Below, piece by piece: positions 1-48,218 of a DNA stretch of 48,218 bases. A model generated the notes under the pieces. The model was not told where the DNA came from. It searched no databases and saw only the letters and a program-made list of their open reading frames with translations. Every line of letters starts with the position of its first letter. Position 1 is the first letter of the stretch. Made by a program: the position numbers and the translations under genes. Where the stretch lies: positions 1 to 48,218 of the IMG/VR virus record IMGVR_UViG_3300021139_001496; one strand, 5' to 3'. The stretch is from a virus.

Positions 1-125
1 ACGCCTGTAGTGTCTACTTTTACTGAGTCTATCTTTGTAGAGTCAGTAGTTGTAGTTGGTGCTGTATTGTTTACGCAAGCTACTAGGAATAGTGCGATTA
101 CAGCTGCTGTGATCATTGTTTTCAT
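1..125 (-). CDS. Lipoprotein, truncated by the window edge
   Basis: The first 41 codons of a minus-strand gene start at the ATG at 125..123 and run off the low-coordinate edge. The protein opens with Met-Lys-Thr, then a hydrophobic stretch (about residues 4-15) ending in the lipobox LVAC, so Cys17 is the likely lipidated residue. A Thr/Ser/Asp-rich linker follows. This is a textbook type II signal peptide. The product should therefore be an exported lipoprotein anchored in a host membrane. It lies 26 bp downstream of the groEL stop and has no promoter-like motif of its own, so it may be co-transcribed with the chaperonin genes. Candidate roles such as superinfection exclusion or a lysis accessory are speculation, because the mature domain is outside the window. 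Confidence 0.8.
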   Translation of the reverse strand, partial: MKTMITAAVIALFLVACVNNTAPTTTTDSTKIDSVKVDTTG

Positions 126-151
126 GTTTTTATTTTGTTTAGTTAGTTAAA

Positions 152-1801
152 TTAGAATCCCATGTCCATTCCTGGTGCTCCGGCTTGGTTATCTTTCTTT
201 TCGTCTTTCTTTGTATAGATAACTGATTCTGTAGTTAGAATAGTTCCAGCTACTGATGCAGCATTCTCTAGAGCAATTCTAGTTACTTTCACCGGGTCTA
301 GTAGACCAGTTTCAAAAGCATCTACTACTTCTTGAGTCTTAGCATTGAAAGTTGCATTAGGTAATTCAGATGCTAATACATCGTGACTTACTTTGTACCA
401 ATTCTCGATACCTGCATTAGATAAGATCTTTCTGAAAGGAGCTTGACAGGCTTCGTATACAATATCAACACCTTTTTGCTGATCTCTACTTAGAGTCTCT
501 CTTAGTGTAGCCAAGCTTTCAGATGCAACTGTTAATGCAAATCCACCTCCAGGTACAACACCTTCTGCTAAAGCAGCTTTGGTAGCAAATAAAGCATCCT
601 CTACTCTATCTTTCTTCTCTTTCATCTCAATCTCAGAGTTACCTCCAACTGATATTATCGCCACACCTCCAATTAGTTTACCTAGTCTCTCTTGTAGTTT
701 CTCTTTCTCATATGGACTAACACCTGGACGTTCTAGTTGTGCTTTGATCTCACCAGCTCTTGCTGTAATTAAAGCTTCTTCACCTTTCCCGTCTATAATA
801 GTAGTCTTTTCTTTATCGACAGTCACCGTTCTAGCTCTACCTAGGTATTGAGATAATTGTTGGCCGGTCATCTTATCTAATTTTAGACCCTTATCCTTAC
901 TTATAACTTGACCACCGGTCATAATAGCGATATCTTCTAGGATTAGAGTACGTCTTTCACCAAAGTCTGGTGCTTTAACAGCTACACCTCTAATGATACC
1001 TCTCATCTTATTAACGATTAGAGTAGCTAGAGCTTCATCTCCAAAGTCTTCTGCTATAATCAGGATAGCCTTATTTTCGGCATTTACCTTATTTAAAACT
1101 TGTAATAACTCCTGGGCGGTCACGATTCTACCGTCAAAGATTAATATGTAAGGATCTTCTAGAAGTGCCTGCATTGAATCATTATTAGTAACAAAGTAAG
1201 GTGATTTGTAACCTCTTTCAAACTGCATACCTTCTACTACTTCTAAAACTGTTTCACCAGTCTTTGATTCTTCAATCGATACAATACCCTCTCTTCCTAC
1301 TTTTTCAATAGCTGAAGCGATTAAGTTTCCCACTTCTTCATCGTTGTTACCTGAGATGGTAGCTACTTGTTTTACTTGGTCTTGAGTGGTAATGTCTTGA
1401 GCGATTGATTTTAAATCACGGATCACATCAGCTACTGCTTTATCAATACCTCTCTTAACTTCTACCGGATTAGTACCCAGGTCAATTACCTTAATTCCTT
1501 CTTCTACTAATACTGTAGCAAGTAAAGTCGACGTAGTCGTACCATCACCTGCTTCATTAGCAGACTTGATTGATACTTGCTTAACTAATTGAGCTCCAAT
1601 GTTCTCTACTTCATCTTTTAACTCCGTAAAAGCTCTTGCGCAAGACACGCCATCTTTTGTAACCTTAATACCATTAACCTTATCCTCGATAAGAACTGTT
1701 CTACCGCCTGGTCCTAGAGTAGAGGAGACGGTCTGGTTTAGCTTTTTAATACCTTGAGCTAATTTTAGCTTCAATTCTGTTCCTGTTGTGTTTTCTATCA
1801 T
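152..1801 (-). CDS. groEL: GroEL-type chaperonin (Cpn60)
   Basis: The protein is 549 aa, the usual length for group I chaperonins. It carries the ATP-site segment [11 protein letters not shown] near residues 86-96, the N-terminal segment [12 protein letters not shown] and the equatorial C-terminal region with the VVPGGGFAL motif near residue 410. It folds substrate proteins in an ATP-driven double-ring cage, probably phage capsid or tail proteins. The C-terminus ends in GAPGMDMGF instead of a long GGM repeat, as in many divergent phage chaperonins. It lies 6 bp after groES and forms an operon with it and a 78-aa gene behind the promoter-like motif at 2359-2392. Identification is secure. The specific client is not visible from sequence. 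Confidence 0.97.
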
Positions 1802-1807
1802 AATCTT

Positions 1808-2107
1808 TTAGTCTTCTATTATTGAAATAATTTCAGTTGCTTTTGTCATGAAGTATTCTTCACTTCCAATACTTATACGTTGACTACCTAGCTTAGGTAT
1901 AACTACTTTCTTACCCACCTCTAGACCTTCAATCTTAACGGTATAACCGGTATGCCAATTAAAGGTATCAGATACTGCTACAATAACAGCTATCTCAGGC
2001 TTTTCTTTACCTAGATCCGGAATAATAATGTTTCCAGACATTTGCTCCTGTTCTTCTACAGGTTTTAAAATAACGTGCCCATTCACAGGCTTTAGTGTTG
2101 TGCTCAT
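1808..2107 (-). CDS. groES: GroES-type co-chaperonin (Cpn10)
   Basis: The protein is 99 aa, close to the usual 95-100 aa of Cpn10. It has the family N-terminus (LKPVNGHVILKPVEEQEQ), a mobile loop reading SGNIIIPD near residues 24-31 that would contact GroEL, and a beta-barrel core (KVVIPKLG, EEYFMTKATEII). It would cap the phage GroEL ring. Its ATG overlaps the stop codon of the upstream 78-aa gene (ATGA), suggesting translational coupling. Having a matched phage-encoded groES-groEL pair implies an autonomous folding chamber and not just modification of the host one. Confidence 0.95.
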   Translation of the reverse strand: MSTTLKPVNGHVILKPVEEQEQMSGNIIIPDLGKEKPEIAVIVAVSDTFNWHTGYTVKIEGLEVGKKVVIPKLGSQRISIGSEEYFMTKATEIISIIED

Positions 2108-2340
2108 ATTTGTTCTTGTATTTGTTCTTGTATTTGTGGAGTTTCCATAACTTCTGCTTCTTTGATTTCTTCTAGCTCGGGGACGAGTTCAAGAAAGTAG
2201 AGTAGACCATCTTTCTTCAAGACAGTATCTGCTCTTAGATGCTCTTTCCAGGCATCTACATTAGGGTTTTGATGTTCGTGTATTTTTCTCTTAAGGACGA
2301 ATAGCTTATCGTCAAATTTTATAAATTCTGTTCGTAACAT
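2104..2340 (-). CDS. Small hypothetical protein upstream of groES
   Basis: A 78-aa charged protein with no recognised domain. The C-terminus is a short glutamine/glutamate repeat (QIQEQIQEQI) encoded by an imperfect 12-bp tandem repeat at about 2107-2137. The gene is first in the groES-groEL operon: its stop codon overlaps the groES ATG by 4 nt, and the 34-bp promoter-like motif lies 18 bp upstream of its start. Coupling suggests co-expression with the chaperonins. Function is unknown. Confidence 0.7.
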   Translation of the reverse strand: MLRTEFIKFDDKLFVLKRKIHEHQNPNVDAWKEHLRADTVLKKDGLLYFLELVPELEEIKEAEVMETPQIQEQIQEQI

Positions 2341-2358
2341 ATCTATTCTATAACTTTA

Positions 2359-2392
2359 ATTAATATAACTACTTTTATTCAGACAGCCAACT
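2359..2392 (-). promoter_or_regulatory. 34-bp promoter-like motif for the chaperonin operon
   Basis: On the minus strand this reads AGTTGG, 19 nt, TATATTAAT. It has the same length and spacing as twelve other copies in the window. It resembles a Bacteroidota -33 / -7 (TAnnTTTG) promoter. The start of the 78-aa gene is 18 nt downstream. Confidence 0.7.
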
Positions 2393-2395
2393 TTT

Positions 2396-3010
2396 TTAGC
2401 TATGTTTTTTCATCTTACTCATAACCTCGTTAATGTATAAAACTTTTAAGTGAATTGTTTCTATTTCTTCGTCAGTTAGGACTATATCTTCGTTTACCCA
2501 CATTACATGTACAGTTCCAAATTTAATATGATTACCGATTCTGAATATATAGTTAGTCTCTATACCGTAATACTTATTCAACTCTACAACTGATTCTCTA
2601 TAGTAATCCTTACCTGTTCTTATATAACCTTCATCAGAGGTATGAACATCCATTAATAACTCACATACCGGTGAAATCGGGACTCTTTGATAGTTTAGCA
2701 TCATTTCACGAGTAGTGTTATCAGCTTTCTCGTAAGTCATCGACGAGTAGTTAAACGGTAGACCATTTATAGCTGTATTTCCATTATGGTATTCAACAAT
2801 AGCTACTCTATTAGCTCCTATTAGAGCTCTTATTTCAACTAAAACTTCATTTATGGTAATTCGATGTTTAGTATTGTCGATAAATACAGTAGCTTCGTCA
2901 TGTTTTGAAAACCTTTTACCAATCCAGCTTCCAATGTAAGGTGCTACAGTTGCTAGAACTGCACCTATTACCACTCCGAATGTTTTAAGGTACTCAGGAT
3001 TCATATTCAT
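2396..3010 (-). CDS. Membrane-anchored hypothetical protein
   Basis: I place the start at ATG 3010 (204 aa). An in-frame TTG at 3049 would add 13 residues and overlap the polA stop, but the late-type motif CTATTTAT at 3020-3027 lies just upstream of ATG 3010 and favours the shorter form. A hydrophobic segment at about residues 10-30 (FGVVIGAVLATVAPYIGSW) predicts one membrane span. A soluble domain of about 160 residues follows, containing IVEYHNGNTAINGLPF and a closing helix, vaguely GAF-like in pattern. I do not recognise the family with confidence. A membrane-tethered sensor or structural role is only a guess. Confidence 0.6.
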   Translation of the reverse strand: MNMNPEYLKTFGVVIGAVLATVAPYIGSWIGKRFSKHDEATVFIDNTKHRITINEVLVEIRALIGANRVAIVEYHNGNTAINGLPFNYSSMTYEKADNTTREMMLNYQRVPISPVCELLMDVHTSDEGYIRTGKDYYRESVVELNKYYGIETNYIFRIGNHIKFGTVHVMWVNEDIVLTDEEIETIHLKVLYINEVMSKMKKHS

Positions 3011-3019
3011 AATGTAATT

Positions 3020-3027
3020 ATAAATAG
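3020..3027 (-). promoter_or_regulatory. Late-type motif CTATTTAT
   Basis: The minus strand reads CTATTTATAATTAC, 9 nt before ATG 3010. It matches the octamer found upstream of most virion genes in the window. It lies inside the TTG-extended version of the downstream gene and helps choose the ATG start. Confidence 0.45.
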
Positions 3028-3045
3028 CCTCGTCTACAATAAAAA

Positions 3046-5358
3046 TCAATGGCCATCGCGAAAATTTTTAGATAAAGCAGGAGGTGCTTTAAGCGTAACG
3101 CCATCTAGCTTAGTAGTATTTTCCATCTTCTCTTTTACCATCTTAGCTACCTCTTCGGCATGTTCTACCGGTACATTTATGATTAACTGGTCATGTACTT
3201 GTGCCTGGACTAATCCATCAATACCCATCTTCTTTAACTCTCTATTAATCTGTACGGCAGCTCTATTCACAATCGCGGCAGCTAAAGACTGTAGCTGATA
3301 GTTTAGACAGTTATTCAATCCATTCTTATAGTCTCTGTAGACTTGAAGTACTCGTTCTTTACCATATTTACCTTCTAGCTCCTTTCTAAACCTCCAATCT
3401 AGTATTTGATCTCCAGTAGTTGCATAGATCTGTTTAACTCTAGGTAAGTGTCTAATCCTACCTACCTTATTAACGATATAGCCATTCTCTTTAACGAACT
3501 GTCTTGAATTCTCTCTCCATGCTTTTAATCCAGGAAAACCATCTAGGTAGCCCTGTACTAGTTTATCGGCTTCTTTTTGAGGTATATCTAAAGTCTTAGC
3601 TAGTGCAAATGACTCCATCCCATAGGCAATACCTAGTGAATAGGCTTTAGCTTTATTTCTCTTGACCGGGTCAAGCTTTTTAAGAAAATTAGGTGCTTTT
3701 TTATCGGCACTAACACCTTCTAGCTTTTCGGTTTGAATAGCTACAGTAGAATAGAAGTCATGATTCTTATTAAAGATCTCCTGTAACTTTTCATCACCTG
3801 TAACAGATGCAAAACAGGTTGGTTCTAGGGATTCATAATCACAGTCAATTAACATCCTACCTTCTTCTGCTACCAGGAATGCTCTTACTAGATTATTGTA
3901 ATGAACTATGATAGGTGCTGCCTCGCCATCTTCTTTAGGTTTAGGTAGCTGCTGTAGATCAGAACCGTATCTTCCCGATACCGTACCATGCTGCTTAAAG
4001 TAGAAATAGTACCTACCGTCCTCATGCCTATCGTAAAATCTATCCACATAAGTAGACTTAATCTTTAGTAGCTTGTTATAGATACGTAAGTTTTCGGCCC
4101 ACTTCTCAGTCTTTGAAATAACTTCGATAACATCGTCATCGAATTGAGGTTTACCTTTTGCTGTAGTAGATAAAGGTTTGATACCCAAGACATCAAAAGC
4201 AATCTGACCTAACTGGTCTTTAGATTGTATGTTGAAGTACTTACCTTCATTATCTTCTTTCCACAGTGTTAGACTGGTTTTAACAAGGGTTTCTCGTGGT
4301 AGTATATTAAGATCACCTACAACTAAGAACTGCTTGAGATCCCCTTCTGGTAGAGATAAAACGGTACTCTTATTTAGAGTAAACTTACCGGTCTTCTCAG
4401 ATTTAGGTAGTTCAATACCTGATTGTCTAATCAATTCCTGGGCAAATGTACCTTTAGTGGTTGGTGGATAAGCCTTTAAAGCCATATCCATTATCCATTG
4501 CTTGACTCTAGAATCAGTTAATAGCTCTTCGGTTACTAATCTAGCATACTCATCCAAGTCCTTCTCTATCTTATCCTTGGTATCTTTGATTAGTTCCATA
4601 TCCAGTTCAACACCATACTCTTCCATTGGTACCGTAACCTCTTTATAGACAGGCATTACCTCTTCGTTGAAAAAGAAATCTTCTAGATTCTCGTCTATTA
4701 GCTTCTGTACGAAGTAGTTATAGATACGGAGAGTTAAATCAGTATCGGCAGCGCCATACTTAGCCAAGATATCCATATCTGCTTTATAAATCTCAAAGCA
4801 ATCCTTAGTCGTACTGCCGCCATTTCTCTTAATACTCTCTTTTAGTTCTATCTGCTCTTCATTGGCTTCAGTATCAATATCTAAACCTAACTCCTTCTGA
4901 ACCATTTTAGCAATTGATTTCAAACCAAAAGGATTACCTAAACCAAATGCACCCTCTTCTTGTACTGTGTGAACAAGTAGCATTGTATCGGCATGTAGAG
5001 AAGGTATTAGGTTGATATCGTAGAAATTCTTAATGAATCTCAAGTCAAATGCAGCATTATGACATATAACCTTTTTATCTACAAGCATAGATAGGGTCTT
5101 ATGTGCTAGCTCTTGGCAGTTGTGTTTACCTATGTATAAATTATCTAACTTCTCATCCTTAAACGCCATAGTAGGCATATAGAAACTATGTCCCTCTTTA
5201 CCGCAGATAGAAAAACCGATCACTCGACCCTTTCTAGGATTAAGTGAATCGGTTTCGATATCTAGAGCAATAAGCTCATTTTCACGGATATGGTTTACTA
5301 ACGAGGTTAGGGTCTCAATACTATTGACTGTAACGTAACTTTTTTGTATTTCTTGCAT
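3046..5358 (-). CDS. polA: Family-A DNA polymerase with 3'-5' exonuclease
   Basis: A 770-aa replicative polymerase. The exonuclease domain shows Exo I (DIETDSL, D33/E35), Exo II (CHNAAFDLRFI, near 99-109) and Exo III (YGAADTDLTL, near 201-210). The polymerase domain shows motif A (DCDYESLEPTCFA, near 505-517), motif B (RNKAKAYSLGIAYG, 567-580) and motif C (QVHDQL, 720-725). Motif A has DYES where DYSQ is usual, and motif C has HDQ where HDE is usual; the metal-binding aspartates are kept. There is no 5' nuclease domain; a separate 5' nuclease lies at 26986-28008. The start ATG is only 2 nt after the promoter-like motif at 5361-5394, implying a leaderless or nearly leaderless mRNA. Confidence 0.95.
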   Translation of the reverse strand: MQEIQKSYVTVNSIETLTSLVNHIRENELIALDIETDSLNPRKGRVIGFSICGKEGHSFYMPTMAFKDEKLDNLYIGKHNCQELAHKTLSMLVDKKVICHNAAFDLRFIKNFYDINLIPSLHADTMLLVHTVQEEGAFGLGNPFGLKSIAKMVQKELGLDIDTEANEEQIELKESIKRNGGSTTKDCFEIYKADMDILAKYGAADTDLTLRIYNYFVQKLIDENLEDFFFNEEVMPVYKEVTVPMEEYGVELDMELIKDTKDKIEKDLDEYARLVTEELLTDSRVKQWIMDMALKAYPPTTKGTFAQELIRQSGIELPKSEKTGKFTLNKSTVLSLPEGDLKQFLVVGDLNILPRETLVKTSLTLWKEDNEGKYFNIQSKDQLGQIAFDVLGIKPLSTTAKGKPQFDDDVIEVISKTEKWAENLRIYNKLLKIKSTYVDRFYDRHEDGRYYFYFKQHGTVSGRYGSDLQQLPKPKEDGEAAPIIVHYNNLVRAFLVAEEGRMLIDCDYESLEPTCFASVTGDEKLQEIFNKNHDFYSTVAIQTEKLEGVSADKKAPNFLKKLDPVKRNKAKAYSLGIAYGMESFALAKTLDIPQKEADKLVQGYLDGFPGLKAWRENSRQFVKENGYIVNKVGRIRHLPRVKQIYATTGDQILDWRFRKELEGKYGKERVLQVYRDYKNGLNNCLNYQLQSLAAAIVNRAAVQINRELKKMGIDGLVQAQVHDQLIINVPVEHAEEVAKMVKEKMENTTKLDGVTLKAPPALSKNFRDGH

Positions 5359-5360
5359 AA

Positions 5361-5394
5361 CTAAATATATGAACTTTATTTCAGACCGCCAACT
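5361..5394 (-). promoter_or_regulatory. 34-bp promoter-like motif abutting polA
   Basis: AGTTGG, 19 nt, TATATTTAG on the minus strand. The last base of the -7-like element is 2 nt from the polA ATG. The -33-like element abuts the stop of the upstream 211-aa gene. Confidence 0.75.
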
Positions 5395-6030
5395 CTAATC
5401 TACTCTATTTAAGTACATTAGAGAAAGAGGCATACTCAAATTAGGAAAATCAATTAGTACATTTCTCCAATGAGGTATTCTGTATACTTGCTTAAATCCT
5501 CTAATAGTACCAACTTTTCCATGAAAACAATCACCTTTTATTGATCCGTATCCATCCAATCTTAATCTAATTTGACGTCCAGGAAATGGATTTCTAATAA
5601 TATCAAGATTGATTTCTACTTTATCTCCAATTTTATAAGTGATAGTTTCGATTTCTACATCTTTAGAATTAGAAAACGGTTTTAGAATATGAATTAATGC
5701 TTCTTTATTTTCACATCTAACTACAAAATCTTGAATTTTTTCTCTATCGACTGGTTCGTTTGACAAGTCATTAGGAGCTACTTCTATTTTTTCTTTAGAA
5801 AGAAAATCTACACCGAAGAAGAAATTTTCTCCCAGTTGTGCATCATATTCATAATCGACTGGAGTAAATCCTTCTTTCACCCATCCGGTTGATCTCCAAA
5901 GAGATGTCGAGTGTTTTACGTATCCGAAACTGTTTAAACTTTCAAGTTCTTTAATTGAAGTCTTTAATGTAGTTTTGTAAGTTTCTAACGAATTTAACTT
6001 TACGTCTACAAATTTGTCTTTTTGTTTCAT
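5395..6030 (-). CDS. Hypothetical protein, 211 aa
   Basis: A soluble protein with no recognised family. The N-terminal part is charged and helical. The C-terminal part (about 130-211) is beta-rich with repeated basic and aromatic residues (KIGDKVEINLDI, KVGTIRGFKQVYRI), a pattern compatible with a small barrel, though I cannot name it. It has its own promoter-like motif at 6053-6086, 22 nt before the ATG, and precedes polA, so it is probably expressed with DNA-metabolism genes. Confidence 0.65.
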   Translation of the reverse strand: MKQKDKFVDVKLNSLETYKTTLKTSIKELESLNSFGYVKHSTSLWRSTGWVKEGFTPVDYEYDAQLGENFFFGVDFLSKEKIEVAPNDLSNEPVDREKIQDFVVRCENKEALIHILKPFSNSKDVEIETITYKIGDKVEINLDIIRNPFPGRQIRLRLDGYGSIKGDCFHGKVGTIRGFKQVYRIPHWRNVLIDFPNLSMPLSLMYLNRVD

Positions 6031-6052
6031 AACTTTTAATTTTTTATTTAAA

Positions 6053-6086
6053 CTAAATATATGAACTTTATTTCAGACTACCAACT
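6053..6086 (-). promoter_or_regulatory. 34-bp promoter-like motif
   Basis: AGTTGG, 19 nt, TATATTTAG on the minus strand. The -33-like element overlaps the stop codon of the dCTP deaminase-like gene. The next start codon is 22 nt downstream. Confidence 0.75.
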
Positions 6087-6597
6087 ATTTTCTTTGTTTG
6101 TCACCCTGAAATTGCCCTGCATAGAGTTGACCTTCTTCTAGAGGTGTACATTCGTGGAAATAGATTTGTGCCACTCTTGCACCTTCTTCGATAAAGATAG
6201 ATTCGTGTACGTAGGCTAGTGTACCCATAAAAGTAGTCTCGAATCCAGGATCGAATACAGGTGAGTTAATAATTACACCGTTTCTATAGAGTGAAGAACG
6301 CTGTTTAATAAATCCGACTCTGTTGGCCGGAATCTTACATCCTTCGGCAAATGTTAGACTATATACTCCGCTATATAAAATCCACCCTGATATTCCATCT
6401 AAGTTCATTAATGGATGTGGTGTGTAAGTTGCTAATTCGGTTCTATCTTTTAGAACTCTTCCCATTTTAGTTGCTCCATTACCTCCAACCTTATCTACTT
6501 GTTTTAAGGATAAGTCATAACCAACCTGGGCAGGTTTACCTAGGGTGTGTTCTAGTTTTAACAATCCTTCTTGTAGGATTTGATTTACATTTAACAT
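6085..6597 (-). CDS. dcd: dCTP deaminase / dUTPase family protein
   Basis: A 170-aa member of the trimeric dUTPase / dCTP deaminase fold. It shows GYDLSL near residue 27, QRSSLYRNGV near 98-107 (the RSS-x-x-R-x-G core), FDPGFE near 115-120, the strand RVAQIYFHE near 143-151, and a C-terminal YAGQFQGDKQR resembling the dCTP-deaminase tail. The likely role is dCTP deamination and/or dUTP hydrolysis to supply dUMP and keep uracil out of DNA. It follows folE and a GTG-start gene in a tight run. Deaminase versus dUTPase activity cannot be settled by eye. Confidence 0.8.
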   Translation of the reverse strand: MLNVNQILQEGLLKLEHTLGKPAQVGYDLSLKQVDKVGGNGATKMGRVLKDRTELATYTPHPLMNLDGISGWILYSGVYSLTFAEGCKIPANRVGFIKQRSSLYRNGVIINSPVFDPGFETTFMGTLAYVHESIFIEEGARVAQIYFHECTPLEEGQLYAGQFQGDKQRK

Positions 6598-6600
6598 ATT

Positions 6601-6957
6601 TTACTCTTCTGGTTTAATTTTATTGTTAGCTATTAGATCTCTTAGGTTATAGTAGATTCCATAACTTGGATCAATAAAGACTATTTCGTCTTTTGTGTAG
6701 GTAATGTAATCAAGAGCATCGCCGGGGATAGTTATGTCTTCTAAGATTCGAAACTTGCGTGGTTCCACAAATATGTATTGATCTTCAGGTATGTGTACAT
6801 AGGATACAAGCTTATTTAACTTATCTCTCCTTCTACTACACCCACAATCTTCCTTACCTCTTAACTTAGCTATCCATTCGGCTAGTAAATCTAGTTTAAA
6901 GAAATGGGTGATCTGTGCTATAGTATCACCCAATCCTGTTGCTCTCTTATTTTCCAC
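6601..6957 (-). CDS. Conserved small phage protein with CGC motif
   Basis: 118 aa, starting at GTG (6957) and overlapping the folE 3' end by 11 nt; no ATG occurs in the N-terminal region. It begins with GLGDTIAQITHF, then DCGCSRRRDKLNKL near residues 37-50. I recall a GDTI...DCGC...R..LN pattern as a recurring short phage family of unknown function. The CxC pair could bind metal. The C-terminal half looks like a small mixed alpha/beta domain. Virion or packaging roles are guesses. Confidence 0.65.
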   Translation of the reverse strand: MENKRATGLGDTIAQITHFFKLDLLAEWIAKLRGKEDCGCSRRRDKLNKLVSYVHIPEDQYIFVEPRKFRILEDITIPGDALDYITYTKDEIVFIDPSYGIYYNLRDLIANNKIKPEE

Positions 6958-7660
6958 TCTTACTTGTCTTTACAAACTCGTAGAATTCACTCCTACAAGC
7001 ATCTTCTTCCATAAATGCTCCATCCAATTTAGAGGTAATCATATTAGCACCTTGATGCTTAACTCCTCTACAAGATACACAGCTATGTCCAGCCTCTATC
7101 ATCACAGCTACACCTTGATTACCTTCACAGATATTCTTTACTGCACTATGTATAGCTACTGTTAGCTGTTCCTGGATAGCACCTCTTCTTGCAAAGTGTT
7201 CTACAATACGATTTAGTTTAGATAAACCAATCACTCTACCTTCAGCTGTTGGTATATAGGCGATATGCACTTTACCTGAGATTTGCTGGTGGTGGTGTGA
7301 ACACATACTTGTAACTGGTATATTACCTTCAAATACTAATCCTGTATAACCATCGGCAGGAAATGTTATCACCGGAGATAAAGCTTCATACCTACCTCTC
7401 CATAAATCTCGGACGTAACTTTTTGCTACACGTCTTGGTGTATTACTACTATTTGGATCATTTACCCAATCTACTCCTAATGCAGTTAGGAAGTTACCGA
7501 AGTGCTTGGCAGCCTCTTCTATAATTGCTTGCTTTTCATCCTCAGATAAAGATAGTATAGTAGGGTTTAATGCTACTTTACTAGCTAGTTGTAGAGAGAT
7601 TCCATTAGCATGTCCGGGTTGAGCTACTTCAAGCTCTTCTATATTTACTATCTTACTCAT
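6947..7660 (-). CDS. folE: GTP cyclohydrolase I (FolE)
   Basis: The start is ATG 7660 (237 aa). A longer in-frame TTG start at 7696 would lie inside the promoter-like motif, so I reject it. FolE converts GTP to dihydroneopterin triphosphate, the first step towards 7-deazaguanines. Diagnostic motifs are SNTPRRVAKSY (near 72-82), MCSHHHQ (119-125, zinc and catalytic residues), GLSKLNRIVEHFARR (145-159) and HSCVSCRGV (192-200). With queD, queE, queC, queF and dpdA in the window, it most likely feeds DNA modification and not folate synthesis. Confidence 0.95.
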   Translation of the reverse strand: MSKIVNIEELEVAQPGHANGISLQLASKVALNPTILSLSEDEKQAIIEEAAKHFGNFLTALGVDWVNDPNSSNTPRRVAKSYVRDLWRGRYEALSPVITFPADGYTGLVFEGNIPVTSMCSHHHQQISGKVHIAYIPTAEGRVIGLSKLNRIVEHFARRGAIQEQLTVAIHSAVKNICEGNQGVAVMIEAGHSCVSCRGVKHQGANMITSKLDGAFMEEDACRSEFYEFVKTSKSGK

Positions 7661-7664
7661 ATGT

Positions 7665-7698
7665 CTTAATATAAGAATTTTATTCTGATTCTCCAACT
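7665..7698 (-). promoter_or_regulatory. 34-bp promoter-like motif for folE
   Basis: AGTTGG, 19 nt, TATATTAAG on the minus strand, ending 4 nt before the folE ATG. It overlaps the last codons of the upstream 47-aa membrane-protein gene. Confidence 0.75.
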
Positions 7699-7823
7699 AT
7701 ATTATCCCAATCTACCTTATATCCTTCAGGTGGTAAACCACCTCTTCTCTTTTTTGCTTTCTGTACTCCAATTACAAGTACTGTTACTACTAGTACTACT
7801 AATGTTAAAAATGCTACTGTCAT
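7680..7823 (-). CDS. Small single-span membrane protein
   Basis: A 47-aa gene from ATG 7823 to TAA 7680. Residues 2-20 are strongly hydrophobic (VAFLTLVVLVVTVLVIGV), followed by a basic patch (QKAKKRRGG) and a short polar tail. This predicts an N-out/C-in inner-membrane peptide. It starts 8 bp after the adenosyltransferase stop, and its 3' end overlaps the folE promoter-like motif. Function is unknown; small phage membrane peptides are sometimes exclusion or lysis factors, but nothing here shows that. Confidence 0.6.
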   Translation of the reverse strand: MTVAFLTLVVLVVTVLVIGVQKAKKRRGGLPPEGYKVDWDNIVGESE

Positions 7824-7831
7824 ATTTGTTT

Positions 7832-8347
7832 TTATTTAGTTTTCCAAAGTGTTTCTTGTCCTCCTTCTTTATAATCTGTATAACGAGCTAATACAAAGAA
7901 GTAATCACTTAATCTGTTTAAGTATTTTACTATAATTTCATCGGTATCTGCTTCAAGGCAAGCTATTTCAGCTCTTCTACAAACTGATCTACAGATATGA
8001 ATAGCCGTAACTAATTCACTTCCACGAGGTAGAATAAAGTTCTTAAGAGGTGGTAGTTGAGCTTGTAATAGGTCCATCGCATCTTCTAAAGCAGTAATAC
8101 CTTCTTCGGTAATAGTTTCAAGCTCCATGCCATTATCGTTTATAACCATGGCACCCATATTGAATAGATCCCACTGTAAAGATTCAAAGCCTAAATCAGC
8201 TCTACTCTTAGCTACTACCTGTCCAACAAATGAATTTAATTCATCTAATGCACCAACTGCTTTTATCTTAGGTGTGATTTTAGCAGTTCTTTTACCGCTT
8301 AATAGACTTGTAGTCCCATCATCACCCTTCTTTGTGTATACTTTCAT
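7832..8347 (-). CDS. pduO: Cob(I)alamin adenosyltransferase, PduO type
   Basis: A 171-aa protein matching PduO-type ATP:cob(I)alamin adenosyltransferases. It has MKVYTKKGDDGTTSLLSG at residues 1-18 (ATP-binding N-terminus), the GALDELNSFVG core near 32-42, VCRRAEIACLE near 122-132 and KYLNRLSDYFFVLARY near 141-156. It transfers the adenosyl group of ATP to cob(I)alamin to make adenosylcobalamin. Its likely client is the B12-dependent ribonucleotide reductase at 22365-25295. The first 28 bp of this region (8321-8348) are repeated exactly at 8657-8684. Confidence 0.9.
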   Translation of the reverse strand: MKVYTKKGDDGTTSLLSGKRTAKITPKIKAVGALDELNSFVGQVVAKSRADLGFESLQWDLFNMGAMVINDNGMELETITEEGITALEDAMDLLQAQLPPLKNFILPRGSELVTAIHICRSVCRRAEIACLEADTDEIIVKYLNRLSDYFFVLARYTDYKEGGQETLWKTK

Positions 8348-8348
8348 T
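8321..8348. repeat. 28-bp direct repeat, copy 1
   Basis: This copy covers the first nine codons of the adenosyltransferase gene plus flanking bases. It is identical to 8657-8684, 336 bp away. The interval holds the 88-aa gene, suggesting a tandem duplication or an insertion event. Confidence 0.9.
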
Positions 8349-8351
8349 TGT

Positions 8352-15076: not shown

Positions 15077-15833
15077 AGCTACGGAAGGTTTTAACGTTTT
15101 TACTAATAAGATCTATTTGATCCTGTGTTAATGTAATATCTAGATTATCGGCTAGTTTAGCTTTAGGTTTTGGTTTAGTTAGACCGTGTGGGCCTAATTC
15201 ATTACCCACCCATCCATTTACTACCGGAGAACTTGTATCTAAGGAGTGAATGAAGCTTTTAACTAATCCAGGAGTCTTAAATAATTGAAATTCGACCGGA
15301 TTTTGACAACCAAGTAGGTGTATCTTTATTCCTAGCGGTATATGTTTTTCATGTAGCATCCAGTTTAAGAATCTGTAACGGACAGTTATGTGATCAGAAT
15401 CAGGTATAAGATCAAAAGGTAATGCTATAATGTCTACTTTATTCTGCGTATAAAATTCAACACAATCAAAGATTTGATCAAAAGACTCTCCTTGACATAC
15501 TCCAATATATTTCTGATCATCTTCTCTATAAGTTCCAAGATATGATGCAGCATTACTTAGAGTAACGTGGTAATCATTAACTTTATCAGGTAGTACTAGG
15601 TGTGTCGGTTTATACTCCTTACCTAATTCATACAATTCCTCCATTGGAATAGATTCTCCTAATTCAAAAGCAGAATTATCTAGAATAGAATAAGGGGCAG
15701 ATTTTAATTTCTCTTTATAGAAAGCAGCATACTCCGGATCTTTCTTTAGTAGATGCCCTAGTACGTAGGGGTAATCATTTATCAACCCTTCATATGGGAA
15801 TAACTGCTTTGGTATTTCGTGTGATATTAACAT
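15060..15833 (-). CDS. dpdA: DpdA-type DNA 7-deazaguanine transglycosylase
   Basis: A 257-aa TGT-like TIM-barrel protein, the enzyme that exchanges guanine in DNA for a 7-deazaguanine base. Visible motifs are SILDNSAFELGE (near 49-60, first catalytic Asp D52), LVLPDKVND (79-87), GVCQGE (111-116), IHLLGCQNP (171-179) and IHSLDTSSPVVNG (195-207, second catalytic Asp D199). It is shorter than bacterial tRNA TGT and lacks the TGT CxCxxC zinc site, as expected for phage DpdA. It directly precedes queF. Which base it inserts (preQ0 or preQ1) cannot be read from sequence. Confidence 0.88.
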   Translation of the reverse strand: MLISHEIPKQLFPYEGLINDYPYVLGHLLKKDPEYAAFYKEKLKSAPYSILDNSAFELGESIPMEELYELGKEYKPTHLVLPDKVNDYHVTLSNAASYLGTYREDDQKYIGVCQGESFDQIFDCVEFYTQNKVDIIALPFDLIPDSDHITVRYRFLNWMLHEKHIPLGIKIHLLGCQNPVEFQLFKTPGLVKSFIHSLDTSSPVVNGWVGNELGPHGLTKPKPKAKLADNLDITLTQDQIDLISKNVKTFRSYVRNN

Positions 15834-15841
15834 AAATTTAA

Positions 15842-16783
15842 TTATTTTGCTTTTAAGATTCTATTTAAAGTTAAACGGTCTTTTATACCGTATTTCTCTA
15901 GAAGATATGCTTTAGTTGTAGTCTGTGCGTATTTCTGGATTTCTTCTACATAGTTCCAAGCCGGGTGTTTCTTAACTTTGCTGTGGTAACCTATAGGTTT
16001 AAGTATCATATTATTCTTTAAAGCAAGTTTAGAGATAGTATTTTTATGAATGTTAAAGAACTTTGCTATCTGAACCAGGGTATAACCTTTATCATAATAT
16101 AGTTCTTTAAATTTCTCTAAATCAAGTACCTTCTCTGTAGTCTTTTTCTCAATACCTCTCTGTCTATCTATCAAATACTGCTCAGAATAACTTTTAAGTT
16201 CAATACTGTGCTTTATTAATATACTTTTTAAGGTATACATATCACATTTATACTTCTCAGCTAAGGACTTTCTGGAAAAACCCTGTAGGTACTGTTGTAC
16301 TATCTCTTCTTCGTGTTCCCACGCTTTACTTCTATATCTTTTTGCATCTAATAAGGTCCCTAGTATTTTATATAGAGTAGTTTTATCACAACAGTATCTA
16401 GAAGCTAAGCTACTTACACTTACCCCACTTTGATACTCTGTTCTTATTGCTTCATAGTAATCTACCCAGAGGTCTACTCTCCTATTAAAAGAGTTCTTAG
16501 TGTGTTTTCCAATACCGGACCTTCGTAGATTATAGATATTATCAGGTTCGTTTTGAAAAGCTGTACTGATAAGCTTATCTTCATAAGCATTAGCTTCCTC
16601 CCGAGTATCAAATTGCTGTAATACAACCTTCTCAAAGTTACTAAGCCCTTCAATTTTATAAAGATTTTTTAGTATTTTAGAAGAAGACATATAGTTATCA
16701 AAACATGGATTAGGAGAAGATCTAGAACCTATATAATACCTACCATTCTTCTTGTTTGTAATTTTGTAAACATAGTGTACCAT
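15842..16783 (-). CDS. GIY-YIG homing endonuclease with HTH repeats
   Basis: A 313-aa paralogue of the protein at 10248-11198. It has a GIY-YIG domain (HYVYKITNKKNGRYYIGSRS at 3-22) followed by several HTH-like segments (TLVQIAKFFNIHKNTISKL is one, near 243). It lies between queC and dpdA, 8 bp before dpdA, with a late-like ATATTTATAATC about 20 nt upstream of its ATG. It is a free-standing homing gene. No split gene or group I intron core is evident around it. Confidence 0.88.
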   Translation of the reverse strand: MVHYVYKITNKKNGRYYIGSRSSPNPCFDNYMSSSKILKNLYKIEGLSNFEKVVLQQFDTREEANAYEDKLISTAFQNEPDNIYNLRRSGIGKHTKNSFNRRVDLWVDYYEAIRTEYQSGVSVSSLASRYCCDKTTLYKILGTLLDAKRYRSKAWEHEEEIVQQYLQGFSRKSLAEKYKCDMYTLKSILIKHSIELKSYSEQYLIDRQRGIEKKTTEKVLDLEKFKELYYDKGYTLVQIAKFFNIHKNTISKLALKNNMILKPIGYHSKVKKHPAWNYVEEIQKYAQTTTKAYLLEKYGIKDRLTLNRILKAK

Positions 16784-16851
16784 ATTTATAGTATTGTGTG
16801 ATTATAAATATGATACACCTGTTGAATTACCTTAGTTTTACTGAGAAGAAG

Positions 16852-17748
16852 TTAACTGCTTACCTCTCTATAATAATCTTCTTCTATTTTAAGTGCATGT
16901 GCTTTCGCTACTTCGTAAGCTACAGGCCCTGTTTCGTCAGCATAAGCTACCGGGTCTGGTCGGCCTAGTTTTGCAAACGCGATTAATCGTTCCACGGAAG
17001 AAGCTGATTTGTAGTCTGAATACCATGTACCAAATACAGTTCTATGTGTTTCTTCTACTCTAGATGTACTTTCAGGTAACGGGATGTAGATTGGCTTGTA
17101 ACTAGTATTAGTACGTTTGTACACTTCATCGAAATCTAGACCTAGCTGTTCACATGCTATTTCACCATCTTGTAAGATCTCAAACTTAGTTACATTTATA
17201 TATGGTGTGTAGAACGATACTAAGTTAGAATCCCAGTTTCCCAACTTAAATGCCTCCATATCAGCATCTCTAAATTCTTGTCTACAGTCTGGATATACAC
17301 CAAAGTCTCCGGCATGAATACCTAAAGCAATCTTTACCTCATGTTTTTCACCTACGGTAGCTAGTGATAGAGCTACTGCTTGAATTAGAGAACTGAAGAT
17401 CTTGTTTCGGTTTGGTACCACAGTCTGACGTTGATTCTCCTCTTCATAATGTCCTTCAGGTACTTCATTACCACCTGTTACTAGAGCTGAATTTAGTAAT
17501 TGAGCTAGACCGTCTAGTTTAATAATTTGGTGTGTTACAGCCGAATAATTTCTAGGATAATCTGATTTATACCTCTGACCATTAATGTACTGTACTAACG
17601 ATTGTGCTCGTTCTAATTCCACTCTATGTTTTTGACCATAGTCGAACGATAATGCGGTTACTTCATAACCCTCTGCTAATAGATGTAGCAATAGCGTACT
17701 GCTGTCCATCCCTCCACTGAGACTCAGGACCCCCTGTTTTTTACTCAT
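16852..17748 (-). CDS. queC: QueC-like 7-cyano-7-deazaguanine synthase lacking zinc ligands
   Basis: A 298-aa PP-loop ATPase (SGGMDSST at 11-18) with QueC features: LSFDYGQKHRVELERA (33-48), VVPNRNKIFSSL (110-121) and HAGDFGVYPDCRQEF (145-159). QueC turns 7-carboxy-7-deazaguanine into preQ0 using ammonia and ATP. The usual four zinc cysteines are absent. The TWSCY position reads NTSY (S216), and the CxxCxxC segment before VER reads DYKSASS (D245, S248, S251). The rest of the C-terminal region (VERLIAFAKLGRPDPVAY) aligns well, so this is substitution and not misreading. It may be an active zinc-free variant or a paralogue with altered chemistry. Confidence 0.88.
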   Translation of the reverse strand: MSKKQGVLSLSGGMDSSTLLLHLLAEGYEVTALSFDYGQKHRVELERAQSLVQYINGQRYKSDYPRNYSAVTHQIIKLDGLAQLLNSALVTGGNEVPEGHYEEENQRQTVVPNRNKIFSSLIQAVALSLATVGEKHEVKIALGIHAGDFGVYPDCRQEFRDADMEAFKLGNWDSNLVSFYTPYINVTKFEILQDGEIACEQLGLDFDEVYKRTNTSYKPIYIPLPESTSRVEETHRTVFGTWYSDYKSASSVERLIAFAKLGRPDPVAYADETGPVAYEVAKAHALKIEEDYYREVSS

Positions 17749-17817
17749 AAAATTTAAAAATTAAGATAAGAGACGTATTATTTTATTAATCGATTAGTCA
17801 CAAAACCGATATATCTT

Positions 17818-18030
17818 TTAAGGTCTTTTTCCGATATTCTCGTTATTATTGAAATAACTATCTAGGAAATCTCTAGTATATAATATAACCTTTCCTTTGT
17901 ATTTAGGATTAGAAATTTCTCTATTACCTACTTTAGTTCTAGCTGCTTTAGCAACCTTGTATACTTCCGCACCCAATGCTTTGCCTGCAGGCTTTCCTAA
18001 ATAATCGTACAGTGACATTAACTCTTGCAT
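17818..18030 (-). CDS. Small conserved phage protein, 70 aa
   Basis: MQELMSLYDYLGKPAGKALG then a lysine-rich stretch ending KGKVILYTRDFLDSYF. I recall the pattern YDYLGKPAG...NPKYKGKV..Y...FL as a short family found in assorted phages, of unknown function. It lies 16 bp after the 165-aa gene and before queC. The 69-bp gap to queC contains TATCTTAAT near 17760-17768 but no AGTTGG at the expected distance, so I do not call a promoter there. Confidence 0.6.
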   Translation of the reverse strand: MQELMSLYDYLGKPAGKALGAEVYKVAKAARTKVGNREISNPKYKGKVILYTRDFLDSYFNNNENIGKRP

Positions 18031-18046
18031 ATATTTCTATTTTTAT

Positions 18047-18544
18047 TTACAGTGATTTTAAGACTTGTACTAAATCCTCTTTGTGGGTTAGTTTAGTCTT
18101 CTTGTAGTTCTCTTCTATAATATAGTACATTTCTTCCAGACTTCCAACACAATTTTCCATTTCTTGTTGAAGTTCTTCTTCAGTCAGTTTGAATCTCTTT
18201 ATGAAAGCTTTTTTGAGACTTGTCATTCTTTTAAATTCATCTTTCTCGTAGTCTTGTATCAGTCTACGGTATTTTTCATTATAGAAGCTCTGTAGGTCTC
18301 TTTTCTTTTCTAGGCAGCGAGTGGCATCCATTTTATCTTGCATCTCGTGAAGAGCCATTTGTGCTATCCAGTAGTAGGGAGATACGTCAAAATCACCGTT
18401 AATAATACGGTTTAGAAGCGGTTGGGTATCACTTAGAGGTTCGGGGAAGAGGTAGTTTCTCCACCATTGAAACTTATTGTATTTTAACGGTCTTAAATGG
18501 CCGACTTGTTCTTGTAGAAACTCTTTAGATTGTACCTGTATCAT
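18047..18544 (-). CDS. Hypothetical protein, 165 aa, highly charged
   Basis: A helical, lysine/glutamate-rich protein with WWRNYLFPEP near residue 27 and coiled-coil-like heptads over the C-terminal two thirds. No known domain. The ATG lies 4 nt after the -7-like element of the motif at 18549-18582, so this gene is the first of an operon leading into queC and dpdA. Co-expression with the modification genes is likely; function is unknown. Confidence 0.6.
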   Translation of the reverse strand: MIQVQSKEFLQEQVGHLRPLKYNKFQWWRNYLFPEPLSDTQPLLNRIINGDFDVSPYYWIAQMALHEMQDKMDATRCLEKKRDLQSFYNEKYRRLIQDYEKDEFKRMTSLKKAFIKRFKLTEEELQQEMENCVGSLEEMYYIIEENYKKTKLTHKEDLVQVLKSL

Positions 18545-18548
18545 CTAT

Positions 18549-18582
18549 CTAAAGATACGAACTTTAATTCAGACTAGCAACT
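18549..18582 (-). promoter_or_regulatory. 34-bp promoter-like motif ahead of the queC-dpdA region
   Basis: AGTTGC, 19 nt, TATCTTTAG on the minus strand, ending 4 nt before the next ATG. It is the best candidate start for the 18.5-13.6 kb modification operon. Confidence 0.75.
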
Positions 18583-18635
18583 TTAGTATGTAGAAACTAA
18601 AAAAGTTTTTTATGTGGTTCATATACTACCCAATA

Positions 18636-19655
18636 TTACATGCCTGCATCATCTTTCTTTAGGTCACTCTCGATATCACTTATTGTGCTCTGTGCCCATT
18701 TGATTTGATCTCTTGTAAGCTCTTCATTTAACAGGTTCTCTATAAATTCTAAGAATTCTGTATCATCTAACCTGTATAGATCTGTTAGGAAGTAACTTGC
18801 TACACGAGGATCATCATCACCATAAGTAGAAATTAAATCTCTTAAAGCATCATGTATGAATTTACCGTATCTAATATCTTCAGGTTCGTTTGTGGCCGTA
18901 TCTACCTTCTTTACGATTTTTTGATTCTTCTCTTTATCACTGCTAAAACCTTGTAGTGAAATAATTTCGTATAAACCTTTTATGATTTCCTGTAGTAAAA
19001 TTGGAAAACAGATTGCTTTTGCTTTTATAATTAGTCTATCTTCTTCTTCGTTATATACACCCTCGCTTACACCTCCGTTTGTTTGCTGATTTCTTGAAAT
19101 CATTGCAAGCATCATTGCAATTGTATTATCGTCATCGTAGATACCGTAAGCATCATTTAATAATTCACCATACTTCTCAACAAGGGCTGGGTTTATATCA
19201 GAAAGACTGTTTCTAAACATTTGGAATGCAAATGAACCTCTGATTGCAGCACCTTGAGTGATACTGTTAATGATTCTACGTTTAGCTTCAGGTGAAATAT
19301 CTAGATCTAAATCAAAGATATTATCAGAAGTTACTTCTTCTTCATTAGGTCCTAGATTAAAGTCTTGTGTAACAGCAGTTACTATTTCAGCTTCTATTTT
19401 AATATCGTTATCTGTAATGATTGGATACATTTCAGTAACAATATCAACAGCGATTTGAGCTAATTGAGTACGGTAAGGTTTTTCAATAGCTTGAATCTGC
19501 TTTAGAATTGTCATGGAATTCATCATAGCTTGTTGAACTGATTTATCACCAAGCATATCTTTTAGACTATCGGCTGATTTCTTGTTTAATTTTTCTAACG
19601 TTTTAGGCTGTAGGAAATCTCCGTAATCAGCTTCTTGTATTTTAGTCTTTCTCAT
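18636..19655 (-). CDS. Hypothetical protein, 339 aa, probable virion-associated
   Basis: A long acidic, mostly helical protein with no enzymatic motif (KNKSADSLKDMLGD-like N-terminus, GAAIRGSFAFQMF near 147, AKAICFPILLQEIIKGLYE near 218-236, C-terminus ending KKDDAGM). It follows the LRR gene by 19 bp and belongs to a four-gene group downstream of the late-type motif at 22263. The size, acidity and late-type context suggest a virion or assembly protein. I do not recognise the family. Confidence 0.55.
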   Translation of the reverse strand: MRKTKIQEADYGDFLQPKTLEKLNKKSADSLKDMLGDKSVQQAMMNSMTILKQIQAIEKPYRTQLAQIAVDIVTEMYPIITDNDIKIEAEIVTAVTQDFNLGPNEEEVTSDNIFDLDLDISPEAKRRIINSITQGAAIRGSFAFQMFRNSLSDINPALVEKYGELLNDAYGIYDDDNTIAMMLAMISRNQQTNGGVSEGVYNEEEDRLIIKAKAICFPILLQEIIKGLYEIISLQGFSSDKEKNQKIVKKVDTATNEPEDIRYGKFIHDALRDLISTYGDDDPRVASYFLTDLYRLDDTEFLEFIENLLNEELTRDQIKWAQSTISDIESDLKKDDAGM

Positions 19656-19674
19656 AATATGTACTAATGTGTTT

Positions 19675-21207
19675 TTATTCTTTGTAATCTTCCGGGGTAC
19701 TATCTATTGCTCTACTAATTGTTAAGTTCGTACCGCCACCGGAGTATACTTTTGTATATGAACCTCCACCATGTCCCGCTCTATCTATCATATACTCTTT
19801 ACCTGATTTATCTTTACCTGTAAGTGCATATAAAGTATCACCGTCTTCTTTATAAATAATCATTTTATCCCAAGTTATACCTAGTTTTTGTCCTAATGCA
19901 TAAACTTTTTCCTGTGAAGCTGATTGTATTAACGGTAGTAGATCTTCTGGTTTACCTTCTATTCCTTTTCCGCCTCTAGTCCTTCTACCGAAAGTTATTC
20001 TTACTAAAGGGTTATTTGGGTTATCTAATTTAGCTTTTATAGCTTTTTTATCTAACTTCGGTGCAGTTTCTTCTGCATTATTAGGAAATAATTTAGATTC
20101 TATCTCTGCTACAGCACGTGGTGATAATTGTCTACCAGATGCAGTTAGTATATTTGATATTGCTGCTTTACCTTGATCACTTACTAGTGTAGAGTCAAAC
20201 CCATCGGTTTTATATAGTACCTCTCTTCCTTTACTGTCCGTACCTACTACATAAGTCTCCTCGGTGGTTCCTATAACCTGATCGGATCTTAGTTCCTGTG
20301 TAATATAGATCTTTTCCCAATCTATACCGAAAGAAGTAGTTAGTGTACTTAGTACTTTTCTAAGACTCCTTCCGGCAAAGCTAGTTGACGGTATTGCTGT
20401 ACTTAAACTAGAATACGGGTACTCTCTTCCTTTACCTTTCTTAACTGCTTTACCAACTTTTATTTCAATATCAGGAAGCGAATTATACTCAGCATAAATC
20501 TCTTTAACTTTAGTTAAAGAAGCTCCGCCTATATAAATCTTATCGGCAAGATTTTCCGGGTAATTTTCCGGGGGAGTAGTCATTATGATATTACCTCCCA
20601 CCTGTAGACCCGAAGGTATCGAAGTAATTTCAGTGTTCTTTAAATAAAGATTCCCGCTTACTTTTAAATCTTCAGGTAGAGAAGTGATTTTACTGTGGTC
20701 TAAATCAAGATATCCACTCACTTTTAAACCTTGAGGTAAAGTAGTGATTAAAGTATTTCCTAACTCAAGATCTCTACCTACTTTTAAACCTTTAGGTAGG
20801 GTAGTAATAGGAGTTTTATCTAAACTAAGATCTCTACCTACTTGCAAATCTTCAGGTAGAGAGGTAATTTTAGTTTGTCTTAAATTAAGATTTCCACCTA
20901 CTTTTAAACCTTTAGGTAGAGAGGTTATTTCAGTGTTACTTAAATTAAGATTTCCACCTACTTTTAAATCTTCAGGTAGAGAGGTTATTTCAGTGTTACT
21001 TAAATTAAGATTTCCATCTACTTTTAAACCTTTAGGTAGGGTAGTGATTTTAGTATCGGTTAGATCAAGATTACTTTTTATATCTAGATCTTCTGGTGTT
21101 AGAGATTCAGGTTCATGAGCAAATTTATACCTAGCCGGTGCTTTACGGTTATCTCTTTTTTCTAAGAAATTAAAAAAGCTTTTTATATGGTTATTTACAT
21201 CCGGCAT
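19675..21207 (-). CDS. Leucine-rich-repeat protein with duplicated C-terminal domain
   Basis: A 510-aa protein. Residues 45-205 are eight copies of a 20-residue LRR (typified by LNLSNTEITSLPEDLKVGGN) alternating KG and ED after LP. Two related domains follow: about 270-335 (FGIDWEKIYI...GTDSKGREVLYKTDG) and about 403-478 (LGITWDKMII...GKDKSGKEYMIDRAG), which look like an internal duplication. LRRs generally form solenoid surfaces for protein binding. There is no signal peptide or membrane span. It overlaps its upstream neighbour by 1 nt (TAATG). It may be a virion surface, ejected or host-interaction protein; none of these is shown. Confidence 0.75.
   Translation of the reverse strand: MPDVNNHIKSFFNFLEKRDNRKAPARYKFAHEPESLTPEDLDIKSNLDLTDTKITTLPKGLKVDGNLNLSNTEITSLPEDLKVGGNLNLSNTEITSLPKGLKVGGNLNLRQTKITSLPEDLQVGRDLSLDKTPITTLPKGLKVGRDLELGNTLITTLPQGLKVSGYLDLDHSKITSLPEDLKVSGNLYLKNTEITSIPSGLQVGGNIIMTTPPENYPENLADKIYIGGASLTKVKEIYAEYNSLPDIEIKVGKAVKKGKGREYPYSSLSTAIPSTSFAGRSLRKVLSTLTTSFGIDWEKIYITQELRSDQVIGTTEETYVVGTDSKGREVLYKTDGFDSTLVSDQGKAAISNILTASGRQLSPRAVAEIESKLFPNNAEETAPKLDKKAIKAKLDNPNNPLVRITFGRRTRGGKGIEGKPEDLLPLIQSASQEKVYALGQKLGITWDKMIIYKEDGDTLYALTGKDKSGKEYMIDRAGHGGGSYTKVYSGGGTNLTISRAIDSTPEDYKE
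20593..21075. repeat. 60-bp tandem repeat array encoding LRRs
   Basis: Eight 60-bp units in register with no indels. The central units (20881-21000) are almost identical, while the outer ones are more divergent, a sign of recent unit duplication or gene conversion. Copy number could vary between relatives. Confidence 0.9.
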
Positions 21208-21518
21208 TACTTACCTTTCTTTAGTCTCACAAATCTACTTGCGATATCTTTTATGCTTTTTTCTTCATCTAGTGCACCACCGTATCTAGCTTTTGGTTCT
21301 GTTTTAGGTACAGTATTAGGGTCAGGAGTTAAATGACGGCGTCTTTTTGGAGGTTCAGGTACTGTTTCTGTATCTTCGTCTGGGTCCATTACAAGTGTAC
21401 CGTCTTCTTCATCTTCGTCTGGTTGTAGATATGGATTCCATTCTCTTATGTAACGGCGTTCTTCTATCATTTCTTCCACGACTTCTCTTATAAGTCTTTT
21501 TAGTTTGCCCTGTGTCAT
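21207..21518 (-). CDS. Hypothetical acidic protein, 103 aa
   Basis: It begins with a basic amphipathic helix (KLKRLIREVVEEMIEERR), followed by a proline/aspartate-rich low-complexity region and a basic tail (VRLKKGK). LK.LIREV..EM starts are common in small phage structural or prohead-associated proteins. Function here is not established. It is 14 bp downstream of the 233-aa gene and coupled to the LRR gene by TAATG. Confidence 0.6.
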   Translation of the reverse strand: MTQGKLKRLIREVVEEMIEERRYIREWNPYLQPDEDEEDGTLVMDPDEDTETVPEPPKRRRHLTPDPNTVPKTEPKARYGGALDEEKSIKDIASRFVRLKKGK

Positions 21519-21532
21519 ATTATGTATGTTTA

Positions 21533-22234
21533 TTAGATTACCTGCTTATTATTCTTATCCTTGAATTCATTTGATTCATAGTGGAATTGATATGGTGCTA
21601 ATGGATCGTTTAAGTTATAGAATACGTAGCAGTCACCATCTTTTATGTAACGTTGGTAGTTATTAAATCCAGCCATTGTACAAATTTCAATTTTTGCACC
21701 TTGTGATCTACCGGAACAGTTAGCTAACCACTTCTTGTATACTTCCCAAGCTTCCTTGTTATTAGCTGATTTTGGAACTTTAAAGCATTGGTACCCGTCT
21801 ACAGTACCTAGTAGCTTGATACCTACTGATGCTAGCTGTTCTACACCTTGAAGCGGCACTAAATTCTTACCTGCTTCCATATCACCACCTGTACGGTCGA
21901 TATTCTTCTCGGCAATCTCAATTGCTTTTGATATAAAGTCTTGAACTTGACGTGCATCTCTATAAGAGTTAATATCTGGAGATGGAAAGAATCTTTTATT
22001 CTTTTCAAACACATCTAAGTAGTCTTCAAACTTATAGATATCTTCTGCTTTGATATCTTGTTTTGCTACTCTAGCACAAAGCCAGGTCATGTAGGCAGTC
22101 TTACCTTTTGATGCAGCTACAATTTGATCGAAATCTTCTTCTGAGATTTTACCAGAATCTACGAACTGTGTACGAAGCTGTTCTTCTGAAACTTCGTTAA
22201 GTATGTTTTCGTACAGTTTTACTAATGAGGTCAT
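21533..22234 (-). CDS. Conserved hypothetical phage protein, 233 aa
   Basis: The N-terminal 100 residues are helical. The C-terminal half contains DGYQCFKVPKSANNKEAWEVY, WLANC and a strand-rich end with YVFYNLNDPLAPYQFHYES. I recall a similar YxFHFES ending in other phage proteins without assigned function. The gene has the late-type motif CTATTTATTATTA 29 nt upstream, making it the first gene of a putative late unit (233 aa, 103 aa, LRR, 339 aa). Confidence 0.6.
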   Translation of the reverse strand: MTSLVKLYENILNEVSEEQLRTQFVDSGKISEEDFDQIVAASKGKTAYMTWLCARVAKQDIKAEDIYKFEDYLDVFEKNKRFFPSPDINSYRDARQVQDFISKAIEIAEKNIDRTGGDMEAGKNLVPLQGVEQLASVGIKLLGTVDGYQCFKVPKSANNKEAWEVYKKWLANCSGRSQGAKIEICTMAGFNNYQRYIKDGDCYVFYNLNDPLAPYQFHYESNEFKDKNNKQVI

Positions 22235-22262
22235 AGTTTAGTGTAGTTAAATTGTTTTAATA

Positions 22263-22270
22263 ATAAATAG
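22263..22270 (-). promoter_or_regulatory. Late-type motif CTATTTAT
   Basis: The minus strand reads CTACCTATTTATTATTA upstream of the 233-aa gene. The same bases form the 3' arm of a hairpin (22267-22274 with 22289-22296). Confidence 0.5.
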
Positions 22271-22333
22271 GTAGAATCTTTAAAAGACCTACCTATCTAT
22301 GGTACTTAATAACAAGATATAACCCTGTTATTA
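22267..22333 (-). terminator. Two hairpins between RNR and the 233-aa gene
   Basis: The 130-bp gap after the RNR stop holds two perfect 8-bp inverted repeats: TAATAACA/TGTTATTA (22307-22314 with 22326-22333) and ATAGGTAG/CTACCTAT (22267-22274 with 22289-22296). The second is followed by TTATTATT, a weak U-tract. They could end the intact RNR transcript or regulate the next gene. Neither is a strong GC-rich terminator. Confidence 0.4.
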
Positions 22334-22364
22334 TATTTTGAACTAAATTATCGTGAATCATTGG

Positions 22365-25295
22365 TTATACGAGCTCACAAGAGTTTCCGGAACAGGCCAC
22401 TTGATCTGTTAAATCTGTATTATCTTCTACTTCAATAATATCTTTCAAGTCTATTGCATGTAAGTATTTAGACATTTCTTCAAATTTCTCTTCCGTGCAG
22501 TCTTGAAAAGGTGCTTGCATGTAAGATCCGTTATCGTAAGGTAGTACTGATAATCCATTAAAAGTTTCTTTATACTTCCACATCCATTCTCCAACTTCTT
22601 TCCATTCTGAATCTTTGATTGAAATGGTTGCTGAAACGTTATTAGTGTTAGCACCTTTTCTATGACCCTCTCTAACCCATTCTGTATTAAATTTCTTAAC
22701 TCTTTCTAGTAACTCTAGAGCAGATTCAGTACGTAGTATTGAGCCTTTAGGTGCTTTTTGAGGTACAGAAATTACAGCCTGTATATTAGGTTTGAAGAAA
22801 TCGTCTTCAATTAATTCAGGGTGGTTAATAGCTATGTAATTGTAGATAGCTTCGTTCTTACCTACTCTAATTGTTCTTATATAATAATCGTTATGCCATG
22901 CATGTATACCTGATGATGTACCCAATACTAGTGAACTAGTACCTGATGGCTTAACTGTTGTTACTCTAGCTGCTTTATTAATGCCAAGTATTTCTGCTAC
23001 CCTAGCATTTTCTTGATTAGCTACCTTAGCTGCTTTCTCTAAATCGTAGTTTAAAATTACACCAGATCCAATACCTGTCATTCCTATTCCTAATAGAGCA
23101 TCTTTTTCAGTTGTCTTTTTCCATATATCTCTTAAGTAATGGAAATCACTATAAGATGCCTGTAGGGTACCGATTAGAGTAGCTGCTTTAACTCTAGCCT
23201 CTAAATCTTCTTGTGATTCAATATCAGATACATTCACTTCACATAAGTTACAGAACTGATAAGGACGTAAAGCAATCTCACAACAATTTCCTGTTATACA
23301 GTGTGATATCTGAAAAGTATGTGTACTGTCATAAACTGATATATCCCATACATCTTCTACGACGTCCGATAGCTTAATGTCTATTATAGCTATCTTATCT
23401 GAATCAACATGGGCTTTATATCGACTACTCACTAGTTTAGATACTATATCTTCTAGGTTCTTTTGCTTTTCTTTAGAAGTAAGGTTAAATAGTTTAGCAA
23501 AATGCAGGATGCTTTCTCTATCTGTCACACTTACTACGTAGGTCGTATGTTCCTTATACTCTCTACCGAAAGCTACTAAATCTCTAGTATACTCTCTAAT
23601 ACTGCTCTTAATTCCGTAAAATCCTAATAATTCTGATAGGTCTTCTGCTAGTTTGCTATGTACTGTGTAGTAGTTTACCGCTCTTCCGTGTTTAGGATTC
23701 TCAACTCCTCCATCGCTTGAGTACATACCGTCTATCAAACCTTTTCTAAACTCTTCTGATCCTTCCCTCCACGTAGCTTCAGGAAGACCCCTAGACTTGT
23801 GTTTATACCCATACTCTTCAAAAAGATTGTTCAGGTAAACACTGTCTGTAGTGTATTCAAGGCAATTTTGCTTATTTAAAGTTCCTTGTATGTTTGAAGA
23901 TGTTTCTCTGTTTATAAAAGCTAAAATCCTGTTGGGTATATCGCTTTCTATATCCTTAGGGGAGAAAATAAATCCTATGTTATTACGACCGTTTTTGTTT
24001 TCAGTAACCCATCCATCTCCTATATTCCACCCTAACAAAAAGCCCTCATCTATAGTTCCTTTTGTTCCGTTGAATAAGTAGTCTTGTTTTAAAGTAGGGA
24101 ATTGATATCCCTTCTGCAGGTCTTTTGTCTGTACCTTTACATATTCCTTGCCATTCCATACAGGCCATTCATGTTCCGGAGTTGCATGATATTTCTTATT
24201 ACCTTGTAGTGTAATTTCGTAGAGTTGTTTATCTTTCCCAGATAACCAGCATTTAGCTTTACTAGTCTCCCCGGTTAAGTTCTTCACGAAAAACTCTGTA
24301 TCTTGAAGATCTTCTATGTTAAAAATTCCATTAGTAGTAATTACCTTAGTACCTGCCCGTAGTGATGGGTTTGTTCCCCAATCTTTATCGTTAGAGAAAT
24401 ACATACCTGGTTCTCCTGAACCTGATAGTTCTATTTTCTTCCATAACTTGAAGAATTCTTCTTCTGTTATCTTATGTCTTAGGATAACTGCAGAGTTATT
24501 GGCACGACCTCTTTGAGGATTTTGTTCCCACCAATTACCAAACTTACAAGTCAGCATATCCTCGTCATCTAGATTGAATAAAGAGATTAGAGCCGCTCTA
24601 CGAATACCCCCAGATAGTACTGCATCTGCTAGGAAACAAACTATGTCATGACATTCTAAAGAAGTTAATTTATCTCCTGTATTCTTTCTGTCAAAAATCT
24701 TTTGAATTTGGAATAAACACTCTTTTAAAGGTTCTGGTCCTGGTGCTTTACCGCCTGATGTGATTAGTAGAGCTCCTTTTGGACGTACATCTCTAAAGTC
24801 AAACTTTGGTAGAGTACCGCCTGTAAAGTAAGCCTTACATAAAACCTTAACTGCATCTGCCCAGCCTTCAATACTATCACTTACTAAGAAACGTTTTGAT
24901 TTAGTGGGTACTTTAACTTCAGGTAATTTTTCTACGTGATGTAACTGTACTGAGAAACCTACACCACATCCTGATAACAGTAGAAACATTGCTTCTGAGA
25001 ATGATCTGTAATCATCGATTGGTAAGAAAGAACAGTTATAGATACGGGCATTGTTTAATTCAATTGGTCTACCACCAAACTGTAACGATCTCATAGAAGG
25101 TAAAACCTTTCTATCATAGACTAGCTTATAGGCCTCTTCTATTTCTTCTCTTAACTGCGGAAATTTCTCAATATGCATACCCTTATTACGGTCTACAATC
25201 TCTTTCCATACTTCTCTTCTTTTTAATTCGGGGATAAACCTTGCATATTTCATATATACCGTAAGGTCTGATAAAATGCTTTGCGAAACGTCCAT
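22365..25295 (-). CDS. nrdJ: Class II (B12-dependent) ribonucleotide reductase with intein
   Basis: ATG 25295 gives a 976-aa precursor; an in-frame TTG at 25310 would add five residues. It resembles monomeric adenosylcobalamin-dependent ribonucleoside-triphosphate reductases. Visible are YARFIPELKRREVW (17-30), RIYNCSFLPIDD (84-95, first active-site Cys), GCGVGFSVQLHHVEKLP (109-125), the TNP/CCEIALRPYQFCNL active-site strand, TTVKPSGTSS, and redox cysteines in the C-terminal ACSGNSCELV. An intein of 360 aa sits between P310 and C671, so the spliced enzyme is 616 aa, somewhat shorter than well-studied relatives. It makes deoxynucleotides from ribonucleotides. The phage also carries a cobalamin adenosyltransferase. 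Confidence 0.93.
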   Translation of the reverse strand: MDVSQSILSDLTVYMKYARFIPELKRREVWKEIVDRNKGMHIEKFPQLREEIEEAYKLVYDRKVLPSMRSLQFGGRPIELNNARIYNCSFLPIDDYRSFSEAMFLLLSGCGVGFSVQLHHVEKLPEVKVPTKSKRFLVSDSIEGWADAVKVLCKAYFTGGTLPKFDFRDVRPKGALLITSGGKAPGPEPLKECLFQIQKIFDRKNTGDKLTSLECHDIVCFLADAVLSGGIRRAALISLFNLDDEDMLTCKFGNWWEQNPQRGRANNSAVILRHKITEEEFFKLWKKIELSGSGEPGMYFSNDKDWGTNPSLRAGTKVITTNGIFNIEDLQDTEFFVKNLTGETSKAKCWLSGKDKQLYEITLQGNKKYHATPEHEWPVWNGKEYVKVQTKDLQKGYQFPTLKQDYLFNGTKGTIDEGFLLGWNIGDGWVTENKNGRNNIGFIFSPKDIESDIPNRILAFINRETSSNIQGTLNKQNCLEYTTDSVYLNNLFEEYGYKHKSRGLPEATWREGSEEFRKGLIDGMYSSDGGVENPKHGRAVNYYTVHSKLAEDLSELLGFYGIKSSIREYTRDLVAFGREYKEHTTYVVSVTDRESILHFAKLFNLTSKEKQKNLEDIVSKLVSSRYKAHVDSDKIAIIDIKLSDVVEDVWDISVYDSTHTFQISHCITGNCCEIALRPYQFCNLCEVNVSDIESQEDLEARVKAATLIGTLQASYSDFHYLRDIWKKTTEKDALLGIGMTGIGSGVILNYDLEKAAKVANQENARVAEILGINKAARVTTVKPSGTSSLVLGTSSGIHAWHNDYYIRTIRVGKNEAIYNYIAINHPELIEDDFFKPNIQAVISVPQKAPKGSILRTESALELLERVKKFNTEWVREGHRKGANTNNVSATISIKDSEWKEVGEWMWKYKETFNGLSVLPYDNGSYMQAPFQDCTEEKFEEMSKYLHAIDLKDIIEVEDNTDLTDQVACSGNSCELV
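23286..24365 (-). mobile_element. LAGLIDADG intein inside the RNR
   Basis: Precursor residues S311-N670 (360 aa). Block A starts SLRAGTKVITTNGIFNIEDL and block B is HATPEHEW (TxxH). A homing endonuclease domain has LLGWNIGDGWV and LIDGMYSSDGGV as the two dodecapeptides. Block F/G is VWDISVYDSTHTF then HCITGN, followed by +1 Cys. The first residue is Ser and the last Asn; the penultimate residue is Gly, not the usual His, though His occurs earlier in the block. The insertion point is TNP|CC, with the +1 Cys apparently also the catalytic thiyl-radical cysteine. Confidence 0.93.
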
Positions 25296-25351
25296 ACGTC
25301 TAGTATTCAATTTTTTATGATTGTGAATAAATAAAATTTAATAAATGTTAA

Positions 25352-25546
25352 TTAGTACTTCCCATTTAGAGAAGCGATGTAATCTCTATATTTCTTAGGA
25401 GGAGCGATTGGAGATAGCTTAGTATGTGGCGGTACAGTCTTACCGTTAACCTCTTTTAAAAGAGGATCGTACTTTAATGGAATGTATTTTTTTGGATTTA
25501 ATACATCTTTGCTGTTCTTATATACTGAAAGTAGATTTGTACTCAT
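25352..25546 (-). CDS. Hypothetical protein, 64 aa
   Basis: A small basic, proline/lysine-rich protein (MSTNLLSVYKNSKDVLNPKK... PPKKYRDYIASLNGKY) with no recognised domain. It has the late-type motif CTATTTATTATTA (25568-25575) 21 nt upstream and lies between helicase and RNR. A late-type signal among replication genes is notable. It could be a small virion or DNA-binding protein. Confidence 0.6.
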   Translation of the reverse strand: MSTNLLSVYKNSKDVLNPKKYIPLKYDPLLKEVNGKTVPPHTKLSPIAPPKKYRDYIASLNGKY

Positions 25547-25567
25547 AGCTTGATCTGTTTTGTAATA

Positions 25568-25575
25568 ATAAATAG
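25568..25575 (-). promoter_or_regulatory. Late-type motif CTATTTAT
   Basis: The minus strand reads GCCTATTTATTATTA between the helicase stop and the 64-aa gene, 21 nt before its ATG. Confidence 0.5.
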
Positions 25576-25578
25576 GCC

Positions 25579-26949
25579 CTATCCTCCTAATTCGTAGAAT
25601 TTTTTAGCTAATTGGTCTCTTTCTACTGAGCTAAATCCTCCAAAAGTACTTGTTGCACTTCCTGAATTTGGTGCAAACGTAGTATCCTCTAATTCACCAT
25701 CCTCAAATACAATCTTACCTATCGAAGTATCTACAGTAGCACCGTACGACATACCGTCCATTCCATATCTATTTTTCATAATGTGGAATCTACCTGTACC
25801 GTTTTGCTTATCTTTTCTTTGTCTTGATAAGGACATTGCAAAGTCGGCAATCATTAACTTATCGTAAGACCCTGCTGCTTTATCTCCTTCAATAATATCG
25901 TCTTTTGCACCTGCACGGTTAACCTGAGATACAGTCCAAACTGGTACTTTTAATTCTCTGGCTAGACCTTTTGCTGCCGTATACACATCATCAATCTCAT
26001 CTTTCTTCTCTGTTGACTTTCTCTTTGATTTAAGCAAGTCTACATAGTCAATTAGGATTAGATCAGGCTTAATGCCCATACTGCTACATTTTTGTATGTG
26101 AGATTCGATAGTATTCATAGTAGCTCTACCGGGGGAATACTCTCTTACTATCAATGTACCGGGAAGTTCTGATATAACTTTCTCTAGTGTGGACCTATGA
26201 TCTTTTAATTGATCAATAGGAATCTCTGTAAAACAAGCATCGTATCTCTTACCTATGTAGGCTTCTGATAATTCTAAAGTATAGTGTAATACAGTGTACC
26301 CCTGCTTTACTGCCGCGGCACCAATCGATACTAGACAATGTGATTTACCTCCTCCCGGATTACCAAATATAATACCAAAATCACCAGATCCTAATCCTCC
26401 CATCAGTAGTTCATTTACTTTAGGCCAATCAGTAGGTATAGGTGATCTATCTTCTTCTCTGTATCGAGATTCTACATCTTTTACGTATTCGTGTCCGATA
26501 TTCTTATCTTGACCTGCTTTTAGAGCCTGATCAATAATACTTCGAATACTATCATACTGTCCGGTCTGTAGTAGGTCCACAGAAGAGAATAAAGCATTCT
26601 TTAGCTGTTGATTCTTTAAGAAAGAAGAAAACTCCTGTTCTACATACTCTCTATCTTCGTTAACTGTCTTATAAGCTTCTTTTAGCTGTTCTACAACAGA
26701 TACCTTTAAGACATCGTTTGCAATCTTCTTAACTTCAACCTGCAGAGAATCTAGAGAAGGTACGGTGTGATATTGTTTATAATACCTTAGAATCTCACCT
26801 ATAATCCATTTATGTGCTGGATTATCAAAGGATTCTGGGTCTAAGATATCATGTATTGTGTTTAGAAATTCTTTATGCTTTAATAAAGAGGTAATAACTT
26901 TTATCTGAAAGCTTGAGCTATACTCGGATAATTTTGAAAGTGTGGTCAT
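25579..26949 (-). CDS. Replicative DnaB-like helicase
   Basis: A 456-aa hexameric helicase of the DnaB / T4 gp41 type. It has an N-terminal helical domain (1-150), then the RecA-like motor: Walker A GNPGGGKSH (196-204), Walker B LILIDYVDLL (297-306), WTVSQVNRAG (338-347) and a C-terminal arginine-finger region (FHIMKNRYG). It would unwind DNA ahead of the family-A polymerase. Its promoter-like motif lies 17 nt upstream of the ATG. A recognisable DnaG-type primase is not in the window. Confidence 0.93.
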   Translation of the reverse strand: MTTLSKLSEYSSSFQIKVITSLLKHKEFLNTIHDILDPESFDNPAHKWIIGEILRYYKQYHTVPSLDSLQVEVKKIANDVLKVSVVEQLKEAYKTVNEDREYVEQEFSSFLKNQQLKNALFSSVDLLQTGQYDSIRSIIDQALKAGQDKNIGHEYVKDVESRYREEDRSPIPTDWPKVNELLMGGLGSGDFGIIFGNPGGGKSHCLVSIGAAAVKQGYTVLHYTLELSEAYIGKRYDACFTEIPIDQLKDHRSTLEKVISELPGTLIVREYSPGRATMNTIESHIQKCSSMGIKPDLILIDYVDLLKSKRKSTEKKDEIDDVYTAAKGLARELKVPVWTVSQVNRAGAKDDIIEGDKAAGSYDKLMIADFAMSLSRQRKDKQNGTGRFHIMKNRYGMDGMSYGATVDTSIGKIVFEDGELEDTTFAPNSGSATSTFGGFSSVERDQLAKKFYELGG

Positions 26950-26965
26950 TCTATAACTGTTTTAT

Positions 26966-26999
26966 TTTAATATAACTACTTAATCTCAGACCGCCAACT
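26966..26999 (-). promoter_or_regulatory. 34-bp promoter-like motif for the helicase
   Basis: AGTTGG, 19 nt, TATATTAAA on the minus strand, 16-17 nt before the helicase ATG. It overlaps the end of the 5' nuclease gene. Confidence 0.75.
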
Positions 27000-28008
27000 T
27001 AAATCCAGTCAAATATTGAAAGGTATCGTAAAACCAAGTTGCTACATTAGGTATACTGTTACCTAAACAATCCTCAGCGTAATACTTCATAAAGGTAGCT
27101 TTATCTACATTCATATTAGGATTATCTATTACGTGTTGAATCCTTATTAGATCTTCTTCCGGAATATTAACTTCATGTAGATTCATTAACTGCTTATTGA
27201 TAGCTAGCTGCTGACGGAAGTCATAGATTTTCTTATACTTTCCTTGCTCTTTTTCGGCATGTTCTAAGATCTGCTCTATGTGTAGAGTCTCAGGTTCTTT
27301 TAGGGCCGGGTATAGCTTTAACATTGTCTTTACTCCTAACCCCTGGACTCCAGGTACATTATCGGAGTTATCTCCAAGTAGAATCTTTTGAGTTAGAAAG
27401 TTATTGGCAGGTATACCATACTCATCTAGAACTGCTTTTGGTGTATAGAACTTCTTCTTCACCGGTGAATACACTGTTACCCTATCTGATACTAACTGTA
27501 AATAATCTCTATCTGAAGACATTATATGTACCGAATCACCTGTTGTATTACTGATATGTGCTATAACATCATCTGCTTCTATCTTATCTATTGATAACAT
27601 ATCCACAGGTAGACATTTTAGATAGTCTACCAGTCTTACTAACTGATCTGTAATAGATGCAGATTCATCAGCTTGTGAATCAAATCCATCCCAATTTGAG
27701 ATTTTATTGATCTTACGGTTAGCTTTGTATTCAGGATACAGGTATCTTTTATTAGTTGACCCTCCATGTCCATCAAAGACAAGGATTACACGGGTTGGTT
27801 TGATATGCCTGATAGCAAAACCAATTGATTTTAGATACCCAGTCAAACCCCCAATATGATTTCCCTGAGGGTTTAAATGGTGGATCATTACGAAACTTCT
27901 TAGAAAGGTATTTAACGAATCTATAAGTAGAATTCTACTGTTTTTATGTAACGGAGTTTCTTTAGATTCTTTTAGCCCATCTATGATTGCTTTAAATTCT
28001 TTATTCAC
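26986..28008 (-). CDS. 5'-3' exonuclease / flap nuclease
   Basis: A 340-aa protein of the Pol I 5' nuclease / T4 RNase H superfamily. Metal-binding motifs are visible: LLIDSLNTFLRSF (28-40), VILVFDGHGGSTNKR (78-92), IEADDVIAH (near 142-150), MSSDRDYLQLV (159-169) and LLGDNSDNVPGVQGLGVKTM (210-229, helix-hairpin-helix region). It would remove RNA primers and flaps, a function missing from the phage polymerase. It starts at GTG, overlapping the DenV stop by 1 nt (TAGTG). Confidence 0.9.
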   Translation of the reverse strand: MNKEFKAIIDGLKESKETPLHKNSRILLIDSLNTFLRSFVMIHHLNPQGNHIGGLTGYLKSIGFAIRHIKPTRVILVFDGHGGSTNKRYLYPEYKANRKINKISNWDGFDSQADESASITDQLVRLVDYLKCLPVDMLSIDKIEADDVIAHISNTTGDSVHIMSSDRDYLQLVSDRVTVYSPVKKKFYTPKAVLDEYGIPANNFLTQKILLGDNSDNVPGVQGLGVKTMLKLYPALKEPETLHIEQILEHAEKEQGKYKKIYDFRQQLAINKQLMNLHEVNIPEEDLIRIQHVIDNPNMNVDKATFMKYYAEDCLGNSIPNVATWFYDTFQYLTGFKLAV

Positions 28009-28415
28009 TACACTGTTTTAGTGGTTAATTTAGATTGTTTCTTTTGCTTGGCAAGAGGATTTGCAAGTCTATCTGCAATTCTCTCACTTATAATCCGGAT
28101 ATCTTCTTGAGTAGGTTGATAGGTATTCATCATCTCTACCGGTACTTCATCCCAAGAGCTCTCCCAGTTCTGCACGTTAAATCCTCTACGCTTACATTCC
28201 TGATATAATTCTCGATACCTCTCTTTGAGGTAGCCTATTTTATCATAGAAGAACGAAACGTGGCCTTTACCCAAGCTAAACTTAGCCGGTATAGACTTAG
28301 GATTATACCTACCTCTAGATACTACGTTTGGAATACGTTTTAATTCTCGATGCTCGGCAATTAAATGCTGATTAGATAAAGTCCGGGGTGAAATCCCGAT
28401 GTTGATGCGTGTCAT
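28008..28415 (-). CDS. denV: DenV-type pyrimidine-dimer glycosylase (T4 endonuclease V-like)
   Basis: A 135-aa protein, close to the 138 aa of T4 endonuclease V. The N-terminus MTRINIGISP...NQHLIAEHREL aligns with the T4 enzyme. It includes Thr2 (whose amino group is the nucleophile), Arg3 and the catalytic Glu in HREL (E24). GKGHVSFFYDKIGYLKERY (69-87) also matches. It excises UV-induced cyclobutane dimers and nicks the abasic site. The ATG is 2 nt after the promoter-like motif's last base, implying a leaderless mRNA. Confidence 0.92.
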   Translation of the reverse strand: MTRINIGISPRTLSNQHLIAEHRELKRIPNVVSRGRYNPKSIPAKFSLGKGHVSFFYDKIGYLKERYRELYQECKRRGFNVQNWESSWDEVPVEMMNTYQPTQEDIRIISERIADRLANPLAKQKKQSKLTTKTV

Positions 28416-28417
28416 AA

Positions 28418-28451
28418 CTAAATATAAGGACTTTTTTTCAGTCTAGCAACT
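28418..28451 (-). promoter_or_regulatory. 34-bp promoter-like motif abutting denV
   Basis: AGTTGC, 19 nt, TATATTTAG on the minus strand, 2 nt before the denV ATG, the same arrangement as polA. It overlaps the recombinase stop codon. Confidence 0.75.
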
Positions 28452-29536
28452 TATTCTGCTTCTGAAGCATCAAAGATATCTCTTGTATCTTCTGCTGCCT
28501 CTTCAATAAGATCGAAGTCTGTTGTTCCTAGAACTGATAACCATTCTGCTGAATAGTCTTTTTTATACTTGTCGATTGCTTTCTTGTCGTCGGCTATAAA
28601 TCCGTGAGCGGTCATTATTATCTTACCTTCTGTTTCTACTCCGGTAACGTGATTTTTATCACAAGAGATTTTAGTACGTTTAGCAAACTGTACAGTCTTA
28701 CCGCCTTTTGTTGCTTTGATTTTATTGGTACCTGAGTTAGCAATATTACCAAATGTAATAACCATACTAGCATCGAAATACATCGTATCTCCACCCTTGT
28801 TTTTCAACTTAGGCTGCTCCATTGGTGAACCTGGCTTCAATACCCAAACTTTATTAATAGCTACAAAGGTATTGGTATAGACTTGGTTTACTTTTCTTGA
28901 TAACGGAAATTTCTGATTAATGAAGTTGCCGAATTGAGTAGACATAGCACCTGCATTCCATTCATTGTTGTTAGATGCTTTTTCAACTGACATCTTACAT
29001 GGAATTGATCCAACTGAATCCCAGAAGAAACATAATTCATAAGGTAACTTACCTTTCTTTTGTTCGTCTAGAATATCGGCTACAAATGCTGCCACATCTT
29101 CAATCGTTCCTAATTTCTCTCTATCTACGTATAAGAAGAATCCATCATAATCTACTACCTCTCCTGTATCTTTATCTGCTACTTCTTGGAATTGAAAACC
29201 CATTTGACGGGCATGCTCCCAACTCCATTTCATCTCTGTAATAATTAATACAGGTAAGATTCCCATCTTCTGTGCCGACACTGCTGCCTCTAGTAAAGCG
29301 GTTGTCTTACCTGTATCAGAATGACCTCTCAACAGCGTTATATGTCCTTTCGGTATTCCAGGTACAGAAACTGTATCCTTGAAAGCTTCCGATAAAGGTA
29401 TCCATTCTTGATCTTTAAACTTGACCGGTGATGATGCTAGGTTTTTAGATTTCTTAAACCCGCTTAAATCAGGTAGTGTATTGATCGCATCGGATAACTT
29501 TGCGTTTAGGGATATACCCTTTTCTGCTTTGGCCAT
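28451..29536 (-). CDS. uvsX: UvsX/RecA-like recombinase
   Basis: A 361-aa RecA-fold strand-exchange ATPase. It has Walker A GHSDTGKTT at 71-79, a LPVLIITEMKWSWEHARQMG segment after it, Walker B-like LCFFWDSVGSI near 168-178, and a C-terminal acidic tail (DTRDIFDASEAE). It would act with the gp32-like protein in recombination-dependent replication and repair. It lies 25 bp downstream of the gp32-like gene. Confidence 0.88.
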   Translation of the reverse strand: MAKAEKGISLNAKLSDAINTLPDLSGFKKSKNLASSPVKFKDQEWIPLSEAFKDTVSVPGIPKGHITLLRGHSDTGKTTALLEAAVSAQKMGILPVLIITEMKWSWEHARQMGFQFQEVADKDTGEVVDYDGFFLYVDREKLGTIEDVAAFVADILDEQKKGKLPYELCFFWDSVGSIPCKMSVEKASNNNEWNAGAMSTQFGNFINQKFPLSRKVNQVYTNTFVAINKVWVLKPGSPMEQPKLKNKGGDTMYFDASMVITFGNIANSGTNKIKATKGGKTVQFAKRTKISCDKNHVTGVETEGKIIMTAHGFIADDKKAIDKYKKDYSAEWLSVLGTTDFDLIEEAAEDTRDIFDASEAE

Positions 29537-29561
29537 AAACTGTTAAATTGATTGGTTTTAA

Positions 29562-30410
29562 TTAAAATGGTAAATCGTCGTCTGATTCTATTTCTTTAGC
29601 TGCTTTTGTAGGTGCAAATATATCATCGAAGGCTTTATCTACATCTAATGGAGATGCTTTCTTACCTAATGAATAATTTGACTTTACTTTTTCTACCGGT
29701 GCTGCTACAGTGGGTGCTGGTGTTTCAGCTACTTCTTCTGTTTCAGAAGGATTTAACCATTCTAGTAATGAGTTTTTCATTTCATCATACCCGTACTTTT
29801 TAAACAGGTTCATTGGATCTGGTTGGTTTTGTAACCAAGCCTCTACATCTTTACCGTTTGGTGATAGAGGTGTGATCTTAGTTCTAACTCTAACCTTTGA
29901 TTGATTAAAACCAGTACCATTAGTTGCTGCGTCAGTAGTTTCGATTGTTAAATCTCTACCTTCTACTGGATCGGTATAGTCTTGTACATCTTCGTCTTCA
30001 GCGATTGCTAGTAACTCCATGTAGATTTGTTTACCGAACTCCCATAACCTTACGCCTTTTTCTTCTTCACCTCTTACGATAACAGGTGCAAATACACGCA
30101 TCTTAGGTGCTAGTTTTTTAGCCATCGCCCAGTTGTCTTTGTCACTAGTCTTTCTTAGCTGATCGGCAAATTCAACGATTGGGTCTTTCTCACCGAAGTT
30201 GGCTAGTGAGATCATTGTACGGTTTCCTACTCCGTAATGGAAAAATAATTCCTTAAAAGGATTGTGCTTGTCGTACATCGAAGGTACAATTCTTACTGCG
30301 TGTTTACCAACGCCTGGTTTCCAAATTAACTGGCTTAGATCTTTTCTTTGGCCTCCATTGCTTTTTTGTTGCAGTGAAGCTAACTTGCTCTTAATTGCTG
30401 TTAAATCCAT
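29562..30410 (-). CDS. gp32-like single-stranded DNA-binding protein
   Basis: A 282-aa protein. The N-terminal basic segment and core (LSQLIWKPGVGKHAVRIVPS near 24-43, FKELFFHYGVGNRTMISL near 52-69, KMRVFAPVIVRGEEEKGVRLWEFGKQIY near 103-130) fit the T4 gp32 OB-fold family. The tail ends DDLPF, the acidic tip typical of SSBs that recruit replication partners. It coats ssDNA during replication and recombination. It has a promoter-like motif about 40 nt upstream plus ATTCACAAT, a sequence also found before the RNR. Confidence 0.88.
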   Translation of the reverse strand: MDLTAIKSKLASLQQKSNGGQRKDLSQLIWKPGVGKHAVRIVPSMYDKHNPFKELFFHYGVGNRTMISLANFGEKDPIVEFADQLRKTSDKDNWAMAKKLAPKMRVFAPVIVRGEEEKGVRLWEFGKQIYMELLAIAEDEDVQDYTDPVEGRDLTIETTDAATNGTGFNQSKVRVRTKITPLSPNGKDVEAWLQNQPDPMNLFKKYGYDEMKNSLLEWLNPSETEEVAETPAPTVAAPVEKVKSNYSLGKKASPLDVDKAFDDIFAPTKAAKEIESDDDLPF

Positions 30411-30450
30411 GTTTGCTGTTTTTTATATAATTGTGAATATTTACTATAGG

Positions 30451-30484
30451 TCTAATATAGATACTTTAAGTCAAACTATCAACT
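30451..30484 (-). promoter_or_regulatory. 34-bp promoter-like motif for the gp32-uvsX run
   Basis: AGTTGA, 19 nt, TATATTAGA on the minus strand, about 40 nt before the gp32-like ATG. It overlaps the stop codon of the GIY-YIG gene. Confidence 0.65.
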
Positions 30485-31198
30485 TTGTTTTACGATAAAA
30501 ACACCTTGTTTAATTCTAATAGTTACTGTGTTTTTAGATATCTTGAAATACGATGCTGCTTCTGTACAGCTTTTAAATTCCTGTCCTGTTGCTATGTGAA
30601 TTAAGGTCTTAGTCATAGGGTTTATTCCACCTGCTGTAAATGCATTTTTCGGTAGAATTCTATACTTTGCTAGCGCTGGTATTTCTACAGCTTTTTTAGA
30701 TTCCACTCTACCTGTAATACCTTTAGATATATTTTTTCTATGCTCTTCTGAGAGCTCTCTACCTTTGTGAGCTTCAGATATTTTTCTTCTTGTCTCTTCT
30801 GAGAGTTTCCTACCTTTTCGCTGTTCCGACATTTGCTTTACATGCCTTTCTGATTTAGACTTCCCTTTCTTAGCTACAGACATCTTTTTCTTAGCTTCTT
30901 CTGACATTTTTCCGCTTTTATGCTCTGTTTTAGTTAACTTACAGTTTAATCCTTTCTCAGTTAATACTTCGTAATAGTCTTGCCAGTATCGTTCTCTTTG
31001 ATTTAGGTCTTGCTCTAAACATTCTTCTAGTGTTTCAAAAGTATGTGTCTCTATTCCGTATTTTTTAATAGAGCGTTCAAGAATAATTTGCCCTTTTCCT
31101 AGATAAGTTTTATACTGTTTCCATCTAGCTTCAATATCAATACTTTGCCCAACATAGACTCTTCCTTTTGGATTCGTGATTTTATAAATACCCACCAT
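30479..31198 (-). CDS. GIY-YIG homing endonuclease with NUMOD3 repeats
   Basis: A 239-aa SegA/I-TevI-like protein. It has a GIY-YIG catalytic domain (GIYKITNPKGRVYVGQSIDIEAR, 3-25), three to four NUMOD3-type DNA-binding repeats (GKMSEEAKKKMSVAKKG, GRKLSEETRRKISEAHKG, GRELSEEHRKNISKG, near 95-165), and a C-terminal HTH module (EFKSCTEAASYFKISKNTV). It lies between the gp32-like gene and a small 138-aa gene. It differs in architecture from the two paralogous GIY-YIG proteins in the deazaguanine region, so it is an independent acquisition. Confidence 0.9.
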   Translation of the reverse strand: MVGIYKITNPKGRVYVGQSIDIEARWKQYKTYLGKGQIILERSIKKYGIETHTFETLEECLEQDLNQRERYWQDYYEVLTEKGLNCKLTKTEHKSGKMSEEAKKKMSVAKKGKSKSERHVKQMSEQRKGRKLSEETRRKISEAHKGRELSEEHRKNISKGITGRVESKKAVEIPALAKYRILPKNAFTAGGINPMTKTLIHIATGQEFKSCTEAASYFKISKNTVTIRIKQGVFIVKQS

Positions 31199-31278
31199 TA
31201 TAGTAAATAGAAAAAGCTCTTGATCAAAAGGATACTGCCATACCCTAACAATCTTGAGCTTAGTAAATTTATTGCCAT
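31198..31278 (-). CDS. Possible 26-aa ORF coupled to the GIY-YIG gene
   Basis: ATG 31278 to TAA 31198 encodes MAINLLSSRLLGYGSILLIK plus six residues. Its stop overlaps the endonuclease ATG (TAATG), and a late-type CTATTTATTATAG lies about 20 nt upstream. The start codon is inside a long-range inverted repeat (ACTGCCAT/ATGGCAGT). It may be a translated leader controlling the endonuclease, or chance. Confidence 0.3.
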   Translation of the reverse strand: MAINLLSSRLLGYGSILLIKSFFYLL

Positions 31279-31296
31279 GGCAGTGGCTGTACTATA

Positions 31297-31304
31297 ATAA
31301 ATAG
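31297..31304 (-). promoter_or_regulatory. Late-type motif CTATTTAT
   Basis: The minus strand reads CCTATTTATTATAG in the gap upstream of the GIY-YIG gene. Having both motif classes here would allow early and late expression of the endonuclease. Confidence 0.45.
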
Positions 31305-31373
31305 GTGTAAAATAATGTTTTTAGCTGTTTTATTGTGAATTAATAATATACAGTGTTTATATTGCCGTATAAG

Positions 31374-31407
31374 AGTAATATACGGACTTCTAGTTAGATT
31401 AGCAACT
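31374..31407 (-). promoter_or_regulatory. 34-bp promoter-like motif upstream of the GIY-YIG gene
   Basis: AGTTGC, 19 nt, TATATTACT on the minus strand. It lies just after the stop of the 138-aa gene and about 95 nt before the 26-aa ORF. Confidence 0.65.
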
Positions 31408-31417
31408 TTTTCTTGAA

Positions 31418-31834
31418 TTAAAGTGCTACAATCTTAAAAATCTTTGTTTTCAGTTGTCTTAGATCAGGACCTTGAGTAAGTAAAACGGTGTTACGATGGT
31501 CTTGCCAGTTTATTTTAAATTGAGGATCTACGGTACCGCCGTTTAAGGTACGTATTAGTGCATTTAAACCATTGATGGTATATAATGTATTAGATTCTTT
31601 CTTTCTATGTAGAAGTATGGTGTTCTTTAAAACACTGCTACTTGAATTATGCGGGTCAATATTATAGGTAACAAGAAACTCTTCACCATCCACTATCTCC
31701 AATACAAATATTTTATTGTACAGAATACTGTAATGTGTTGTGATAGTTGTAAGAGTATCGTCTAAGATATCTTTAGCAGTAAAGGTGCAAAATAATTTAT
31801 TGCTCAATTGGAAAATGTTTATCTGTTCTGTCAT
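31418..31834 (-). CDS. Hypothetical protein, 138 aa
   Basis: A soluble protein rich in beta-strand pattern (KIFVLEIVDGEEFLVTYNI, SNTLYTINGLNALIRTLNGG), with no recognised family. It starts 15 bp after the short polymerase gene and has its own late-type motif CTATTTATAATTA (31852-31859). Function unknown. Confidence 0.55.
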   Translation of the reverse strand: MTEQINIFQLSNKLFCTFTAKDILDDTLTTITTHYSILYNKIFVLEIVDGEEFLVTYNIDPHNSSSSVLKNTILLHRKKESNTLYTINGLNALIRTLNGGTVDPQFKINWQDHRNTVLLTQGPDLRQLKTKIFKIVAL

Positions 31835-31849
31835 AACTGTTTTCTTTAA

Positions 31850-33172
31850 TTATAAATAGCTTGTTCTTGTAAGGGAAGCATAGTCTTTACCTACTTTTAC
31901 TTTAGCTTTAAACCCTTCTCTCTCAATTACCTCTTTAATTTCTAGTAACACTTCTTTACCGTCTTCTAGTGAAAAATCTAGTAAAAAAGAATCGTAAACC
32001 ACTAATACTACCTCACTCTTATACCTATTTAGGATTGAATTAATCTCGATCAAGAAAGTTACATTTTGTCTAGTTTCTTCGTTCTGTATACTATAGTTAA
32101 ATAGTTTCTGTGGATTCAAAGAGATCTTTGAGAGATGTAGGGCTCTCCCTGTTCTCAATATAGTTTTACCTGTTTCTTGATACTCAATCCATAACTTATC
32201 AATATACTTCTCTATTTCCTGGAAGAATGGTATGGATTTGTATTCTTTCTGTACTCCTCCATAGATCTGTTTGAAGGATATTGCTTTGGCTTCTTGATAT
32301 TCATCTTCTGTTAATTCCTCTTTTTGAAAGTAATGGCTACCCAACTGTGTGTGAATAGATTCAGCGGTATCGAATTTGTATCCAACCAGTTTTGCAATTA
32401 GAGCTAGATGATAGGCTTCAAAGTCAAACTCCACAAATAAATCATTCTTGGGTATAAATGCCTGTCTTGAAGAATCCTCTTTATTGAGTGCAAGGAAATT
32501 TATGGCATTAAATGCATTTGTAGGTCTAGCAGTCAGGTTATAGAGGTTGTAGGAAGTATAGATTATGTCATCTTTAATTGAATAAGGTCCCCAAGTTGGT
32601 TCATAATACTTATCAAAGATAGCTGGATTTATTTTAATCCCATTACTCTCTATTCTACTGTATTCTCTAGCTAGATTAGTATTAAAAGTTATAGCTTCTT
32701 CCTTTCCTATATAGGCTTTAACCTGGTCATATAAACATTCACATTTTTCATAATGCTTAGATACAGGAATGATACTATTGAGATTTGGGAGTAGTGAATG
32801 ATCGGTATAGTAGTGTTGTATAATTTTAGGTGTACATTCAAAGATAACGTGTTTATTTTCCTGATCTAGAATAGTTTGATTGATATCAACTATATTATCA
32901 TGCTTAATGAATCTAGATGTCAATTTTTGATCTTGACAGTACACCTTTTTATACCCAGCTAAAAATGCCTGGACTTCTTCTAGAGTTAAAGATAGAGTCT
33001 CACTATGATTAATAGCCAGAATATACCCGCTATACTTATCTCTTATGTAAATTAGACTAACATAATTTAATTCAGGATGATAGTTATCACTACCTAATAT
33101 AACCTTTATATAACAATCTTCTCTTAAGACTAGCCTAGCTAGCTGCTCACTCGTTTCTACTATGTAAAACAT
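31850..33172 (-). CDS. Second, short family-A polymerase-like protein
   Basis: ATG 33172 gives 440 aa; a TTG one codon upstream is also open. The C-terminal 250 residues have the family-A palm/fingers layout: motif A VEFDFEAYHLALIA (D250), motif B AKAISFKQIYGG (295-306), an RxGR-like segment RTGRALHLSK, and motif C VVYDSFLLDF (D394), where HDE is replaced by YDS. TARPTNAFNAINFLAL near 215-230 resembles the T-R-P segment of Pol I. No exonuclease motifs are visible in the shortened N-terminal half. It may be a translesion, gap-filling or priming polymerase, or a degenerate paralogue. The full replicative polymerase is at 3046-5358. Confidence 0.75.
   Translation of the reverse strand: MFYIVETSEQLARLVLREDCYIKVILGSDNYHPELNYVSLIYIRDKYSGYILAINHSETLSLTLEEVQAFLAGYKKVYCQDQKLTSRFIKHDNIVDINQTILDQENKHVIFECTPKIIQHYYTDHSLLPNLNSIIPVSKHYEKCECLYDQVKAYIGKEEAITFNTNLAREYSRIESNGIKINPAIFDKYYEPTWGPYSIKDDIIYTSYNLYNLTARPTNAFNAINFLALNKEDSSRQAFIPKNDLFVEFDFEAYHLALIAKLVGYKFDTAESIHTQLGSHYFQKEELTEDEYQEAKAISFKQIYGGVQKEYKSIPFFQEIEKYIDKLWIEYQETGKTILRTGRALHLSKISLNPQKLFNYSIQNEETRQNVTFLIEINSILNRYKSEVVLVVYDSFLLDFSLEDGKEVLLEIKEVIEREGFKAKVKVGKDYASLTRTSYL
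31852..31859 (-). promoter_or_regulatory. Late-type motif CTATTTAT
   Basis: The minus strand reads GCTATTTATAATTA, 17 nt before the ATG of the 138-aa gene and overlapping the stop of the short polymerase gene. Confidence 0.45.
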
Positions 33173-33185
33173 CAAAACCTTTTGT

Positions 33186-33219
33186 TGTAAGTTATGAACT
33201 TATTTTCACATTTCCAACT
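33186..33219 (-). promoter_or_regulatory. 34-bp promoter-like motif for the short polymerase
   Basis: AGTTGG, 19 nt, TAACTTACA on the minus strand: the geometry is kept and the -7-like element is weaker. It lies 13 nt before ATG 33172 and marks the boundary between the virion and replication modules. Confidence 0.6.
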
Positions 33220-33226
33220 TTTTTTT

Positions 33227-33859
33227 CTAATTAGTAGGTTTACTAAATTTAGTATAGTTACCTCCAATATAATCTGTTAAACCTTGGAAAGTTGGTTCTT
33301 TAGCTGCTACAAGTCTTGTATTTGTATCAATAATACCGGCGATTGGATATTTGCCCGGAGGTCTAGTATTATGTAAAGGCCCGGTTAATTGCCACAATAC
33401 ACTTGTGGCCTGATAAGTTATATAATCATAAACACTATCGGCAGTCTGTAAAGAAGTGTAGGTAGGCTGGTCTATCTCAATAACAAATCCGGCCATAGTT
33501 CTTTTCTTAGCAAAATACCTTGTCAAATAACCTGCTTTATAATCTTGATCAGTTGGTTGAGGATTAAAAGATTTAGGTACTTGGAAAGTAGCTAAATTAG
33601 GTACAGTTGTAATAGAGTTATAGATTTGATTTGCTGTAATTTGCTCGGCAGTAGCATTTGGATCTAGAGTCACAGGTTGAATTAGTGCAGGTTGTAACTT
33701 CAAAGAAGGACCTGTAACAGGGTCTGGTCCACTAAAAGTGTTTCCATCATAGGTTGTATAGTACAGTCCTTTATAATCATTACCATTTAATGTAAACTCA
33801 CCACCTTGGGTCTTTAGACCAGTCTGTACTCTATTTGAAGGATAATATCTAATTGGCAT
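33227..33859 (-). CDS. Probable tail/baseplate structural protein, 210 aa
   Basis: A soluble, glycine/threonine/proline-rich protein (MPIRYYPSNRVQTGLKTQGG, then GYLTRYFAKKRTMAGFVIEI near 118-137 and GPLHNTRPPGKYPIAGIIDTN near 158-178). It follows the 1070-aa hub gene by 4 bp and is last in the virion module, so a baseplate or tail role is the best guess. I do not recognise a named family with confidence. Confidence 0.6.
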   Translation of the reverse strand: MPIRYYPSNRVQTGLKTQGGEFTLNGNDYKGLYYTTYDGNTFSGPDPVTGPSLKLQPALIQPVTLDPNATAEQITANQIYNSITTVPNLATFQVPKSFNPQPTDQDYKAGYLTRYFAKKRTMAGFVIEIDQPTYTSLQTADSVYDYITYQATSVLWQLTGPLHNTRPPGKYPIAGIIDTNTRLVAAKEPTFQGLTDYIGGNYTKFSKPTN

Positions 33860-33863
33860 GAGA

Positions 33864-36800
33864 TTAAACGATTTTATTTATTTCAGCTAATGTCGTATTT
33901 GGTGTTATAGTTACACCTTGTTTTTTAAAATACCCTACTACAAAATTAGCATATTGAGGAGGATTATTACCATCTGAAACAGGTGCATAATTAGATAAAT
34001 ACTGAAGTAGTGTATCAGTCGGTTTATAATATTGAGACGTGCCATTAAAAGCTCCTTTTAAGACTTTATTCCATTGTGCCTGAATACCAGCTTCAAGAGT
34101 TGGGAAAGTTTTAGTTCCAGTACCGGTATTGCCGACATTACCTGGGTTATTTGTTCTGTATGATTTAGATCCAGGGAAGAATCCTTCGTTCTGGGCTTGT
34201 GCCGATAGTAGTAATTTAGCTCCTTTACTTATGCTAGGAAGTGCTTTATTTAGAGCTGGGATGTATGTGCTCTGTATTACTTGGCTCGGATTTACAGTAG
34301 TAGGTGCGCTTACATTAGGTGCATTTAGACGTGGTGGGGGAGCTACTCTAGAGCCAGAAGGTAGATTAATCATAGAACCTCTAATTTGAGTAGTCCATTG
34401 ATTTCCTTCTATGGTATGATTAACCCCTGTCACTGTAAACCCTATTAATGGTGTTACAAGTCCAGGATCTTTCATTGAAGCTGCAGTATAGGTTCTTGTA
34501 TCTAAATATTGAACCGGTAACCTATTAGACGGTATCGTAAATGCTTCAAATAGCGGTACACCTGATATACCATCTAGGGTCATATTTAATGCTAGAGGTA
34601 GGATACCGTTAGCAGTTACTGTATCGGCAACCGGACTACTATTCTTTGTTTGAAGTAATGCATCGGTATAGAAGTTAGATACATTAGGCGTATCGGTTGG
34701 TGAATATCTAGCCGGTCCTGTAAATCCGCAGTTATTAAACCCATACGCATATGATATGTACTTATTGATACTATTACCTAGAGTTTGTAATTGATCCTGT
34801 ATTGCTGCTTGAGCTTGTTGATATTTTAAATTAGCCGTAAGATCTTCCAATCCAGTAAACGTACCTGAGGTTAAATTCTGTGTTCCTGTTGAAGGAAGTA
34901 TACTGGGTACCTTTATAGAAGCAGGTGCTACTCTTTCTGTTCCTGCTGCACTTTGAACAGTCGGTACTGGTGCTAGCCTATCTCTTAATCTTTGATTTAT
35001 TGAGGATAAACTACTTACATCTATATTAGTACCCGATGAAGCTAATGTTCTACTTGGAGTATTACCGGCGTTAGCTGTAATTGCTAGAGCAGATCCGTAT
35101 TGAGTACTTGCTTCTGTTTTTAAACTAAACTCTCTTACTGTTGCGTTGTTTAATCCAAATACCGGAATAGTTGGAATAGCTGGTGCTTCTTTAATCCAAG
35201 TTACCTGTTTATCATAAACAGCTAAAATATTACAAGTTGAGTCTGGGTTAGGTAGTAGAGATAGTACGTTAATGTTTCCAATTGCACCTTGTACTCCTTT
35301 TAATACTTCATCTACATATTTTATAAGGTAGATATTATTATGTTGATCACTTCTAATTTGATCATCGTATATCTGTATTAAATATTCTACATTAATGTAG
35401 ACGTTCATTATGTTACCTTTATAATCTCCTTGGACTGTATTTACGTAGGTTGGTAATTTTACATTGGTTATAGCTGTATTTATATCATTACCAGTTGCAC
35501 TAGCAATTGAGAGTGGATTTGTGAATTTAGTAGGGTCAATATTTTTCGATGTAAACATCTCACTAAATACAGAACTATTTGGATCGATATCTATATAACA
35601 TATGCCCGGGTCAATTGATACTTGAGCAGGTAGTCTTAGACATAGACTTGTATCGGGGTGAAAATCTATATGTAATCCACTCTCTGGTTTTATACAGCAA
35701 ATATTTATATACGCTAAAAGTAAGCTTAATGGTATATAGGTTTTACATTGTTGAGTAGTGTTGATATCAATAGGCTTTCCAGTTGCTGAATTGGTATCTA
35801 GAACAGTAGCTGTTAGGTAATTAACAAAGTCGTTGAGTACTAACCGTCTAACACCTATATTAGGTTTATCTGCAGTAGAAGCTTTTACATAAGCTTGACT
35901 ATATCCATGTGAAAATAAATCAAGATCAGACCCAGGTGTAGTGTTTTTATCGGTTAGAGTATCAAGTTGAGATATATAAATATTTGGATTTGTAGTAGAA
36001 CTTTCAAAAACCTTCTTCATATACTCTTGAAATGCAGGTATGTTAGGTGTACCGGCAGTTGAGTAGTTGACTCTTTGGTTAGGTGCTGTATGAGGAGGAG
36101 GTACTATATTTGCTTTTGAAAAATTTAAAATACCTGCCAAGAAAGCTTTCAACGCCGAATCTACTACTACTTGGGTGGTTTGATTAGTGTCTGTACCGTC
36201 ACTAGAAGTATCTGAAGAATTACTAGTTACACCAGTAGTAGGCATGTTATCCTGATTATTGATTTTTAGTGATTCTGCTAATGAACCTAACCCTGTTAGT
36301 TTTACAGTACAGTCGTAACTACCGTCTCTATTTTGAGTCCAGTCGTAATTGGAAACTAATCCAATCATAGCTTCGTAGTTCTGCCCACTCTCTCTTCTTA
36401 ATCGTTTTATATCTTCTTGAATAGATTCTGTACTTATACTTGGATTTCTAGTATTAATTGTTTCTATGATATCTGTCTTAACAATACCGTTTTTATCAAT
36501 ATACACACTATGACCCCATTCTACTAAGCATCTGAATCCAAGCCTGAAATATAACATATCTAGAATGCTTAATTGATTTAGATTCCAGGCTTTAATCTTA
36601 ATGGTTGCGGAATAGACAGCACCGTAAGGCGGTAAAGATTCTATCTGTAGAGATTGAATACCGGGCATTGGTCTGTAACCTAGTTCATTAATACCGCCTG
36701 CACCGTATGCACCTGTATATCTCCCAATACCTGATCTTAACCCACTACTTAGTGCATTACTGTTAGGGTCGTTATCGGTATGTGTATTAAGTAGAGATCC

Positions 36801-37076
36801 TCCTGATAACACCCAATCTTTGGAGAGTGAAGTAGTACTTGTAACTGCTACTTCATTTCCAAGTAAGTTCTCAACAAGCTTAGGAGTGTCGGTTCCGACT
36901 AACTCCGAAAAAGAGGTCATCTTAATCCAACAGTTCTTACTAGATAAATAAAGTAAATTCTCATGAGTACGAGTACCTGATTCACCTAATGCTTGTAATC
37001 GAAGTGTTAACTGATCTGTAATATCGCTACTTAGTGGACCACCTACGATATTCTGTATATTTCTTTTTGCTGCCAT
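33864..37076 (-). CDS. Baseplate hub protein with C-terminal lysozyme-like domain
   Basis: A 1070-aa protein. The N-terminal region contains SLPPYGAVYSATIKIKAWNL and a conserved FRCLVEWGHSVYI segment (near 180-200), which I associate with hub proteins of large tailed phages. The final 120 residues (about 950-1070) contain LLSAQAQNEGFFPGSKSY, RTNNPGNVGN and a GTSQYYKPTDTLLQYL region, resembling peptidoglycan-hydrolase domains with an early glutamate (QNEG) as candidate catalytic acid. It would cut the host wall during tail penetration. The order (tape measure, 673-aa protein, LysM-like protein, hub) supports a baseplate location. Catalytic class is not certain. Confidence 0.75.
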   Translation of the reverse strand: MAAKRNIQNIVGGPLSSDITDQLTLRLQALGESGTRTHENLLYLSSKNCWIKMTSFSELVGTDTPKLVENLLGNEVAVTSTTSLSKDWVLSGGSLLNTHTDNDPNSNALSSGLRSGIGRYTGAYGAGGINELGYRPMPGIQSLQIESLPPYGAVYSATIKIKAWNLNQLSILDMLYFRLGFRCLVEWGHSVYIDKNGIVKTDIIETINTRNPSISTESIQEDIKRLRRESGQNYEAMIGLVSNYDWTQNRDGSYDCTVKLTGLGSLAESLKINNQDNMPTTGVTSNSSDTSSDGTDTNQTTQVVVDSALKAFLAGILNFSKANIVPPPHTAPNQRVNYSTAGTPNIPAFQEYMKKVFESSTTNPNIYISQLDTLTDKNTTPGSDLDLFSHGYSQAYVKASTADKPNIGVRRLVLNDFVNYLTATVLDTNSATGKPIDINTTQQCKTYIPLSLLLAYINICCIKPESGLHIDFHPDTSLCLRLPAQVSIDPGICYIDIDPNSSVFSEMFTSKNIDPTKFTNPLSIASATGNDINTAITNVKLPTYVNTVQGDYKGNIMNVYINVEYLIQIYDDQIRSDQHNNIYLIKYVDEVLKGVQGAIGNINVLSLLPNPDSTCNILAVYDKQVTWIKEAPAIPTIPVFGLNNATVREFSLKTEASTQYGSALAITANAGNTPSRTLASSGTNIDVSSLSSINQRLRDRLAPVPTVQSAAGTERVAPASIKVPSILPSTGTQNLTSGTFTGLEDLTANLKYQQAQAAIQDQLQTLGNSINKYISYAYGFNNCGFTGPARYSPTDTPNVSNFYTDALLQTKNSSPVADTVTANGILPLALNMTLDGISGVPLFEAFTIPSNRLPVQYLDTRTYTAASMKDPGLVTPLIGFTVTGVNHTIEGNQWTTQIRGSMINLPSGSRVAPPPRLNAPNVSAPTTVNPSQVIQSTYIPALNKALPSISKGAKLLLSAQAQNEGFFPGSKSYRTNNPGNVGNTGTGTKTFPTLEAGIQAQWNKVLKGAFNGTSQYYKPTDTLLQYLSNYAPVSDGNNPPQYANFVVGYFKKQGVTITPNTTLAEINKIV

Positions 37077-37091
37077 ATAACTGTTTTATTC

Positions 37092-37397
37092 CTATCTATT
37101 TCTATTAATTTGACTGTAGTTACCTAAGATACTTTGAACATCTGAGGGTATTCGTAATTGAACACCGATAGGTGGTACTAAGCTATCACCGGGTAGAGCA
37201 TTTGCTGATGCTATAATCCACCATAGTGTAGTATCTTTGTAATACTGGTACGCTAGTAAATCTAGTCTATCACCTGCTGTTGTAATAACGTATATATCGT
37301 TATGAGTAGGAGCTATGTCCGGATATATGTTATTTATATAATAAGTAACTCCGGCAGGATTTTTTGTAGTCTGTATTGAAGTATATCTACTTGACAT
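37092..37397 (-). CDS. LysM-like baseplate protein (gp53-like)
   Basis: A 101-aa protein with a LysM-type core: YVITTAGDRLDLLAYQYYKD near 37-56, then TLWWIIASANALPG and a hydrophobic end QLRIPS. Short LysM-like proteins in this position (T4 gp53 / gpX type) attach to the tail tube or baseplate. Family placement rests on the DRLD..A..YY....LWW.I..N pattern. It lies 15 bp from the hub gene and 3 bp from the 673-aa gene. Confidence 0.75.
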   Translation of the reverse strand: MSSRYTSIQTTKNPAGVTYYINNIYPDIAPTHNDIYVITTAGDRLDLLAYQYYKDTTLWWIIASANALPGDSLVPPIGVQLRIPSDVQSILGNYSQINRNR

Positions 37398-37400
37398 ATA

Positions 37401-39422
37401 TTAGTATTGTGGGAATGTGGTAGGCGGTGGTGAAAAAGATGGTACCTTAACAGTCATAGGTGTAATTTGATTATCAACCTGTCTTTGAGGACGAGGTTGG
37501 AACGGTAGGCTATCCGGGTTAACGATATCGGCGTTATTTGCAGTTTGCGAGTTCTTACCAATATTCCAGTTATTACCATTTCCTCCTTTGTTCGGTGTTA
37601 TTAGAGGTGTTATATTAGCATAATCTTTTTGTTCCTTACCGGTACCTTTACCGAATGGTATCCAAGATCTTCTTGGTAAGAAGTCATGTATAGGAGTAAA
37701 CTGGCAAGCTACATCTAATACATGTGGTAACTGGTACATATCATCATATTCTTCTAGGTTAATATCCCAAGGTGAATCATCCGGTACTGTTATATTCATC
37801 GAAGTTATAAATCCGGGCTGTGCTGCTATATAATCTCCAATAGTTAATTTAACCAGAGGTGATCGCATGAATCCATTTCCTAATGTACCTCCACCTGACA
37901 TTATGAAGCCCTGATAATCAGGGTACATTTGTGATATCAAGTAGTTTAACTTTCTATATAGAGGCTCCATTTCCTGTCTTGATTGTGCAGCTATCTTGAA
38001 GTTAAAAGATAGAGTTCTTGTGAAACCGTCGTAAGTGTAAAACTTATCACCTCTACCCACGTACTTAACTGAAGAATATTCTGCAGCATGATTATCAGTG
38101 AGACCTGTTAGGAAAGCTCTAAAAATTAGAGCTGTAGTACCTTCTGCTCCAATAGTTCTCTGGTCACTTTCTAACTCCACTGTATCAAATCTAAATGTTA
38201 TGAGGTCTTTAACAGTTGAAGTTTCATTAACATCAAGTTTATTAATCACATCCTGTCCATCTGGGTACGGTGTTGTGTAGTCAACTCTTTGATTCATTGG
38301 TCTACTACCAGGACTACCTATACCGCTTCTAGTGGCAATGTTATAGGAGGTAGTAGCATTATTACTATACCCTTGAGTAAAGGCTATATTCTTTTTAAAT
38401 ACCGATCTAAAATCTTCTAGAATAGCATGGTCTGTGTTTTTACCTCTAACAGTACTTCCATTATATGCAGCAGTGATTTGAGCATAATTGTAAGTATAGG
38501 ATGCGTTAACCCGGTTCAGTGTTCCAACAGTAGATCCTTCAGGTAAGGTAGTTGAATTTGTTTCTGTAGGTAGTTTATCGGTAAGTTGATTTGATCCAGA
38601 AGTTTGAATATCATAATAATAACCTCCTTTTCCGTTTTCAGAAGCAGCAGCGATTTTTGCGATATCACTATAATTTCGGAATAAATTACCGGAAGCTGTT
38701 TTAGTGACATCAAATATAGGTGCTCCAATTCCTGTACCGGCAGGACCGTAAAGTAAATCTGTATTACTGAAACGAGGTATTACAGTTGATCCAATACCGC
38801 CTATCGAATTTGGTCCACCATCATATTGTATTAGTAGAGTTGGATTTGATGATATGTTAAGTTCATTGGCATCTTGTGCTGTAGTTCCAGTCTGTAGATT
38901 AGCAATCTTTGTATTGTACAAAGTAACCAATCTTTGCGGATTATCATTACCTTCAGTAGGAGTTACTACATAATCGTAAGTAGATCTGTAGGAATTAACC
39001 GGTGTATACCCGTGTCTATCATAATGATATCCTGACCCCTGTACCGATACCTGGGCTAACGTGTTTGATCCATTATAGATTCTTGTAGCACCTAGAAAAC
39101 CGAGTCCAACAGGTCCACCTATAGCCACTTCTTTTCCTGATTGTATGTCCGGGTTAGCTAACTGTAGATACTGTTGACGTTCAATAAACATCTGACCGGC
39201 AGATGATTTTAAGAACCGTGCAATACGTTGTGTATCGGCTAGACCCTGAATAGGAATAGTTGGCCCAACTGTTGATATATTGTAAAGATCACCAACCGCA
39301 CTTACAGGTGGTACCTGATCAGGAATTGGAGTTTGAATAAAAGGTTGCCCGCTATCACCTCCACCCGGTCTATCATTACCAAATCTTAAGCTTTTTAAAT
39401 CAGTCTGTAAATCTATTAACAT
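37401..39422 (-). CDS. Probable baseplate / tail-tube-terminal protein, 673 aa
   Basis: A large glycine/asparagine-rich structural protein. The C-terminal third has RSPLVKLTIGDYIAAQPGFI followed by SMNITVPDDSPWDI and LPHVLDVACQFTPIHDFLPR. I associate this pattern with baseplate/tube-initiator proteins of T4-like phages (gp48/gp54 functional position). It sits between tape measure and LysM-like gene, 3 bp from the latter. No enzymatic motif seen. The role is assigned mainly from position. Confidence 0.65.
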   Translation of the reverse strand: MLIDLQTDLKSLRFGNDRPGGGDSGQPFIQTPIPDQVPPVSAVGDLYNISTVGPTIPIQGLADTQRIARFLKSSAGQMFIERQQYLQLANPDIQSGKEVAIGGPVGLGFLGATRIYNGSNTLAQVSVQGSGYHYDRHGYTPVNSYRSTYDYVVTPTEGNDNPQRLVTLYNTKIANLQTGTTAQDANELNISSNPTLLIQYDGGPNSIGGIGSTVIPRFSNTDLLYGPAGTGIGAPIFDVTKTASGNLFRNYSDIAKIAAASENGKGGYYYDIQTSGSNQLTDKLPTETNSTTLPEGSTVGTLNRVNASYTYNYAQITAAYNGSTVRGKNTDHAILEDFRSVFKKNIAFTQGYSNNATTSYNIATRSGIGSPGSRPMNQRVDYTTPYPDGQDVINKLDVNETSTVKDLITFRFDTVELESDQRTIGAEGTTALIFRAFLTGLTDNHAAEYSSVKYVGRGDKFYTYDGFTRTLSFNFKIAAQSRQEMEPLYRKLNYLISQMYPDYQGFIMSGGGTLGNGFMRSPLVKLTIGDYIAAQPGFITSMNITVPDDSPWDINLEEYDDMYQLPHVLDVACQFTPIHDFLPRRSWIPFGKGTGKEQKDYANITPLITPNKGGNGNNWNIGKNSQTANNADIVNPDSLPFQPRPQRQVDNQITPMTVKVPSFSPPPTTFPQY

Positions 39423-39435
39423 AATTAGTTATCTT

Positions 39436-41958
39436 TTATCCGCCGTATACTCTTGATGACGGGTTTAATAGGTTACCATAACTCGTTGGTACGTTCTTGG
39501 CTACTGTATTAGCTAGTGTCTGACCATCTACCTGTATGTTCACCGGTCTATCGGCTACTTTATGAATTGAAGATCTTAAGTCTGCTAGTGCACTTACTAG
39601 CATAGCTGTATCTTGATTATTACCGCCATTACCTAAAATGTTATTAGCTCTTGGTGAATTTAAAGGTATAATAGCTTCTGGTCCAGCTTCACCCACGGTT
39701 GCATTGTTAATTTCACTTGTTACGATACCTCCGGTAGCGAATTTAGGCATATCCGAAAGTACATTACCTATACTACTACTCGCAACACCTAATCCTGCTG
39801 CAATTGTAGCATCTTCCGCAATAATTGCGGGTGTTCCGATTCCTGCTGTTAATGTATCTGCTATAATCTGCTCTGCTAATGCTGCAGTCATTGAAGCCTC
39901 TGCTCTTAATGCTGATACCGCCGCCAATTCTGTCACAATTGGAATCTGTGCTGCTAATGCTGCTGTTTGTCTCTCTAAAGATTTCTCTGTCTGTTTAGCA
40001 GCAAATTGCGAACCAAATAACGACTGTCCCATCATTACTATCCCGGTTACCAATTTACCTATGTTTATTAGTGCTATTGCAGCAAATGCTGTATACGCTG
40101 CCCAAGTATTTTCAGAAATCCATTTTATTATATCTACCACCGTACCTAACGGTCCTTGTAGTAATGCTGCAATTGACTGCTGTATACTATCCCATGCTGC
40201 TGCTATTTGTTCGGTAGCTGTTTGCTGCTGTAAATTGGATAATACAGATTCTGATAGAGATATATGATTTTCTTTTGCATATTTTAATTGCTCTGCTGCA
40301 GATTTTTTAGAAACATCTCCCAGTTTAGCATAAACTTCTTGCTGCTGTAACATTTTGGCCATTTCCTCTCTTGACATTCCAAATGCTTGTGCTAAAGATT
40401 TTTGTGCAATTACGTTTAGTTTCTGGTAATCAGCTAATGAACCTACTTGACTTGCTATTTCTTTTTCCAGAGTTAACTGATCTCCAGTTAGTGCAGCATA
40501 TCTAGCTTTTTCTAAGTTTAACGATTTACCTGTTAACAATTCAGCTTCCATTTGAGACTGTATAGATGATTCAAAGTTTAACATTGATTCACCCATTTTA
40601 TTAATATCTTCTAGTGATGTACCTAGTTTTTTTGCTTCAATTACTGCTTCTGCTATTTTTCCAGGATTTTGCTTAAAATTAACGAGTATACCAGCACTTA
40701 ATTTACCTATTTCTTTGTATATCTGTCTACTATTTAACACTAATCCGCTTTCTTTTTGCTTACTAACAATTGTATCAGCTATTATTTTATTAGTATCTCT
40801 TAAATCTGTATTAGTTAAGATGCCAAGTTTTTGAATATTAGAAGCTTCATCTACTGCTAAACCCATTTGATTTGTCATAGCGGCAAATTCTTTTGTATTT
40901 GCTGCACCTAAATCAACACTTAAGCCTAGCTGCTCATTCATATCTGCAATAGCCTTAGTTGTCTGCTTTAGGGTGTAACCAGAATGTCTAGTTTCTTCTG
41001 TCATAGCCATCATCTGCTGTTTAGACATTCCTATACTTCGTGCTGATTCAACTATTGTAGCATCAAATTCTTTAGCTATCTCAAAACCTTTCTTAAATAG
41101 GCCAACAAGTCCATTCCAACCAGATTTCACTAAACTTAAACCAACAGTAAATTTAGTCACCGGATCTTCTAGAGCTTCTTTCATTCCATCTCTTAATGTA
41201 TCCAGAACATTTTTAACAGTTACTTTATTTACTTCAGCAATTTTACGTAACTTCTTCTCCATGTTATCAAGAACTTCACTACTTACTCCTAGTTTTGATA
41301 AATAACCTGTAGCTGTTTTTAACAGTGCCCCGGATATGCCTAGATTTTTATTTAGTAGCTGTTCTTTTTCAATACGATCCTGTGTTAGTTGTAGTATATT
41401 AGCTAAGTAGTTACCGGTATCTTTAGTTAATTTACCTTGGTCATCGAAAAGTCCATTTAACTCTATTAACCTTTCAAATTCTTTATCAGTTAGATCGTTA
41501 ACTTTATATTTTGCGTCAAGAAGTTTTTTAGTCTCAACTAATTTGTCTCGTTCAATTTCTAATTCTTTCTCTACATTCTTTAATTGACTTAGACTTAACT
41601 CATTTATACCTTTTTGATCATATTTTAGTTTATTTGCAAGCGATTCTAATTTAGTAAAAGATTTAGTTACGTCTTGTGAAAGCTTATTTACTCCACCAAA
41701 GTCGTTAACTACACTACGTAGAGTCTGCGATAAAGATATAAATCCACCATCTGCTTCAAGCAATTCTTTATTCCATTTTCTAAGAGTCTCGTAGAAAGCA
41801 TTACTATCCTTAAGTAGAATAGGTATTATTGATTTTGATTTATTCAGTAAAATAGCTAACTCTTCCATTCTTTTTACATCCTCAGCAGAAGGAGCACCAC
41901 CTCCCGTAGGCGGTGTAGATGTTGCAAATAGAAGTCTAGGAAGATAATTAAGTTTCAT
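39436..41958 (-). CDS. Tail tape measure protein
   Basis: An 840-aa protein. The first 250 residues are long charged helices with coiled-coil character. The middle resembles TP901-type tape measures (IVESARSIGMSKQQMMAM, FAAMTNQMGLAVDEAS). Hydrophobic segments occur near 620-680 (WAAYTAFAAIALINIGKLVTG). The C-terminus has the frequent tape-measure ending VGEAGPEAIIPLNSPRAN. It sets tail length; at roughly 1.5 angstrom per residue it would span about 120 nm. The ATG is 4 nt beyond the late-type motif CTATTTAT, again a very short leader. Confidence 0.88.
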   Translation of the reverse strand: MKLNYLPRLLFATSTPPTGGGAPSAEDVKRMEELAILLNKSKSIIPILLKDSNAFYETLRKWNKELLEADGGFISLSQTLRSVVNDFGGVNKLSQDVTKSFTKLESLANKLKYDQKGINELSLSQLKNVEKELEIERDKLVETKKLLDAKYKVNDLTDKEFERLIELNGLFDDQGKLTKDTGNYLANILQLTQDRIEKEQLLNKNLGISGALLKTATGYLSKLGVSSEVLDNMEKKLRKIAEVNKVTVKNVLDTLRDGMKEALEDPVTKFTVGLSLVKSGWNGLVGLFKKGFEIAKEFDATIVESARSIGMSKQQMMAMTEETRHSGYTLKQTTKAIADMNEQLGLSVDLGAANTKEFAAMTNQMGLAVDEASNIQKLGILTNTDLRDTNKIIADTIVSKQKESGLVLNSRQIYKEIGKLSAGILVNFKQNPGKIAEAVIEAKKLGTSLEDINKMGESMLNFESSIQSQMEAELLTGKSLNLEKARYAALTGDQLTLEKEIASQVGSLADYQKLNVIAQKSLAQAFGMSREEMAKMLQQQEVYAKLGDVSKKSAAEQLKYAKENHISLSESVLSNLQQQTATEQIAAAWDSIQQSIAALLQGPLGTVVDIIKWISENTWAAYTAFAAIALINIGKLVTGIVMMGQSLFGSQFAAKQTEKSLERQTAALAAQIPIVTELAAVSALRAEASMTAALAEQIIADTLTAGIGTPAIIAEDATIAAGLGVASSSIGNVLSDMPKFATGGIVTSEINNATVGEAGPEAIIPLNSPRANNILGNGGNNQDTAMLVSALADLRSSIHKVADRPVNIQVDGQTLANTVAKNVPTSYGNLLNPSSRVYGG

Positions 41959-41962
41959 AAAT

Positions 41963-41970
41963 ATAAATAG
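41963..41970 (-). promoter_or_regulatory. Late-type motif CTATTTAT abutting the tape measure gene
   Basis: The minus strand reads CACTATTTATATTTATG, with only 4 nt between the octamer and the start codon. Confidence 0.5.
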
Positions 41971-41972
41971 TG

Positions 41973-41997
41973 AAAGCGCCTATTTTTTAGGCGCCTT
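41973..41997 (-). terminator. GC-rich hairpin before the tape measure gene
   Basis: The minus strand reads AAGGCGCCTA, a 5-nt A loop, TAGGCGCTTT: a 10-bp stem with one wobble pair. It includes the stop codon of the overlapping frameshift ORF. Only a short T run follows, so it may be a weak terminator or an attenuating/processing hairpin. Confidence 0.5.
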
Positions 41998-42279
41998 CGT
42001 TGATGTTTTGTAATTAGGTGTTACACCAGGTCGAGCAATTGGTTTAGGTTCACTCTTATTACTTAGCATATTCTGCTGCTTATCCTGGATCTCTTTTTGT
42101 TTATCGTAGTGTTCTTTTAATTTATTAAATGTAAACCTACGTAACCATAAAGGCATCTGATATACTGTCTCCCAATCATATCCTCCCTGTCCATTAAAAA
42201 CTATTTCATGGATTTCAGTGAATATATTGATTCTATGCTGCGGTGTCAGGCCAAAAAAATGATATAGTAACTGGTATAT
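41980..42279 (-). CDS. Out-of-frame extension of the gp26-like gene (no ATG)
   Basis: A 99-codon open frame overlapping the end of the gp26-like gene by 47 nt and lacking any ATG, GTG or TTG near its beginning. From the overlap it reads GLTPQHRINIFTEIHEIVFN, then GGYDWETVYQMPLWLRRF and a charged tail. This looks like a genuine folded protein. A T7 run (42253-42259, zero-frame TCA TTT TTT TGG) lies where both frames overlap; a -2 or +1 slip there would fuse the two proteins. Position just upstream of the tape measure matches the overlapping tail-assembly-chaperone pair of many tailed phages. An ATA start at 42279 is an alternative. Confidence 0.65.
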   Translation of the reverse strand: MYQLLYHFFGLTPQHRINIFTEIHEIVFNGQGGYDWETVYQMPLWLRRFTFNKLKEHYDKQKEIQDKQQNMLSNKSEPKPIARPGVTPNYKTSTKAPKK

Positions 42280-42982
42280 TTACACCCTCCCCTGTGTAGC
42301 TATCTGAATCCGGTATAAACTTCATATCTAAGTCTGGTGAGATAGAGTTGTAGTATTGACGTAGAGCTCTTGAATCAGGGGCAAGTAAGTAATTATCTAC
42401 GAATTCACGTACTGCTTTTTGTTCTCTATCACCGTTTACTGATGTAATCATAAACTTCATCCGTGTTGTGATATCGGTAGTAGTGTTAGGAGAAATCTTT
42501 TTAAGACCTTTTATCTCTTTTTCTATCTTTTGTTCATCACCATGAGTTAGTAACTTGAAGGTCACAACGTTACCTGATTTAGGTAGAGTGTAGGTAAAGT
42601 CGTTAAGACCTGATTTATACAAATCATAGTCTACGGCTTTGTTCTCTAATATGGATAAATCAACAGATACCTGTCGTCCTTCATAGGAAAAGGTGTAGTC
42701 TTTACCGTAACCTAAAACCCTTGCAGCTACTAAGATTGCGTTTTTATCGCCAATAAGTAGATCGTCAAAGTTGATTGGAGTAACGATTAGAGACTGTAAT
42801 AACTTGTCTAGTACTGTACCGTCTTTAATGTAATTACTGTTAGTAAGGATATCTTCCTCTCTAGCGGTCATATACTTCATTTCTACAGTACCTGATGATA
42901 AAGGTGATTCTTTTGGATACAATAACCCTTTAGATGGTAACTCTACCGTTTCTGTCGGTAGTTTAAATTTTTCTGTTGTCAT
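42233..42982 (-). CDS. T4 gp26-like protein / putative tail assembly chaperone
   Basis: A 249-aa protein opening KFKLPTETVELPSKGLLYP, with SSGTVEMKYMTAREEDILTN (29-48) and VLDKLLQSLIVTPINFDDLL. I associate this pattern with the T4 baseplate-hub gp26 family. It is located between the tail tube and tape measure genes, the slot normally held by tail assembly chaperones. Its 3' end overlaps an out-of-frame ORF across a T7 run (see 41980-42279). The late-type motif at 43012-43019 lies 29 nt upstream. The gp26 assignment is from memory of the pattern; the chaperone role is inference. Confidence 0.75.
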   Translation of the reverse strand: MTTEKFKLPTETVELPSKGLLYPKESPLSSGTVEMKYMTAREEDILTNSNYIKDGTVLDKLLQSLIVTPINFDDLLIGDKNAILVAARVLGYGKDYTFSYEGRQVSVDLSILENKAVDYDLYKSGLNDFTYTLPKSGNVVTFKLLTHGDEQKIEKEIKGLKKISPNTTTDITTRMKFMITSVNGDREQKAVREFVDNYLLAPDSRALRQYYNSISPDLDMKFIPDSDSYTGEGVNIPVTISFFWPDTAA

Positions 42983-43011
42983 AAATTGTTTAAGTGTTTA
43001 TCTATATATAT

Positions 43012-43019
43012 ATAAATAG
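43012..43019 (-). promoter_or_regulatory. Late-type motif CTATTTAT
   Basis: The minus strand reads GTCTATTTATATATATA, 29 nt before the ATG of the gp26-like gene. Confidence 0.5.
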
Positions 43020-43033
43020 ACAAAATAATACTT

Positions 43034-43705
43034 TTAATCTATCTTTTTTTCATGTCTTTTATCTTTATAGTAAATCATATACCCCTTTTTTAGTAGACCT
43101 GGAAGTTTATTCAATCTAAAGGCGATTGTTGATTGAGGTATATTTACTAACATACTTAGTTGAACTACACTTCCTGCTTCTACTTTTCTTCCATCTTCAT
43201 ATTCACATACTGCCCAACCTTTACTAGCTTTAGCTTGATCTCCAATTTTACCTGTCTGATCACGTCTTCTTGCTTCTGCCAGTTTCTGTTTACCTTCTAG
43301 AGTCATATCTGATTTCATACCTTTATAGACTCTACTACTGTTATTAGTATTACCTAGTTGAGCGATACTAATCTTACTTCGGTGATTTTCGTCAAAACCT
43401 AATTTACTGTAGTTTGATCTAGCTTCCTCGTATACTCTGCTCGACGGTATGTACCGTTCTTGATTACTTCCGTGTTGGTTACACATAGCAAAAAATGCAA
43501 AAGCTAATTTTCGATTTGTTGGATAAAGTCTAGATAATAGCCAGTGACAAATAAAATGTTCTCTAGCTGTTAGCTTTGCTAGATTTTCTTTCTTATCTGC
43601 CCCTCCTAAACATTTCGGAATAACGTGGTGTACTTCTTTATAACCTGTTAATTCTCTATTTCTAGATTTTACGATAATTGCATCATATACTTTTCTATAA
43701 TCCAT
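43034..43705 (-). CDS. HNH homing endonuclease
   Basis: A 223-aa free-standing endonuclease. The HNH core is YKEVHHVIPKCLGGADKKENL then LTAREHFICHWLL (near 22-56): His-His, Asn in KENLAKL, and the final His. The C-terminal part has NUMOD-like basic repeats and an HTH (VQLSMLVNIPQSTIAFRL). It interrupts the virion module between tail tube and gp26-like genes. It has a strong Shine-Dalgarno (GGGAGG, 7 nt from ATG), rare in this window, and that site is buried in the 3' arm of a 13-bp hairpin that also contains a late-type motif. Confidence 0.9.
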   Translation of the reverse strand: MDYRKVYDAIIVKSRNRELTGYKEVHHVIPKCLGGADKKENLAKLTAREHFICHWLLSRLYPTNRKLAFAFFAMCNQHGSNQERYIPSSRVYEEARSNYSKLGFDENHRSKISIAQLGNTNNSSRVYKGMKSDMTLEGKQKLAEARRRDQTGKIGDQAKASKGWAVCEYEDGRKVEAGSVVQLSMLVNIPQSTIAFRLNKLPGLLKKGYMIYYKDKRHEKKID

Positions 43706-43708
43706 AAA

Positions 43709-43742
43709 AAAACCTCCCTATATTAATAAATAGGCAGGTTTT
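43709..43742 (-). terminator. Hairpin with U-run that also buries the HNH ribosome site
   Basis: On the minus strand, AAAACCTGCCTAT (43742-43730) pairs with ATAGGGAGGTTTT (43721-43709), 12 of 13 bp, around an 8-nt loop. A run of seven T follows, then the HNH ATG. This fits an intrinsic terminator for the tail tube transcript. The GGGAGG Shine-Dalgarno lies in the 3' arm, and the late-type motif CTATTTATTA spans the 5' arm and loop. Confidence 0.7.
43726..43733 (-). promoter_or_regulatory. Late-type motif CTATTTAT inside the HNH leader hairpin
   Basis: The minus strand reads GCCTATTTATTAATATAG, 20 nt before the HNH ATG. Transcripts starting here would lack the 5' arm of the hairpin and expose the Shine-Dalgarno. 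Confidence 0.5.
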
Positions 43743-43772
43743 ATAAAAGAAGTAGAAATTTAATATACGACC

Positions 43773-44258
43773 TTAGTAGTTGAGTACCGCATAATCCATT
43801 GCTATAGTAAGATCGATTTCTAGTGCGTCTGCCGTTGCCCAGTCAAATTGACCGAATGTAGCTGTCTTGACATATGCACCTTTTATGATCCATTCACCAA
43901 CTATATCACCTACTGGACCTAAAACGTTTAGAGTTAAATCTTTCTTGTAGAAGTCAGAATAACCATCTCTACCTGTTACAGATTCGTGTGATAGACGTAC
44001 CCACTCCATTACTGCTTGAGCACCTGAAGGTGTGATTGGATTGTAAAGAGCTAGGGTCATATCATTCCACCTAACCTTACCTTTTAACTTACGGTAAACG
44101 TTGATATGATCTAGAGTGATTTCACCTGCATCAAAGCCTGGTGCTGATGCTTTCTTAATTAAGTAAGAAGGTATACCGTCAATATACATTATGAATCTAT
44201 TCTGTACTTGAGGTTCAAAAGCGGTGAAAAATATTTCGTTAGGGTCTAAAACGCTCAT
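43773..44258 (-). CDS. Tail tube protein (gp19-like)
   Basis: A 161-aa protein with the size and strand pattern of contractile-tail tube subunits: FTAFEPQVQNRFIMYIDGIPSY at the N-terminus, YRKLKGKVRWNDMTLALYNP near 56-75, QAVMEWVRLSHES near 81-93 and a C-terminal beta region (IDLTIAMDYAVLNY). It polymerises into the inner tube inside the sheath. The context is right: sheath upstream, chaperone-like and tape measure genes downstream. Confidence 0.9.
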   Translation of the reverse strand: MSVLDPNEIFFTAFEPQVQNRFIMYIDGIPSYLIKKASAPGFDAGEITLDHINVYRKLKGKVRWNDMTLALYNPITPSGAQAVMEWVRLSHESVTGRDGYSDFYKKDLTLNVLGPVGDIVGEWIIKGAYVKTATFGQFDWATADALEIDLTIAMDYAVLNY

Positions 44259-44268
44259 GTTTTAATAT

Positions 44269-44376
44269 TTAATTTTGTTTTAATTTACAGTTATTACCAT
44301 GTTCCTCAGTTTTACCTATACCTACATAGAAGGGTTCGTTTTTATCTAACCTAATATGTCTGTACAGTACTGCCAT
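44269..44376 (-). pseudogene. Remnant of a GIY-YIG homing endonuclease gene
   Basis: A 35-aa frame: MAVLYRHIRLDKNEPFYVGI, typical of a GIY-YIG N-terminus, continues GKTEE and then jumps to HGNNCKLKQN, which matches the extreme C-terminus (HGDNCKLKN) of the GIY-YIG protein at 46540-47235. This is what a large in-frame internal deletion would leave. It lies between the 100-aa gene and the tail tube gene, with an ATATTTATATT late-like element (44393-44400) upstream. It is still open, so a 35-aa peptide could be made. Confidence 0.65.
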
Positions 44377-44424
44377 TGTTATGTTTATTTAATATAAATA
44401 TCCTTTGTTAATAAAAACTATAAC

Positions 44425-44727
44425 TTATTTTCTACGGATGCTTTTTTTCTGAATAGATTCATCTACACCGCCTCTATAAGCTTTATCCATAGTAGCGTGA
44501 GTATCTTCTAGTTTCTTATAAAGCTCAGGATTCTTTTTCTTAATATAATCTTGTATCTTAGCGATAGCTAGACCACCTAGTCCAAGACTGCTTATACCTG
44601 CAATGATGCCCATAAGTTCTTGACTTGAAGGTATATCCTCGTTTAGAGTTTCTTCTTCTCTTAGAACAGCTTTCTCTTTAATAGATTCGTATAGTTTCTT
44701 AGGTATTCTTATTTTTATATTATTCAT
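44425..44727 (-). CDS. Hypothetical protein with one hydrophobic segment, 100 aa
   Basis: The N-terminus resembles small DNA-binding/ribbon proteins (MNNIKIRIPKKLYESIKEKA), followed by a glycine-rich hydrophobic stretch (LMGIIAGISSLGLGGLAIAK near 38-57) that could span a membrane, and a basic tail (KKSIRRK). It lies 16 bp after the sheath gene, within the virion module. Function unknown. Confidence 0.55.
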   Translation of the reverse strand: MNNIKIRIPKKLYESIKEKAVLREEETLNEDIPSSQELMGIIAGISSLGLGGLAIAKIQDYIKKKNPELYKKLEDTHATMDKAYRGGVDESIQKKSIRRK

Positions 44728-44743
44728 TGTTTTATTTTATTTC

Positions 44744-46534
44744 TTATGATCCAAATGTTGCTCCTGAAGGTAAGATATTGAAGTTTAATAGGATATACTC
44801 TGCAGTCTTAGTAGGCTGTAAGTAAATAGCACCTACTAATTGGTTTCTATCAATTACTGATGGAGTGTTATTTGTATCATCCATTACTACGTTAAATGCA
44901 TATAAACCTTGTTTTTGCTGTACTGATTGTAAGTAAGGGTTAACTTGGTTTAAGAATGAGTTACGAGTAGTTTGGGTGTTCTGTTCAAACACTAGTGTAT
45001 TAGCAATACCACCTATATAACGTTTTAATGAGATTAATAATCTTCTTACGTTAACTCTATCTAGTGCAGAAGCTTTAGCTTGTAAAGTCTTTTGACCGTA
45101 GATTACTGTACCTTGACCTGGGAATACTGCAATTGGATTTACTTTTGCTCCGTATAATAGATCACGTTGCCCTACTGTTAGTCTTCTTTCTGGTTGAATA
45201 ACTGTTGTTAAACCACCTCTTGTTAGACCTGCAGGTGCAAACCATTCAGCTGAAATCTTATCACTGTATTCATATACTGCAGGAACGATTGTAGAAGCAG
45301 GGCAGAAGAATAGTTTACCAGTTTCATTTGATGCTAGTTGTACCCATGGCCAGTATGTAGCTCCGTATGAGTTATCTTGAGTTTGTGCTTTTGACTGAGC
45401 GGTTGAAATATTTTGACCAAATACTGTTGTATCTACTACTGCAATAGCAGTTCCTCTACTTTGTGCTGTTGTCAGTAACGCACCGGCTACTGAAGAAGCA
45501 GCCTGTAAAGTAATACCTGGAGCATATATAGTTTTGTAGTCGTATTGATCTTTATTACCTAGTAGGCTTAATGCAATGTTATAGTCGTACTGACTTACAC
45601 CTTGTATGTTTTTAGTGTAGTCTACACCTGATATTGAGGATATACTACTACCGTCTGATGTATTAGGGATATTGGTAAATAAGTTAACTGGAGCATTAGC
45701 TGGGAAGTTATTTCCTACTGCTGTACCGAAGCTACCATTTGCTGAACCAGATCCTGCTGTTGGAATTGAACCTGTATATTGAGATTGAGGTATACCTTGA
45801 GCATCAAAGTAGTTAGGTGTTGGCTGTAGAACAGAAGCTACTCTTATGTAATTACTTTGATTTACATATGAACCACTTGTCTGTAGATAGTAACTATTAT
45901 CTGTAGGATCTTGAGTTGGAGTAAGTGTTTGATCACCAATTACGTAGCTGATATAGTTATTCTGGTTTGGATCTAGAGATAGATTAGCCCATGTTTCTAA
46001 TACAGTCTTACTATTTTCATAATCATTACCTCTTCTTATTGTAAGAGTGAATAGACCAGAACCTGTACTGGCTGCAGTTATCTCCCATCTAATATTACTA
46101 ACTGAACCTGATGGTAGTAGGCTACTGTTAACAAGTGATGCACTGAAGTCATTATTCATTACAGTACCTTGACCTAAAGTAGCAAGTGTGAATGCTACAC
46201 CAGTAGGGCTTATTATAGACGCTGTAGCTGAAGTCCATCCACCGACAACTCCACTACCTGATGCAACTCTCGTTACAAGTAAAGTAGTACCGCCTTGTTG
46301 GAAGTAGTTATAAGCTGCTATAGAGGTTAGGTACTCGTAGTTATTACCACCAGATACAAATAGAGCTCCAAATTGAGATCTAAATGAACTGTAGGAAGTA
46401 ACTACGGTTGGAAGGTTAACTGGTCCAAGTACTGTTGGTCCTACAATTGCTGCACCAACCTGGGTAGGTCCTTGTGTGATTTGAGATAGGTCATTTTCTC
46501 TTAAAAAGACCCCTGGAGATATTAAAGTTTCCAT
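44744..46534 (-). CDS. Tail sheath protein (gp18-like)
   Basis: A 596-aa contractile sheath subunit. The N-terminus ISPGVFLRENDLSQITQGPT and VGAAIVGPTVLGPVNLP is characteristic of sheath proteins. The C-terminal core (NVRRLLISLKRYIGGIANTLVFEQNTQTT near 497-525, then a KTAEYILLNFNI end) matches the conserved contraction domain. Its presence is the clearest evidence for a myovirus-type tail. The GIY-YIG gene immediately upstream (5 bp) separates it from the late-type motif at 47259-47266. Confidence 0.95.
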   Translation of the reverse strand: METLISPGVFLRENDLSQITQGPTQVGAAIVGPTVLGPVNLPTVVTSYSSFRSQFGALFVSGGNNYEYLTSIAAYNYFQQGGTTLLVTRVASGSGVVGGWTSATASIISPTGVAFTLATLGQGTVMNNDFSASLVNSSLLPSGSVSNIRWEITAASTGSGLFTLTIRRGNDYENSKTVLETWANLSLDPNQNNYISYVIGDQTLTPTQDPTDNSYYLQTSGSYVNQSNYIRVASVLQPTPNYFDAQGIPQSQYTGSIPTAGSGSANGSFGTAVGNNFPANAPVNLFTNIPNTSDGSSISSISGVDYTKNIQGVSQYDYNIALSLLGNKDQYDYKTIYAPGITLQAASSVAGALLTTAQSRGTAIAVVDTTVFGQNISTAQSKAQTQDNSYGATYWPWVQLASNETGKLFFCPASTIVPAVYEYSDKISAEWFAPAGLTRGGLTTVIQPERRLTVGQRDLLYGAKVNPIAVFPGQGTVIYGQKTLQAKASALDRVNVRRLLISLKRYIGGIANTLVFEQNTQTTRNSFLNQVNPYLQSVQQKQGLYAFNVVMDDTNNTPSVIDRNQLVGAIYLQPTKTAEYILLNFNILPSGATFGS

Positions 46535-46539
46535 TTATG

Positions 46540-47235
46540 TTAGTTATTTATTATATTTTTTAATTTACAGTTATCACCATGAAACCTTTTGAATGCACCT
46601 GCTCCTTGAATTTCTTTTTGGCAGTGACTACAAACTTGTAATTTATAACTAGGATTATTTTCTCTAAACATTTGGGAAGATTTTAACTTTGCTTCGGTAG
46701 ATTTTTTACTATATGCTTTTTTACACCCTTCTACAAGAGCTTTCCTATACTTCTCTGTTTTAACAACATCTACAAGTATAGCTTTTCTTCTTTCTATCTC
46801 TTCTCTAGTTTGCTTTCTTCCTTTATTTGCTAGGGAAATTTTGACTTTAGTACTTTCAGATCTAGTAAATAGATTTCTTTCTTTTTTTACCTGTAGTATT
46901 TTACGTTTAACCTCCTCTTTACTGAATGGGTTTTCAGATCCTACTCTAATCGGCGGTTGTGTTGCTATAGGATTTATCATAAGATAACTTTCTTTTTTAT
47001 AGAATTTATCTATAAGAACTTGCTCTTCTATGTAAGCTTCTTCTCTTGTACCGTGAGTTGAAAGGATTTCATAAGTAAAAGATCCGTACTTATTATATGC
47101 GTTTTGCATATACCTGTTATAATGTCTACCGTTTTCTAACGCAATGAGATGCTCTCTCATTCTACGTTCAATCTCACCTGTAGATCCAATTTGTTTCTTA
47201 GGTCCAATTGATATTTGGTAAACGATACCTGCCAT
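46540..47235 (-). CDS. GIY-YIG homing endonuclease with zinc-finger C-terminus
   Basis: A 231-aa free-standing endonuclease. The GIY-YIG domain is divergent (GIVYQISIGPKKQIGSTGEI at 3-22, with QIGS replacing YIG, then R-MREHL). The middle carries NUMOD-like basic repeats (KVKISLANKGRKQTREEIERR). The C-terminus is a C2HC zinc finger (CSHCQ...HGDNC, near 203-224). It is inserted between the 81-aa gene and the sheath gene. Its C-terminal motif is also present in the deleted remnant at 44269-44376. Confidence 0.85.
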   Translation of the reverse strand: MAGIVYQISIGPKKQIGSTGEIERRMREHLIALENGRHYNRYMQNAYNKYGSFTYEILSTHGTREEAYIEEQVLIDKFYKKESYLMINPIATQPPIRVGSENPFSKEEVKRKILQVKKERNLFTRSESTKVKISLANKGRKQTREEIERRKAILVDVVKTEKYRKALVEGCKKAYSKKSTEAKLKSSQMFRENNPSYKLQVCSHCQKEIQGAGAFKRFHGDNCKLKNIINN

Positions 47236-47258
47236 ATTTGTAAATTAGTTTCTTAATA

Positions 47259-47266
47259 ATAAATAG
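47259..47266 (-). promoter_or_regulatory. Late-type motif CTATTTAT ahead of the endonuclease and sheath
   Basis: The minus strand reads AACTATTTATTATTAAG, 23 nt before the GIY-YIG ATG. It is probably the original late signal of the sheath gene. Confidence 0.5.
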
Positions 47267-47299
47267 TTCACTTTATGGCAAAACCTAAAAACTTTCTAC

Positions 47300-47545
47300 T
47301 TAGTTAATATTACCTGTCTCGATATCAATCGATACATTCCCATACTTAGCCACTAGACTATCTACCATTGCTTTTTCTCTGGTCTTTAGGTCTAGAATAC
47401 CATCTTTAAGTTTCTGTTCTTGTGCTTCAAATAGCACTTTTTGGAATTGGATTTCTCCTAAATTAATTACAAATTGATCTGCTTCGTTACGTAAACCTTT
47501 TAATGACTGTAACTCCTCTTGGGTGATTGTTGCTTGTTCTGACAT
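47300..47545 (-). CDS. Small coiled-coil hypothetical protein, 81 aa
   Basis: An acidic helical protein (TQEELQSLKGLRNEADQFVI near 8-27, then a long KVLFEAQEQKLKDGIL helix) with coiled-coil periodicity. I recall similar EL..L..L....D..V..LG proteins in phage tail regions without assigned function. It has a late-type motif 30 nt upstream and precedes the sheath region, so it is probably expressed with virion genes. Confidence 0.6.
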   Translation of the reverse strand: MSEQATITQEELQSLKGLRNEADQFVINLGEIQFQKVLFEAQEQKLKDGILDLKTREKAMVDSLVAKYGNVSIDIETGNIN

Positions 47546-47575
47546 AATACTTTATTTGTGTTTAGATATATACAT

Positions 47576-47583
47576 ATAAATAG
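47576..47583 (-). promoter_or_regulatory. Late-type motif CTATTTAT
   Basis: The minus strand reads TACCTATTTATATGTATA, 30 nt before the ATG of the 81-aa gene. Confidence 0.5.
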
Positions 47584-47591
47584 GTAGGAAT

Positions 47592-47828
47592 CTAGTTAGA
47601 AGCACTAGATTTTTTACTTTCTTCTATTGCTTTTTTCATTGCCGCTCTTGTTTCGGCAGCAAAGGTTTTCATAGACTCATCAAGTTTTTGTTCTACTGCT
47701 TGTATAGCAGCTTCTTCTTTTTCTACTTCAGTTACTATATCAAGTTCTATAGCACTAGAATTTACTGATTTATAAATATAAACTCCAGCTACAATTAAAA
47801 TTGTAAATAAAATGATTAGTCCTAACAT
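47592..47828 (-). CDS. Small membrane-anchored protein, 78 aa
   Basis: Residues 2-20 form one transmembrane helix (LGLIILFTILIVAGVYIYK), followed by a charged, coiled-coil-like cytoplasmic or periplasmic tail of about 55 residues (EVEKEEAAIQAVEQKL). Late context and topology would fit a spanin-like or lysis-accessory protein, but there is no diagnostic motif. It starts 17 bp after the APS-kinase-like gene. Confidence 0.6.
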   Translation of the reverse strand: MLGLIILFTILIVAGVYIYKSVNSSAIELDIVTEVEKEEAAIQAVEQKLDESMKTFAAETRAAMKKAIEESKKSSASN

Positions 47829-47845
47829 AGTATATAGTTTTTATA

Positions 47846-48218
47846 CTAATAAATATAGTCAGAAAAGAAAATATTACATATTTCTGACGCTGTTTTATTT
47901 GTTGTATCTATAGCAATAAAATTAGTAAGCGGTTGTTCGTAGTTAGTATGGTAGTTTTCTTTACCTCTAACCTCACTAGTGTGAATATAATATTCTGTTA
48001 ATTTATTTCCAACCTTTTGTTTGAAATTTTCACGTTGGTCTCTATAAGGTGAAACCATTGCTACTATTACATCTCTATTATTTTGATGTAGGTAGTAAGC
48101 TATATTTTGAGCTAACTCGATATTATCTCGTCTACCTTTTTCGGAATAGTCTTTATTATTGAATAATTTTCTCATCTGGTCACCATCTATTAAAAATGCT
48201 GATTTGAATCTATCTTTT
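47846..48218 (-). CDS. Adenylylsulfate-kinase-like P-loop protein, 5' truncated
   Basis: The open frame continues to the window edge, so the true start and Walker A motif lie outside; an internal ATG at 48175 is not the start. The visible part begins FLIDGDQMRKLFNNKDYSEK then GRRDNIELAQNIAYYL and VIVAMVSPYRDQRENFK. This is the pattern of APS kinase (CysC): DGDxxR, then YS..GRR.NI, then SPYR..R. The family phosphorylates adenylylsulfate, and relatives phosphorylate other small molecules. Its role in a phage virion region is unclear; nucleotide or nucleic-acid end metabolism is possible. Confidence 0.75.
   Translation of the reverse strand, partial: KDRFKSAFLIDGDQMRKLFNNKDYSEKGRRDNIELAQNIAYYLHQNNRDVIVAMVSPYRDQRENFKQKVGNKLTEYYIHTSEVRGKENYHTNYEQPLTNFIAIDTTNKTASEICNIFFSDYIY

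Follow-up and report, generated by a model that had tools for sequence, protein, structure and literature searches.

The 34-bp motif AGTTGS-N19-TATMTTWA, repeated 13 times in the 48,218-nt stretch of viral DNA analysed here (the window; positions 1 to 48,218 of IMGVR_UViG_3300021139_001496), is very likely a promoter, judging from its position, strand, -33/-7 geometry and recurrence. The 13 copies are probably early/middle promoters of a T4-like Flavobacteriia phage, a relative of Immutovirus, with a strengthened -33 element and read by the host RNA polymerase. What was observed directly is the motif, where it lies, its geometry, its recurrence and how it differs from host promoters; the polymerase and the timing were deduced from these. 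The promoter nature claimed in the original prediction gained support from position, strand and geometry, from relatives with diverged spacers, and from the match to the -33/-7 elements of Bacteroidota.

All 13 predicted copies were recovered at their positions and in the expected form (AGTTGS, exactly 19 nt, TATMTTWA), and all 13 were on the minus strand (Table 1). A matrix built from these copies scored them between 27.8 and 46.0 bits (18.3-44.1 bits with leave-one-out scoring), compared with 11.3 bits for the second-best site in the window and a mean maximum of 7.6 bits in Markov-shuffled windows. The pattern AGTTG-N20-TATnTT had 11 matches in the window at N20 and 0-1 at every other spacing, and TTG-N20-TA was present in 13/13 copies. 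The possibility raised with the original prediction, that the motif occurs as often within genes as between them, failed clearly, since all 13 -7 elements are intergenic in a window with a coding fraction of 0.942 (P about 8e-17). The upstream stop codon lies -13 to +17 nt from the motif start in 11/13 copies, in agreement with the overlap that had been described. The reported TCTGA of the spacer is also real, with about 1.0-1.2 bits per column for CTGA, as is a further block (AAAGT..C). Position -5 is A in 10/13 copies and G in one.

The genes served are those of replication, nucleotide metabolism and modification, as claimed (PolA, DnaB, SSB, DenV, FolE, a kinase and others), together with a homing endonuclease and small ORFs of no known kind. 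In 6/13 window copies the -7 element is followed after 3-6 nt by the start ATG of an ORF no shorter than 40 aa; these distances, counted from the 8-nt TATnTTnA, correspond to the gaps of 2-5 nt first given from a 9-mer. The description of the motif as often abutting the ATG thus holds for six genes, but the copy at 9376 adjoins only a 21-codon mini-ORF.

Table 1. Copies of the 34-bp motif (putative promoters) with the genes downstream, late-motif sites and sigma-like genes.
Feature	Position	Strand	Score (bits)	Genes and remarks
Promoter copy 1	2359..2392	-	39.1	Start codon 19 nt past -7 element; downstream 78-aa ORF (2104-2340) and groES/groEL (1808-2107, 152-1801; Cpn10/Cpn60 matches)
Promoter copy 2	5361..5394	-	45.4	Adjoins polA (3046-5358), ATG 3 nt after -7 element
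Promoter copy 3	6053..6086	-	46.0	211-aa gene (5395-6030), start codon 23 nt past -7 element
Promoter copy 4	7665..7698	-	30.6	Adjoins folE (6947-7660, GTP cyclohydrolase I), ATG 5 nt after -7 element
Promoter copy 5, variant ATTTGG	9376..9409	-	27.8	Adjoins 21-codon mini-ORF; 71 nt ahead of 68-aa ORF (9099-9305)
Promoter copy 6	12047..12080	-	38.8	Adjoins 40-aa 'CGDSH' ORF (11921-12043), ATG 4 nt after -7 element
Promoter copy 7	13553..13586	-	29.8	Adjoins P-loop kinase gene (13038-13547, AAA_28), ATG 6 nt after -7 element; overlaps 3' end of formyltransferase-like gene
Promoter copy 8	18549..18582	-	44.5	Adjoins 165-aa gene (18047-18544), ATG 5 nt after -7 element
Promoter copy 9	26966..26999	-	38.5	dnaB-like helicase (25579-26949, DnaB_C), start codon 17 nt past -7 element
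Promoter copy 10	28418..28451	-	43.6	Adjoins denV (28008-28415), ATG 3 nt after -7 element
Promoter copy 11	30451..30484	-	30.1	gp32-like SSB (29562-30410), start codon 41 nt past -7 element
Promoter copy 12	31374..31407	-	32.6	176 nt upstream of GIY-YIG endonuclease (30479-31198)
Promoter copy 13	33186..33219	-	33.0	Upstream of second PolA-like protein (31850-33175, DNA_pol_A)
Late motif [CA]TATTTATA	31851, 41962, 43011, 44393, 47575	-		Ahead of structural and neighbouring genes
immuto gp118, sigma-like	L024:28174-28872			Annotated as hypothetical protein in immuto
gp118 relatives	L439-L518			Records G001, G013, G014, G016-G019

The window carries on one strand genes for GroEL/ES, PolA, a dCTP deaminase-like protein, FolE, QueC/D/E/F-type proteins, DnaB, a 5'-3' exonuclease, DenV, a RecA-like and a gp32-like protein, and tail genes come after this replication and nucleotide gene block. 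Its PolA shares 60% identity with the PolA of the 160-kb Flavobacterium phage vB_FspM_immuto, whose host is Flavobacterium sp. LMO8, so the window is most likely a piece of a T4-like myophage of about that size. The second PolA-like protein (441 aa) is separate from the main PolA and is kept in 9/9 relatives compared. Three GIY-YIG endonuclease genes (10248-11198, 15842-16783 and the one in Table 1) sit scattered among replication and 7-deazaguanine genes, two of them with helix-turn-helix repeats, and a ribonucleotide reductase with an insertion domain of the B12-dependent type (22365-25310) is split by a LAGLIDADG intein. In a relative with 98% identity, a 270-aa ORF with its own CTATTTATA, probably a homing endonuclease, is inserted between the promoter and the start codon of the kinase (L001:2788-3680).

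The complete immuto genome contained 26 strict copies of the motif, likewise spaced by 19 nt, which cluster among the small ORFs at 60-77 kb and are almost lacking from the structural region. Across all phage loci, from simple ORF calls on contigs that are mostly fragments of non-independent relatives, the spacing histogram had a single peak (161 versus about 20 per other spacing). At the level of single records, TTG-N20-TAT stood out from neighbouring spacings near zero in immuto (28/33), the window (8/11), G013 (11/27), G002 (12/23), G017 (22/43), G018 (21/42) and G021 (18/35), and a de novo dyad analysis of upstream regions found the same geometry independently in most other phage records examined, G016 being a record in which that analysis revealed no -33 element. 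The geometry (TTG, 20 nt, TATMTT) is therefore common to immuto and many uncultured relatives, with differing spacer 'dialects': AGTTGs-tagTCTGAaataAAGT in the window, G013 and G020, AGTTGc...TTC in immuto, G015 and G003, and GTTTGGCTT...TGT in G017 and G018. G001 kept TATCTTTAG and has CTCA at the spacer position, without the -33 element. The class was absent from five unrelated Bacteroidota phages (phi4:1, phi38:1, phi10:1, phi14:2 and FCL-2), and is thus not a general mode of using the host enzyme.

Two further features accompany the motif in relatives. Terminator-like hairpins are nested in the promoter at six loci (L005:9953, L006:1026, L009:9500, L014:9954, L024:14497 and L023:37293), where the 5' arm (AGTTGC...GCAACTTTTTT) includes the -33 AGTTGC/AGTTGG and the run of Ts stops just ahead of the -7 element; a block of about 34 bp may there end one transcript and start the next. 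In immuto (L024:17600-25100), promoters of the early region lead into a conserved sequence, GGTATCAATAATTAAAA, present in more than 10 copies as a shared 5' UTR.

A separate element, [CA]TATTTATA, was enriched on the sense strand upstream of genes in all phages tested (sense versus antisense: 23 vs 1 in immuto, 33 vs 0 in G017, 2 vs 2 in the host). It lies most often 10-25 nt ahead of the ATG, without a fixed -33 partner, and in immuto and the window mainly precedes structural genes, which makes it a probable late promoter. Within 120 nt downstream of a gene for a sigma-like protein (immuto gp118 and relatives), it was found at 57/72 loci, and never antisense. Matches of the gp118 family to Sigma70_r2 were weak and limited to 11/28 members (best 0.0072), 4/28 members matched the PHROG 'late sigma' family, and in an hhalign comparison gp118 aligned to residues 1-89 of T4 gp55 at P = 0.05 but a probability of only 1%. 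Of the named viral models matched by the AlphaFold2 model of gp118 (pLDDT 77), most were sigma subunits (probabilities reaching 0.98; E 0.018 for the best); against the PDB the fold search returned no significant match, with RpoE, sigma-32, WhiG and AR9 nvRNAP recurring among the top matches. These profile and model comparisons are suggestive of a gp55-like sigma factor that would read the late class.

In Bacteroidota hosts, the consensus is TTTG at -33 and TAHHTTTG at -12 to -5 (PMC6847099, PMC9723704), with a nearly invariant G at -5, a -33 element that is barely visible in Flavobacterium, and, for the RNA polymerase of F. johnsoniae, a start usually 4-5 nt past the -7 box (PMC6847099). The phage motif shares with these promoters of the primary sigma factor (sigma-ABfr) TTG at -35 to -33, about 20 nt upstream of -7, and TAnnTT at -12 to -7, and its start-codon distances fit initiation a few nucleotides downstream. 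It departs from them in having A rather than G at -5, so that TA..TT but not TAnnTTTG is kept, and in its strong -33, invariant spacing and conserved spacer. Strict copies numbered 0-2 per 3-5.7 Mb in six Flavobacteriia genomes, which stand for Flavobacteriia in general and may not include this phage's own host, and in a 400-kb Flavobacterium piece the top dyad was TATC-TTTG, without a fixed TTG. Sense counts of TATMTTTN (A/C/G/T) were 12/2/22/8 in the host and 27/2/1/1 in immuto; in phages TATMTTTA lies far above TATMTTTG, whereas in the host the reverse holds. The phages have almost no host-type TATMTTTG, and the few start-proximal sites of this kind in them were at control level. A DksA-like factor was considered as the cause of the A at -5 and rejected, PF01258 reaching the cut-off in only 2/14 records, immuto not among them.

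No match to Sigma70_r2 reached the cut-off in the window, immuto and six relatives, none to Sigma70_r4 did so in 14 records, and none to T7-type RNA polymerase (PF00940) was detected in the window, immuto and six relatives, where the control genomes gave no match either. As host-type TATMTTTG is also nearly absent, immediate-early genes should, by elimination, use the motif class; a promoter class that can be read at time zero has to exist, which favours reading by the host enzyme, as with T4 early promoters. The host RNA polymerase, carrying the primary sigma factor of Bacteroidota, would then bind TTG at -35 to -33 and TATMTTWA at -12 to -5. The phage would have fixed the spacing, strengthened the -33 element and swapped the host G for A at -5, with a conserved spacer presumably added in this lineage (CTGA at -27 to -24, AAAGT at about -20 to -16 and C at -14). 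With promoters strengthened in this way, early genes could hold their own against host promoters and be switched on ahead of any phage factor, while structural genes would use the separate [CA]TATTTATA, for which a gp55-like sigma of the phage is the probable reader. Against host reading stand the A at -5, which departs from the host G, and a rigid, strong -33 unseen in the host. The absence of the class from the five unrelated Bacteroidota phages and, for polA and denV, the usual host start-site distance weigh on the same side.

The departures at -5 and -33 bear on a competing explanation, judged unlikely although by far the best placed of the alternatives, in which the promoter is read only with help from a phage-encoded specificity factor, either a diverged sigma or an activator of the MotA kind, whose contacts with AGTTGS and the CTGA of the spacer dictate the rigid spacing. 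The A at -5 and the near-absence of the motif from hosts agree with it, as do conservation over 34 bp including the spacer, restriction to one phage clade, lineage dialects and a sigma-like protein encoded by the clade. However, a class usable at time zero is needed, TTG and TAnnTT occupy the host -33/-7 positions, and the sigma-like protein is less likely to be the reader of the 34-bp motif because it borders late genes: the late motif directly follows its gene and fits the late class. A search for a regulator by phylogenetic profile yielded only metabolic genes and a few unknowns as genes common to motif-bearing and missing from motif-free phages, none an obvious regulator. Also rather improbable is the fuller proposal of a phage clade with a dedicated factor-dependent class (AGTTGS-N19-TATMTTWA plus a spacer contact), set off by the -5 base and coupled to leaderless replication genes where leaderless mRNAs are rare.

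That the repeats are a recently copied promoter cassette spread by recombination, its spacer conserved through shared descent only, is very unlikely. Spacers are indeed more alike within one phage than between phages, but similarity among the window copies ends at the motif edges, conserved columns alternate with free ones, the core and spacing persist at orthologous sites of diverged phages even though most spacer bases have changed, and G001 keeps CTCA at the same distance. Even less credence is due to a non-promoter role (an operator, a replication or recombination signal, or an RNA element): the motif does sit near replication genes, but it is strictly strand-oriented and just ahead of genes, with a -7-like element at the right distance, and folding of the window copies was no stronger than that of shuffled sequences (mean z 0.09). 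For the same reason a spacer hairpin was rejected as the explanation of the motif, although in some relatives (e.g. AGTTGCTTAATTGCAACTTTTTT) the -33 element forms an arm.

Early/middle promoters read by the host enzyme invite comparison with T4. T4 late promoters consist of TATAAATA, recognized with gp55, and T4 middle promoters of a MotA box (TGCTT) at -30, N11-13 and a sigma-70 -10 element. T4-type early promoters use host sigma-70 and are conserved beyond the host consensus (PMC1524935, PMC6024815), with dialects among T4-like phages (PMC1524935). As in T4 early promoters, the phage copies are many, more uniform than host promoters and divided into lineage dialects; they precede early/replication genes and small unknown ORFs, and the late class is separate, with a short element only, an arrangement found in both the window and the immuto bins. 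Unlike T4 early promoters (GTTTAC/TATAAT), the motif (AGTTGS/TATMTTWA) is built on -33/-7 rather than -35/-10, the sequences are unrelated, and the phage promoters are predicted ones. With T4 middle promoters it shares the replication and nucleotide genes served and an upstream element at a set distance; this element, however, lies at the sigma -33 position without a TGCTT box, the conserved blocks at -37 to -32 and -27 to -24 have another sequence, and no MotA-like gene was found. The late motif resembles T4 late promoters in standing ahead of structural genes without a fixed -33 partner, and a sigma-like gene stands before it, but on the coding strand it is the reverse complement of TATAAATA; it also differs from the 34-bp motif.

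Leaderless mRNAs are plausible for the six copies with a start codon 3-6 nt beyond the -7 element: the predicted 5' ends would coincide with the AUG or fall no more than about 2 nt from it, the start site and translation without a leader being read here from distances. The same placement of the ATG occurred at 11/74 TAHHTTTG sites in Flavobacterium and 75/432 sites in other phages (p about 0.017 each), and leaderless mRNAs make up 5.5% in F. psychrophilum (PMC9723704). With a host-like start, transcripts of folE, the kinase, the 165-aa gene and the CGDSH gene would have leaders of 0-2 nt. For polA and denV, the usual host distance would truncate the AUG; transcription would have to initiate 3 nt beyond the box, which is 1-2 nt short of the host norm. 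Both start codons are credible: the PolA N-terminus is conserved in orthologues with an adjoining promoter (window and L001-L004, 3-6 nt) and without one (L005-L008 and immuto), and the DenV family alignment (Pyr_excise) begins at residue 1. In immuto the start codon is about 24 nt from most of these promoters, so that leaderlessness would be a trait of the window lineage rather than of the class.

Overall, the early and late promoter classes of T4-like Bacteroidota phages come into view here from sequence, a subject on which no paper was found in the literature searched. Ready-made test promoters for the role of -33, and possibly strong parts for Flavobacterium genetics, are available from a large phage clade in which that element is strong and exactly spaced. 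To our knowledge, Shine-Dalgarno pairing is not used in this Bacteroidota group, in which polA, denV and folE make leaderless translation directly testable.
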